Shown in pieces: positions 1-64,000 of a stretch of DNA of 64,000 bases. Source of the stretch: Eutreptiella sp. 'Long Island Sound 2002'. Taxonomy: Eukaryota > Euglenozoa > Euglenophyceae > Eutreptiales > Eutreptiaceae. A program made the translations under genes and the position numbers. The notes beneath the pieces were generated by a model, which made no database searches, was not told the origin of the DNA, and was given only the letters and a program-made list of their open reading frames with translations. Positions within the stretch are counted from its first letter, which is position 1, and each line of letters starts with the position of its first letter. The stretch covers positions 58,002,427 to 58,066,426 of the forward strand of contig OZ038387.1 of NCBI GenBank assembly GCA_964036045.1, written 5' to 3'.

Positions 1-2484
1 AACACCGCACGCGCAAAACAACACACCGAGCGGGCACACCGGTGAACAGGAGCCAGTTGGCCCAGGACGCCGCCCACGCGAAACAACGCACCGAGCGGGC
101 ACACCGGTGAACAGGAGCCAGGAGGCCCAGGACACCGCACACGCAACACAACACACCGAGCGGGCACACCGGTGAACAGGAGCCAGGAGGCCCAGGACAC
201 CGCACACGCAAAACAACACACCGAGCGGGCACACCGGTGAACAGGAGCCAGGGGGCCCAGGACACCGCACACGCAGAACAACACACCGAGCGGGCACACC
301 GGTGAACAGGAGCCGGGAGGCCCTGGACACCGCACACCCAACACAACACACCGAGCGGGCACACCGGTGAACAGGAGCCAGTAGGCCCAGAACACCGCAC
401 GCGCAAAACAACACACCGAGCGGGCACACCGGTGAACAGGAGCCAGTTGGCCCAGGACGCCGCACACGCGAAACAACGCACCGAGCGGGCACACCGGTGA
501 ACAGGAGCCAGGAGGCCCAGGACACCGCACACGCAACACAACACACCGAGCGGGCACACCGGTGAACAGGAGCCAGGAGGCCCAGGACACCGCACACGCA
601 AAACAACACACCGAGCGGGCACACCGGTGAACAGGAGCCAGGGGGCCCAGGACACCGCACACGCAGAACAACACACCGAGCGGGCACACCGGTGAACAGG
701 GGCCAGGTGGCCCAGGACGCCGCACACGCAAAACAACACACGGAGCGGGCACACCGGTGAACAGGAGCCAGTTGGCCCAGGACACCGCACACGCAACACA
801 ACACACTGAGCGGGCATACCGGTGAACAGGAGCCGGGAGGCCCTGGACACCGCACAGGCAACACAACACACCGAGCGGGCACACCGGTGAACAGGAGCCA
901 GTAGGCCCAGGACACCGCACGCGCAAAACAACACACCGAGCGGGCACACCGGTGAACAGGAGCCAGCTGGCCCAGGACACCGCACACGCAACACAACACA
1001 CCGAGCGGGCACACCGGTGAACAGGAGCCAGGAGGCCCACGACACCGCACACGCGAAACAACGCACCGAGCGGGCACACCGGTGAACAGGAGCCAGGAGG
1101 CCCAGGACACCGCACACGCAACACAACACACCGAGCGGACACACCGGTGAACAGGAGCCAGGAGGCCCAGGACACCACACACGCAACACAACACACCAAG
1201 CGGGCGCACAGATGAACAGGAGCCAGGTGGCCCAGGACGCCGCACACGCAAAACAACACACGGAGCAGGCACACCGGTGAACAGAAGCCAGCTGGCCCAG
1301 GACACCGCACACGCAACACAACACACCGAGCGGGCGCACTGGTGAACAGGAGCCAGTTGGCCCAGGACACCGCACACGCAACACAACACACCGAGCGGGC
1401 GCACCGGTGAACAGGAGCCAGGTGGCCCAGGACACCGCACACGCAACACAACACACCGAGCAGGCACACCGGTGAGCAGGAGTAAGGTGGCCCAGGACGC
1501 CGCACACGCGAAACAACGCACCGAGCGGGCACACCGGTGAACAGGAGCAAGGTGGCCCATGACGCCGCACACGCAAAACAACACACGGAGCAGGCACACC
1601 GGTGAACAGGAGCCAGTTGGCCCAGGACACCGCACACGCAACACAACACACCGAGCGGGCGCACTGGTGAACAGGAGCCAGTTGGCCCAGGACACCGCAC
1701 ACGCAACACAACACACCGAGCGGGCGCACCGGTGAACAGGAGCCAGGTGGCCCAGGACACCGCACACGCAACACAACACACCGAGCAGCCACACCGGTGA
1801 GCAGGAGTAAGGTGGCCCAGGACGCCGCACACGCGAAACAACGCACCGAGCGGGCACACCGGTGAACAGGAGCAAGGTGGCCCATGACGCCGCACACGCA
1901 AAACAACACACGGAGCAGGCACACCGGTGAACAGGAGCCAGTTGGCCCAGGACACCGCACACGGAACACAACACACCGAGCGGGCGCACCGGTGAACAGG
2001 AGCCAGGTGGCCCAAGACGCCGCACACGCAACACAACACACCTAGCGGGCACACCGGTGAACAGGAGCCAGGTGGCCCAGGACACCGCACACGCAAAACA
2101 ACACACCGAGCAGGCACACCGGTGAACAGGAGCCAGGTGGCCCAGGACGCCGCACACGCAAAACAACACACGGAGCGGGCACACCGGTGAACAGGAGCCA
2201 GGAGGCCCAGGACACCGCACACGCAACACAACACACCGAGCGGGCACACCGGTGAACAGGAGCCAGGAGGCCTTGGACACCGCACACCCAACGCAACACA
2301 CCGAGCGGGCACACCGGTGAACAGAAGCCAGTTGGCCCAGGACACCGCACACGCAACACAACACACCGAGCGGGCACACCGGTGAACAGGAGCCAGGAGG
2401 CCCAGGACACCGCACACGCAAAACAACACACCGAGCGGGCACACCGGTGAACAGGAGCCAGGTGGCCCAGGACACCGCACACAC
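1..2484 (+). repeat. 65-bp minisatellite, about 38 copies, in LINE 3' UTR
   Basis: The unit contains the core CACACCGGTGAACAGGAGCC and recurs every 65 bp (the ACACCGGTGA block lies at 36, 101, 166 and so on). Variants recur at longer spacing: the opening block at 1 reappears at 391 (six units), and a block near 1460 reappears near 1785 (five units), so the array grew partly by multi-unit duplication. LINE A, of the same family, has a single equivalent unit at about 6992-7045. The array is thus an expansion inside a LINE 3' UTR and not an independent satellite. Long translations on the - strand here are only the repeat read as protein. Confidence 0.95.
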
Positions 2485-3057
2485 GTAGGGCGGCCGGGGG
2501 ACAGGAAAGAACCAACACCCCATGGGTCGGACACACTGGGGCAACCCAGCCGACCCACCGGGCCAGTGGCAGGAGCGGTACTCCAAGGCTGCTGGTCCGA
2601 GCCCGGCCAGGTGAATCGGGGACCATGGCAAACGTCACCCGGAGCCATGGAAGCAACCAGTGACAGGCGAGCCGGTACACAGTCCAGGAGTGGGTCGCCT
2701 GCCAAGTGGAGCGGCCCCGCAACTCAAGCCACAAGGGTGAGGCGGTCGTACCGTAGACAAGCGGGAGCAATACCCCTTGTGGTGAGAGATACTCCACACG
2801 ACTGGGCAGCCCCCAGAGCTGCCGCCCAAAGGAGGGGGCATGTGGCCCTACTCATGGACGCACGTGGGGACACCCTCCCACCTGGGACACATGGACCGGG
2901 TGGCCGCGACAATGCCTTCCCAAGCACATGCGGGAGCGGCTCAAGAGGCACCTAACATAGGGCAGTGGGAGGGACAGGACGTCCCCTTGGTAAGACCTTC
3001 TTCCTGCATCGTCAAAGGAGGCATCCCGAGCTCCCGAAGATACCTACCTACCTACCT
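1..3057 (+). mobile_element. 3' end of a LINE (copy A', LINE A family), 5' part outside window
   Basis: Positions 2485-3057 are an inverted match to 6417-7045, the 3' terminus of LINE A. Both copies end in a short CTAC-type tail (here about 3041-3057, before the unrelated sequence TCATCATTTG), which is how many non-LTR retrotransposons end. The element therefore runs on the + strand with its 3' end at about 3057. No coding sequence of this copy lies in the window; what is visible is 3' UTR, mostly minisatellite. Its target-site duplication cannot be checked because the 5' end lies upstream of position 1. Confidence 0.75.
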
Positions 3058-3463
3058 TCATCATTTGATATGATGTTTTGTTGGAGGTTGAAAATGGCAG
3101 AATGTGATTTCCCGGTTTGGGAATGCTGTGTTTCTAGGAGGGTGCACAAGAGACTGGCCTCCACCATGTCAATACCCAGGCCCCCGACCCCCCCTCTGTG
3201 CCCAGCTGAAGAGAGTGGGCAGGCAACACAAGGAGTACCATAGCAGTAGCAACAACCTACATGTGCCTTTGCGATTTTTCCTGGTGGTCCACGTGACGGT
3301 CCTCCACCCCTCCGGGGGACAACAATGGGTAGGTGATGACAAAGGGGAGGGCAGAGCAAATCTGTATTGGGGGGTCCAAGGAAATATCTTCGTCCAAGAA
3401 AGTGGCACTTCCCAAACATCAAGGGATGCTGCTGTTGTTGCAAATGTGCACACACATGTATGC

Positions 3464-3603
3464 TCACTGGAGGGTCCCGGTGGGCCCTTGAGCCTCAGCA
3501 TCTCCATCGGTTGTTGTTTCCGTTTTCAATTGGGGGCTGTTTGATGAAGCGGCCAACACAAACAGCATTGTGGCAGCCCAGACGAGGTTCCGGTAGAGGT
3601 CCA
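3464..3603 (-). CDS. Possible small secreted-protein ORF or first exon
   Basis: An ATG at 3603 (- strand) opens a 46-codon frame. Its first residues, MDLYRNLVWAATMLFVLAAS, look like a cleavable signal peptide: a short polar start followed by a hydrophobic core with small residues. The rest is acidic and Thr/Gly-rich and ends at a stop. No family is recognised and no splice donor is obvious, so it may be chance. G1 lies only 16 bp upstream of the ATG, so any natural promoter would now be more than 55 kb away, beyond 58868. Confidence 0.2.
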
Positions 3604-3614
3604 TGGCTGAGGCT

Positions 3615-3619
3615 TTGGG
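3615..3619. repeat. Target-site duplication of G1, left copy (TTGGG)
   Basis: TTGGG at 3615-3619 abuts the first base of the 5' LTR, and the same five bases at 58863-58867 follow the last base of the 3' LTR. Five base pairs is the usual duplication for Ty3/gypsy integrases. The match fixes both ends of an element that now spans more than 55 kb. Confidence 0.85.
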
Positions 3620-4406
3620 AGTAAGAAAAAGTGCTTTTCCATTGCTTTGAGGCATACTCTAGTTGTATTAGAGATGCACTGAGCATCCATGCATTTTTAT
3701 CTTAGTATTGGTCCAACCAAAAGTGGTGATAACACATTTTGACCTATGGAACCAAACACCCAATCAGGATATGGAGTGGACCCCTTAATCCCCTTTCAAT
3801 GTGAAGCTATTCATCTTTTACTGAGTTGACTGAGCACTGACATACCTAAGGTAGAGCCTATGGATTTATCTATGTTTTTCCATGAATTCTTAGCTATCCT
3901 AGTGGTATGCACCCTAGGAGGCTGGGCACCTCTTTTTGAGAGGTCCTGGGTTCAATTCCTGGTCAGCCTAGCTAAGTAGGAAGATCCCATGTGACATGGC
4001 AGTGACCTCATCGCCACATGCCCTGCCACCTCGGCACATATGGGACCCAAAAGAAAGAGTGCACATCTCCTGAGATGGCACTAAGGAGAGAGAGTGACCA
4101 TGGGGCAGTTTTCTAACTCTTTTCCCAAAACATTTCAGCTATCTTTGTGAATATGCATTCATTTGTGACCTGAGTTGCAGTTTCTGTGAATATCCAATCA
4201 TCTTTCACTGTCTACACTGCAGCCCTTCATGCTTTGATCCTGATCTTCTCCTCTTTGCACACTTCTGGCTTGGGTTATCCTGGATTGACTCTATTTCTGC
4301 AAAACAAAGGTTTTCATCTTCCAAAAAAAGCAGCAGGAAACCCTACACCTACAGCAAGCAGCAGGAGAAGCAAAAACACAGTGCTGAAAACACTATAAAC
4401 TTTTCT
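3620..4406 (+). repeat. 5' LTR of G1 (787 bp)
   Basis: The LTR starts AGTAAGAAAAAG and ends AACTTTTCT, directly before the primer-binding site. It matches the split 3' LTR over its full length. The termini are AG...CT, not the usual TG...CA, and G2 LTRs share this. A TATAAA lies only about a dozen bases from the 3' end, an odd place for an LTR promoter if it is used. A tRNA-like module lies at 3889-3976. Confidence 0.93.
3889..3976 (+). other. tRNA-like module inside the G1 LTR
   Basis: An 88-nt block folds like a tRNA. CTTAGCTA (3889-3896) and TAGCTAAG (3969-3976) form a perfect 8-bp end stem. ACCTC (3928-3932), the 7-base loop TTTTTGA and GAGGT (3940-3944) form an anticodon-like arm. GGTTCAATTCC (3949-3959) matches a B box with one mismatch, and TATCCTAGTGG (3895-3905) approximates an A box. 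It is present in both G1 LTRs, so it was part of the LTR before integration. It may be a captured tRNA-derived SINE or a functional Pol III-like module. Confidence 0.55.
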
Positions 4407-4417
4407 GGTAGCAGAGG
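4406..4417 (+). other. Primer-binding site complementary to initiator tRNA-Met
   Basis: TGGTAGCAGAGG follows the 5' LTR, sharing its last T. It is the reverse complement of CCTCTGCTACCA, the 3' end of eukaryotic initiator tRNA-Met as known from animals. G2 has the near-identical CGGTAGCAGAGA at 27316-27305. Confidence 0.85.
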
Positions 4418-4532
4418 CAGCCTGTCTCTGTGCACCGGCAGCGACCCCGCGCCGTACAACCAGTGCTCTGAGTACAGGCAAATATAGGCAGAAGGGCGGA
4501 CTAAGATCGATCCAAGAAAGGAGGAAGCTGAC

Positions 4533-6416
4533 GTGAAGACAGCGCCAGCGCCTGAGGCACCGACAAGGCCGGCACCTGGCGCGGTACCTTCGGCAGAGCC
4601 CTTACATGGGCCAGTGGATGCGGCTGAGGACTCCCTGGATGGGCTTCAGACGGCCTTCAGGGCCCTGTCTGTCGATGAGGTGGTCTGTCAGCAGCCTGTG
4701 AAGAGGAAGAGAGAGAACGAGAGCGAGAAGGATGCTGGAGGAGAAGCAGACGAAGGAGAGGAACAAGGGCAAGACCCGACGCAGGACCCTACCTTCGAAG
4801 GCGCACCAAGCGCTTCTGGCCTCCACGCATCACCCTCTCCTTTAACCACCACACTCCCAGCCGCCGCAACATCCACTTCCACAACCAACCCGCCTATGGC
4901 AGAGGTCACAGGCTTTACTGGCATGCCTCCCTACCCCGCCTATGGTATGGGCCCACCTACCACTGCGCTCCATGAGGCAACTACTGCCAGTGAGCCGGTG
5001 GCTTCCAGCTCTGCGCCGCGATGGTATGCGGCTGACTATCCCCATCCACTACATGCTACTGGAACCTATATGGATGTTCCTGGGTATGCACCTGGGTATG
5101 CATCCTTGAGTGGGTTGAGGAGAGGACCGGAGTCTCTTGGAGGCAGGTGTAGAGGATCGGGGAGATCCTCCAACAGGTCCCTGACGCGGTCAGAGATCAA
5201 CGAGGTGCTCCGAGGAGCCACTTCAAAAATCGTGGGCGACCTCACACAAGAGATCTGTGAGAAGCTGGAGCCCCTGATGATCCCGCCCCAAACGTCACCT
5301 ATCTCGGTGGGAATGTCACCCGACCGAGTACAGGCTAACCACCTGACGGCAGGGTTGACAAATACCCTGGGGAGCCTGAGGAGCAGACCGATGCCGACGC
5401 CTGCAGCTATTCCGAGAAGTCCCTTCGTGCCGAGAACGGCCCAGCCGCCCTACAGCCACGTGACGAACTCGACGAGGGCCGAGCTGGACCGGCTGGGGCT
5501 AACAGCCTTGAGGGCTATGGTGGACGTAGAGCCTTATGGCTCTAGTGATCTTGGCGGAGACCCCTCCGATGACGAGCCGCCGTCGATGGATTCTCCTTCG
5601 CCCTCAGATGACGAGGACCCTGATGACCCCGAGGACCCCAAGGGTAAGAAGAAGAAGAAGAAGAAGAAGAAGACCCGACGCCCTGAAGGACGCCGAGCTC
5701 AGGAGGCGAAGGCTATTGCCACCTCCAAGATAGTGGTGAACCTGCCTAATTTCACAGGCAAGGACCTCAGCGAGTTGGCTGAGAACTTTGGCCGGTTCCT
5801 ACGACTGACCGGCCAAACCCACGCGAGTGGGCGAGTGAAGTGCGACCTGCTCCTGCAGTGCTGCAAGACCAAGTACCCGGAGAAGCAGGTCAGGCAGATC
5901 GTGACTAACTCCGCCACCTTTGCCGATGTGTTGGTTGCCCTGGAGAGGCAGTACCCAACCTACGAAACCGACCTCTCAATCAGGGTCGAGATCCAGAACC
6001 TACCCGTGCTGCCCAACAACCCCAAGCCTGGCAGGGTATCTGAGCTGTTGGCTGATCTGGATCACTGGGCTGGACGACTGACGCCCGGCTCCTACAGCGA
6101 CGACGACCTGCCATTCTGGTTGGTGGCCAAGCTCCCCCGAGAGCTATGGGACGAGTGCCGTTTGACGGCTGAGCGCAAGGCTAGACCCCTCCACTACGAG
6201 GATCTATGTGTGCTGCTCCTGGAGATGGCGCTGGAGAAGGAGAGCGACCAGCACTTGAACAACTACCGTCCTGGTGGTGGAGGTTCTGGAGGCAAAGGGT
6301 ACCAAGGGTCCCGACCTGGGCAGGGGACTACCCCCAAACACGCCCACGCCCGTACCATGGAGAACGTGAAGGAGCTATTCTGGTGTGGTGCCAGAGATGA
6401 GCAGGGCCACCTGCAG
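4533..6416 (+). CDS. gag: G1 gag, 5' portion (interrupted by LINE A)
   Basis: Encodes the N-terminal part of the capsid-like Gag that packages element RNA. The open frame begins after a TAG at 4485. The first in-frame codons near 4533 are non-AUG and the first ATG is at 4896, so the true start is unsettled (non-AUG initiation, or a start at 4896). Visible parts are a low-complexity acidic and Pro-rich N-terminus, a lysine run (about 5645-5675), and a capsid-like helical region from about 5730 to 6250. That region aligns with G2 Gag, sharing blocks such as LTGQ, QVRQIV/QVKQIV and YETDLS. The frame runs to 6416, where LINE A enters, and resumes at 13305. Confidence 0.85.
6292..6416 (+). repeat. 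125-bp target-site duplication of LINE A, left copy
   Basis: 6292-6416 reappears at 13180-13304 with two substitutions noticed by eye (GTGGTGCC versus GTGATGCC, and GAGATGAG versus GAGACGAG). It is gag sequence ending CACCTGCAG. The copies bracket LINE A exactly, so this is a target duplication of unusual length for a non-LTR element. Confidence 0.9.
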
Positions 6417-7105
6417 GTAGGTAGGGTAGGTAGGTATCTTCGGGAGCTCGGGATGCCTCCTTTGACATTGCAGGAAGAAGGTCTTACCAAGGGGACGTCC
6501 TGTCCCTCCCACTGCCCTATGTCAGGTGCCTCTTGAGCCGCTCCCGCATGTGCTTGGGAAGGCATTGTCGCGGCCACCCGGTCCATGTGTCCCAGGTGGG
6601 AGGGTGTCCCCACATGTGTCCATGGGTAGGGCCACATGCCCCCTCCTTTGGGCGGCAGCTCTGGGGGGCTGCCCAGTCGTGTGGAGTATCTCTCACCACA
6701 AGGGGTATTGCTGCCGCTTGTCTACGGTACGACCGCCTCACCCTTGTGGCTTGAGTTGCGGGGCCACTCTGCTTGGCAGGTGACCCCCTCCTGGACTGTG
6801 TACCGGCTCGCCTGTCACCGGTTGCTTCCATGGCTCCGGGTGACGTTTGCCATGGTCCCCGATGCAGCCTGGCCGGGCTCGGACCAGTGGCCTTGGAGTA
6901 CCGCTCCTGCCACTGGCCCGGTGGGTCGGCTGGGTCGCCCCAGTGCGTCCGACCCATGGGGTATTTGTTTCTTCCTGTCCCTCGGCCTCCCTACGTGTGT
7001 GCGGTGTCCTGGGCCGTTGGGCTCCTGTTCACCGGTGTGCGTGCTGTGTGCGGTGCGCGTGTGCCATGGGTGGTTGTGTCCCTCTTCCTCCCCCCCTAAT
7101 TTTCG

Positions 7106-7138
<33 letters not shown>

Positions 7139-8429
7139 GTTATTCTTTTTTTTCTCTGTTTTTTTTTTTTTTTTGGAAAAAAGAAAAAGAAAAAACAAAA
7201 AAGTGGTAAACAGGGGCGCGCGTACACTGCAGGCACAGGCACGGGCAGCTGGTGCGGCGGTGCTATAGCGTTGTGTCCTCTGGCGTGTGTCGTCGGTGCT
7301 GTGGCGGCGGTCGCGCCCCAGGGGTGCGGCTCGCGTGTCCTGATGTACACGGGTATGGGTCAGGGTGGGTTTGGTTAGGTGTCTCTTTGCTTCTGGTGCT
7401 GGCTGGTTAGGCGGCTGTGTGGGCTGTGGCTGTGGGCTGTGTCCACGTATTTCCCTCTGCGGGCCTGGTTTGGAGTCAAGGGTTGACAGTTTCGGGGTGT
7501 GGCTCGGGTTTGATTTGTGTTGGGGCTTCGGCTCGGTTAGGCTTGGGTCAGGGTGGGTTTGGTGAGGTGTCTCTTTGCTTCTGGAGCTGGCTGGTTAGGC
7601 GGCTGTGTGGGCTGTGGGTGTGGGCTGTGGTTACCTTGTTCCCTCGGCGGGTTTGGTTAGGAGTCAAGGGTTAGCGGTTTCGGGGTGTGGCTCGGGTTTG
7701 ATTTGTGCTTGAGTTCTGGATCGGTTTGGCGGTGGCGCGGGGCCGGGCCTGTGGGTAGCGGCGTCCACGGGGTCGTGCGCCCAAGGCGAGTGCGGGGTGG
7801 TGCGTGCGGGCCGGCCGGTGGCCGGTGGCCTCACTGGGAGTCCCACACGGAGGGGTTGACGGGCGTGCCAGGGGCGTACGCAGCGTGCAGGTTGGGCAGC
7901 AGCGGGCGCACGTGCAGGGCGTCGGCGTGCCCGATGAGGACCTCACTGAGGACCGAGGGGTTGGCGGCAAGCAGTATGCGATGCCCGGGAGGGATGGCGG
8001 CGAGGAGCGGGAGGATGTCCGCGGCCCGCGACGTGGGGGCGAGCACGTCGTGGGCCGGGTGCGGCCCCAATAGCGGTGCTGGGGGGAGCGGGACCACAGG
8101 ACGGCGGTCTACTGTGAGGTGCCGAGTGGGCGATGCTGTGGCGCAGTGTGTGGGGCTGGGTGCTGGGCGGCGTGGGGACGTGCGGCGGGAGGGGGGGGGG
8201 GCGGGGCGGTGGCGTGGGAGGGGGCATGGCGGAGGAGTGACGTCAGTGACGTGTGTGTCGTGCTGAGGGTGGAGAGGAGCCCACGGTATCGGGCCTGGGT
8301 TCGGCGCCTTTGGGCGTAGTGGTGCTCGTTGTCGTGTGCGTTGGTTTCCTTCGGCGTCCGGTTCGTTTGGTGACCTCTGGGCGGGGCCTGGCGTGGCGCC
8401 CCGTGGTGTTGGTGTGCTGGGTAACGGGG
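6417..8429 (-). other. 3' UTR of LINE A
   Basis: About 2 kb without coding sense. 6417-7045 is the inverted counterpart of 2485-3057, plus one 65-bp unit (about 6992-7045). Long T tracts on the + strand (29 T at 7106-7134, more near 7146-7153 and 7159-7174) are A tracts in the element RNA but lie 0.7 kb inside its 3' end, so they are not the terminal poly(A). A 188-bp tandem duplication occupies 7357-7722. Confidence 0.75.
7357..7722. repeat. 188-bp direct duplication in the LINE A 3' UTR
   Basis: The block beginning GGGTCAGGGTGGGTTTGG at about 7357 recurs at about 7545, both followed by TCTCTTTGCTTCTGG. The copies differ by substitutions and small indels, so this is not a very recent event. 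Confidence 0.8.
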
Positions 8430-9839
8430 TTAGATGGCGGCGCCGCTGGCCGGGGGGTCGGGCGCGTCGTGTTGTGTGGCGCGCAGGGCTCCTGGGGTGC
8501 TGTGGGTGTCGCCGGTGTCGGTGCGCCGACGCTTGTGGGGTGGTGAGGGGGTGTGTGCGTGCGGGGCTGGGCTTTGGGTGATGTCCCACAGGCGGATGCC
8601 GTCGCGCCGCGTTTCCTGGAGGGTCTCCCGCAGGCGCCTGAGGACATACGGGTGGTCCTGGGGCGCGGGGAGGTTGCGGGGGTGGACTCCCAGGGGGTGG
8701 AGCGCATCGGCCAGCATGGCTTCCCATGCGGCCTGCGGCATCCACCCCCCCGCCGGCCAGAGGCGGCAGTTCTCCACCGACCCCTTGCGGGGCCGATTAA
8801 CCAGGCCCTCGAGGGAGGGCTCTCCCCGGGCCCACTTCCGCAGCTCCCAGAGCTGCGTGTGGGTCCAGCGCTGCCACCACTGTTCCTGGGCGGGCCTGCG
8901 GTCTTGGGCGGAGGAGTGGGCGTGGGTGGGTGTGACGGGGTCGTGGGGACCGGCGGCGGTGGCGGGCCTGGGGGATTCCTCGTAGTCCTGTTCCGTGGGG
9001 GTGCGTGGGGAGTGGGGGTGCACGCGGATGTGGACCCGCGGGTTTGCGCGTACGGTCTCTGCCTCGGGGTTGGGCGGGGATTCGCGGCGGCGGCGGTAGT
9101 GGGGCATGCGTTGCATGTGGGCTGTCATCGGGAGCCGGTAGGGGGGCGGGGGCGCTGCTGGTGGACCCTGGAGCGGTCCGTGGGCCTGGGGTGCGGGCTT
9201 TGGGAGGTGGTGGGACGAGGCGCGTCGCGCTTCGGCCGCGGCGCGCTCCGCCATGAAGGTGGTGGCGGTGGCGTCGGTGACGGTGGGGGGGCGCCGCGCT
9301 TGGCGCTGCTGCCTTCGGGCCTGGGACGGCTGGGGCCGGATGTCGTAGAGGACATCCTCGGGGGGCCGGGATCGCGCTGCCGTCGTGGCGCCGGGTTTGG
9401 GCTTGGGTTTGGGCTTGGCTGCGGATCGCCGTTTGGCGGCGGTCTTGGGCTTCGGCTGGGTCGTGGGCGTGGGCTTCGCCGGGGCGTGGGCTTTGGCGGC
9501 GGCGGGGCTGCTCGCGGTGGGGGCGGGTTTGGAGGCCCGTTTGGGAGGTGTCCCCCGCGGCCTGGGGGGTGGAGTGCTGGATGAGGACGTGGTGGTGGTG
9601 GTGGATGAGGTGGTCCTGGTGGTGGAGGTTGTGGAGTCGGAGGCGGAGGAGAGGGCTGTGGGAGATGGCGGAGGGTCCCGGGCCTCGGGGGCGGGCGTAT
9701 GATGCTGGGTCCTGTAAGTAGCGAGAACGAGGGTGCAGGTTCGGGCATCGGGCGTGTGCGCGCGTTTTCCCTGGTGATCCGTGCGTGCTGGTGCTTGTCT
9801 CGGCTGCGCGGGCACGTGGGTTACCCGGGGGGTGGCCAT
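8430..9839 (-). CDS. LINE A ORF4: basic protein with conserved C-terminal domain
   Basis: The ATG at 9839 lies inside the end of ORF3, whose TAA is at 9823-9821, so start and stop overlap by 19 nt; this suggests coupled reinitiation. The open frame extends upstream to about 10151, but there it shadows ORF3. The protein is Pro/Ala/Thr-rich with Lys-Pro repeats in its first half (nucleic-acid-binding character). Near its end is a structured region of about 120 residues containing GSVENCRLWPAGGW and HPYVLRRLRETLQETRR, then a PPHKRRR tail. LINE B ORF4 ends with a comparable region and the same PPHKRRR. Function unknown; the tail may be a nuclear-localisation or RNA-binding patch. Confidence 0.6.
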   Translation of the reverse strand: MATPRVTHVPAQPRQAPARTDHQGKRAHTPDARTCTLVLATYRTQHHTPAPEARDPPPSPTALSSASDSTTSTTRTTSSTTTTTSSSSTPPPRPRGTPPKRASKPAPTASSPAAAKAHAPAKPTPTTQPKPKTAAKRRSAAKPKPKPKPGATTAARSRPPEDVLYDIRPQPSQARRQQRQARRPPTVTDATATTFMAERAAAEARRASSHHLPKPAPQAHGPLQGPPAAPPPPYRLPMTAHMQRMPHYRRRRESPPNPEAETVRANPRVHIRVHPHSPRTPTEQDYEESPRPATAAGPHDPVTPTHAHSSAQDRRPAQEQWWQRWTHTQLWELRKWARGEPSLEGLVNRPRKGSVENCRLWPAGGWMPQAAWEAMLADALHPLGVHPRNLPAPQDHPYVLRRLRETLQETRRDGIRLWDITQSPAPHAHTPSPPHKRRRTDTGDTHSTPGALRATQHDAPDPPASGAAI

Positions 9840-12800
9840 ATCTGCTCCAGGACGTGGGGATGTGTTTGCTGGAGGTAGTCGAGGGTCCGGAAGAAGCATC
9901 GCTGGATGCCGGGCATGTCCTCCTCTGTGAGGTGGGGGTAGTTTTGGGTGGGGGTGTGGGGGCCCGGCCATAGCAGCGTCATGAGGCGGGCTGCCACCAT
10001 GTACGGGCATAGTTGTGGGGTGGTGGGGCGTGGGGGGGTGGGTCCCCTGCGGTTTCGGGGGGCTTCCCTCTGCTGGGGGCGCAGCGTGACCACCCACACC
10101 CATCGGTCCGTGGGGATCCCCCAGGTCCGTTGGGTCCACTTGGCGAGGCAATACATTGCCCTACCAAGGCCCTGGCAGCTGCTGGGGATGGAGAGCAGCG
10201 TGTCCAGGAATTCGGGTTCCCACGTGCCCCAGATGTGGGGGTCGTCCGGGTCGTCCCCCCTGGCGTACGTGTCGGGGTCTGGGTTGTGTGGGGGGGGGGT
10301 GTAGTCGGCAGGGAGGAGGGAGTCGGTGCCGTGTACCACCCAGAGGTCTGTGGGTGCGTCGTAGGTGGTGCTGGAGAGGGTGTAGTGCAGATTGTACATG
10401 AGGGTCATGTACGTGGAGGGGGCTGGCTGCTGCTCGTCGGGGGTGGGGATGTCCCCCGGGACGTGGTGCCAGAAGTTGCTTAGGGAGGCCATCCGGGCTA
10501 CCCATGTTTCCCGCTCCCACTCTTTGGTGCTGTCGGGGGTGGCGTCGGTTGGGGGCTGGGCCATGTTGGGCTCGCGGTGGCGGGTGCGGCCCTGGGTGCT
10601 GTCCCGCTCCGGCACGGGGTGTCCGACCAGGTGTCGCCCCCAGTCGATGGGGGGCACCCAGATCCGGCTCCCCGTGGGGGGCGGGCTCTCGCCGTCTGGG
10701 GTGGCGCCGGGGGGGCGCTCGTGTCGGGCGACGTGGAGGAAGGCGTCGAAGAGGAAGTCTCTGACGCCTTCCCCCAGGGTGGCCGCCTGGACCAGGGTGG
10801 CCGCCCGGATGGGGGTGCTGGTGCCGGAGGTGCGGAGGTACAGCACGACGTCCTGTTCCCCGAGTCCCCGGAGGTGCTGCCGTACCGCTGCGGGGTTGTG
10901 TAGGGCGTAGGGTTCGGCCGGTGCGGCGACTGGTGGTGCGGGGTGTGATGGTGGGGGTGGTGTGGGTTGGGGGCTGTGGTCATCGTTGTCACGCGTGGGG
11001 TCCGGTGATGAGGTCTCTTGTGGCGGTCGCGGGAGGGGGGATTCGCGGTGGCGTGTGTCGGCGGGGGTATCGACGTCGATTGGCTGGTGCTGGCTGCCGC
11101 GTGTTGTGTCCGTGGCCTGGTCTCGGGGGGGGGGCGGGGGGGGGTGGTGTGGGGGTGGCGCTGTTGGTGGTGGGGGGGGCGGGGGTGGGTGTTGTGCTGG
11201 CTGGGGGTCTGGGCGTCCCTGTTGGTCGTGTGGGTGTTGCGTGTGTGCGCCGTGTGGCCCTTGCGGTTCTTGACTGGTTGTGGTGCCGGGGTGTGGGTGG
11301 GAGGCGGCCGCATGAGCGTCCGGGTGGGGCTGTGGTCCGTATGTAATGGGTGGCTGCTGGTGGATGGTGCTCGCTGGTATGGGGTGTGGGTGGGGGGGCT
11401 GCTGGTGGTGGTGGGATGGGGGGGGCGGGGGTGGTTGTTGTGCCGGCTGGGGGTCCGGGCGTCCCTGTGGGTCGTGTGGGTGTTGTGTGTGTGCGCCGTG
11501 TGGCCCTTGCGGTTCTTGACTTGTTGCGGTGCCGGGGTGCGGGTGGGAGGCGACCGCATGAGCCCCCGGGTGGGGCTGTGGTCCGTATGTGATGGGTGGC
11601 TGCTGGTGGATGGTGCTCGCTGGTATGGGGTGTGGGTGGGGGGGCTGTTGGTGGTGGTGGGGCGCTCCTACTAGGCCCTGGTGTTGCTGGTGTGCGTGTG
11701 CGGCTCCTCGCTGGTCCATGGGGGTGTACCGTGGCTCGTATGTCGTGGGCCCGTGTAGCGGGGGCGGCGGGTGGTGCTGGACCGCGTGGTGGTGGTGTGG
11801 AGGGTGTGCTGGTTGTGTGTGGTACCCCGGCGTTGGTGGGTGTGGTGGTAGGGGCTGGTGGTGGTGGAACACGTGATGGTGTGGTGCGGTGATGTGCGCT
11901 ATGTGGGGTGGGTGGTTCGCGGGGCCTGGTTGTGCTGGGGCGTGGTGGGGATGTAGCTGGTGGGGGTCGCTGTAGCTTGGGGGCATTAGGGGGTAGGGGT
12001 TGGGAGGGACGGGGGCGCGGTGGTGGTGTTGGTGGTGCCATGTCCCCTGGCTCTGCGCGTACGGTGGTCCTGGCATGGTGTGGACGTGTGTGGGCGGTGG
12101 TGGCTGACTGGGCTGCAGGGTTTGGGTGCTGCGGTACGGTGGTGGTGGTGGGCGTTGGTGGTGGTGGTGTTGTTGGTGTGCCCCGGGGGTCTGGGCGTGG
12201 GGCGGTGCGGTGTGGCTGGACCCGGGCCTTGGTCGGGGCGTCGCGCCCTGCTGGCGGGCGCGTTGGCGGGCCCCCTGACCTGTCTTGGTCTTCTTGGCCT
12301 GGTGGGTGTCGGGGGCGGGTGAACCCCCCTGTCCCCGTGGGGGCGACGGGGAGCAGGCGTGCCAGCGGTGTGCCTCTTGGAGGCTCGTCTTGAGGCCTCT
12401 GACGTAGGCCTCCTGGTCCGTGAGGCCCATCCGCGTGGCGGTGGCCTCGTCGGGGGCGGCCAGGTGGGCGTCCCGAAAAGACGCCCAGCCCTCCGGGGGC
12501 GTCTGTTGTGCGGGGTGGGGGTGGTGTGCCGGGTAGAGGAGTGCGCTGAGGGGGTAAGCTGTTCCCTTCCGTCGGCCGAGGGCGTTCGTGAACCGGCGGC
12601 ACGTGGTTCGGAGGTAGGCTGCTATCTCCTCTGGTGCCGTGTCGGCCCACGCTTCCGGCGTCAGGGCTGCTGCTTGGGGGGCCGGGAGTTGTGGGTCTGG
12701 GAGGTGTAGGTCTCGGTGGTTGAGGTATAGGGCGAGGAGGATGTGGCGGGCCGCCACGTTCAAGCCGCCTCCGCTGTGGCGTAGGGGTGGGCTGTGGGGG

Positions 12801-13179
12801 GGCAGGGGTGTGTTGCCCGCGGCCACGGCTATGGCCCATGCGTGGTCTGCCGCGTCCGCCACGTAGTACCCTCCCAGTTGGTCCCGGAGAGTGTCGGTGA
12901 GGTACCCGAAGAAGCTGGGGTGGCTGGCGGGGGGGGGTGCGGCTGGGGCCGCGGGCCGTTCGCGGTGGCGGGGGTTGAGGTCCCCGCAGTGGGGGCAGTG
13001 GGTGAGGGGGTGCGCGGCTCCCAGGCAGACCCAGTGGTCTGGGTTGCAGGGCAGGGCTGTCTGTGGTAGCCGCTGGCGAACGCAGAGGGGACATGCGGTG
13101 GCTGGTGGTTGGTGGTACCTGTGGACGGACGGCGGCGTGGGGGGATGAGGGCTGGTGGCGCGCGCATGCAGGTGGGAGA
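9821..13179 (-). CDS. LINE A upstream ORF tail plus His/Pro-rich ORF3
   Basis: One frame is open from the 5' truncation point to TAA at 9823-9821, about 1,119 codons. It begins with a Cys-pair region (about 13095-12970: CPLC, then CPHCGD) suggesting a zinc-binding module comparable to the Cys pairs near 40200-40300 in LINE B. A globular stretch to about 12330 follows, then a long His/Pro/Gln-rich segment (about 12200-11000) with an 82-residue tandem duplication. The C-terminal part has Trp-rich globular character. I recognise no known family. It may be the tail of the RT polyprotein fused to ORF3, since LINE B has a stop between comparable parts. Confidence 0.55.
11155..11650 (-). repeat. 246-bp in-frame tandem duplication in LINE A ORF3
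   Basis: The motif GGTTCT lies at 11265 and again at 11511, within copies 246 bp (82 codons) apart. Both encode a His/Gln/Pro segment with GPQPHP and SQEPQGPHGAHTQHPHD, differing at a few residues. The unit length divisible by three keeps the frame open. Confidence 0.85.
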
Positions 13180-13304
13180 GCAAAGGGTACCAAGGGTCCC
13201 GACCTGGGCAGGGGACTACCCCCAAACACGCCCACGCCCGTACCATGGAGAACGTGAAGGAGCTATTCTGGTGTGATGCCAGAGACGAGCAGGGCCACCT
13301 GCAG
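13180..13304 (+). repeat. 125-bp target-site duplication of LINE A, right copy
   Basis: Second copy of 6292-6416. Reading through one copy only restores the gag frame, because the added length of 6,888 bp is a multiple of three. Confidence 0.9.
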
Positions 13305-13880
13305 CACGCCTCTGACTGCGAGCAGCGAGACTGCTTCGTCGTCCAGGGGAAGCAGCAGGAGAAGAACACCGGCGCCAAAGCGAAGCTGCCGGATCATTAC
13401 CGCTGCACCATCACGTGTGCATTCTGCGGTAAGCGGAAGCACTACGAGGATGAGTGCTACCATAAGCAACGCCTATCGGCGAAGCTTAAGGGGGAAGATC
13501 CTGGCAAATGCTCAGGCAAAGGTGGAGGCAAGGCCAAAGGCAACGACTCCGGCAAGGGCAAGTCTAAAGGACGTGGCCAAGGTGGACAAGACAAGGGTCA
13601 AGGTGGACGAGGAGGAGGCGCTAACCGCCAGCCCGACAACAAGAACAAGGACAAGAACGGAGGCAACCCCAACCCTAATCCAGGGGGGAACTCTGAGCCC
13701 TCTGGAGGGCAGTCTGGACCTACCACACGCTCACAGACGCAGGCCCAGCAAGAACAAGGAGCCAAGCGTGAGCATGAAGGTGGTGATGACGGCAACGCTA
13801 AGAAGAGGAGCCGTTTCATGAGGATGGCCCGCAAATTGCGGAACAAGGGGTTCGAGGTGACCTGTCCCGCGGAATTCTGA
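13305..13880 (+). CDS. gag: G1 gag, 3' portion with CCHC zinc knuckle
   Basis: Continues gag beyond LINE A in the same frame. The nucleocapsid zinc knuckle is CAFCGKRKHYEDEC at about 13416-13458, the C-X2-C-X4-H-X4-C pattern that binds element RNA. It is followed by a Lys/Gly-rich low-complexity stretch (about 13490-13680) and a basic C-terminus. G2 Gag has the counterpart CGYCGKRRHYEDEC. The frame ends at TGA 13878-13880, and pol continues in the same frame. Confidence 0.88.
   Translation, partial: HASDCEQRDCFVVQGKQQEKNTGAKAKLPDHYRCTITCAFCGKRKHYEDECYHKQRLSAKLKGEDPGKCSGKGGGKAKGNDSGKGKSKGRGQGGQDKGQGGRGGGANRQPDNKNKDKNGGNPNPNPGGNSEPSGGQSGPTTRSQTQAQQEQGAKREHEGGDDGNAKKRSRFMRMARKLRNKGFEVTCPAEF
13878..13880 (+). 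other. In-frame UGA between gag and pol, possible readthrough stop
   Basis: TGA is followed directly by CGG, and the open frame continues without change of phase through an unbroken linker into protease. UGA-CGG is a context used for translational readthrough in some plant RNA viruses. In G2 the equivalent position, in the protease frame, has TAG followed by GGG. A stop at this spot in both relatives suggests that Gag:Gag-Pol ratio is set by readthrough. No experimental support is visible here. Confidence 0.45.
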
Positions 13881-16740
13881 CGGGGACGCTCTGGTGGCAC
13901 CCAAGACCTGGTGTTTTGGGTACGTATCGGACTAGGGGGACGCGAATACCTGGGGGTACTGGATACTGGCGCCACAACATCTATAGTGGCCAAGAAAATT
14001 TTACCTTGTCGGAGCCTGAAGAACACCATGACCACCGCCGCTATACGCATGGGGGATGGACATGTGGTGCACAGCTGCGGGGACTGTGAAGTGGAGGTAC
14101 CTATGGGCTCCAGGACTATCGCCCATCGGTTCTATGTGATGGACACTGATGCCTTCGACTTTGTACTGGGGACTGACTTCTTCGTGCAGCACTCCCAGAT
14201 ACAATCCCTGACGCTGCAAGCGCCCTACCTCCTCTACGTGGACCACGGCAGTGGCAGAGAGTCTGTGCCACTGGAGCAGTCGGAACATACCTCGAGTTAC
14301 GTGAGGCTATCGAAGGAGGAGCCCTCTAACATGATGGCGGCCTCCAAAACTGAGGACTATCAACTATTGGGGGAAGTCCTAGACCAAGGTCTGAAGGAGT
14401 TGGGTTACTCTCGAGAAGACCTGAGTGTGGAATTGTTCGCCAGCGACAAGCAACATGTACTGGACCTATACTGCAGCAAGGGGAAGAACTGCAGCTACAA
14501 ATTTTACTGGCCCTCTTTCGGGATGGCCTACGGGAATCCCAGATTCAGCGAACTGGGGAAGGTGCTGACCAAGGTGGCCTTGGAACGTTCCCGTATGGTC
14601 CTGTGCTCCCCCCATTGGGGAGCCCATGGGGGCAACGAGTACTGGCGAAACCTCCTGGACAGGCTGACTATCAGCTCTGTTCGTTTGCCTGATGAGGCCA
14701 TCTACGTGCCTCTGGGACGCAAAACGCCCATCCGGAAGCCCGGATGGGGGAGTATGCTAAGGATGGTGGACGGAGGTCTTACCTCCATTCCCTGGGAGGA
14801 TCTGGACCCGACTCTGGTCCAGGCTATACAACGAGAAAGCGATGGACTCACCTTGGGTGACTTGAAGGATCGCCTACGACCTCAAGATGCTGTTGAGACT
14901 ACACCCGGAGGAGATGAGTACGTCGTGACTGACACCAACGCCCCCAACTCTCCCTGCCATGTACCTGTTCCCGATGGAGTCTCCGAGTGTGGACTATCTG
15001 AGCTACCTGGCTCTATCCACTCGGAAGACGAAACTGAGCACGACGCCTTCTTCGTGCAGACCTGTGTGGAGGAAGTGGAGAACGCCGAGTACGTCGTCCC
15101 ACTAAAACCCCTACTCTCCATGAGGGTGGAAGACCCCGTGGATGAGGAGCTGGACCCTCGATCCAGGCTCAGGGAGTATGTGGATTCCAAGAGGAAGTTG
15201 GTGGCGAAAAAGCTATGCTACGCGAAGCCTGCCCGCAGCTCATGGCCACTGAAGCAAGGACGTATGGGAGACCTATCCCAATTGAAGGAGGACCTCGAAC
15301 AGAAGATCACCACCTGGCAAAGGGAGGTGGATCTTAAGCTCATGAAGAGCGTGTGGGGCGCCCATGTGAGGACCCCAGAGGAGGACGACCTCTCGGAGGA
15401 ATGTGTATGTGAACCCCCTCGAGCGTGCCTATGTTGCCATCGTCCACCGGAGATGGTCGAACAAGACCTTCTATATGCCTACCAAGGGCTGAAGGATACT
15501 ACCACAGGCGAAGAGTCGGTGGAGGACCACCTCCCGACGTCTATTCAGGGGGCAAGCAACTTACACTCTGACGAGGACATGGAGGACAAGATCAAGGTAT
15601 TGGACCCGCGGGTACAGAAGCTGATAAGGACCTATCTGGAGGTGTTCGGAGAACTACCTCCTCCAGCCTCATGTGACAAGCTGGTACAGATGGACCTCAA
15701 GCTCAAACCCGAGTTCGTGGGTCACAAGATCCGGAGGAGACCCTATCCAGCTCCTAAAGAGCAGGCTGACGAGATTGAGCGACAGATACAAGAATGTATC
15801 GACGCTGGCCTAGTACTGGAGTACAAGGACGGGGACTACCCCCTACACTGCAGCCCCTGTTTCCTGGTGGCTAAACCTGGGTCTACAGCCAAACGGCTGG
15901 TGGTGGACTATGGAGAGCTGAACAAGAAGACGTTGAACCACTCAGGGTCCATTCCCAATATGGAGTCTACCCTGGAGAAGATAGCCTCCTGCTGCTACAA
16001 GACCAAGATGGACAAGCGAAGCGGATTCTGGCAAGTGGACCTGACGCCCAACGCACAGGAACTACTGGCCTTCATCACCCCTCAGGGGAGGGTGTTCAAG
16101 TGGAAGGTCATGCCGTTTGGCGTGGCTAACGCACCCGCTCTATTCCAAGAGCTGATGAACAAGATCTTGTCCATCCTACGAAGGAGACCTAAGGTGCAGG
16201 AGCTCATATCCCGTGGTGCCCAGATGGAGGCTCACATTGACGATGTATGCCTCGGGACCAATACCCAGGAGGATCACCTAATCATCTTTGGTGAGTTCTT
16301 TGCGGTCTGCCAGGAGAACCACACACGACTCAAGCTGGAGAAGTGTGAGTTCATGCAGGAGACCATGCAGTACCTGGGGTTTGACGTTGGCTATGGGTGG
16401 TGGACCCCAGCGGCCTCTAAGGCCAAACCCCTGATGGATGCCAAGGTACGACACGAAGATCCCAAGAAAGGACTTCATGATGTACGCAGTTTCATTGGGG
16501 CGTGCAACTTCTATCGCTGCCACATCAAGAACTTCACCTATACCAGCGCCGTTCTAACGGACTTGATCAAGAAGAGTACTACTTGGCGCTGGGGCCCACA
16601 AGAGCAACAAGCGTTTGACGAGCTCAAAGACAAGGTAGCCAACGCTAAGTGCTTGGGCGTGCCTAGGGCACAAGGGAAGATTGTCCTGGTGACCGACGCC
16701 AGCAATGTGGGCGGCGGTGGAACGTTGTTCCAATGGCAAG
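13881..16740 (+). CDS. pol: G1 pol, 5' portion: protease, NPPF-type domain, RT
   Basis: Polyprotein for reverse transcription, in frame with gag. Numbering from an ATG-like start at 13911: aspartic protease with VLDTGATTSIVA (DTG at about 13962); an extra domain at about 14352-14735 with VELFAS, then NPRF where G2 has NPPF; a long acidic linker; then RT from about 15580. RT has KRLVVDYGELNKKT, SGFWQVDL, PFGVANAPALFQ and the catalytic box HIDD (16233-16244) in place of YxDD. The frame reaches the RNase H boundary (VTDAS) and is interrupted at 16740 by G2, resuming at 28033. No stop or frameshift is seen. Confidence 0.9.
16736..16740. repeat. Target-site duplication of G2, left copy (GCAAG)
   Basis: GCAAG at 16736-16740 recurs at 28028-28032, immediately outside the two G2 LTRs. 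Confidence 0.85.
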
Positions 16741-17452
16741 AGAAAGATGTCCTTGAATTATGCCCTAGGTCTTTTGATGTATTCCTGCAGGTTTTGTAGT
16801 TGAAAACCCCAGACCAAAGCAGCAAGTAGAGCAAGGACTGAATGTGGATCGAATCAATGATTGGTTTTGGAATCCAGTGTAACACAGAAGGGCTGCAGAT
16901 AGACAAAGCAGGTATATGCACATAGATTCAATCACAAATGGATAATACAAAAGGTTTTATATGAAAATTGGTCAGACTCTAGCCTCAGAGGTTGCAATAG
17001 GCACTTCATGTGCACTCTTTTGGGTGAAATGGTGCTGGTTAGGACTGAGGGGCATAGATGTCAGGACCACACAGAAAATGACTTGGCCAAGCAACTGAAT
17101 TCAGAAACAGTTACAAAGTAGGACCGCAATACGTGGTAGAAACAATTGAGTATAGGGGTCTTGGGGTGGGAGACCACTTAGGCTTAACCTCCAAGGCCAA
17201 CAAGCATGAAATGCCTGATTTATTTTGGTATGTCCTCCATGAAGGAAGGTACCTCTGCTCAGTTGAGTGGTAGGGGTGAACTTCATGGGGGGGCTAGGGT
17301 CACAACCCTAGTTACTTTGAGAAAGTGTACTTTAGGCAACAAAAGAGAGATAAAAACACTTAAGTTTGTCTCAGCATCAACAAAGGGTTTTAAGGGGGGC
17401 TTAGCCTGGATCAAGCCCTCCAAGAAAGACATGGCAGTGACTTTTTCTTACT
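16741..17452 (-). repeat. 3' LTR of G2 (712 bp)
   Basis: Matches 27316-28027 over its full length. On the element strand it starts AGTAAGAAAAAGTC and ends CATCTTTCT. Outer flank is the GCAAG duplication; inner flank is the 3' non-coding region. Confidence 0.95.
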
Positions 17453-20113
17453 CCTCCCTGGAGTACTAGTTAGCTAAGCTAGTAGGACCAAGGAAAAAGG
17501 CTCAAATTCTCCCAAAATTATCTCAAAAAATGCATTAAACTTACCAAAAACATCCTCATCACTTCAAAGAAGCCTATCACACTGTAGGGACCCTTGAAAA
17601 ACAGTGTAATGTACCGTGAATGATGTCCCTTCGAAGGGGCATTCCTCAAAAGTCGCCGGCGTGCGGCGAAAACTTTTGGAAAAAGTTTGGGGGCAGTGGG
17701 AATTGAACCCAGGACTCCCTCCCTAGAGCACATGTGCTTGCCCACTAGGGTACAGTCGAACGCTCTAATGCGGACGGCTATCGCTGTATAAACAACGTTT
17801 TAGTAAACGTCCTGACCAAAGGCCAGGGCGGAGCAATACTCCTAATGGAGGACACAAACCCCCAGGGGCTGGAAAAAATAGAAAATGTAACCAGCAGGGA
17901 GTGATTCCTGCGGTTTAGCGGAAGGGGTTGCGGTTTAGTAAGTGAAATTGTTGAAAATCGACGAAACCACGCGGGAAATCGTCATTTTTACACATAACTT
18001 AAAGTCGCAGACAAGCGCAAAGGAAGCGGACGCCAAGAAAAGGGTTGCGCAAGCGTAAACGGCTTTTGGAAAAGAAGGTATGAGACGTAGTTTTTAAAGT
18101 TTTAAAGAAAATTTTTGCACAGTTGCATCAAAGTTTTTATAAACTTCAGAGTCAAGCATTCAAAATCAGCCCACACCACAGACCAGTTCAACAACCCATC
18201 TCTCAGGTATGTCTGTGTCACCTCACACTCACGCATTGCGTTCGTGTTGGTTGTTTCGTCAAAACGTTAGGGTTGTCAACGCGGTGCTCGTTGGGGGGTC
18301 GGGTGTTCTCCTCTCGTGCTCTGCACAGGTAAAAGCAGGAATGAAAGGTATGTGATGCGAATGGAGCGCGCAGCGCGCACGTACGGTTAGAATATGCGCT
18401 GTGCTCGAGATGCATGTGCCTAATCGAGGCATTCACACGCTGTGACGCTTTACCTGTATCCGAAATTCACCCTTGTTTTCTTCTTCACAGGTAAGACAAA
18501 AAGCGTTTGTTCGTGTGCGGCCATGGCGTTAAAGTTGAGTTGCTTAAAACGCTTAGGTTTGTTTCGTGTTCCTTCCAATTCGGCATTCACACGATGCATG
18601 GTGAGTAAGGTAGGTTAGCCCAGGAGGAGCTCACCTCCTGGTAGAGTCAGTGGTTCAGCCTCCCTTCCCTGCGTGCACATGATGCATTAAAGGGTAGGCC
18701 ACACGAATTGCGCACGGTAAACCTTGTTTAGGTTACTCAGAGGCTCCTCTGTACGTTCCTTAAGAGAACCCGAGGAGTTTCTTAAAGCTTGCTTGCTTGA
18801 CAGGGGTAGCTGATCCGTCAGCGTGTTTGCGAACAGTGTATTATAGGTCACACTGAGAAGGGTATAATACCTGGAGTGTGGCTTGGTTCCTCCGTCGCAA
18901 ACACCCCTTCATCTGCCTCTTTTGTACAGGTGGGAGAGGTTCAGGGTGATTGGTGCACGCAGCAGCTGCCTTCGGCGGCTACCATTTTTCTGCCCCAGCA
19001 AAACAGGGGCGCTGATCACAAATCAAATCACTGTGCCTCAGCCAGTCCTGGCGAGGGCAGTTCGACCTCAACGACATCTGCGCTGTGCACGCAACAAGAG
19101 CACCCCTTCCCTCCAAGCCCTAGCAGGGGAAACGCGTTGTGGCGTCCCCTGTTAGGCCACAGCTGCTTAGGAGCGCTGTGTTCTCTTGTCCTCTTCACAG
19201 GAGGGCCATTAGGGCCTGCGTGAACATCGACAGCAGCACCCAGTAGCGTGTGTAGGGGTTAGGGTCAGCAGGCCTGGCAGGAGGTGAGTGCAAGTGATGA
19301 GTGCTCACCCTGCCTTCGAAGGCCGGTGCTGGCGTTAGTGAGTGTAGTGTAGTGGTGTCTCCTGTCCCGCGTGCTTTTCCTCGTGGGCAGGGGAGTGCGT
19401 TAGCTTTTGGCCTGTAGCAAAACTGGGCGTTTTGTATGCCCTTAGCACACTTGGCCACCCTACCCCTCTTAGTAGGTAGGGCTTTTGCCGTCTTACCCCA
19501 AGGATAGGCGCCAGCACAGAAATTGGGCGCCATAGGAGTGGTAATAGTACCTGATTAGGACCTTCGGTCCGACGTCAGCGAAGCCCGGTCTCCGGGAGCC
19601 ACGCTGGGGAGAGAAGTGAGACACATACAGACATACGTAGCACACTTAGGGGTATGGTAAACCCTGTAAGGAAGGGTAGAACCCCATGGGTCTGGACCAG
19701 TCAGGGGTCCTAACTGTGGGCTCGCTTGTCCCCAAGGAGGGAAGACACACCTTGCCTCATAACACCTTGCTTGTCATTCCCCCCTTGTGTAGTAAGCCCC
19801 TGTTCTTGGTTGGCTCACCAAGGTCATTACATTAGGGCAGTACCCATGCAACACCTGGTCAACAAGGCAAACACCCGCTGGGTGGCTGCAATCCTGATAA
19901 GCGGCCACCTGGCTCACGCTGGAAACCATAGGCATGGGTAGTAGTCTGTGAAAAACCAATGGCCTTCGGCCAGGGAGTGGTTGTCACGGGGGGCTAACGG
20001 TCCTGTCCTGCGATGCAATGCGGGGCAACTGTGACAACTGCTCTTACACCTATACTCAGGCACGACTGCAGAAGAGTGCTCACTGCACCTGTCAGTAGAC
20101 TGACACAGGGAAA
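17453..20113 (-). other. G2 3' non-coding region between integrase and 3' LTR
   Basis: About 2.66 kb with no convincing ORF on either strand. Several blocks are conserved with the G1 region at 30102-32352 in inverted orientation. One is CCAATTTCTGTGCTGGCGC (near 19505-19530 here, near 30270 in G1); another is the block around 18730-18930, which matches G1 30900-31090. On the + strand there is a series of pyrimidine tract plus AG|GT junctions (18206, 18328, 18490, 18929) and a pyrimidine-AG at 19200, two of which recur in G1. A tRNA-like module lies at 17699-17752. Confidence 0.65.
17699..17752 (-). other. tRNA-like A and B boxes in the G2 3' region
   Basis: On the - strand, TACCCTAGTGG (17752-17742) approximates an A box. 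About 32 bases further, GGTTCAATTCC (17709-17699) is the same B-box variant as in the G1 LTR, again preceded by CCTG. The whole resembles the G1 LTR module (3889-3976) but has weaker stems. It could be a tRNA-derived SINE remnant. Confidence 0.4.
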
Positions 20114-21332
20114 TTAGCTTCGCTTCTTACGCTGGGACATAGTCTCAGCACGGGTTAGGAGCTGACCTTCGTTGTTCTCAGCGAGGTAAGTGCGGAAGAT
20201 GGGGTTGATACTCCCATCTGGTTGTATGAAGGCTGACATAGGTTCCCAGGTCGCCTCGGACAACCCATAGCCATCCCACAGGGTAAGGAATTTCCAGCCC
20301 TGTTTATACTCGTGGCGAGCAATACCTGCAACCACGTAGTAACCATCGACTGCCATCTCATCGGCTGTCATCTCTTCGAGTTCGTCTGCCTCCTCTGGAC
20401 TGGCAGCGTTCTCTAGGTCTATACGTTCAATCTCACTGTCGCTGAGGCGCCACTCATCCCAAGACAAGTCGTCAGGGGAGTGATAGTGCCTCAACTGCTT
20501 AGGTGCACACAGCAGTTCACCACCTAGACGTGGACTGCACCTGACATGGATCCTGGATCCATCTATCCTGATGACACGATAGGGTCCAAAGTAAGGGTCC
20601 TGTAGGCAGTTACGTGGCCAGGAGGGTAGACGTGAATGGTGTACCAAAACAAGGTCACCAACCTTGAAGCTGGCAGGTCGCCGTAGGCGGTTCCGTCGGC
20701 TCTGTTCACGGTCACGAATGTGCCTCAGGTTAGTACCAGCCTGGTTAGCCAGAGACTGCTTGTGTTCCAGCCAATCTCCCACAGGGCTCTTGAAGTCCTC
20801 AGGGAAGGGGGTTTTGAAGAACCAAGCAGGTCGTCCTCCATGGAACAATTCGTCGGGGGTGAAACCCGTAGAAGAGCTCCGCTGTGAGTTCATGGACAGA
20901 ACTGCCCAGGGCACTAGGCATACCCAGTCTTTGGTGCGCTCCTGTTTCATCAGGATTCTTAAGTTTTGCTCCACCACACGGTTCTGTGTCTCACAGAGAG
21001 GGTTAGACGTGTGAGTATAGGGTACACCTGTGGTTACCTCCACGTTGAGGGCATTTAGCACTCGTTTGTACCACCCAGTGTCACTGCGGATGCGTACATC
21101 TTCATCAGAGTGCACCTGCTTAGGTGCTCCATAGGGTTCGAACCATTGTTCGACCAACATTTTTACAGTCTGCTCACCTGTGACTTTCTTATTGCAAGGG
21201 AACACACGGGTGAAGCGAGATAGACCACAGGTGACCACGAGGCAACTATCATAGCCGCCAAAGCGTGGTAGGCCGTGGATGTAGTCCACGTAGAGAAGAG
21301 AGTTAGCACAATAGGGTATGGGTAAGCTGGAG
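20114..21332 (-). pseudogene. pol: G2 pol, integrase core and chromodomain
   Basis: The frame contains the integrase catalytic core: YVDYIHGL with the first Asp, SDEDVRIRSDTGWYKRVL with the second, and the NPLCETQNRVV block with Glu. An SH3-like LVLVHHSRLP segment follows. At about 20360-20220 there is a chromodomain (YYVVAGIARHEYKQGWKFL, then EATWEP) that would bind modified histone tails to direct integration. It is in frame with the upstream RT segment but separated by the 168-bp insertion and its TAG. Stop at 20114. Confidence 0.85.
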
Positions 21333-21500
21333 CTCTGCTACCAGAAAGATGTCCTTGAATTATACCCTAGGTCTTTTGATGTATTCCTGCAGGTTTTGTA
21401 GTTGAAAACCCCAAACCAAAGCAGCAAGTAGAGCAAGGACTGAATGTGGATCGAATCAATGATTGGTTTTGGAATCCAGTGTAACACAGAAGGGCTGGAG
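21333..21500 (-). other. 168-bp insertion of LTR end plus PBS within G2 integrase
   Basis: The insert is the last 155 or so bases of a G2-type LTR followed by GGTAGCAGAG, the first ten bases of the primer-binding site. It sits between two copies of GCTGGAG (21326-21332 and 21494-21500). It splits the integrase frame between RDRGL and LPIPYC. The length of 56 codons preserves phase, but the PBS part supplies an in-frame TAG (TTC TGG TAG). The LTR-PBS junction marks it as a product of reverse transcription, for example a strong-stop DNA or template switch, and not an ordinary LTR remnant. Confidence 0.75.
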
Positions 21501-23221
21501 ATAAGGCCCCTATCCCTACTGTCGCTCTGCTTGCTGGCATGACAGCCACAAGCATCCACAATGGTCTGCATACGCGACCTCAGTTCAGTCAGGGTTAGAC
21601 TAGAGTAGAAACACTCACGGAAGAAGTCCACTGAGCGATTAGCGCCAGTGTGACCAGAACTGAGATGGGACCACTGTAGGCACCCATCTAGTCGTGCCTC
21701 AGGCACAACAATTCGGTCCTCGTAGAAGAGGTACTGATTGTTTTTATACCACTGGTGCCCGTCAATGACACGGGGTTCGAGACCAGTGCTGAGGGTTTGG
21801 AGAATTTCTTCATACTCTGACTGATAGTCGGTTAGACTCCAACCCTCCAGGATTCCAGCAGTGCGCATGGACAGGTGAAGCTGGACATCCATACGCTGGA
21901 AAGCCTCTTTGGCGAGCGCCTCAGAGCTCTCACCAATAAGCGCATCGAAGTTGTTGCGCGATATATAGTCCGACAGTTCATTCTTAATCCCGGGGATATG
22001 ATGCACTGTCAGCCTGAACTGGCTCAGGTAAGTCCACCACCGTTTTAGCTTCGCTTTTTCTGGTGGTGGGCCCTTTTGAAAAGACTTCACAGGCTCCTGG
22101 TCACACAGCCAGACAATAGGGTTAGAACCCAGGAGTCGGGATTGTGACGATAGCACCAACATACCGGCCAGGAGTTCCTGGTCATAGGTGCTGTAGTTGG
22201 AACGCGCTTGGTTCCATTTCCAATTCCAGTGTCCCAGTAGCACCAGTCGCCACTCACTGGTAGGATAGTCATGTTTCAACGAACCATCACGGTTCAGTCC
22301 AGTAGTACGATAATGGCAGTGGGTTAGTTCAGCGGGGTTAAGCTCCTGCCATTGATAGATCGTACCTCCCCCCCCTACATCACTGGCATCAGTGATCAGG
22401 ACTATCTCGCCCTCAGGGCGGGGCACTCCCAGGCAGTTGGAGGAGGCAATCTTCTTCTTCAACTCCTGGAAACACTCTTCCTCTCTGGAGGTGCACCTCC
22501 AGGGAGTAGTTTTCTTGATCAGGTCAGAGAGGGGTGCACAGGAGTAAGTAAAATTGTGGATGTGACGCCGATAGAAATTACAGGCGCCCACAAAACTCCT
22601 CACATCGTGTAGACCCTTCTTAGGGTCATCGCGAATCTGCATGTCCTGTAGGGGCTGCATCTTAGACGCGGCTGGTTTCCACCAGCCATACCCCACGTCG
22701 AAACCCAAATACTCCATCTCCTCTTTCATAAACTCACATTTTCCGAGTTTGATTCGGAGATGGTTTTCTTGACAGACAGTGAAGAATTCACGGAGGAGAA
22801 GGACATGGTCCTCTTTGGTATTAGTACCCAAACTCACGTCGTCGATGTGAGCCTCCATCTCTGCACCCCGAGAAATCAACTCTTGTACTAGAGGCCTGCG
22901 CCTCAGTATGTACAAAATTTTGTTCATACGCTCCTGGAAGAGCGCTGGGGCGTTAGCCACCCCGAAAAGCATAACCTTCCACTTGAAGACACGACCCTTA
23001 GGGGTTATAAAGGCAAGCAGCTCCTGAGCTGCGGCGGTTAGGTCAACCTGCCAGAAACCAGAGCGTTTGTCCATTTTGGTCTTATACCTGCATTTGGCAA
23101 TACGCTCCAGGGTGTTTTCCATGTTAGGAATACTCCCTGAGTGGTTCTGGGTTTTCTTGTTGACCTCACCATAGTCTACAACAAGACGTAGAGCAGTCGA
23201 CACTGGTTTAGCAACAAGGAA
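21501..23221 (-). pseudogene. pol: G2 pol, RT, RNase H and integrase zinc region
   Basis: Read on the - strand: RLVVDYGEVNKKT, SGFWQVDL, GVANAPALFQ, the catalytic HIDD (22849-22838), then an RNase H with ITDAS, YSTYDQELLAG and SDYISRNNF. The integrase N-terminal HHCC region follows, with SSGHTGANRS and CGCHASK. Alignment to G1 is continuous across the TGA just upstream, where G1 has Cys, so this was one pol frame. Confidence 0.88.
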
Positions 23222-25079
23222 TCAGGGGCTGCAGTGATGGGGATAGTCCCCATGTTTATACTCTTCAACGAGGCCAGCATCAATGCATTCTTGGATCTGG
23301 CGCTCGATTTCTTCAACCTGTTCCTGTGGAGCGGGATAGGGACGACGCCTCACTCGCGTCTTTTCAAATTCTGGTTTCAATTTCAGGTCCATCTGGACCA
23401 GTTTTTTACAAGATAGGGGAGGCGGCAAGGCGCCGAACACCTCCTCATAGGTTATAAGCAGTTTCTTCAGGCGGGGGTCAAGGTTAAGACTCTCGACTTT
23501 CTGAAGGAAATCCTCCTCAGCATGGAGGTTGCTTTTTCCATGTTCTTTCTTTTTATGCCGATCAGCAGTTTGGGCAGGTACAGTACCATCGTCCCACTCA
23601 GGGGAACATTGTTGCCCATAGTGTAGAGAATACACTAGAGGTATCTCAGGATCAGGCAGCGTATAGGACTCATCGTCCTCCTCAGACCAGATGGAGTATT
23701 TCCAGGTCTGTTTGAGGTATTGCAGCCGCTCTTGGCGCTCAATACCTTCGGCCTTCAGGTACAACAGCCGTCGGAGTTCTTGAGTGTCATGCTCAGACAA
23801 GGGCATGTTATTAGCAGCAGGCCGTGCCAGAGCATCAGTACTCCGGGCCACGGGTTCACCTGTGTGCACAGGCTGCATGTGTAGCACTGGTTTCCCAACA
23901 GAGGAAGCGGGTTCAGAGGTTGACTCTAGATCTACCTCCTCTAGCAACAACTGGGCCAGGAAAGCACTATGTTTTAGGTCAACACAGCTGGGATCAACAG
24001 AGGGAAGAGTGCTGGCGATCTCAGACAGTTGGTCGTCAGCATCCTCCTTTACAGCTGCAGGCTCCAGAAAGTCATCAGGAGACTCACACCCTGTAAGTGT
24101 GGCAGATAGGTGCTCAGGAGATCGATTTTTGAGATCATAAAGGGTCAGGCCACGATTTTCGGCCATGACCTCTTTTAGTAGCACCTGGTCCAGGTCACAC
24201 AGGGGTACAGGATTGAGAGATCCATCGATGATGGACAGGAAACTGGCCCATTCAGGGGCCTGCATAGCTGTGTCTGAGTCCTCAGGCACATAGATGGGGC
24301 CGTCGGGGAGTTGCACTCTTCCCACGGTCATTAGGTCAAGCACACGGCGCCAGTAAGCATGTTCACCAGAGCAACCCCAGTCAGGGGTGCACATAACAAC
24401 CCTTCCTCCCTCATAAGCGATCTTGGTTAGAACCTTCGCGAGCAGGGAGAAGGGAGGGTTAGCATACGCTAGGCCCATTGCTTTCCAGAAGAAACGGAAA
24501 GCATTGTTCATTTGTTTCGAGCAGTACAACTGCATGATGTGCTGTTGTTGGCTCGCAAACAATTCCACCTGGATCTCATCCAGGTTTACCTGAAGGGCCG
24601 CCAGTCCATTTTCGAAAACATGACGGGCCAGTTGGTAGTTTTCAGTACGATAGTTCGTCTTGGCTGCGTAGCGCAGCCCAGACTCTTTTCGTCCTGACAG
24701 CTCCAAAAGAACGGAGAATAGCCCACTGCCAAAGTTGCAGTGCAAAGAGTAAGGACGCTGTAGGGACAGCATTTTTACCTGGGGGTTTCTTCTTAGAAAG
24801 GCAGTGCCAATGACGATGTCAAAGGCGTCAGTGTCCAACACTCTGCAGTGTTGGGTCACGGTTTCGTCGCCCAGACATATGGTCACATCGACCCCCCCCC
24901 AAGGAATGGATGGTACGCCCATCCCCTACTCTTATGGCCACGGTCTTAGTTTTCCTGAAAGTTTTAAGCAGGCGCCGGGCCACTATGGAAAGTGTTGCAC
25001 CGGTATCAAGCACTGCTCGAAAAACCTGATCCCCGATTTTCACGAGGATCCAGAAAACCAAGTCCTCCTCTTCGGAGCC
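23222..25079 (-). pseudogene. pol: G2 pol, protease and NPPF-type domain
   Basis: The protease (VLDTGATLSIVARR, near 25010) is in one frame until a run of ten C on the + strand (24891-24900), where a one-base slip moves the frame; after it, RVLDTDAFDIVIGT continues the protease. The extra domain follows (about 24640-24330): VELFAS, AYANPPFS at 24466-24443, VLTKIAYEGGRVV and PDWG. The N-P-P-F tetrapeptide is intact here. A long acidic linker leads to the start of RT. A TGA at 23224-23222 replaces a Cys codon present in G1. Confidence 0.85.
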
Positions 25080-27256
25080 GCCCCCCTATTCCTCATCAGG
25101 GAATTTCACATCCACTCCTGCAGCCATGAGGGACTTGGCCATCCAGGCCAAGCGCCTCTTCTTAGAATTATTCCCTCAGGGGTAGCGTTATCCCCTTGGG
25201 GGCGCTTCTGGGGGACACCTGCGACAGGAGCGGGTGTGGCAGCAGGAGTAGGTGTAGCAACGGGCGCTGATGAGCGCCTCTGGGGGTTAGGGGGTCCAGT
25301 TTTGCCACCCCCCTTGCCACCTCCTTTACCTTTATCCCCATTCGGGGGATTTCTGGCGGGCGTCCTCTGGCGCTCCGCCTCCTGACGCTTGAGTTTGTCA
25401 CTCTTGCGTTTCTTGATGTGGCATTCGTCCTCATAGTGACGACGTTTGCCACAGTAACCACAGGTGATGGTACACCTGAAGTGGTCCTGATGGGTCACAG
25501 TTTTGCCATCTTTAGTATGCTGCTGACGTTTCATTTGCAGCATACAGCCACTGCGGAGATCGCAGTCGGAGGCGTGACAAGGTCCCCCCTTGTCATTGAC
25601 AGGTCGGCAGTAAAACAGGGGAGGTGTGCCTGCATCAGTTGGAACCTCGTTCATGGCACGTAGGTTGCCCCTCCCTTTACCACCTCCCTGGTTAGTGTTA
25701 GTGGGATTTTTATGCCCCTTCCCTTCGCCACGTTCGGGGGTAGGGGTACCACCTCGTCCCAAATGCTTCTTGAGGAACTTCTCCATGTGGGAGTCGTTCT
25801 CTCTCTCAAGAGCGAGCTCAATCAAGAGATCCACCAGTGTATCGTACGAGTGGGTCCTGCTCTTCCTCTCAGAGGTGGAGCGGCAATCATCCCACGTACG
25901 CTGGGGGATCTTACTCATGAGCCACAGGTGGGGCTCAGTGGCTCCGTAGGAGCCCACATTCATCCTCGAAAATAAGTACTCCAAATCGCACACATACTCA
26001 GAAATTCGGGCAGCGGATGGAAACTCCGGGAGCATAGGTAGCTCCTTGATCTGTGTGCGTACGCTGAGGTCAGTCTCATAGACGGGAAATGTTTTCTCTA
26101 ACCTCAGGAGTACCTCTGCCCAGGTAGAACAGGTTTTCACAATCTGTTTGACCTGTTTTTGCAGAAATTTCTTTTTGCATGAGCGTTTTAGCAGTGAACA
26201 TTTGGTGGCCACATCCACATGGGATTGGCCAGTCAACAAAAGGAACTCTGCCAATTCTTCTGCCCATTCAGGCAGATTTTTGGGGTCGAACTCCGGCAGT
26301 TCCAGCTGGATGTTCGCCTGGGCAATTGGTCTGCCCGTCTTCCCACCCCCCGGAGTTAGGCCTGATGGCGACACGCTGGCAAGAGGGGCCAGGGCTGACA
26401 GCCCTCTTCTCTCACTCTCTGTGACAGGCACGTCCTGTAGATCCGCCATAGGCACAGTCCTGGCACGGGGGTGAAAGGGGCTGGGGCAGGTGACCTTAGG
26501 CAACAGCCTTGAGACCCTCGATCTCTTGAGATCCTCGGCCAGGGTACTCAGCCCTGGAGAGAGAGAGAGCAACTCAGGCTTGGGTAAGGGTTCTGCAATA
26601 CCCAGTTTAGCCTTAATGGCCTCCGATAAGGCCGTCACATCTGGATCTTCTGATCCAGACAGGAATTTGGCCAGCAACTCGGCCGTTTGATCCAGGGCAC
26701 CGTAGGCTGGCCTTGGATGTGGTTGTTCTTCTACTCGTGTTGGGCCCACTTCGGGCGCCCTTGGGGTTGGATACTCAGGTCTTAGTCGTCTTTGCAGGGA
26801 TGCAGTGGACGGAGGACCAGAGTGTGCGTAGGACCCTAGATCTGTACGTGGTCTGGATCCATGTACAGCCAACGGCTCCTCTCCATCTTCCCCACGGATG
26901 GATTTATAGTACTCCTCATGCATGATGTACTCATCCATCTTCATCTTCAGCTTCTCATATTCCTCAGGTCCTTCAATGGCAGTTGAGGATGAAGCTGGAC
27001 AATTGGATCTTGATACTGAAGCAGCCACACGTCTACGGAGGTGACTGAAGCTGTCTCCACCGTGTGCTGCTAAGGCCTCGGTGGTAAGGCCTTTATTCTC
27101 TTCCGCCATGCTGCGTTCTGGATCTCCTTGGGACCCAGATGCGCCACTGAGATGATGTGGAGCTCGGTGTGGTGGTTCACTCATTGGGTGGACCACGCTG
27201 CCCATTTGTACTTGGACAGTTCGGATAGGCCAGGTCCTGACGCTTGGCGTGGACAT
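25080..27256 (-). pseudogene. gag: G2 gag with zinc knuckle, frameshifted near its 3' end
   Basis: ATG at 27256 gives an open frame to 25106, about 716 codons. It has a Ser/Pro-rich N-terminus, a capsid-like domain at about 26330-25800 matching G1 Gag (LTGQSHVD, KQVKQIV, YETDLSVRTQIKELP), and the zinc knuckle CGYCGKRRHYEDEC near 25460-25420. The last 25 or so residues do not match G1, but a neighbouring frame gives KKRRLAWMAKSLMAAG and ends DEE-stop, matching the G1 Gag end. A one-base indel near 25180 therefore broke the original frame. Confidence 0.88.
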
Positions 27257-27304
27257 GATGGACTTGTTGTTGAGCTTTTGTTCTGCACTTCTTCTCAGGG
27301 ACTG

Positions 27305-27316
27305 TCTCTGCTACCG
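27305..27316 (-). other. G2 primer-binding site
   Basis: On the - strand CGGTAGCAGAGA follows the 5' LTR. It matches TGGTAGCAGAGR except for the first base, which is the last base of the LTR and is T in the 3' LTR. It is complementary to the 3' end of initiator tRNA-Met. Confidence 0.8.
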
Positions 27317-28027
27317 GAAAGATGTCCTTGAATTATGCCCTAGGTCTTTTGATGTATTCCTGCAGGCTTTGTAGTTGAAAACCCCAAACCAAAGCAGCAA
27401 GTAGAGCAAGGACTGAATGTGGATCGAATCAATGATTGGTTTTGGAATCCAGTGTAACACAGGAGGGCTGCAGATAGACAAAGCAGGTATATGCACATAG
27501 GTTCAATCACAAATGGATAATACAAAAGGTTTTATATGAAAATTGGTCAGACTCTAGCCTCAGAGGTTGCAATAGGCACTTCATGTGCACTCTTTTGGGT
27601 GAAATGGTGCTGGTTAGGACTGAGGGGCATAGATGTCAGGACCACACAGAAAATGACTTGGCCAGGCAACTGAATTCAGAAACAGTTACAAAGTAGGACC
27701 ACAATAAGTGGTAGAAACAATTGAGTATAGGGGTCTTGGGGTGGGAGACCACTTAGGCTTAGCCTCCAAGGCCAACAAGCATGAAATGCCTGATTTATTT
27801 TGGTATGACCTCCATGAAGGAAGGTACCTCTGCTCAGTTGAGTGGTAGGGGTGAACTTCATGGGGGGGCTAGGGTCACAACCCTAGTTACTTTGAGAAAG
27901 TGTACTTTAGGCAACAAAAGAGAGATAAAAACACTTAAGTTTGTCTCAGCATCAACAAAGGGTTTTAAGGGGGGCTTAGCCTGGATCAAGCCCTCCAAGA
28001 AAGACATGGCAGTGACTTTTTCTTACT
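27316..28027 (-). repeat. 5' LTR of G2 (712 bp)
   Basis: Full-length match to 16741-17452. On the element strand it starts AGTAAG at 28027, and the outer GCAAG duplication is at 28028-28032. Confidence 0.95.
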
Positions 28028-28032
28028 GCAAG

Positions 28033-30101
28033 CACTAGAGAAGGAGGAGTTCGACTCGGCCATTTCCAAATGGGGGACGGAAGGTCTCAACCGAGATGGA
28101 ACCCTCAAGCACAGCTACCCTGACGACAAGTGGGTCCTAGTACCTCTGGGCCACTGGAACTGGAAGTGGAACCAGGCCAGGGGGAACTACTCCACCTATG
28201 AGCAGGAATTGCTCGCGGGTATGCTGGTGCTATCCTCACAAGCAGGACTGTTGGGGAGTAACCCTGTGGTCTGGCTATGCGACCAAGAACCGGTCCGCAG
28301 TTTCCAGAAGGGTCCCCCACCTGAGAAGGCCAAGCTACGGCGCTGGTGGACCTACCTCAGTCAACTACGGCTGACGGCACACCATATTCAGGGAGTGAGG
28401 AACGAAGGTGCCGACTACATCAGCCGCAACAACTTCGACGCCCTGATTGGTGCCCGGTCTGAAGCGCTGGCTAAGGAGGCGTTCAGCCGTATGGACGTAC
28501 ACCTGGACCTGAACATGACCATGATACGCCCCCTGGATGGACTCCAACAATCGGAGTACCTGAAAGAGTTCGGGGATATCTACAAGCGCCTGGAGAAAAG
28601 CCTTGAACCCCTCCTGGTCAACCAAGACCAGTGGAAGAGGGACAAGAGCTACCTCTGGCACGAGGACGGCATCGTGGTGCCTAGTGACCGAGTCCCAGCG
28701 CTGCTGAAGTGGACCCATGAGTCCAGTGGTCATGTGGGTGCTGACCGTACCCTGAGGCTGTTCAAGCAGTGGTTCCACACTACGTGGACTGACGACCAAC
28801 TGCGGAAAACCCTCCAGCCCATCGTGGACAAGTGCCCGTGCAGGTCCTGTAAACCAGGGGATGTCAGGGACAGAGGTCTCTACTCGACCTTGCCCATCCC
28901 TCACTGTGCTAACAGTGTTCTATACGTGGACTACACGGAGATGCCGAAGTTCGGGGGCCATGACTTCGCCCTCGTGGTAACCTGTGGGTTGACCAGGTTT
29001 ACCAGGGTGTTCCCATGTACCAAGCACATTACCGGAGAGGAGACTATCAAGATACTCCTGGAGGAGTGGTTTTGTGTCTATGGGGCGCCCAAGGAGATCA
29101 ACTCCGATGAGGACGTGCGAGTACGCTCAGATACTGGCTGGTACAAGAGGGTCCTGAGATCCCTCAATGTCCAGGTGTCTACGGGGATTCTCTACTCTCA
29201 CACGAGCAACCCCCTATGTGAGCGACAGATCCGTGTCCTGAAGGAGAAGGTACGGATATGGTGCAAAACTGAGCGCACCAGAGACTGGGTGAGACTACTC
29301 CCCGTCATATCCTTGATGATGAACTCCCAAGAGAGTTCTGCTACTGGCTACTCGACCCATGAGCTATTCCTCGGGCGCCCGGCATGGTTCCTACATGCCC
29401 CCTATCCAGAGGATACCCATTCTTCTGTGGGTGAATGGGTCCAAGAGCAACAAGCGAAGGTGGACAAGGCCAAGGCTATGCTCCAGAGAGTGAGGGAGCG
29501 TCAGTGGAACAAGAAGAACAAGCACCGTGTACCGGCCACCTACCAAGAGGGGGACTGGGTGCTGGTGCACCACAGTCAACTACCCGCCTGGCCACGCTCT
29601 ACGAGCGATGACCCCTACTTCGGGCCGTACAAGATCCTATCTGTGGATGGACACCGTATCACCGTGCGGTGTTCTCCCCGTGTAAGGGGGACCCTGGTGT
29701 GCGCTGGTCAACACCTGAAGCGCTACTATGATCCTGAAGACCTCTGTGGGGAGGAGTGGGAGCTGAACGACGAGGAAATCGCCGCTCTGGACCTACCAGG
29801 GGCAGCCAGCCCTATGGAAGTTGAAGGTGAACTCCCCGACATGAACGCCGAGGAGATGGCCAAGGAGGGCTTCTACCTGGTGAAGTCTGTGCTACGCCAC
29901 CGCTATCGCCAGGGTTGGCGCTTCCTCACCCTCTGGGAAGGGTTTGGAGTCGAAGAGGCCACCTGGGAGCCCTTCTCTGCATTTGTTCTACCTGAGGGAC
30001 GCCTAAACTTAGTTCTGGTTGACTACTTGTCCCAGAACAACCTTGGAGAGTTGCTGAGGCTCGCTGAGACGCTTGCCTCCAAGACTAAAGCTAGGGACTG
30101 A
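28033..30101 (+). CDS. pol: G1 pol, 3' portion: RNase H, integrase, chromodomain
   Basis: Continues G1 pol in phase from 16740. RNase H: YSTYEQELLAG near 28195 and ADYISRNNF near 28415. Integrase: HHCC region (HESSGH...CPCRSC, about 28718-28850), then the catalytic Asp of YVDY (28925), the second in NSDEDVRVRSD (29100), and Glu in NPLCERQ (29210). An SH3-like WVLVHHSQLP segment follows, and a chromodomain at about 29871-30000 (FYLVKSVLRHRYRQGWRFL, then TWEPFSAF). The frame is intact to the stop at 30099-30101. The chromodomain marks this as a chromovirus. Confidence 0.93.
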
Positions 30102-32352
30102 ACCTTACCCTTACCTGCCAAAGCGTATGTGTGAGTGTGCTATTCCTAAGGTCCTGAGAGCAAGCCGCAGAAGTGGTGTCCTAATTATACCCAAGTCTGC
30201 GACCTTGCTAAACCTGGAGGGTTGGCTTATTGATGCCACGGGGTACGCCCCGGGTCTCCCCTCCCCTATGCGCCCAATTTCTGTGCTGGCGCAAAACCTT
30301 TGGGGAATACCCAGCGTACTAATCCAGGTATTGTTTTCCCTACCTATCTGTCTACTACAGGGAGGGGTGGCCAAAAGCTATGAAGGCATGAAAACGCCGT
30401 TTTGCTATGTGGCCAAAACACTGACCTAACCACTGCCACAGCCCACCAACCCTGCTAAAATTGCAGGAAACGGGTGGGACAGTGACACACGCACTACAGG
30501 TCCTACACACCCTACAGTGGCACCATCCTGGTGGGCGAGCACTGGGGCAACTGGCTCAAGCCCCCACTCAGGACTACCACTCCTACACGCACACTCTACT
30601 GGGCGTTGCGAAGGCAAAGGTGTCGTGGGTCCTAACGACCCTCCTGTGAAATGACAAGAGAACACAGCGCTGCTAAGCAACTGTGGCCTAACAGGGGACG
30701 CCACAACGCGTTTCCCCTGCTAGGGCTTGGAGGGAAGGAGTGCTCTCGCGTGCAAGGCGCAGATGTCGATGAAGTCGGACTCCCTGCTCTGCCACAGGCG
30801 GAGCGGAGTTACTTGTTTGTGTGATCTGCGCCCTTGTTTAGCAGGGCATGAAAGGAAAATGTTGCTGCACCAATCACCCTACCTGCCCACCTGTAAAACA
30901 AAGGCAAATGAAAGGGCGTTTGCGGCGGAGGAACCAAGCCACACTCCAGGTATTATACCCTTCTCAGTGTGACCTATAATACAGTGTCCGCAAACACGCT
31001 GGAGGACCAGCTACCCTTGTCAAGCAAGCAAGCTTTAAGGGACTCCTCAGGTTCTCTTAAAGAACGTACCGAGGAGCCCCTGGGTAGCCTAAACAAGGTT
31101 TACCGTGCGCACTTCGCGTGGCCTACCCTTTAATGCGTGTGTGAATGCGCGAGTATGCAACAGTACCGCGGGCAAACCTGCCCATCTGAACGTCAATCAC
31201 GAACTCCACCAGGGGGTGGCCCCGCCTGGGCTTACTCACCTTACCTACCGCTGGAGAGAGAGAGCAAGTGGGGCTCACGCGAAGAACGTTGCTATGCACT
31301 CGTGTGTATGTCTAGTCACCCTGATCTGACCGCTAATCATCTGCAATCTTTCTAATCAATCCCTCTATCGCGTTCTATCTTTGTTAGCGCTGCTACAAGG
31401 CTCGTTCACGGAGACACCAGACGAGCAATGTGTATGCGGCATACGAGACGAACATACCTGTAGTTTATACCTGATTCATTGAAGTCTTTTCGTTCATTTT
31501 CGAATTCTTGAATTTTTGAAGCTTCTATTAGTGTGGGTGGAATCTGTATGTTTATTTATTAATGTGTGTCTCGTCATTTTCAAGACTACGTGAGACATAC
31601 GTTTATAATTCCATTATTTCTCCATTTTCTGGCGCTTCGCTAGGAGCCGCTCCTGCGCGCTGCCATTTTATGCGTATGAATTTCTGGATTTCAAAAATCC
31701 AGAGATGACTATAATTTCTATAAAAATGTGCTTCTGATGCACAATTGGATTCTGCTCAGGTGTGTCGTTTCAGAAAAATTCTAGGCCGTCATTTGACGGA
31801 TTTTGGTGTCGTCGCCTTGTTTTTGCGTGGATTCGTCCATAATTCTCCCATTCCTGCCTCTGCAGATACCCACGCGCAGCCTCGCTGAGTAGGCCGTGTT
31901 CGGGCCGAAACGCAGGTGCCTGGAGAGGCTGAGCAGAACCAAGACCCCACCAAGGGGCAATTTAATTTTTTTGAGACTCCCTTCGCCCTAAGACAGGTCA
32001 CAGGTCGCCAGCAGGTTTACGAGAACCCATTCGACTGTGTATATGGTGTCTTGCGTTGGGTTTGTGTCGACGCTGCGTCTTGGAGGGAGGGATGCATATG
32101 CACATGTTTGGCATGCTCCCATTCTAACCCAACCAAGCCACAGGAGCCCCGGCAGCGCCATGAGCGCTGAGTCTTCTGTAGGATATGTTACAAACAGAGC
32201 AGCAAAAGAGCGCCAGCCATGGTGAGCGCCCATTTTTCAGTGTGAGGGAAACTGTAGATATTTTAAAGTAGATGTGGAAACCAAGGAAAGGCCAAGAAAA
32301 ATTCCCTTTTTCCTAAAATGCGACACTAGTGGCCACCACAGCACAGGGGGGG
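30102..32352 (+). other. G1 3' non-coding region between integrase and 3' LTR
   Basis: About 2.25 kb without convincing coding sequence. Several blocks are shared with the G2 region 17453-20113 (see there). On the - strand, pyrimidine-rich TTTACAG|GTGGG (30900-30889) and CATTTCACAG|GAG (near 30656) correspond to G2 junctions at 18929 and 19200. From about 31350 to 32350 the sequence is AT-richer with no recognised feature. No polypurine tract could be assigned with confidence next to 32353. Confidence 0.6.
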
Positions 32353-32621
32353 AGTAAGGAAAAGTGCTTTTCCATTGCTTTGAGGCATACTCTAGTTGTA
32401 TTAGAGATGCACTGAGCATCCAGGCATTTTTATCTTAGTATTGGTCCAACCAAAAGTGGTGATAACACATTTTGACCTATGGAACCAAACACCCAATCAG
32501 GATATGGAGTGGACCCCTTAATCCCCTTTCAATGTGAAGCTATTCATCTTTTCCCGAGTTGACTGAGCACTGACATACCTAAGGTAGAGCCTATGGATTT
32601 ATCTATGTTTTTCCATGAATT

Positions 32622-32709
32622 CTTAGCTATCCTAGTGGTATGCACCCTAGGAGGCTGGGCACCTCTTTTTGAGAGGTCCTGGGTTCAATTCCTGGTCAGC
32701 CTAGCTAAG
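32622..32709 (+). other. tRNA-like module, copy in the 3' LTR of G1
   Basis: Same 88-nt block as 3889-3976, with end stems CTTAGCTA (32622-32629) and TAGCTAAG (32702-32709) unchanged. Confidence 0.5.
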
Positions 32710-32882
32710 TAGGAAGATCCCATGTGACATGGCAGTGACCTCATCGCCACATGCCCTGCCACCTCAGCACATATGGGACCCAAAACAAAGAGTGCACATC
32801 TCCTGAGATGGCACTAAGGAGAGAGAGTGACCATGGGGCAGTTTCCTCACTCTTTTCCCAAAACGTTTCAGCTATCTTTGTG

Positions 32883-32900
32883 AATATGCATTCATTTGTG
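32883..32900. repeat. 18-bp target-site duplication of LINE B, left copy
   Basis: AATATGCATTCATTTGTG here and at 58606-58623, identical. The uninterrupted G1 5' LTR has it once, near 4149-4166, followed by ACCTGAG exactly as on the right side of LINE B. Confidence 0.93.
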
Positions 32901-34479
32901 GTTTGAGGTTTGAGGTTTGATTTTGCGGTACTAGACGCCTTTCGGCCCCGGGGGGCCACCTGGTCGGGCCAGGTGATATCCTCCCCACCGGGCCCTAGTG
33001 GGGGGCCCTCCAAGACGCACCTCCTGCCTGGTGGCGGAGTCCCCCGGGTTCACAGAGCTCGGAGCCCCGTCCTTCCCCGGCGTCCCCGTTTCGCCACTCC
33101 CCGGTCAGTGCATCAATTCGCAGCCGTGGCCGCGGGCGCTTACCCACTGCGTCGCCCCCCTAATGCGTGGTCGCCCGGGGCACCGGCGCCGCCGGGCCCG
33201 TGCTACTGGCTTGTCGCCAGTGGGACCCCCTTGGGCTGGCGCGGAGGCTGCCTAGCCTAGGGGTTGGGGCGTGGCGCTGTGCGCCACTACTGCCTTGGCG
33301 GGTGCAGTGTCCCGTCTGTGTGTGCGCGGCGCTCGCGGCTGGTTCGGGGGGGTTCGGGCCGGTACCTGGTGTTGTGTCCCCCCTTCTTCCCCCTTCCCGC
33401 CCCGCGTGTTCCGCGCTGCGTGTGGCGGGCCGTCCCGTCCGGGTGTCCCTTATCCTCGCTCGCTGGTACGCCATTCCATGCGGTCTGTGCGTTCCGCGCG
33501 CTCGGTCCGGTTGCCCTTCTGGTGGTCCCCGCGTGTCCTTTTCGTGTGTGTGCGCTCGCGCTCTCGCGGTGTCCGCTCCCCGCTGGGTGGTGTGGCGCGC
33601 GCATTTCGCGTGGTCCCGGCACTGGGCGCTGGTAGGGCCGTTCCATGTGGTCCGTGCCCCTCCGCGTGTCCTGCCCCGGTCCCGTGCTTCCTCTGGCGTG
33701 CTTGGGGGGGGGCGGTCCGGTCCCGGTTCCCCCCTACTTGGCTTGGGGTTGTGGGGGCGGCGGCCGGGCGTCCCTGGGGGGGTGCCCTCGACCGTTGCGT
33801 GGGGCGTTCTGGGTCTTGCGCTCCTCTTCCCCCGACTGCCCGTCCACTAGGTGGGCTGTCGGGGTCTGCGTTGCGGGCGTGCGGTTGTGGGGGCCCGGCT
33901 CTGTTCTTGCGGGGGGGGAGAGGGGTGTCGACTTGGTGTCCAGGCGCCGGCCCGCCGGATTCCCATGACGAGCCTGATGCGCACGGAGCTTCGTCCTGCG
34001 GGTTGCGTGGGGGGGTTGGGGTGACCGTGGCTGGAGTGGTGCACCAATGCTCCGGTTCATGGCCCAGCAGAGCACCCCTACCGCGGGCTTACTCTTAGCA
34101 CAGGGGGAGGGGGTTGCGGGCGCGTGTGTTCTGCGACCCTGGTGCCAGTGTATCTCTGAAGGCAGCCACCCCGGAGGTAGCGCACCAGGCGCACGCCGTG
34201 AAGGAGCTGGTTCGAACCCCGGGATCGGTGGTCTCCCACCGATCCCTTCGAATACCGGACGAGGCCTCCCATCGACCTGTTTGAGTACAGGTGACGGTGC
34301 GCACTGCTGCAGGGGCGGGTTGCTCCCATGTGTTTTGTTTTTCTTGGGTGGGGGGTAAAACGGACGAGACCTCCACCCGATCCACCGGTATCGGTGGTGG
34401 CGCGAGTTGCTGGAGGGGGGGGTGGTTCCCACGTCGCCAACTAGAGAGCTCTACATGCAGGGATCCCAGAAGCGCCAAC

Positions 34480-34545
34480 GCCTGGGATCAAACCCCCGCA
34501 CTGGACGATTGAAGACCGACGCTCTCACTACTGGGCCGCGGGTGT
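34480..34545 (-). other. tRNA-like A and B boxes in the LINE B 3' UTR
   Basis: On the - strand CGGCCCAGTAG (34538-34528) resembles an A box. At tRNA-like spacing GGTTTGATCCC (34494-34484) resembles a B box with one mismatch, preceded by a G-rich T-stem. Anticodon pairing is poor, so this is more likely a tRNA-derived SINE remnant than a tRNA gene. Confidence 0.35.
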
Positions 34546-34810
34546 CTCTTACGCCACTTAGGGGTGTCGTCGGCTATGAATCCAGTCCTGAGGGTGGGGC
34601 TGTGCGTTGTGAAGCGTGTTGCGCGTGCCGGGAGGCCCCAGCCCACGTGCACGGGGTCGAGACAGGGGGGGAGGGGGCTGGGTGGGGTGCGTTGGATCGC
34701 CGACTGACGTGCACAGGGGTAAGAGGCGGACAGTAGCACCGCCGGGTCGCCGACTGACTGTAGGGCGGGGGGTCGTTCTGCCTCTTTCCATCCCTCTGCC
34801 TTCCCTGGGC

Positions 34811-36650
34811 AGGCAACAAAGCGGGCGTCACTGGCGTTGTGCTGTCCATGGGGGGCGTGGCCCCCCATACCTCTCCGGTTCGTGTTCACCCAGCTTCTCT
34901 GGGTACGATCTGTGCGGCGTCCCGGTGCGCAGGCGTGGGCCCGCTTGTTCTTCGCGGCCCCCATGTGGGCCGGCGGCTGGAGCGGGGGGGCGGGTCACAT
35001 TCCGGCTCCCCTCCCGGGTGGGGGGGGCCCATCCCCCTTGCCTCGGGGGGGGTGTCGCGCCGCGGCCTCCCCGCTCTCGTTCCGGGCGGCGGCCTGCGGT
35101 ACCCCTTTCTGGCCCTGTTCGCGTCGCTGGTGCGCTCCCTTCCGGCGCGCGCGTGCGGTCGGGGCTGGAGTGCCGCCCCGGGGTGGGGGGGGGTGAGGGG
35201 CGGCCCGTGGACCGCTCCCTTGGGGGTCCCAGCTGACCTATAAACCCCCCCTCTGTCCCCTCGGAGTGGACTGTGGTTACGGGAGGGTCATGCGGGGCGC
35301 GGCCTCCTTCGTGTTCCGTTGTGCGCGTTGCTCCGGCACGCCGGTGTGGGTTCGCGGGAGCAGGTCCAGCAACCGTTGCCCTTACCGTGTCGCCGTCCCT
35401 CCTGTGGGTGGGGGCGCCCCCCCGGCCCTGGGGGGGCGGAGGGCCGCGCCTGTGGCTCCCCAGCTGGGATGGGTGCGGGGGGGGGGGGGGGGGGGCGCCC
35501 CCCGCCCGCTCTCGGGTCTGTGTGGAAGGGGGGGGGGGGGGTTGGGGGGGCCTTCGGTCCCCTGGCGATGCCTCCTGTCGGCCAAAAAGGGGGGGGGGGG
35601 CGGCTTGGCGGTCCCGGCCCCAGGGGCCAGCCATCGGCCAGGGGGGTCGCGCCCTTCCCCCGCCCCCCTCTACCGAGAGCCGGATTCTCTCGCAGTCTCT
35701 CTCTGGGGCCCCTCATCCCCCGGCCGTTGTCGCGCGGCGCTGGCCGGCCGGGGGTGGCCGTGAGGGTCAGCGGTCAGTGGTTAGCGGGTTGCGGGGCAGC
35801 AGGTTTCCCCCCGCGCTTGTTGTCTCCGCACTCCCCCCCCGCGGGAGGTGGCGCGCCGCTTTCCCTGGGTAGGCAACAAAGCGGGCGTCACTGGCGTCGT
35901 GCTGTCCATGGGGGGCGTGGCCACCCATACCATTCCGGTTCGCGCCCACCCGGCTTCTCTGGGCACAATCTGCGCGGCGTCCCGGTGCGCAGGCGTGGGC
36001 CCACTCGTTCTGCGCGGCCCCCATTTGAGCCGGCGGCTCGGGCGTGGGGGCGGGTCACACTCCGGCTCCCCTCTCGGGCGGGGGGGGTCCATCCCTTCTG
36101 CCTCGGGGGGTGGGGGCCGGGGCCCCCGTGGCTGGCGGGCCGGTGGGGGGGCGGGGGGGGGGGGGTGTCGCGCCGCGGCCTCCCTGCTCTCGTTCCAGGC
36201 GGCGGCCTGTGGTACTCCTTCCTGGCTCTCTCCGTGTCGCCGGCGCGCTCCCTTCCGGCGCGCGCGTGCGGTCGGGGCTGAAGTGCCGCCCCGGGGTGGG
36301 GGGGGTGAGGGGCGGCCCGTGGACCGCCCCCCTGGGGGCCCCATCTGACTTGAAACCCTCCCTCTGTCACCTCGGAGTGGGCTGTGGTTACGGGAGGGCC
36401 ATGTGGGGCGCGGCCTCCTTCCTGCTCCGATGTGCGCGTTGCTCCGGCACGCCGGTGTGGGTTCGCGGGAGCAGGCCCAGCCGCCGTTGCCCGTATCGCG
36501 CCGCCGTTCCCCCTGAGGGGGGGGCGCCCCCCCGGCCCTGGGGGGGCGGAGGGCGTGGGGGTTAGCGGTCAGTGGTTAGCGGGTTGCGGGGCAGCAGGTT
36601 CCTCCCCGCGCTCGCTGTCTCCGCACTCCCCCCCGCGGGAGGTGGCGCGC
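34811..36650. repeat. Tandem duplication (about 1.06-1.1 kb) in the LINE B 3' UTR
   Basis: GGCAACAAAGCGGGCGTCAC occurs near 34811 and near 35873. The downstream landmarks CTGTGGTTACGGGAGGG (35270, 36384) and GTCAGTGGTTAGCGGGTTGC (35773, 36567) repeat in the same order. The second copy has an extra G-rich segment near 36110-36165 and lacks the G homopolymer block. Confidence 0.85.
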
Positions 36651-36739
36651 CCTCGCATGTCGTGCCATACCGTGGGGGGGGCGTGGGTCAGGGGGCCCAT
36701 CCCTCCCCCCCAACCCTCCCGTACCCGCCGTCTGGGCCT

Positions 36740-38678
36740 TCACTTGCGCCGCCGCTTGTGTGGGGGCTGGGGCTGCGGCGGTGGCGGGTTGTGCCGGCGG
36801 TAGCGCCAGTGGGCGAGGGCGCTACGCAAAGCCCGGGGGAGCCAGTTGTTGGCGTCCGCATCCGTGATGCGGAGCACCGCTCCCCCTTCCAGGAAGGCCG
36901 GCCACGTCGGCTCCCTGTCGGGCCACGCCGCCCGGATCACTGACCTGAGGACCCTATCGTGGTCCTCTGGGGCCGCCCACCCCCCCGGGGGTGCCTCTCG
37001 GTTTCCTCCGTCCCTCCGGAGGAGCACGGCATCGAAGGGCCGGTTCCGCGACCTCCTGGAGGTCCCCTGGTTGGCCCAGCACAACCACCCGTACACTTCC
37101 CCCACCAGGGGGAGGGTCTCCCCCCCCAGCGGGTCCGGGACTGCGCCCCAGTCCCGGTCCCATGGCCGGCTCTCCTCCGCCCCCCGTGCCGGCCCCCCTC
37201 GCTGCTCCTGCGCCTGCGGCGCCGATGCCGCGCCCCGTCCCCCCTCCGCCGAGGCCATCCGCGCCGGCTCCGCCCTCGGCGCGGGGGGGGCTTGCTGGTG
37301 CTGGTGTCGTGGGGGTTGGGGGGGGACGAGCTCGCCGGCGTCAGGGTCGATGTTGTAGAGGTGGTGGTAGTGGTGGTGGTGGTGGTGGTGGGTGTGGTGC
37401 GCCGGCATCTGTTGGATGCCGGGGGGGATGCACCTCACCGGCTGCACGTCCGGCTGCGGGGGCGCTCCGCCCTCTGACCCCCTCCCTTCGCCCCGCCCCC
37501 CTCCCTGGGCTCCCATGCCCCTTCCCTCCTGTCCCTTGGGGCCCTTGCCCTTGCCCTTGCCCTTGCCCTTGGGCCCCTTTCCAGTTCCACGCCCGTGTCG
37601 CGGGTCCCGCCTCTCGTCCCCCACGCCCTTGGCCCGCTCGCTCTCCCATCCCCCCTTGTCCTGCCCCCTGCACCTGGGTACCCTTCCCGCGCCCCTGAGC
37701 ACCCTTCCCGTGCCCTGGCCCCTCCCCGACCCCCTGCCCGTGTCGCGGGTCCCGCCCCTCGTCCACCACGCCCCGGCCCGCTCGCTCTCCCACCTCCCTT
37801 CGCCCCGCCCCCTGCACCTGGGCTCCCTGCCCGCGCCCCTGCGCACCCTTCCCGTGCCCTGACCCCTCCCCTGCCCCCTGCCTGTCGCGCCGTCCGCTGC
37901 TCCCCTTCCCCCCGCCGCTGCGCCCTTCCTGGACCACTCGCCGGGCGTCCCGCTGCCTTTGCAGTTGCGGCAGCGTGACGCCCGGCGGTGAGCGCTCGCG
38001 CTTCGGGGGGCGGTCGTGCCGCTCCCGCCCCGGGGGGAAGGGCTTGGGGGGGAACGGCTTGGGGGGGCTGGTGTGGGTGTGGGTGGGGTTGGCGTGGGCG
38101 CGGTACTTCGCGCTCTCCCTGCCCACTGCTGCTGCTGCGGCGGCCGCCGGCGAGGCGTCCGCGGCCCGTGCGGGGTTCTTCCCCCGCTTGCGCGGCGTGC
38201 TGGGGGCCGCAGCCCCTCACGCGCCCTCCTCACTCTCCTTCGCTGCCGTGGCGGCCGCCGACGAGGCGCCCGTGGCTGCGGTCGCAAACCCTCGCACGCC
38301 CTCCTCGTTCTCCTCTGCTGCCGCGGCGGCCGCCGGCGAGGCGTCCGGCTCCTGCGCCGGGGCTGCCCCCCTTGCCGGCGGCGTGCCGGGGGCCGTGGCC
38401 GGGGCCGCGGCGTGGCTCGCCGCGGTCTCCGCCTCCTGCGCGTCTGGGCGGGGCGGGGCGGCGGGGCTGGCCGCTTGGGCGGCGGGGGCGGCCGTCTCGG
38501 CTGGCCCGGGTTCCCAGGCCGGCGGCGGCGGCCCGACCGCCGCCGCCTCCGCCAGCCTCCGCTCTTCGCGCTCCGCGAGGGTCTCCCCCGTCCACTCTGG
38601 GGAGGAGACGGGGGAGCGGGAGCGGGACCGGCGGTGGTGGCGGTCGTCCCGCCCGAGGGACCCATCGGAGTCTGCCAT
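36740..38678 (-). CDS. LINE B ORF4: RS/Gly-rich protein with conserved C-terminal domain
   Basis: ATG at 38678 starts MADSDGSLGRDDRHHRRSRS, an Arg/Ser-rich head, and an Ala-rich stretch that stays open to 38217. The C-terminal half is in a neighbouring frame ending at 36740, so a frameshift or sequence error lies between. That half has a CRNC Cys pair, tandem Gly/Arg-rich units ending WESERA (about 37850-37600), a His run (about 37390-37365), and a globular region. The globular region aligns loosely with LINE A ORF4 (NRPF, PGGWAAPEDH, LPRALRSALAHWR) and ends PPHKRRRK. Probably an RNA- or DNA-binding accessory protein; no known family recognised. Confidence 0.5.
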
Positions 38679-38740
38679 CACTGCTACTCTGGTAGGCATG
38701 CGTGGTGGCAGGTGCGCCCTTCCCACTACCTCCTGGTGCA

Positions 38741-39973
38741 TCAGTGCCGTGCCGTGGGCAGTGCCGTGTGGTGCTCTGCGGGGGGGAGGGGGGGAGGGGG
38801 TGGGGGGCCGGCTGTGGCGTCAGCCCCGCACGGCCGGGGGTCCGCGGCCATCCACCGGCATTGGGAGGGGAGGCGGGGGAGCCACGCGGCCCACGCGTCG
38901 CGCCACAGCTCCCAGTCTGGGGCGGGGCTCAGGGCCCTGGGCCCCCGGGGGTCGTCGAGCGGTGTCGGGGGCAGCCGCACCAGGTGGACCCCCGTAACGG
39001 CGGTGACCTCCTGTGTGCGCAGGAAGGTGTGTACTCCGTCCCGCGCCGCGGGCGCCGGGAGGGGGGGGCGGGGTACGGGTGTGGCCCCATAGAGGTGGGT
39101 GGGGGTGATCCCCAGGATCCGCCCCGGGCCCCCGCGGGTCGCGACGACGAGGAGGAGGAGGGGGGTGCCAGGGCACTCTTGCCAGAGGACCTGTCCCCTG
39201 TGGTGGGCACCCCTGGTCCTGGAGAGGGGGGGGGACAGGTCTGGGTTAGCCCAGCCGCGGGGCGCGTGCGTCGCCGGTGGGAGGGCGGGGCACCAAGTGG
39301 GCTCCCTGGGGAACGCCTCATAGACGACGGCGTACGGGGGGGTAGGCCCGGTGCCGTCATATACCGGGTTGGTCGGCCGGGGGCGGGCGGACGCCTCGTC
39401 CACGCCTTCCACGAACACCGTGACCTCGCCCACCTCCAGGTCCTCGTCCGGCGGGTGTAGAAGGTGGAGCGCCCCATCCAGCTCGGACACTCCTCCCGGG
39501 TACGTGGCCCGCGCCTGGTTCAGGTACGGGGCCGCGTCCCCGGGGTAGCGCGTCCTGAGGGCGTGCAGCAGGGCTGGGTCGCTACTGCGGAGGGACATGG
39601 CAGACCCCGCTCCCGTCAGCCGGAGGGTGTCCCCCATGGACAGGGGCCGGCCTGACCGATTGGACTCGCGCCACTCCATCCAGTGCCCGTAGAGGGCCGC
39701 TTCCGGGCTGATGAGGCCCGGCAGGACGGCGTTCACGATCTGGTGCATTGCCGGGAGCAGCGTAGGGCCCCCCGCTCCGTTCAGGGCGCGGACGGCCGGG
39801 AGGGCGGTCTCGTTGAGGAAGGCCCTCGCATTGCTCTCCAGGTCGCACCGTGCGGCAGCGTGCGCTTCTTTTGCCTCCGCCACCGCGTCCGCCAGCAGGC
39901 CCCAGACGGCCGCCTCCTGCGCTCTGCGGCGGGCCCTGGTGTGCCCCGGCCCATCCCCCCGTCGGCGTGGCAT
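38741..39973 (-). CDS. LINE B ORF3, unknown function
   Basis: ATG at 39973 (MPRRRGDGPGHTRARRRAQE, a basic start) opens 410 codons, preceded within 40 bp by the stop of the upstream frame and followed 60 bp later by the ORF4 ATG. Composition looks globular, without long low-complexity runs until the Pro-rich last 25 residues. No catalytic motif or family is recognised. The position between the RT polyprotein and ORF4 matches LINE A ORF3, but I see no clear sequence match. Confidence 0.45.
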   Translation of the reverse strand: MPRRRGDGPGHTRARRRAQEAAVWGLLADAVAEAKEAHAAARCDLESNARAFLNETALPAVRALNGAGGPTLLPAMHQIVNAVLPGLISPEAALYGHWMEWRESNRSGRPLSMGDTLRLTGAGSAMSLRSSDPALLHALRTRYPGDAAPYLNQARATYPGGVSELDGALHLLHPPDEDLEVGEVTVFVEGVDEASARPRPTNPVYDGTGPTPPYAVVYEAFPREPTWCPALPPATHAPRGWANPDLSPPLSRTRGAHHRGQVLWQECPGTPLLLLVVATRGGPGRILGITPTHLYGATPVPRPPLPAPAARDGVHTFLRTQEVTAVTGVHLVRLPPTPLDDPRGPRALSPAPDWELWRDAWAAWLPRLPSQCRWMAADPRPCGADATAGPPPPPPLPPAEHHTALPTARH

Positions 39974-40012
39974 GGTGCTGCGGGCTCTGCAAAGGGCGGC
40001 GGCAGGTGGGGA

Positions 40013-41276
40013 TTAGGGGGCGAACACGTGCGACAGGTGCGCAACGGACGTGGGGTCCCGCACGTGCACGTGGATCCACAGAAGGGCAGCGCCCGCGGGG
40101 CCCGCTTGTTCGTGCGAGGGGGTGTGTGCCCCCTCGATGCGCCGGCGCAAGGCCTCCACCTCTGTGCGCCTGCGCGGGCCTGCGGGAGGTTCGGGCCAGG
40201 GGCACGCGGCAACCTGGGTGCACCGCGCGCACCTGTTGGCGCCTGTCGACGCTGCGGAGGACACCGTGTCACATTCTCCGCAGAGTCGGCAGGTGTGTGG
40301 CAGGTGGGAGGGCGGCGACCAAGGGTCGAGATGGCGGAGCAAGAGGCCGTCCCACCTCTGCCGGAGGGGGTCCCGGATCTCCAGCAAGCGGGCGTGGACG
40401 CGGCGCCGGTAGTCCTTGCCAAGCGTCTTCCGCTGGACTTCCCGCCACGTGTCGCCGGGGAGGATTCCGTGGTCGCGGAAGGCGGCGATGAGGTCGTCCC
40501 ACGTCGGGTGGGGGTGCCCCTGGGAAGGGCTCGCCATGTACACGTGGCGCCCGGTGAGGTGGAGCGTCAGCGCGTCCCAGTGGCACCCGTTCGCGGTGTC
40601 CCTGTGGAGGAGGGCCAGCAGGGTGCCGTCCGCGACTGCCTCCCACCCCACTCGCAGCCCTTCGCAGCCCTCTAGCTCCTGGCGCAGCGCGGCTGCGATA
40701 CCGGTGGGGAGCATGAGGAGCAAGGGCCCCTGGGTGTCGCCCAGCCGGGACAGGGCGTCGTCGTATACCGGCCCCCCAGCTTTGAAGTGCGCCACGGTGA
40801 GGTGGGTGGCCCCGTCCTCTGGGGGGTGCCACCGGACGGTGGCCGCAGCGTGTCCCCACGTGCGTATCTCCGTGGCCCGGAGCATGTTGGCGGTGTGAAG
40901 GACAATGCGGGGCGGGACGGGCGTCCTGACGAGTGAGGATACGTCCCCAGTCCATCCCGTTTGCGGCCCCGGGGCCGCCTGCAGCCATTCCCCCATCGCC
41001 GCGTCCCACGGGTGGTCAGGCCCCGCCCCGCGGATCATGGTGGGTCTCGGCCGGGTGTCCGGCCCCCACGCCCGGAGCGGGATGGCGGCGTATCGTTGCG
41101 CAGGGGTCTCCGGGGCGCGCGTGGCGGCGCACCACCGGCCCCACTCCCGCGCCCACTCCTCCCCCACGATGCGCGCCTCCCATGCGGTCATGGAGCCGCG
41201 CCCGATGATCCACGGTGGGAGGGGGGCGTCTTGTAGGTGCCTCGAGAACCCACCGGCAGGTCCTGATACGGGTGGG
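40013..41276 (-). CDS. LINE B ORF2 C-terminal extension with Cys-rich zinc module
   Basis: In the next -1 frame after the RNase H segment, joined at a run of five C (41278-41274). About 400 residues of globular sequence follow, then a Cys-rich end: CRLCGEC and NRCARC (about 40300-40215), a likely zinc-binding module comparable to the Cys pairs at the start of LINE A coding sequence. Stop at 40013. Function unknown; LINEs often end in a zinc knuckle, but the usual one lies upstream in the RNase H segment, so this would be an additional domain. Confidence 0.5.
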
Positions 41277-44035
41277 GGCTCTCTTGAAGTGGGCACTCCA
41301 GAGTGCCATTCACAACACGGAGGGAGGCTACGAAGTCCTTGTCAGGGCGCGGGGGAGGGGGAGGGTGGTCGCCCTCCGTCGCAGTGAGCCACCGGTGCGC
41401 CCGGGCCGCCGCACATAGGGGCTCGTGGAGGAGTTGCTCCAGCCGGTGGTTGCGAAGCTCCCACGCGAAGTCCCCCAGCCGGAGCATGTGGTGGAGGAAA
41501 TCGTCCACTGAGGTCCCTCCCGGCGGGTCGTATCGGGTTATGGCGCGGAGCTGCGCCTCCGCGTCCTCGGGCACCAGTCCGGAGCAGAACACCTCCGTCC
41601 ACGTGGCGCCTGCGGAGCGCCACGAGGCCACCCACAGGGCCTTGTCCCCAGGTGGGAGGTGGCGGGCCGCCTCGTGTACCGCCTGGCGGTAGTGGGGCCA
41701 GAGGAGCCGCGAGTGGGTGCAACCCACGTGCATGTGCACCGGGGTCTCTTCCGGGCCGCCGCAGAAAAGGCACGGTTGCGGGACGATGGCGACGCTGGAG
41801 AGCCGCTCCTTCTGGACGCGGAGCCTGCGCTGCACCGGCGTGTGGCCGTCTCCGGCCCGCAGCGCCCGGCGGTTGGTGGCCGCCGCGGTGAGGTCCCGGG
41901 CGTGGACGTAGGCCGTGGCGTGGGCCGCGCCCAAAGGTGTGTGTCCCCGGTGCGTCAGCGCATGGTCCGCCTGCGCCCGTTGCGCGACCTCGCCGAGCAC
42001 CCGCATCGTGGGGGGCCGTAGGTCGAGATGGCCGTCACGGCCGGCGACAATGAGTTGGGCGTGGCTAGGGTCCGGGGACGTGTTCTGCAAGACGGTGTCC
42101 TGGGACGCCGCCCAGTCCGCCTTGTGCAGTAGGGCGTCACTGTGGTGCGAGGTGGCTCGGACGTACCAGAACGGGTGCCCGGCGTGTTGCCCCCGCGCGC
42201 ACAGGCCGTCCCGGAGCCACCTCAGGGGCATCTGGTTGACCACTTCCGCTGCGCCCGCGGGGATCCCCGTGGTTCGCTCGCGATCTGCGTGCCGCAGGAG
42301 GTGGAGGATGACTTCGGCGTCCACCGTGTGGACCCTTGGTCTGTGTGCACCGTAATGTAGGGGGAGGGAGGCAGCCACCCCCTCCCCGTCGGGCACCGTG
42401 CCCGAGATGGCCACCGCCCACGTGCGGGTGAGGTCGGCGGCGTGAGCGACGCTGGTGGCGTGTTTGCAGGGTCCGCCCCCGGACGCGTCAGAGGAGGTGT
42501 GTCCCCAGGCCTCCGGGATCCAGTAGTATCCGGTGGGGCTGAGCCACCCCGCGTTGAGGTCGCTGGAGTGCCACCGGACGTCGGGGTGGCTGTGGGTCAG
42601 TTGGTCCACGCTCAGCGCCCTGGTGTCGCCTGGGCTGATCGCCGGCTGGTCGTGCAGCCGGATCTCCGCTCCGGCGACCGTGCTTGCCCAGGACCGTAGC
42701 GCCGTCACATGTTCCTTGAGCAACGCCGGGCCCCCGCGCTGGTGTACCACCAGGTGTCCTGTGTCCTCCGGACGGTCCTCCAACGCGTGCACCGCCATGT
42801 GTGGGTCGTGCGGCACCCCCGTAGCCACCAGTAGGGCGGTGCCACGGGGGAGCCCGCGGGGTTCGGGCTGGCCTGCCCCCACTTGCACTATCACCCACTC
42901 GGCCCGGCGCTGCGCTTGTCCCGTCGCTTGGGTGCATTGGTCGTCTGTGGTCACCAGCCACAACGGCGTCGGCGCGTGGGGCCGGGGGCGTAAGGGCTCT
43001 GGCCACGCAACGTCCGCGTTAGGCTCCTGGTGCTCGCTTTCCGCGAGTACGTCGCGGAGGATGTACATGAGGGCTGCCGGCGGGTGGTACGCCGCCCCCC
43101 GCGTGGGGGGGGACAGGCCGTCCCGGCGGCGGTAGCCCCCGACATGGAGATGCAGGCCGTCCGGGGTCACCCGTGGGCCGGTTTGGGCGTCCTGCTTAGC
43201 CCTCGTGGGGTGGATGAGTCTCAGGCGGGGGTCCCGTGTGCCGGTGGTGTGGAAGAGGTGTGCCAGGGCGTCGCGCCACCCGGGGTGGTTGGTGGGCTCT
43301 TGCTCACGGTGGCAATAATGGAGGTGTTCTTCGGCGCATTGGTTGAGGCACTCCCGCACCGCCGCCGGCCACGGATCGTCGTTGTCGGGGAAGGGGTGGC
43401 GTGGCCCGTGGTGCCCATGCCACGGCGTTGCGTGTGGCACCGTCAGGCGGCACGTGTCGCGGTGTCGCAGCTTGGCGGTGCGCAGCGTGACGATTTTGCC
43501 CGACGGGGACTGTAGTTGGACATGAGCCGCCCTGGGGCACGCGATGGGGTTGTACATCCCCACTCTCAGGGCGGCCAGGGCCCGGGGTATGTGGTGGACC
43601 CAGTCGCCTCCCGCCAGAGTTGCGAACTCCGGGACGGGGAAGTGCACCTCGGGGCATATTCCGTGCGCGCCGGCTATCTCCCAGAACATCCTGGTGACCT
43701 CGGCGCGCACGGAGGTTGCGCGGTGGTGGACGAGTGTACCCACGAGGGCCACCGCTGCCTGCTGGCACCGCGTGGGCACCCGTGTGAGCCCCAGGGTCCG
43801 GTCATCCTGCAGGCTGTCCCGCGAGGCGTCGAAGGCGTACCGTGCCCTGTCCTTCGCGACCTGGACCGTGATGTGGTCCAGGTGGCGTGCAGTGTCGGAG
43901 TCGTCGGCGATGAAAGGGGCGACGTACTGCGTCACCCCTCCGAGGATCGCCAGGATGACTTCCTGCACCACTTTCGGTGGCGCGAGGGTGTTAAGGCACC
44001 AGTGGTGCACTGCCGCCAGGCGTAGCCGGTGCTTG
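41277..44035 (-). CDS. LINE B ORF2: RT thumb, RNase H and CCHC-type knuckle
   Basis: Continues RT in the next -1 frame from about 44035 (PECKHRLRLAAVHHW). RNase H features are SSDASGGG near 42490 (first Asp), VDAEVILHLL near 42315 (Glu), and SHHSDALLHKADWAAS near 42145-42100 (His and last Asp). A C-terminal knuckle CLFCGGPEETPVHMHVGC lies at about 41772-41719, the C-X2-C-X8-H-X4-C form widespread in LINE ORF2 proteins. The roughly 450 residues between RT and RNase H are unassigned. Confidence 0.75.
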
Positions 44036-45100
44036 CACTCAGGGAGAACTCCCCGTCCGGCTGCAGCTGGAGTCCCAGGTAGGGGACGGAGTCCGCCGCT
44101 GGTACCCAGTACCACGGGTTTTCCAGGTGGGGGCAGAGGCGCAGCTGCAGGCCCGGGACCCCCTCCGTGGTGGCCATGGCGCACTTGCGGGGGTTGAGCT
44201 CCATGCCCATCATCCCCAGGTACGCGGCCACCGCCTCCACGCCCTCGACGAAGTGCTGCAGCGTGTGGGCCACCACCAGCAGGTCGTCGATATAGGCCTG
44301 GATGAGGCCGTGCTCCGCCCCTCCCGGCGGGCGCAGGCGGTGCCCCTGTGCCCTGAGCAGGGGCTCCAGGAGGAGCGCGTACAGCAGGGGGCTCTCGGGG
44401 TTGCCCTGCCGGACGCCGCGTAGCATGTAGACGGGCTGCGTTAGCCCGTGTGCTGTGACGATGCGCAGCCTGGCGCACGTGTGGAGGAAGAGCAGGAGGT
44501 CAATGACGTCCGGCGGCACGGAGAGGTGGCGCAGGATGAGGTGGAGGACGCCGTGTGGGGCGGTGTCGAAGGCCTTGCGGGCGTCGAAGGAGAAGACGTA
44601 GTTGGGCCTTCCCCGCTGCAGCTGCCGCTGCGCCATGAACAGCGGGGGGCCTGTGTTGGAGCCAGGGAGGGCCCCCTGCTGCCAGTCGCTGACCACTCCG
44701 TGCAATGTGAGCACCTCCGTGATGCGCTGGGTGAGGGGGCCCCTGAGCAGCTTCATGTCCAGCTGGCCCAGGGCTATGGGCCTGTAGTCGTCCAGCCTGG
44801 CAGAGCCCGGTACCTTGGGGCTGAGCCATATATGCGCGTCCCTCCAGTGCATCGGTGGCGGGGCGCCGCGGAGGATGGCCCGGTAGGAGTGGACCAGGAG
44901 CCACTGGACGGGTGCCGGGAGGGCCTTGATGAAGCGGGCCTCCACGTGGTTAGGACCTGGGGCCTTGCCATCGGCCTTGTCCAGGGCGGACTTCAGGTCC
45001 TGCATCGAGTACTGCTGGACCTGTGTCCAGGCTCCCTCAGGGACCCGGGGGACGTGGCGGCCGAGGACCGCCTGGAAACCCGGGAGGTCCAGCGAGCGTT
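44036..45100 (-). CDS. LINE B ORF2: reverse transcriptase domain
   Basis: Target-primed reverse transcriptase. Motifs in order: GKAPGPNHVEARF near 44970, DDYRPIALG near 44790, FSFDARKAFD (motif A, about 44590), RGVRQGNPESPLL (motif B, about 44410), AYIDDLL (motif C, 44295-44275) and VPYLGLQL near 44080. The catalytic YIDD is intact. Upstream of the ATG at 45005 the same frame reads back to about 45100 as RSLDLPGFQAVLGRHVP, a plausible linker, so the ATG is internal and the domain continues from the endonuclease frame by a -1 step. Confidence 0.88.
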
Positions 45101-46702
45101 GTCATACAGTTCGCGCCAGAAGGCGCGAACTGCGAACATCACGTGAGCCTCCATGAGGAGCGTTTGGGTGTTGGGAACCCGCACGTTCCAGAGGCCTGAC
45201 AGGCCTGGGGCCTCTACCTCTATGGCTCCCCGCACGGCTTTCCATCGCTGGGCGATGTCGGGGGCGTGGCGGCGCCAGAAGTCATTGATGGCGCGCTTGC
45301 GGTCTGCCGCCAGGAGGGCGCGGAGCTGGCGAATGTCCTCCTCGAGGGCGGCTGCTTGCCTCTCCAGCTCCTCCTGCAGTTGGCCCTGCGTGGTCGGGCG
45401 GAACCCGGGCGACACGCCCTGCAGTTCCTCCGTGAGCCGGAGCGCCGCCTCGGACCGGATGCCATGCCTGGCCGCGTCCGCCTGGTACGCTGCCGGGGCG
45501 CGCGCTGCCAGGGTGTCATAGCGGAGGACCGCTGCCTGGAGCTGCTTTCCGCTCTCCGGGAGGTCCCCCTCCGCCGGGTCCGTTCCCGCCGGAGACGGCT
45601 GCCGGCGTCCCACCACGCGCGCCAGGGCGTCATGCGTCGCGTGGAGGTGTTCGAACACCTTGTCCACCGCAGCCGCGGGCATGGACCCGTAGTCGTGCTG
45701 CTCTGCGGGACCCAGCCAGGGCGCCAGGGAGGGTTCATCCTGTGCGGCGGTGACCGCCGCCCACAGGCAGTGTTGGACGGGCGCGGCCTCGGCGTCGTAC
45801 GGGAGGAGGCGGCCCTCCGTGTGGCTGTAGGGGGTGGGCATCGCCGCGCGTCCCGCTGCGCTGAGGAGACCCGGCAGGGCCAGGCGGACCGGGAGGTGGT
45901 CCGAGCCGACCACCTGGGGGTGTGCCATGCCGCGAGCCCAGACGCTCTCCCGCAGGGACCACGGCAGGAGGGGCTCGTTGACCAGGAAGGTGTCCACCCT
46001 GTGCTGGGACGGGTGGAGCGTGGGGGTCATGTCCTCCTTGCCGCCTGCCGCGGCTCTTCGGAAGCCGCAGGCTTCCCAGCCCGCTCGGGAATGCTCCGTG
46101 GCCGGGTTGGCGGGGACATCCATGTAGATGTTGGTGTCGCCGGCGATGACCACCGGGTGCCTCCCGCCGAGGCTGCGTGCCGTGGCATACATTTGTATGT
46201 CGGCCCAGAACGCCGCCCGTCCCGCCCACGGGGAGCAACCTGCTTGCGGCCCGTTGACGTTGATGAGGGTGAGGCCTCCCCCGTCCGTGCGGATCTCCAG
46301 GGCCGCGGCCTTCCCGGGGACAATTTCCGTGAAGCTGAGCACCTCGTGCTCCGCCACGTACTTGCTGCTGACCGCGGTGAGGAGGCCCCCCCCTCTCGAG
46401 GTGGAGGTGGCCCCCGTCTCCGCCAGCCGGCTGCTGAAGTAGGCGGTGTACCCCTTGTCCCGGAGCGCCGCGGCCACGTGCATCTCCTGCGCCCTGGTGG
46501 CGATCCCCGTTTCCTGGAGCATGATGGCAAAGCCCCCCTCCTGGGGCAGCATGCCGGTGATGAGGTGCTCCTTGTCGGTGCAGGCCGCCGGCCCCCGGCG
46601 CCGCCGGAGTGTGTCCCGGAGGGACCGGTCTGGCGGCACGAGGCCGTTGCGCAGGTTCGACGAGAGGAGCCACAGGGCGTCGCCCGTCGTGTCCTCCTGG
46701 AG
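45101..46702 (-). CDS. LINE B ORF2: APE-type endonuclease domain
   Basis: The frame opens right after a TGA at 46705-46703 and reads DALWLLSSNLRNGL, a typical first strand of the fold, with no ATG; it may be reached by -1 frameshifting from ORF1. Motifs: LQETG (metal-binding Glu, about 46515), INVNGPQ, VIAGDTN (Asp and Asn, about 46140), HRVDTFLV, and GSDHLPV (Asp-His pair, about 45900). All key residues of the exonuclease III-like family are present, so target nicking activity is plausible. The coiled-coil-like linker to RT has many Leu, Glu and Gln residues (near 45350). Confidence 0.88.
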
Positions 46703-49700
46703 TCAGCTATCCCGCATCGGCATCGCCGCCGGGTTCGCTGGCGCCGCCAGGGCATCTGGGTGCGCCGCATCCGCTGAGCCCGTCCCCAGCGGGGCCCACA
46801 GGGGGGCCCGGGGGACCGGGGGAGCCAGGGGGGCCAGGGGGTCAGCCCCGCGGGGATGGACATGGACCCTGGTGGGGCCGCACCGCCGGCCCCCGGGGCC
46901 GCTCCGGGTGCCTCCTCACCTCCATCTGCGTGGTCGGCTGCCTGGGGCGGGGGGCGCCGGGTGTACGGGGCGTGCCACGGGGACCTCCGTGCCCTCCCCT
47001 GCAGGATGTTGGCGGCCGCCTCCTTGTCGTCCGCCGGGGCCGCAGCGTGCACCGCGTGCCACGCCAGGTGTTCCAGCATTGCCCCGCTGGTGTAGTACTT
47101 GTCCGCACACAGGGGGCATTTCCTCGGCTCCGTGGCCCCTCGCGCCGGGGGGAGCTGCACCGACTTCCGAATGGCGCCCTCCGCCGCTGGTTCGAAGGGC
47201 AGGTTGGCCAGCGGCACCGTGTGTGGTGCCAGCGTGCGGCCCGGGGCCGCCGCATCGAGGGCTCGCGTCGCGGGCGCGGGCCCGAGGCCTCGGGCGGCAT
47301 CGCGCTGCGCGTCCGCTTGCAGCCACGTTTGCCAGTGCGTGGAGCCGATTTGGCGGTCGGGTTTGCCCCTCCATCGCAGGTCGTGGAAGGCCTGTAGCCA
47401 GTGGTACACCGTGGTCGGGACCGCCAGCTGGAGCTCCAGGTCGGCGGGCCGCGCCGCTGCCGGCCACACTCCCGGCCTCGCCGCCCGGGCGTTGTCCTTC
47501 AGCCTGACCTGGAGCAGGAGGGCGTGGTGTTCGCCCTCCCGCAGCGCCTTGATGATCATGCGGGTGCAGTCTGCCACGCGGATCACGGCTTCGGGCCCCG
47601 GCAGGCGTTCGGGGTCGCAGACGACGATGTGCGCATCTGCCGGGCTGAACATGCAGACCACCCACTGTGGGTTCTGCTGTCCCCGCTGGGCCACCGCCAG
47701 GGTAGCCGCTGGGCGGGCGTGCGTGATGGGCCCCGCGTGGAGGTCCGGGACGTCCGTGGCTCTGATGGTGTCTCCCTGCCACGCGGCCCGTAGATGCTCC
47801 TCCTCGTCGGGGCTCCACACCAGTGTGGGGGGGTTGACCCACCCCGGTTCCTGCCTCTTGTTGGGGGCGCTGACAGTGTGTAGCAGGACCGCCAGCGGCC
47901 AGGGGTCCGCCGACATATAGTAGGCCTGGGTGGGCCCCTGTCGCCAGTCGACGTGGGGCAGGGGCGGGAAAGCCCCCTGCCTGGCGGTGCTGTGCCAGAC
48001 CGTCCATCGGCCTCCGGCCAGGACGTGCAACCGGTACCCTCCGGCGCGGCCGTGTATGATGGCTTGGTAGCCTGCCGTCTGCAGTACCAGTGCCTCCCCC
48101 TGCTTAGGCCCGGGCGGGGGTGCGCCATCGCCCGCACCCCAGACGCGGGTGCGCCCGCGGAGTGTGGCATGCCACGGGTCTGGTGCATCGCGCTGGGGCC
48201 CTTGTATGCATCCCGCAATTTGCGCCGGGCCGTGGTGGTGGACGAAGCTCTCCCCGCCGTCTGCCAGTAAAGCCGCCGCTACGACGTATAGTTGCTCCGC
48301 CGTGAGGGGTGCCGTCGGCTCGTGCGTAGCGGCAGGCCGTCGGGGCCGCGTGTCGCGGCAGGGGACGTGGGGCAGCAGTTGCGCCGGCCACGCCGCCACT
48401 GGACCCATGGTGACGGCCGCGACCGCGGACGCCAGCGCCGTGCGGTCCGTGGGTCTGTACTGCCGGAGTCCCGTGGTATCTCGGGTGAGGTGCCTGCAGG
48501 CTGCCATCCAGGCCACCGCTCCGCAGTTCGTGCAGTCCGGTTCGGCACCACTCGCATCGTCGCCTCCCCTTTGCTGTACCCTGGTGGCGGTGTCGAGCGG
48601 GGGGCCCCGCTGTAGTGCCTCCGGGCCCTGCCCCGGCGGGAGGGCGGGCGGGATTGGCTGCGGGTAGTTTTGCGCGCCTCGGCGCTCCGGGTGCGTGTGG
48701 TACGGGTTTTGCAGGCGGTGTTCCGGGGCTGCCCGTGGCTGGAGGAGGAGTTGGTGCAGGTACCAGTGGCCCTCCGCGGTGGACGGATTGGGGAGCGTTA
48801 GCCACTGTTCCACCACGCCTCCTGGGTGCGCGGCCTCGACGCGGCGCTGCAACCCCAGGCGGCCTAGGCGGTTGGACGTGCCCGCGGGTGGGATGTGTGC
48901 TTGCGGGTAGAGCACCCGCAGCGGCTCCAGCGCCAGGTCCAGCACTTCGTCGTTGAGCTGCTTCGTGAGGGCCGACGCCCTGTGTAGGGCGTGGAGGACC
49001 CCGGTCGTGGGGGCCGTGAGCTGTTCGAGCACCGGTCCCGGCGGGTACCGCGTACCCGGGTTCGTTAGCCACTCCCTGGTGTGGCTCAGTACGGCCTTCC
49101 ACACGTTCCTTGTAAAGGCGTGCTGGGGGGCCAATGAGGGGACCATCCGTAGGAGGCGGTGGCACGCCGGCGGCGATCGCATGGGCTGTGGGGCGGCCGC
49201 CGTGATCCACCTGCACGCCGTGCCGGGCACGATCGCCCCCCATTCCACGGTCCCCATGCCCTCGGCATGGATCAGCGCCTGGCCTTGGACCATGGGGAAA
49301 TAGGGGCTCGAGCGCCCCTTCCCTTCCTTCCACCGTACCCAGGCGGCTCCCGCCTGCAGGCTGCGGAGCAGGGCCACGCCGGGGAGGAGCGGCTGCGGGA
49401 AAGCCCCCTTGTTGGCCTGGGTGGCGTGGGCCAAGGTGCCCATGGGCAAGTACCACAACTGGAGGGTCCAGGGGCCCGGCAGTGGTTGCGCCACCCCTGC
49501 GTCCCATCGCCACTCGGAGTCTGGCGGGGTGGCCGGGACCGTGCCCGTCTGCAGGAAGTGGCGCGTCTGCTTGTCGGGGTGCCGTTGGAGGGTTGCCGCG
49601 AGGCTGAGCCCCTCTGCCGCTGGTGCCACCGGGAGGCCGCCCCGGGGCCTGCGCCAGGGGTATTCCTGGTCGGCCGGCCAGGTGTGGAGGTCCCAGGCGA

Positions 49701-50502
49701 TGTCCTCCGCGGTCCCTGTGGGGGCGTCCTCTGGTGCCAGGTGCCACATGACGGCGAGCACCGCCCATGTGGAAAAGGGCCACGCCCGCGGGGGGGTGTA
49801 CACCTGGATGGTCCACTGTGGGCACGCCCGCCGCACGCGGGACGCGTGGAGCACCCCTCGGACCATGTCTGCCGCCAGGACCAGCACCATTCCCGAGGGA
49901 TCCACAATGATCTCCTCTGCGGGTCCACCGTGGCGGCCCCGGGTGTGCAAGGCCACTGCCGCCTGTCCCGCGTGGGTGACTCGGTCGACGGCCTCCTGGA
50001 TGTTCACGCTGCCGCGCGCGGTCTCATCCAGGATCCAGCCCTGCGTCACCCCGTAGCGTAGGGCGGCGCGTGCGGCCGCGGGTTTCACCTCGGGTAACGC
50101 TCCGTCATCGGCATCGGGCTGGGGGTGGTGTTTGGGGCACCGGCCTTCGCCGGTGCAATGGCCGCGTTTCCACGCGGGGCAGATCGCGGGTACGCTGCCC
50201 GCCGGCGGCGCAGGCTCCGCGGGCGCGTCTCCCGTGGGGGGCTCCGGCAATGCCTCCAGGTCGGAGTCTGTGCCCGCGTCCCCTTGTGGGGGGTCTCCTT
50301 CGCCGTCTCTGAGTCCCAGCGCCCTGATGACCTCGTGTGCTTCGTCCAGCGTCCGAGATCGGGGGCGTGTCTTGCGTGGTGCCGCGGGTTCCGCCATTGC
50401 TATGTCGCTGTGTCTAAGAGCAGGGGGCGGGGTGCGGATGTCCCGTGGCTGGTGCGTTGGTGCGTTGGTGCGTTGCTCGGTGTGGGGGTGGTGGATGGGC
50501 AT
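46700..50502 (-). CDS. LINE B ORF1: zinc-finger protein with possible cysteine-peptidase-like region
   Basis: ATG candidates are 50502 (created inside the last 212-bp monomer) and 50397 (MAEPAAPRKT). Numbering from 50502: a CCCH finger C108-X7-C116-X5-C122-X3-H126; a 500-residue globular region; at 659-672 NCGAVAWMAACRHL, resembling the Cys box of C19 (USP) peptidases; at 811-840 YQAIIHG, GGYRLHV and GRWTVWHSTA, resembling the C19 His box; then TQAYYM. The aligned nucleophile would be Ala664, so the fold may be inactive unless Cys660 serves. A C2H2 finger lies at 1129-1149 (C-X2-C-X12-H-X3-H). The frame runs on past the endonuclease start as GC-rich shadow. Confidence 0.65.
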
Positions 50503-53500
50503 CCCCGGGGGGGCGCCTTCCAGTGTTGCGAGGGGCGTCCGGTGTTAGGCGCTGTCCCTCTCCCGGTCGCCCGTCCTCCGGAGCGGGCAGCCAGGGTTCC
50601 GCGACCCGTGTGTCCCGGGTGCGGTCGATGCGGACGTGCGGGCCGGCCCAGCACCGGCCCACCAGCGTGCGCCCTTGCGGGCCGGCGTTGCTCGCTGTGG
50701 GGGTGGCGGAAGGGCGTCCCCGGGGGGAGTGCCTTCCACCGTTGTGGGGGGCGCCTGGTGTCAGGCGCTGTCCCTCCCCCGGTCGCTCGTCCTCCGGAGC
50801 GGGCAGCCAGGGTTCTGCGACCCGTGTGTCCCGGGTGCGGTCGATGCGGGCGTGTGGACCCAGCACCGGCCCCACAGCGTGCGCCCTTGCGGGCCGGCGT
50901 TGCTCGCTGTGGGGGTGGCGGAAGGGCGTCCCCGGGGGGGCCGCCTTCCACCGTTGTGAGGGGCGCCTGGTGTCAGGCGCTGTCCCTTCCCCGGTCGCTC
51001 GTCCTCCAGACCCCGCAGCCAGGGTTCCGCGACCCGTGTGTCCCGGGTGCGGTCGATGCGGGCATGTGGACCCAGCACCGGCCCCACAGCGTGCGCCCTT
51101 GCGGGCCGGCGTTGCTCGCTGTGGGGGTGGCGGAAGGGCGTCCCCGGGGGGGGTGCCTTCCACCGTTGTGAGGGGCGCCTGGTGTCAGGCGCTGTCCCCC
51201 CCCCGGCCGTGCTCGTCCTTCGTAGCGTGCAGCCAGGGTTCCGCGACCCGAGTGTCCCGGGCGCGGTCGATGCGGGCGTGTGGACCCAGCACCGGTCCCA
51301 CAGCGTGCGTCCTTGCCGGCCGACACTGCTCGCTGTGGGGGTGGCGGAATGGCGTCCCCGGGGGGGGTGCCTTCCAACGTTGTGAGGGGCGCCTGGTGTC
51401 AGGCGCTGTCCCTTCCCCGGCCGCTCGTCCTCCGGAGCGTGCAGCCAGGGTTCCGCGACCCGCGTGTCCCGGGTGCGGTCGATGCGGGCGTGTGGACCCA
51501 GCACCGGCCCCACAGCGTGTGTGCCCTTGCGGGCCGGCGTTGCTCGCTGTGGGGGTGGCGGAAGGGCGTCCCCGGGGGGGGCTGCCTTCCACCGTTGTGA
51601 GGGGCGCCTGGTGTCAGGCGCTGTCCCTTCCCGAGCCGCTCGTCCTCCGGAGCGTGCAGCCAGGGTTCCGCGACCCGCGTGTCCCGGGCGCGGTCGATGC
51701 GGGAGTGCGGACCCAGCACCGGCCCCACAGCGTGCGCCCTTGCGGGCCAACGCTGCTCGCTGTGGGGGTGGCGGAAGGGCGTCCCCAGGGGGGGCGCCTT
51801 CCACCGTTGTGAGGGGCGCCTGGTGTCAGGCGCTGTCCCCTCCCCGGCCGCTCGTCCCCCGGAGCGTGCAGCCAGGGTTCTGCGACCCGTGTGTTCCGGG
51901 TGCGGTCGATGCGGGCGTGTGGACCCACAACCGGCCCCACAGCGTGCGCCCTTGCGGGCCGGCGTTGCTCGCTGTGGGGGTGGCGGAAGGGCGTCCCCGG
52001 GGGGGGTGCCTTCCACCGTTGTGAGGGGCGCCTGGTGTCAGGCGCTGTCCCTCATCCGGCCGCTCGTCCTCCGGAGCGTGCAGCCAGGGTTGGGTTCCGC
52101 GACCCGCGTGTCCCGGGCGCGGTCGATGCGGGCGTGTGGACCCAGCACCGGCCTCACAGCGTGCGCCCTTGCGGGCCGGCGTTGCTCGCTGTGGGGGTGG
52201 CGGAAGGGCGTCCCCGGGGGGGGTGCCTTCCACCGTTGTGAGAAGCGCCTGGTGTCAGGCGCTGTCCCTCCCCCGGCCGCTCTTCCTCCGGAGCGTGCAG
52301 CCAGGGTTCCGCGACCCGCGTGTCCCGGGCGCGGTCGATGCGGGCGTGTGGACCCAGCACCGGCCCCACAGCGTGCGCCCTCGCGGGCCGGCGTTGCTCG
52401 CTGTGGGGGTGGCGGAGAGGCGTCCCCGGGGGGGGTGCCTTCCACCGTTGTGAGGGGCGCCTGGTGTCAGGCGCTGTCCCTCCCCCGGCCGCTCGTCCTT
52501 CGGAGCGTGCAGCCGGGGTTCTGCGACCCGTGTGTCCCGGGTGCGGTCGATGCGGGCGTGTGGGCCCAGCACCGGCCCCGCAGCGTGCGCCCTTGTGGGC
52601 CGGCGTTGCTCGCTGTGGGGGTGGCGGAAGGGCGTCCCCGGGGGGGGTGCCTTCCACCGTTGTGAGGGGCGCCCGGTGTCAGGCGCTGTCCCTTCCCCGG
52701 CCGCTCGTCCTCCGGAGCGTGCAGCCAGGGTTCCGCGACCCGTGTGTCCCGGGTGCGGTCGATGCGGGCGTGTGGACCCAGCACCGGCCCCACAGCGTGC
52801 GCCCTTGCGGGCCGGCGTTGCTCGCTGTGGGGTCGGCGGAAGGGCGTCCCCGGGGGGGGTGCCTTCCACTGTTGTGAGGGGTGCCTGGTGTCAGGCGCTG
52901 TCCCTCCCCCGGCCGCTCGTCCTCCGGAGCGTGCAGCCAGGGTTCCGCGACCCGTGTGTCCCGGGTGCGGTCGATGCGGGCCTGTGGACCCAGCACCGGC
53001 CCCACAGCGTGCGCCCTTGCGGGCCGGCGTTGCCCGCTGTGGGGGTGGCGGAAGGGCGTCCCCGGGGGGGGTGCCTTCCACCGTTGTGAGGGGCGCCTGG
53101 TGTCAGGCGCTGTACCTCCCCCGGCCGCTCGTCCTCTGGAGCGTGCAGCCAGGGTTCCGCGACACGCGTGTCCCGGGCGCGGTCGATGCGGGCGTGTGGA
53201 CCCAGCACCAGCCCCACAGCGTGCGCCCTTGCGGGCCGGCGTTGCTCGCTGTGGGGGTGGCGGAAGGGCGTCCCCGGGGGGGGTGTCTTCCACCGTTGTG
53301 AGGGGCGCCTGGTGTCAGGCGCTGTCCCTCCCCCGGCCGCTCGTCCTCCGGAGCGTGCAGCCAGGGTTCCGCGACCCGCGTGTCCCGGGTGCGGCCGATG
53401 CGGGCGTGTGGACCCAGCACCGGCCCCACAGCGTGCGCCCTTGCGGGCCGGCGTTGCTCGCTGCGGGGGTGGCGGAGGGGCGTCCCCGGGGGGGGTGCCT

Positions 53501-56500
53501 TCCACCGTTGTGAGGGGCGCCTGGTGTCAGGCGCTGTCCCTCATCCGGCCGCTCGTCCTCCGGAGCGTGCAGCCAGGGTTGGGTTCCGCGACCCGCGTGT
53601 CCCGGGCGCGGTTGATGCGGGCGTGTGGACCCAGCACCGGCCTCACAGCGTGCGCCCTTGCGGGCCGGCGTTGCTCGCTGTGGGGGTGGCGGAAGGGCGT
53701 CCCCGGGGGGGGTGCCTTCCACCGTTGTGAGAAGCGCCTGGTGTCAGGCGCTGTCCCTCCCCCGGCCGCTCGTCCTCCGGAGCGTGCAGCCAGGGTTCCG
53801 CGACCCGCGTGTCCCGGGCGCGGTCGATGCGGGCGTGTGGACCCAGCACCGGCCCCACAGCGTGCGCCCTCGCGGGCCGGCGTTGCTCGCTGTGGGGGTG
53901 GCGGAGAGGCGTCCCCGGGGGGGGTGCCTTCCACCGTTGTGAGGGGCGCCTGGTGTCAGGCGCTGTCCCTCCCCCGGCCGCTCGTCCTTCGGAGCGTGCA
54001 GCCGGGGTTCTGCGACCCGTGTGTCCCGGGTGCGGTCGATGCGGGCGTGTGGGCCCAGCACCGGCCCCGCAGCGTGCGCCCTTGTGGGCCGGCGTTGCTC
54101 GCTGTGGGGGTGGCGGAAGGGCGTCCCCGGGGGGGGTGCCTTCCACCGTTGTGAGGGGCGCCCGGTGTCAGGCGCTGTCCCTTCCCCGGCCGCTCGTCCT
54201 CCGGAGCGTGCAGCCAGGGTTCCGCGACCCGTGTGTCCCGGGTGCGGTCGATGCGGGCGTGTGGACCCAGCACCGGCCCCACAGCGTGCGCCCTTGCGGG
54301 CCGGCGTTGCTCGCTGTGGGGTCGGCGGAAGGGCGTCCCCGGGGGGGGTGCCTTCCACTGTTGTGAGGGGTGCCTGGTGTCAGGCGCTGTCCCTCCCCCG
54401 GCCGCTCGTCCTCCGGAGCGTGCAGCCAGGGTTCCGCGACCCGTGTGTCCCGGGTGCGGTCGATGCGGGCCTGTGGACCCAGCACCGGCCCCACAGCGTG
54501 CGCCCTTGCGGGCCGGCGTTGCCCGCTGTGGGGGTGGCGGAAGGGCGTCCCCGGGGGGGGTGCCTTCCACCGTTGTGAGGGGCGCCTGGTGTCAGGCGCT
54601 GTACCTCCCCCGGCCGCTCGTCCTCTGGAGCGTGCAGCCAGGGTTCCGCGACACGCGTGTCCCGGGCGCGGTCGATGCGGGCGTGTGGACCCAGCACCAG
54701 CCCCACAGCGTGCGCCCTTGCGGGCCGGCGTTGCTCGCTGTGGGGGTGGCGGAAGGGCGTCCCCGGGGGGGGTGTCTTCCACCGTTGTGAGGGGCTCCTG
54801 GTGTCAGGCGCTGTCCCTCCCCCGGCCGCTCGTCCTCCGGAGCGTGCAGCCAGGGTTCCGCGACCCGCGTGTCCCGGGTGCGGCCGATGCGGGCGTGTGG
54901 ACCCAGCACCGGCCCCACAGCGTGCGCCCTTGCGGGCCGGCGTTGCTCGCTGCGGGGGTGGCGGAGGGGCGTCCCCGGGGGGGGTGCCTTCCACCGTTGT
55001 GAGGGGCGCCTGGTGTCAGGCGCTGTCCCTCCCCCGGCCGCTCGTCCTCCGGAGCGTGCAGCCAGGGTTCCGCGACCCGTGTGTCCCGGGTGCGGTCCAT
55101 GCGGGCGTGTGGACCCAGCACCGGCCCCACAGCGTGCGCCCTTGCGGGCCGGCGTTGCTCGCTGTGGGGGTGGCGGAAGGGCGTCCCCGGGAGGGGGTGC
55201 CTTCCACCATTGTGAGGGGCGCTTGGTGTCAGGCGCTGTCCCTCCCCCGGCCGCTCGTCCTCTGGAGCGTGCAGCCAGAATTCCGCGACCCGTGTGTCCC
55301 GGGTGCGGTCGATGCGGGCGTGTGGACCCAGCACCAGCCCCACGGCGTGCGCCCTTGCGGGCCGGCGTTGCTCGCTGTGGGGGTGGCGGAGGGGCGTCCC
55401 CGGGGGGGGTGTCTTCCACCGTTGTGAGGGGCGCCTGGTGTCAGGCGCTGTCCCTCCCCCGGCCGCTCGTCCTCCGGAGCGTGCAGCCAGGGTTCCGCGA
55501 CCCGTGTGTCCCCGGTGCGGTCGATGCGGGCGTGTGGACCCGGCACCGGCCCCACAGCGTGCGCCCTTGCGGGCCAGCGTTGCTCGCTGTGGGGGTGGCG
55601 GAAGGGCGTCCCCGGGGGGGGTGCCTTCCACCGTTGTGAGGGGCGCTTGGTGTCAGGCGCTGTCCCTCCCCCGGCCGCTCGTCCTCCGGAGCGTGCAGCC
55701 AGGGTTCCGCGACCCGTGTGTCCCGGGTGCGGTCGATGCGGGCGTGTGGACCCAGCACCAGCCCCACAGCGTGCGCCCTTGCGGGCCGGCGTTGCTCGCT
55801 GTGGGGGTGGCAGAAGGGCGTCCCCGGGGGGGGTGCCTTCCACCGTTGTGAGGGGCGCTTGGTGTCAGGCGCTGTCCCTCCCCCGGCCGCTCGTCCTCCG
55901 GAGCGTGCAGCCAGGGTTCCGCGACCCGTGTGTCCCGGGTGCGGTCGATGCGGGCGTGTGGACCCAGCACCGGCCCCACAGCGTGCGCCCTTGCGGGCCG
56001 GCGTTGCTCGCTGTGGGGGTGGCGGAAGGGCGTCCCCGGGGGGGGTGCCTTCCACCGTTGTGAGGGGCGCTTGGTGTCAGGCGCTGTCCCTCCCCCGGCC
56101 GCTCGTCCTCCGGAGCGTGCAGCCAGGGTTCCGCGACCCGTGTGTCCCGGGTGCGGTCGATGCGGGCGTGTGGACCCAGCACCGGCCCCACAGCGTGCGC
56201 CCTTGCGGGCCGGCGTTGCTCGCTGTGGGGGTGGCGGAAGTGCGTCCCCGGGGGGGGCTGCCTTCCACCGTTGTGAGGGGCGCTTGGGGCCAGGCGCTGT
56301 CCCTCCCCCGGCCGCCCGTCCTCCGGAGCGTGCAGCCAGGGTTCCGCGACACGCGTGTCCCGGGCGCGGTCGGTGTGGGCGTGGGGACCCAGCACCGGCC
56401 CCACAGCGTGCGCTCTTGCGGGCCGGCGTTGCCCGCTGTGGGGGTGGCGGGAGGGCGTCCCCGGGGGGGGTGCCTTCCACCATGGTGAGGGGCGCTTGGG

Positions 56501-56540
56501 GTCAGGCGCTGTCCCTCTCCCGTCTGCCCGCCCACTGCCG
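50470..56540 (-). repeat. 212-bp tandem monomer array, about 28 copies, upstream of LINE B ORF1
   Basis: Units carry GTGTCAGGCGCTGTCCC and recur every 212 bp. The ORF1-proximal unit is degenerate (50470-50530), and the ORF1 ATG at 50502 arose in it by an ACG-to-ATG change. The array lies between the element's 5' leader and ORF1, the position of the promoter monomers of mouse L1. Long open frames on both strands across it are repeat artefacts; with a unit not divisible by three, each runs about three units. Confidence 0.93.
52020..54997. repeat. 1,489-bp higher-order duplication within the monomer array
   Basis: Seven monomers (seven times 212, plus a 5-bp insertion) at 52020-53508 are repeated at 53509-54997 almost without change. 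Private variants recur at exactly 1,489 bp: the GTTGGGTTCC insertion (52088, 53577) and GGTCGGCGGA (52831, 54320). The near-identity shows a recent block duplication. Confidence 0.9.
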
Positions 56541-58605
56541 GGTGGGTTGCCGGGGTTCGTTGGGTGTGTGCGGTGTGTGTGGTGTCTGTGCCGTGCGTGT
56601 CGTGGTGCGTGGTGCTGCTCTTCCCTTGGTCCTCCGGTGCTCCCCTCTCCGGTGTCTCGGTGCGCCGTTGTGCTCGCCGTGTGCCCTCCGTGTCCCCTCC
56701 TCTGTGTGCGCCCCTTGCTCGTTCGCTGGCTACCCCTTGTTCTCTTCGCGGCTTCGTTGCTCTTTACCCTTTCCTCTACCCCTCTCCCTGGCATGCACTT
56801 TTTCCCTGCCTCCGCTTTGTTGTGTGTCTCTGTCTTTTTCCTTGTCGGCCCGGGCTTCCTCCTTTGAACCTGCGTAGGGAGAGGAGGGAGCGTAAACGGG
56901 CGTGTGGCGGCGGCGGTTTTGTCGCGACACGGCACCTCGAGCTGGCTGGCACGCGATGCGACATGCGTGTGCGACCGGCTTGCGCGTAGGTTTATCGCCC
57001 CACTTGCGTCTTGTCTCCACTCCCCTTTGGTCGCTACCTTTACTCGTTGCCCGTTCCGCGCGCGCGGCGTGACATGCAACATACCTGCTTCTTTTCCCAC
57101 TACCTTAACGTGTCCTAGTCCTCCCGCCTTGCCGGGCGTTCGCTTATGTGTGACGACGGCACGACGCAATACTTGCCTAAGCGTCTAAGACAACCCTACT
57201 TTAACGCCCGGACGACGCAGACACGAGCATACGCTTCTCCTCGGGACCTGTGAGGGGAAGAGAACATGGGTGCGGGCACGTGTGTTTGTTGGGACCCGGC
57301 ACACGCCGGCGCTATGCTATTTGTGTGTATGCTCCCCGTGTCCCCCTCCCTTCCTCTTTGTGTGTTCTAACCCACGCAACCCCGCGGTTGGCGACGTGGC
57401 ACGACATGGTAACATACTTGCGTTCTTGGTGGCGGTGTGTGGCTTGCCTACTATTCGTTTGCATGCGGCGGCATACCTTTTGTCCCCTTTCGCTCCCTTT
57501 CGCCTCCTACATAAACGGGCGTGCGGGTGGGCGGTGGGCACGGCTCGGTTACGCTTCGTGGTCACCTTTTACTTTCGTTGGCGTGGTTGCCGTTCTCGTC
57601 TCGTGTCTGTTGCGTAGCGTAGCGTGGCATGCAACATACTTGGGCCCGACTAGTCACGTGCGTATGTTTAGTTTTTTTTTTTTTTTTTTTTTTTTGTGTT
57701 GTGCTTTACCTCGGTGGTCTTTTCGTTCCTCCTCGTTTGTCCCTTAATACCATGTTGCTCGTCCGTGGCGGTGATGGCCTTGCGGTGTTCCGGGCATGCG
57801 GGCATACCTTTCTTTCCCTATGTGAGCGGGGGTGAGCATAGGCATTCGGTGCCACCTCTTGTTAGTTTTCCTTGCCGGTGCGGTTGTCGTTGCGCTTATC
57901 GTGGCGGCGCACTTTGGCGTTGCTTGACACGTTACTTGTTTTGCGCTTGTTACGGCGTTATGCACACAAAATATGGCACATAACATACGTGCTTTCCGGC
58001 GGCCGGTGGCGTTGTTGTTGCTTGTGTGTATTTTTCATGCATGACGTGCAACATACTTGGGTACATGTGCGGCCTCTTTTTCTTTTTGTTGTGATCCCCT
58101 TCGCGTGTTACGGCGTCGTCGTTTTTCCTACATGAGTGGGCTTGCATTGTTTGGTCGTGTCCTTGTGGTATATCTCCACCGTGGTGCGGTTCGTTACCTA
58201 TTTATTCTCCTTGTCTACCTCTTTCCGCGTTGTGCTTGTTTCGTTGGTTTCTAGCGATGCGCGGCACATAACATACTTGCTTGTCGGCGGCCGGTGGCGT
58301 TGTTGTTGTCTATGTGTGGTTTGTTTTGGGGCGCGCACAAGTCCCTAGCGCCTAGGGCACGCACTTGGCTAGGTGGTTTGGGGCAAGCAACGCTCAGCTT
58401 CTTCGCCGTCGCGACTCTATTGTTCGTCTTTTTTGGTGAGTGTCCTAAATTTTGCGACCTCGCCAAACAGCGGCGTAAAATTGTTGGGGGGGTTTCTGAG
58501 GTCGGAAAAGAAGATTTTTCGCTTTATTTCTGCTGGCGGTGCGTCATTTTCTCGGTATTTCTTTTTTCTTCTGCTGCGATCGCGCGACGATCGGTCCAGT
58601 GGTCC
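56541..58605 (-). other. 5' leader of LINE B
   Basis: About 2 kb between the 5' junction and the monomer array, changing from GC-rich to moderate composition. No supported ORF. A degenerate motif AACATACTTG (+ strand) recurs near 57079, 57411, 57636, 57981, 58051 and 58269, two copies sharing a longer context with GGCGGCCGGTGGCGTTGTTG (57997, 58285). A T24 tract lies at 57672-57695. The extreme 5' end holds the inverted repeat CGATCGTCGCGCGATCG on the - strand. Confidence 0.6.
57672..57695 (+). repeat. T24 homopolymer in the LINE B leader
   Basis: Twenty-four consecutive T on the + strand, A in the element sense. It could mark an old internal poly(A) from a nested insertion, but no matching target duplication is seen. 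Confidence 0.9.
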
Positions 58606-58623
58606 AATATGCATTCATTTGTG
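58606..58623. repeat. 18-bp target-site duplication of LINE B, right copy
   Basis: Identical to 32883-32900; followed directly by the rest of the G1 3' LTR (ACCTGAGTTGCAG). Confidence 0.93.
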
Positions 58624-58862
58624 ACCTGAGTTGCAGTTTCTGTGAATATCCAATCATCTTTCACTGTCTACACTGCAGCCCTTCATGCTTTGATCCTGAT
58701 CTTCTCCTCTTTGCACACTTCTGGCTTGGGTTATCCTGGATTGACTCTATTTCTGCAAAACAAAGGTTTTCATCTTCCAAAACAAGCAGCAGGAAACCCT
58801 ACACCTACAGCAAGCAGCAGGAGAAGCAAAAACACAGTGCTGAAAACACTATAAACTTTTCT
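58624..58862 (+). repeat. 3' LTR of G1, second part (239 bp)
   Basis: Matches 4168-4406 and ends CACTATAAACTTTTCT. With 32353-32900 it gives 787 bp, exactly the length of the 5' LTR. Confidence 0.93.
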
Positions 58863-58867
58863 TTGGG
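58863..58867. repeat. Target-site duplication of G1, right copy (TTGGG)
   Basis: Pairs with 3615-3619. Confidence 0.85.
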
Positions 58868-60503
58868 GGGTGGCAAAGAGGGGGCGAGCTCAACCGTTTG
58901 AACGGTTTCTGGGTCGGCACCAAAGTAATCTTCTTCAATATTTTCCCTTTGGGGGGATGGGCGGTTCTCACAGCAGCCCTTCCCCCGGGCCCTTCTGCGT
59001 GGCTAAAAACATCTGTGGTCCCAAATACAAAGGTCCACCTTTAGAAACACCGAGTTAGGTCCACCACTTCGCCTTCGGGGGTGGGAGTTCATTGACCCTG
59101 CTGCAGGAGACACGGGCCGCAGAGACTCCGGCCCCCTTGTACAACAGTAAGTCTCCTCCTCTAACATGCCACACCACGGCATCCTTTATGTTGATACTTC
59201 GCGTCAAGCCATTGGCCAAACGCCATCGGGTTCGCACTGTCAAGGTTGCCGGCTTCCAATTTAGGGGCTCTGCCAACATCTCGTCGAAGGAGTGGCCTGA
59301 GCATTTGCCTTTGGATGATCATAAGTCCCAAAAGCGCTTCCAAGCAGCGCCCATATCAGACATGATTGTGAAGGTGAATGCCTTTGTGGCACAACTAGTG
59401 CAAGAAACTGAAGAGCAAATGCTAGTAACATAGCGGCTAAGGTCAACAAAATTCATACACAGCAGTGGCGGCGAATGCAAGCAACCTTGGGTGCAATATT
59501 CACGCGTGCCCAATAAGCACCATCCCAGCGGACTGCCTCTTTGTTCTGTTGGTGTAGCTGTGGACTGAGCTTTCGAGTCCTTCCATCATTGTGATTGTTG
59601 ACGTATAAAACCCGATAAATGAATCTTTTAAGCTCTTGCTCAACTTGAAAAACACCAATTCTCCAATCGACGAAGGCACGGAATACAAATGCACGAAAAT
59701 CAGAATGTGAAATCCACGCGATCCTCAAATCCCCGTCGGAGTCGATCAAACATGAATAATCATGGCAAAGTCCCCAAATGGGAAAGTATTGTGAAATGCT
59801 GATTCATACTGAGGACTGAAGCTCTCATAAGCGCAAAATTCATGTATCCGACACAAACATCGAGATCTGTCAATCAATTCTGAAATTCGTATCATAAACA
59901 ACACCGTAAGGAAATTCTGAAAGACCGCGCACGCATCTGAACTACTCAGCCGATCCGCACTGCCCTGCCAGCCCTGCCAAGGGCAGGAGCACACCCTAGC
60001 CATGCCGATCACCCCCCCCTCCAAGGCTGAGCATCAGTGGATGACAGCCTGATGAATACTGAGAGGCAGTGGCGTCAGTAAAGGGCCAACAGCGCCCTGA
60101 GGCCGGCAGACGTGAAAAAAAGTACTGCAGACTGTCATAGACGGTCACTGTAGCAGAAATTAATTAAATCGCATCCTGGCTCACTCTGGCTCTTGATTCT
60201 GGCCATAATGGCCCTGACTTGCGAAGATCTCAGACACAGAGCGGGAAAGAGATGACAAAAGGCAGGCAGAGAGAAGAACAATACGCAAAGAAAGAAACAG
60301 ACAAGTAGAAGGGGGGGGGGGGGTCACAGAAGCCACACAGCACAAACGCGGCCCCTAACTGCCCTTGAACCCCATCCCAGGGCATGACAGTGGCGCACTG
60401 CCCTCTATACTCTGAAAGTAGGTGTAAACATGCCGGGTCATGGAGCGCCCACAGCAATGGGTGTGATCGAATCTGCACTGTGGACTGAAAACAAGCACAG
60501 ATA
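58868..60503. other. Flank right of G1, no recognised gene
   Basis: Moderate-GC sequence to about 59450, then AT-richer. A near-perfect palindrome AACCGTT-TG-AACGGTT lies at 58892-58907. A 114-codon frame at 59092-59433 (+) lacks an ATG and matches nothing I know; it could be an exon. A G13 tract lies at 60309-60321. Part of 59450-60503 probably belongs to the 3' side of G3 (- strand), but no LTR could be delimited. Confidence 0.45.
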
Positions 60504-61757
60504 TCACGATACATCAGACCAATCCACATGAATATTGTGACGACGGTTGTACTGTAACCACTTGTCAGTCACATGATGGACAAACTGAGAAGCGGGCTCC
60601 CAAGAGGGCTGGTCGGCACCCTTCCAGTGCACTCGCCAGAACAGCCGCTTCTTATCACGACGCTTGGGGTCACGACGCCACTCATGGCCTAACATTTCCT
60701 GAACAACCCAACCATCATCATTGGGCGGCGCCACTATGTCAGCGTGATAATACAGGGGCACTTTCGCGCCACTCAGTGCGGGACGATATGGTTTCAAACG
60801 ATCAATACTATACACACGGGGACCCTGCGGCGTGTCCACCAGGTAGCGATTACCCCCCTCCCATTTCAGGATCTCAAAGGAACCCTGCCAAACCCGCTTC
60901 AGCTTATCAAAATTTTTTTGCTCTGCCTTACGCACATCCCTCAACCAAACTCTATCACCCTCTTCAAAGCTCAGCGGAGAAATGGAGGACGAGAATCGCT
61001 TGGCCACAGCCGCATGCAGGGACTCCAGCTTGCTTTTCACGTGCTGACGCTCATCTGCCAGATGCGAAAAAAAATCCAGGGCGTCCTCGCTGCCCTCCTC
61101 CGACACATACGGAGGACAGTCCCCAACGCCAGGGGGTTCCCTCCCAAACACCAGGCGGTGTGGGGAATAGGGGGCCACGATCCGGGGCAGATCGTTGAGG
61201 CCCCACACCGCCACAGGCAACGCATGATACCAATCGCCCCCACGCTGACACAAATACTTACGAAGCGTCATCATGACCCCCTGTACCGCTGACTCCGCCC
61301 TACCATTGCTGTTATGCCTGTATATAACACTGTGATAATTTTCTATCCCCAACAGCTCCGCCAACGTGGTGAGGAAATCAGAATTAAGGATAGAAGCATT
61401 ATCACACAGAAATTCCTGAGGCAAACCCATAAAAAACACGCAACGGCGAAGGAAAAGTTCAGCAGCCCGCCTACTATCAAGGCCAGCCTTGGCACAGGGG
61501 ATTGCCAACACATAGCCTGTGAGGCGACAAACAACAGGCATACAACAGTCATACTGTACACTGTTGACATCAACAGACTGCAAATCCAGAAAATCAAGCG
61601 CCAAGCTACTGAAAGGCTCATCCGTAATCGGATAATAGTGCAAGGAGTCTGGGTGAACCCCTACACATGGCTTGGACTGCTGACAGACATGACAGGCATC
61701 ACAGTGAGTCTTAACAGCGGCATACAGATCATCAAGCTTCAAACTGGGCACAGAATG
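60504..61757 (-). pseudogene. pol: Chromovirus G3 fragment: integrase and chromodomain
   Basis: An open frame of about 415 codons on the - strand starts abruptly at PSLKLDDLYAAV, which in complete elements follows YW in the integrase zinc region. Its CDACHVC supplies the Cys pair, so the element is 5'-truncated or rearranged at about 61757. Catalytic core: LALDFLDL (first Asp), FLCDNAS (second), NGRAESAV (Glu). It ends in a chromodomain near 60680-60550 (GWVVQEMLGHEWRR, RVHWKGADQPSWEPASQF). It is clearly distinct from G1 and G2. Stop at 60504. No start codon or upstream pol is present, so it is not functional alone. Confidence 0.85.
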
Positions 61758-64000
61758 TTAAATTCCCGCTTTGCATCTCGTTCCTCTATTGAAATAATCT
61801 TTGTATCCTCTGGTTGCACTTGCTTTGGTGTTTGTTCCTGCTCCATTTGAGGTACTCAAAGATTTCAGTGGAAAATAAAACCAGAGCAAGACTCCAAGAC
61901 GAGCAGAACTGGGGTCAATAAAATAATGACGAACTTGATGGGGCTGTACAAAGAACAGACAAACAATGGGTGATGTTGGGCCTTGTGTTCGCTCATATGC
62001 ATGCATTTATGCATAAGGACCACTCAGGACTTCAGTCTGCACTCAGCGACAGTGGACAATGACCACAGATCAGGGCAAAAATGGTATATCTCAGAAATCA
62101 GATTTCGTGCAGAGATAGTCAAACAGACGAAAGAAAAATGGTTTTAAAATGAAAAAAAATGATAGAAAATCACTTCAAATGTCTTCCAGGAATTTTCTGT
62201 AGCTCAGGGAATAATTAATTTGTGACTGCAGAAATCAGTAGAAACTACCCTGATGACCTCAGAACTCAGTAGGATCTGCCCATGGTGGAAGCGGCGCGCT
62301 CATGGCACAAAAATGGCCAAAAGAATGAAATAGTCTTATGACCACTATATAGATGCGGAATTTTATGCTGATTCTGAAAATCATATTCGTTTCCTGTGAA
62401 ACGACCATATATTGGAGAAAAATGCAGATTACTGAACAGCTCAGCCTCAATGAGACTGGCAAAAAAAAATAGATAAAGCAAAGGCCAACACCCATGTTGT
62501 GCTATGATACAAATAATGTTCAAAGAAGAAACAATGGAATAACAAACAATAACTCATCCAATATAATACAATAGATAAACCCTCTCTTGAATTAAAGTTA
62601 GGCCACTCAGTGTCTTTCACCCATATTGGAAGTGATCAAGCTCCACGGATAAATTTTCCCCAAATGTCCCAAGCAAACTCGGATAAAGAATAATACCATT
62701 GCTCCATATGAATCCAATGTTTTGAGGAATTGTTGCTCATTCATGGACTTTTAACACCCCTCCCAGCCTGAATACACGCTGTGTGTGAAGGCGTTGTCCA
62801 AGAATGACTTCCATGTTCCACGTAACCAACAGATCTCAACTCAATCTGGCGTCAATGGGGTCCAATGTTACTAAAAATGGGGAGTAGAACCAACCATAAA
62901 TGACCAAATGTAGACCAAGATAAATCCTTCAAACGGTCTCTGGATACACCAGTGTCGTCCTCGTACGCTCTCGTAGTCGTGAACGATGTTCCTGGTCACT
63001 GTAGTCAGAAATCAAACTCTGATCTAGACGCTTGACCCAATAAATGTCACCAAATCCAATCAATCTGGGCAGAAGAACACAGTAATTGAGCCATAAATTC
63101 AGTGAAGTGGGCACCTTAGATATCAGGCCAGTACCTCAGCTGTCAGGTGGTCATAGGTGTCGCTGGGGGCCTGCACTTGCAGCCATGAAACTCCGGCATA
63201 TGAACTTGAGTTCCAGATCCCACGTCATAAATGTGACAGGATGCCCCAATCCAGCCACATGAATCAGCCTGTCATAACACAAATGGCAGGGCATGAGGAC
63301 TCAGCTCCTCGCTGAACGTGTACAACGGCGCGTTCAGACATCTAACGCGTTGCTTTACGTGTTTGCCTCAAGATGTAGACCACTGGTTCAAGTCAAGTTG
63401 GTGCCCTGGGAATAACTCCCTGCAACACCCCAAAACTCAACTTGTAGTTACTTAAACTTGGCTTGAAGTTGACCATAGGTGCTGCGAAGTAAAACCAGGA
63501 CCAAGTAATATTCAAAGTACTTTCCAACCATGAACTAACCAAAAAGATTTTGGGAACCTCAATAACCCCAGGTTGCTTGATACTTGGGTCCCTCCAACTC
63601 AACTCCCTCCAGAACTTGTTGTAACTCCACAACTTGCTGTTATGCCAGTCATATCCGCCTTTTAAAACTGTTCAATATTTGACCTTGAAACTTCTTCCAA
63701 ATTCTTTCCTTTTGGTTCTCAAAATTGTCCTGCAGAACTTGCTGGCGGTGCGAGCGTCTCAGAGCGCGGATGTCTCGCAGTCCCTCCGAAATTCCCACGA
63801 GGAATAATGGAGTCCAAATAAGGTGTGGTCTTTTCCATGCCTTAAACTGAACTTTTCTGGATATATTCTGAACTTCAATAATTGTTTTGCAGAATGAAGT
63901 GAAGTTCTGCAGGTTTTCTCCTTGGTCTGCCAGTGGACACATAAGCAGGATGGTAACTGACTTCAAGGTACTCCTTCCTCCTCAAGCTCTTGGTAATAAC
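61758..64000. other. AT-richer region without recognised features
   Basis: I see only short frames with no family resemblance on both strands, scattered A tracts (such as near 62150 and 62461), and a 7-bp inverted repeat CTGAACG...CGTTCAG near 63313-63336. No RNA gene, LTR or coding domain could be supported. It may be host intergenic sequence or decayed elements. Confidence 0.5.

Follow-up and report, generated by a model that had tools for sequence, protein, structure and literature searches.

Evidence for a giant APE-type LINE family in the genome of Eutreptiella sp. 'Long Island Sound 2002'

Here, we describe a 25,705-bp insert within a 64,000-nucleotide stretch of DNA (the window) from Eutreptiella sp. 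'Long Island Sound 2002' (GenBank assembly GCA_964036045.1, contig OZ038387.1, positions 58,002,427 to 58,066,426), in which the coding order of a giant LINE is read on the minus strand (Table 1). G+C content is 66-79% at 33-57 kb of the window and ~55% in the leader, and the flanks are at ~48-54%. The 18-mer AATATGCATTCATTTGTG is found exactly three times in the 64-kb window (at 4150, 32883 and 58606; chance expectation 0.00). Positions 32350-32900 are 98.4% identical to 3617-4167 (551 bp) and positions 58606-58862 are 99.6% identical to 4150-4406 (257 bp), so that the empty site is preserved in the upstream LTR of a Gypsy element, and 25,705 bp interrupt its downstream LTR where the 18-mer is duplicated. 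An initial annotation, made from the sequence alone, had proposed a perfect 18-bp duplication flanking 32901-58605 and had taken the intact paired LTR for the empty site; the exact 18-mer at both junctions bears out the former, and the two LTR alignments the latter. The host site is the 3' LTR of the Gypsy element, and the giant LINE arrived after that element's own insertion.

Table 1. Features of the giant LINE copy and its insertion site, in window coordinates.
Feature	Position	Strand	Remarks
Same 18 bp without insertion, paired LTR (empty site)	4150..4167		18-mer and LTR alignment
Target-site duplication, 3'-end side	32883..32900		Exact 18-mer
3' tail, TCAAACC repeats	32901..32921	-	Common 3' end of scored copies
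3' UTR	32901..36739	-	Internal ~1.06-kb tandem duplication (34798-35444 / 35858-36554, 83%)
ORF5, rich in Ser/Arg and Pro; broken frame in window copy	36740..38678	-	Follows ORF4 in P0031 and P0104; coding inferred
ORF4	38741..39973	-	410 aa, open in window copy
ORF2	40013..46690	-	~2,230 aa in relatives (P0001/P0002); start inferred from P0001
ORF1	46703..50397	-	1231 aa in relatives (P0145 and others)
5' array, 212-bp monomers	50470..56522	-	28.5 units, 94% alike
5' leader, degenerate short repeats	56523..58588	-	Repeat scan; common to scored (over 57500-58588) and tiled copies
Private 17 nt, 5' junction (filler or private start)	58589..58605	-	Not common to other copies
Target-site duplication, 5'-end side	58606..58623		Exact 18-mer

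No Pfam domain was detected in ORF1, in which the motifs CX7CX5CX3H near the N-terminus and CX2C...HX3H near the C-terminus were read by eye, and the window copy has one frame break near the C-terminus. ORF2 matches Pfam RVT_1 (E 3.7e-23) and, upstream of this reverse transcriptase (RT), Exo_endo_phos (APE; E 7.9e-08), and also holds a CCHC motif (weak zf-RVT match) followed by a C-terminal extension. APE and RT lie in one frame in P0001 and P0002; in the window copy this frame is broken, with three breaks in ORF2 compared with relatives that have a single open frame. The best solved relatives of the RT are 8gh6 (named reverse transcriptase-like protein, 6.1e-17), which we take to be R2Bm, and R2 proteins and L1 ORF2p (~1e-12). 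RNase H was found in ORF2 neither by Pfam (E up to 0.5) nor by hhalign against four comparison proteins; a D-E-D-D-like spacing was seen by eye. The predicted structure of the C-terminal part carries no confidence (mean pLDDT 30.8). ORF2 is in the same frame as ORF1, with one UGA stop between them, and predicted proteins of other copies join the array edge to ORF1 (P0148) and ORF1 to ORF2 (P0177, P0193).

Open relatives form clusters represented by P0145 for ORF1 (439 member sequences), P0002 for ORF2 (438) and P0025 for ORF4 (358), in a protein database that may include the same genome, so that these counts cannot be taken as evidence separate from the genome search described below. Six peptide patterns of P0002 found no relative in the databases viral_contigs and genome_contigs. 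dN/dS is below 1 in 20 of 21 pairs for ORF1 and in all 21 pairs for ORF2. Since the relatives carry ORF2 in one frame, the first of "two more ORFs" that the initial annotation placed after ORF2 (a separate "ORF3" at 41341-40013) is rejected as the ORF2 C-terminus; what stands of that claim is ORF4 and probably ORF5. The proposed one-strand LINE order holds on the minus strand from leader to 3' tail, with RNase H undetected and the ORF count corrected.

The extra genes are thus the 410-aa ORF4 and, probably, the Ser/Arg/Pro-rich ORF5. That 3' transduction brought in these two ORFs and the long UTRs as passengers dispensable to the element is unlikely. Such a reading is favored by ORF4 dN/dS values of 0.76, 0.82 and 1.53 in three copies, which show no clear constraint, and by a protein without a known Pfam domain or a confident predicted fold (mean pLDDT 33.5). 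It is opposed by 641 related ORF4 clusters, with a length of exactly 410 aa in 30 of the 42 best-ranked (83-96% identity), although open-frame lists favor survivors, and by predicted proteins from other copies in which ORF4 adjoins ORF2 (P0083) and ORF5 (P0031, P0104). A homology between ORF5 and the final ORF of element B (8430-10160) is not claimed, the score being matched or exceeded in 24 of 1000 shuffles, and in 141 of 1000 without the tail; no homology was detected between the long ORF of element B and ORF4 or ORF2.

No direct repeat of at least 14 bp joins the two ends of the giant LINE, i.e. it has no LTRs, and none gives evidence of an internal target duplication in the window copy. 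Direct repeats of this size, scanned with the array left out, are local tandem duplications, isolated 14-15-mers and short leader motifs. Zero or one further TCAAACC unit is present in the tails of 15 copies, the window copy included. Folding of the 3'-terminal 120 nt is not clearly more stable than that of shuffled sequences (z -1.08), no Rfam family reaches its gathering score within the window, and the dinoflagellate spliced leader is absent from the window; the 5' end of the giant LINE has no spliced leader.

Other copies were searched for in the 2.28-Gb host genome. The spliced leader of this genome points to a Euglena or a near relative as host; a homeodomain search gave one match, which was uninformative on this point. 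Ends were scored for the best 40 of 3781 3'-end candidates and the best 40 of 2188 5'-end candidates. All 39 other best-scored 3' matches stop within 7 bp of 32901, and 35 of the 39 other best-scored 5' matches stop at 58584-58596. In 14 of 14 other copies, the aligned 5' start falls at element base 13-31. This puts the family 5' end at ~58588 and leaves 17 nt at the 5' junction that belong to the window copy alone. The 25.7-kb unit of the initial annotation stands as a single mobile unit (the 25,705-bp insert), with its family 5' end moved from 58605 to this position.

Both ends are present on the same strand, 22.9-29.5 kb apart, at 12 of 17 other loci examined, a proportion that is not a genome-wide rate, the loci (six tiled, plus four and seven ends-only pairs) being drawn from best-scoring matches and the set of seven chosen because the ends were already paired. 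Four of the six tiled copies (23.9, 26.8, 27.4 and 27.6 kb), which stand for three insertions, run without a break from one end to the other, and three of the four and five of the seven ends-only pairs have both ends at this spacing (eight copies, with interiors unread). The copy on C17, whose 3' end lies outside the tile read, was not counted as full-length, and the pairings C1_180.2 (36.0 kb) and C18_1.36 (35.1 kb) were rejected as full-length copies, neither having a duplication.

Full-length copies outside contig C18 are located on C1 (two), C2, C4, C5, C9, C10 (the window), C14 and C15, with differing flanks. Four of the 12 other copies lie on C18 (15.6-18.3 Mb) with identical flanks inside a CACCCGAACGCC minisatellite, and sharing these flanks they are counted as one insertion that was amplified, giving ten independent full-length insertions with the window copy. 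Nine of the ten have exact duplications of 9-19 nt, and the tenth (C18) lies inside a tandem repeat. In all nine, the duplicated words are offset by -1 to +2 from the 3' end, and 190 cross-pairs gave at most 8 nt. The duplications of the C4 copy (9 nt, 37 nt from the 5' start) and the C15 copy (10 nt) are each weak alone. Other full-length copies with the same ends and duplications of their own, the check named in the initial annotation, are thus present. The amplified C18 insertion speaks for a spread of the copies largely through segmental duplication or amplification as satellites rather than retrotransposition, but this is highly unlikely given non-C18 copies on several contigs with different flanks and their own duplications, and 5'-truncated copies with the same 3' end. 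Among 20 other 3' ends without a known 5' partner, six remain collinear at -7 kb and five at -16 kb, and first-look candidates increase towards the 3' end (leader 2188, ORF4 2670, 3' end 3781). In P0072 a Gypsy pol runs into the ORF4 frame at about residue 48, as expected of a truncated insertion.

Length varies among copies mainly in the 212-bp array, which holds 20-38 monomers in seven copies; in the window copy a seven-monomer segment (51842-53542) is repeated at +1489 bp with 12 mismatches in 1701. This recent duplication, the tandem duplication in the 3' UTR, and the C20 and C2_64.5 copies, which are truly interrupted by other sequence, are the observations that favor a LINE of ~8-10 kb that inserted and was later enlarged by nested insertions, by expansion of the array and by duplication within the 3' UTR. 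This is nevertheless extremely improbable: the same inner order runs end to end on other chromosomes (four copies, three insertions), further copies have their two ends 22.9-29.5 kb apart, the four end-to-end copies also carry the 3'-UTR duplication, and by arithmetic the unit would still be close to 20 kb with the array cut to one monomer. Nested growth or a composite origin is rejected by the other full-length copies, and growth after insertion, which the initial annotation had offered as one of two explanations of the size, is excluded save for part of the monomer array. Given the recurring ends, the independent duplications and the copies unbroken from end to end, 32901-58588 is very probably one copy of a giant APE-type LINE family, retrotransposed as a unit.

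In the mechanism that we propose, a 23-29-kb RNA would be transcribed from the leader or monomer region and coated by ORF1 protein, and ORF2 would be made by stop read-through or by re-initiation after the UGA. The APE domain would nick the target, and target-primed reverse transcription would begin at the TCAAACC tail of the RNA, the RT often halting early and sometimes reaching the 5' end, with the possible addition of a few nucleotides there. Both ORF4 and ORF5 would be accessory genes, and array length may be changed by unequal exchange or RT slippage. A high RT processivity, the other explanation of the size offered by the initial annotation, is implied, judging from sequence.

LINEs are usually shorter than 10 kb, a limit often ascribed to the processivity of the RT and the length of the RNA. 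Independent insertions of 23-29 kb indicate that target-primed reverse transcription can complete such units in nature, and the giant LINE offers a natural RT in which processivity could be tested. On balance, we slightly favor the wider view that this is the longest APE-type LINE family yet recognized as a genuine mobile unit, that its RT carries target-primed synthesis through more than 25 kb, which one or two downstream accessory genes may serve, and that the same host has a second LINE family, retrotransposed with a trans-spliced leader at its 5' end, the giant one having none. If true, a single trans-splicing organism would have two routes for LINE RNA. A limited literature search, which is not proof of absence, found no giant LINE. 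The giant family also suggests that the LINEs of euglenids have been incompletely described: the published annotation of E. gracilis gives 1.49% of the genome as LINEs and 32.73% as unclassified (PMC11252322).

The giant LINE resembles APE-type, L1-like LINEs in its ORF1 followed by an APE-RT ORF2, variable-length target duplications, 5' truncation and fixed 3' end. Mouse L1 also has 5' tandem monomers, and human and mouse L1 are ~6-7.5 kb long, whereas the giant LINE measures 23-29 kb, has a leader 5' of the monomers, a ~2,230-aa ORF2 extended at its C-terminus, followed downstream by ORF4 and probably ORF5, and a TCAAACC tail in place of poly(A); its RT matches 8gh6 slightly better than L1. 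Terminons, giant Penelope-like elements of bdelloid rotifers of up to 40 kb, likewise combine an RT with accessory ORFs, have simple repeats at their termini and include many 5'-truncated copies; they are described as EN-deficient and telomere-attached (PMC6431247). As in Terminons, extra genes are carried, here by a LINE; unlike them, the giant LINE has an APE domain and inserts inside chromosomes with target duplications, and a Penelope-like or Terminon identity is rejected on the presence of APE and of insertions with target duplications inside contigs. The LINEs of trypanosomatids are reported to produce unspliced transcripts from a Pr77 5' promoter (PMC8190864); they share with the giant LINE a non-LTR nature and a host within Euglenozoa, the giant LINE likewise having no spliced leader at its 5' end, and they differ from it in size and gene content.

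The 18-mer AATATGCATTCATTTGTG occurs at just three places in the window: 4150, 32883 and 58606. The last two sites confirm the perfect 18-bp target duplication that the initial annotation had placed around a 25.7-kb block, here called the giant LINE (minus strand). The LTR at 3617-4406 aligned to 32350-32900 (98.4%) and to 58606-58862 (99.6%), so 25,705 bp interrupt the second LTR of the Gypsy element G1 at the 18-mer; the first LTR, intact, is the empty site, as had also been proposed. The two G1 LTRs differ at ~1.2% of positions; the Gypsy element came first and the giant LINE later. Other elements lie in the same window. Element B (6417-13174, minus strand), a second insertion, interrupts G1 gag between duplicated flanks of ~129 bp (6288-6416 / 13175-13304, 97.7%). 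One end is a simple repeat (GATACCTACCTAC...), and its ORFs are long, the two that were scanned giving no Pfam domain; it may represent the 3' portion of a further large LINE. An array of 38 copies of a 65-bp unit (1-3057, plus strand) shares its 3' terminal sequence with element B. The stretch at 16742-28027, nested in G1 pol, is probably a Gypsy element (minus strand) with ~711-bp LTRs (98.7% alike), and holds a ~160-bp LTR piece (21343-21503) within its own pol.

Searches of the 2.28-Gb assembly (2205 contigs; window at C10:58002427-58066426) yielded 2188 candidates for the 5' leader, 2670 for ORF4 and 3781 for the 3' end, counts that come from a loose first pass and do not represent copy numbers, though they climb towards the 3' end. 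The best 40 candidates for each query were scored, and these are the nearest relatives of the window copy. Among them, 35 of 39 non-self 5' rows stop at window 58584-58596, the remaining four ending 6-44 bases short of 58584, and all 39 non-self 3' rows stop at 32894-32900. Six other copies were tiled across 30 kb each, and four are unbroken from element base 15-18 to 25705; the C20 copy is broken by a 12,207-bp insertion that has a 16-bp duplication, the C2_64.5 copy by Gypsy-like sequence. For eleven further loci the ends alone were retrieved, first four and then seven selected for ends already pairing in the match lists; for C17, in the group of four, the 3' end lay outside the tile. Two of the seven, C1_180.2 and C18_1.36, were not counted: their ends lie 35-36 kb apart and no duplication flanks them. 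In total, 12 of 17 other loci have both ends at a spacing of 22.9-29.5 kb.

Giant-LINE copies with both ends, and longest exact word common to both flanks
Locus	Length (kb)	Retrieval	Shared word (nt)
Window	25.7		18
C18_18.3	27.6	tiled, contiguous	
C1_17.2	26.8	tiled, contiguous	16
C18_17.36	27.4	tiled, contiguous	
C15	23.9	tiled, contiguous	10
C4	23.8	ends only, group of four	9
C14	24.0	ends only, group of four	11
C9	23.7	ends only, group of four	13
C1_192.9	28.95	ends only, group of seven	18
C5	22.9	ends only, group of seven	12
C2_32.4	24.5	ends only, group of seven	19
C18_16.7	29.5	ends only, group of seven	
C18_15.6	29.3	ends only, group of seven	

All nine shared words lie at the 3' end with an offset of -1 to +2, and no more than 8 nt are shared in 190 cross-pairs between loci (excluding C18 with C18). 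The gap between shared word and aligned 5' start is -3 to 37 nt, one such gap being the 17 nt at 58589-58605, private to the window copy; the C14 and C9 copies begin 10-13 bases further in. The host assembly (G000) carries a cluster of giant-LINE matches on C18 at ~15.6-19.6 Mb. The four C18 copies examined at both ends have common flanks within a CACCCGAACGCC minisatellite, which suggests one insertion amplified locally; its flanks, being tandem repeat, do not allow a target duplication to be judged. Full-length copies with the same ends and their own target duplications, by which the initial annotation would have its LINE checked, do exist: the other loci amount to nine independent insertions, and the window copy makes ten, of which nine have an exact duplication. 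Copies carry 20-38 of the 212-bp monomers (seven copies), which accounts for most of the variation in length between the copies read, and a 7-monomer segment repeated in the window array with 12 mismatches in 1701 bp indicates that the array does change. Twenty further 3' ends without a known 5' partner were sampled, a selection that favours truncated copies; six still match the element in collinear order at -7 kb, five at -16 kb (one additional match at each distance falls in a different element part), a test in which interruption by other elements gives the same picture as truncation. In the predicted protein P0072, Gypsy pol continues into ORF4 sequence, with the ORF4 frame from ~residue 48.

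The protein database may include the same genome, so its member counts do not constitute evidence separate from the genome search. In relatives ORF1 is 1231 aa long (P0145, 439 member sequences). P0015, an ORF2 relative at 37% identity (1283 member sequences), represents a second LINE family, perhaps from this genome or from a related one. ORF2 (~2,230 aa, pieced together from P0002 and the P0001 N-terminus) contains Exo_endo_phos, RVT_1 and a zf-RVT match below cut-off, followed by a C-terminal extension. In the window copy the ORF2 frame is broken at three points, and that of ORF1 at one, near its end. ORF1 and ORF2 share one frame, separated by a single UGA (46703-46705) whose position is a sense codon in predicted proteins P0177 and P0193; the arrangement suggests read-through or re-initiation. 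ORF4 (410 aa) is open in the window copy and has 641 related clusters (120 listed), with exactly 410 aa in 30 of the best 42 (83-96% identity) and columns averaging 79% identity in an alignment of 40 sequences. ORF5, Ser/Arg- and Pro-rich, comes after ORF4 in P0031 and P0104 and is frame-broken in the window copy. Across seven copies, dN/dS is 0.30-0.78 in 20 of 21 pairs for ORF1, the exception being a near-identical C18 pair (1.07 from four changes), and 0.46-0.76 in 21/21 pairs for ORF2; a small test of three pairs showed no constraint on ORF4 (0.76, 0.82, 1.53).

The giant LINE has its ends, target duplications, truncations, APE and RT in plain view, and may be copied through a single long RNA, an ORF1 particle and target-primed reverse transcription starting at the TCAAACC tail, with premature stops presumably frequent. 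A 26-nt spliced leader is given for Euglena gracilis in PMC6242988. It is absent from the window at ≤3 mismatches and is not the giant-LINE 5' end, so the retrotransposed RNA was probably not trans-spliced. The insertion in the C20 copy is itself a LINE (tiles L024:1456-10000 and L025:1-3662, minus strand) in which RVT_1 and RNase H were detected, and its 5' end reads two bases and then the complete 26-nt Euglena spliced leader. Judged by this leader, the host is most likely a Euglena or a near relative. Among the best 40 of 1178 candidates scored for that 5' end, 37 of 39 other matches begin within query 51-62 (the leader lies at 61), the other two at 209; judged by these starts, this family was apparently copied from trans-spliced RNA.

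Excerpts of a giant-transposon review (PMC6431247) use 'non-LTR' once, about transduction, and describe Terminons, giant Penelope-like elements of up to 40 kb. No LINE of this size was found in the part of the literature that was searched. By every defining feature that could be tested, the giant LINE is an APE-type LINE. It is several times the usual LINE length, and is distinct from usual APE-type LINEs in this greater length and in one or two added genes.
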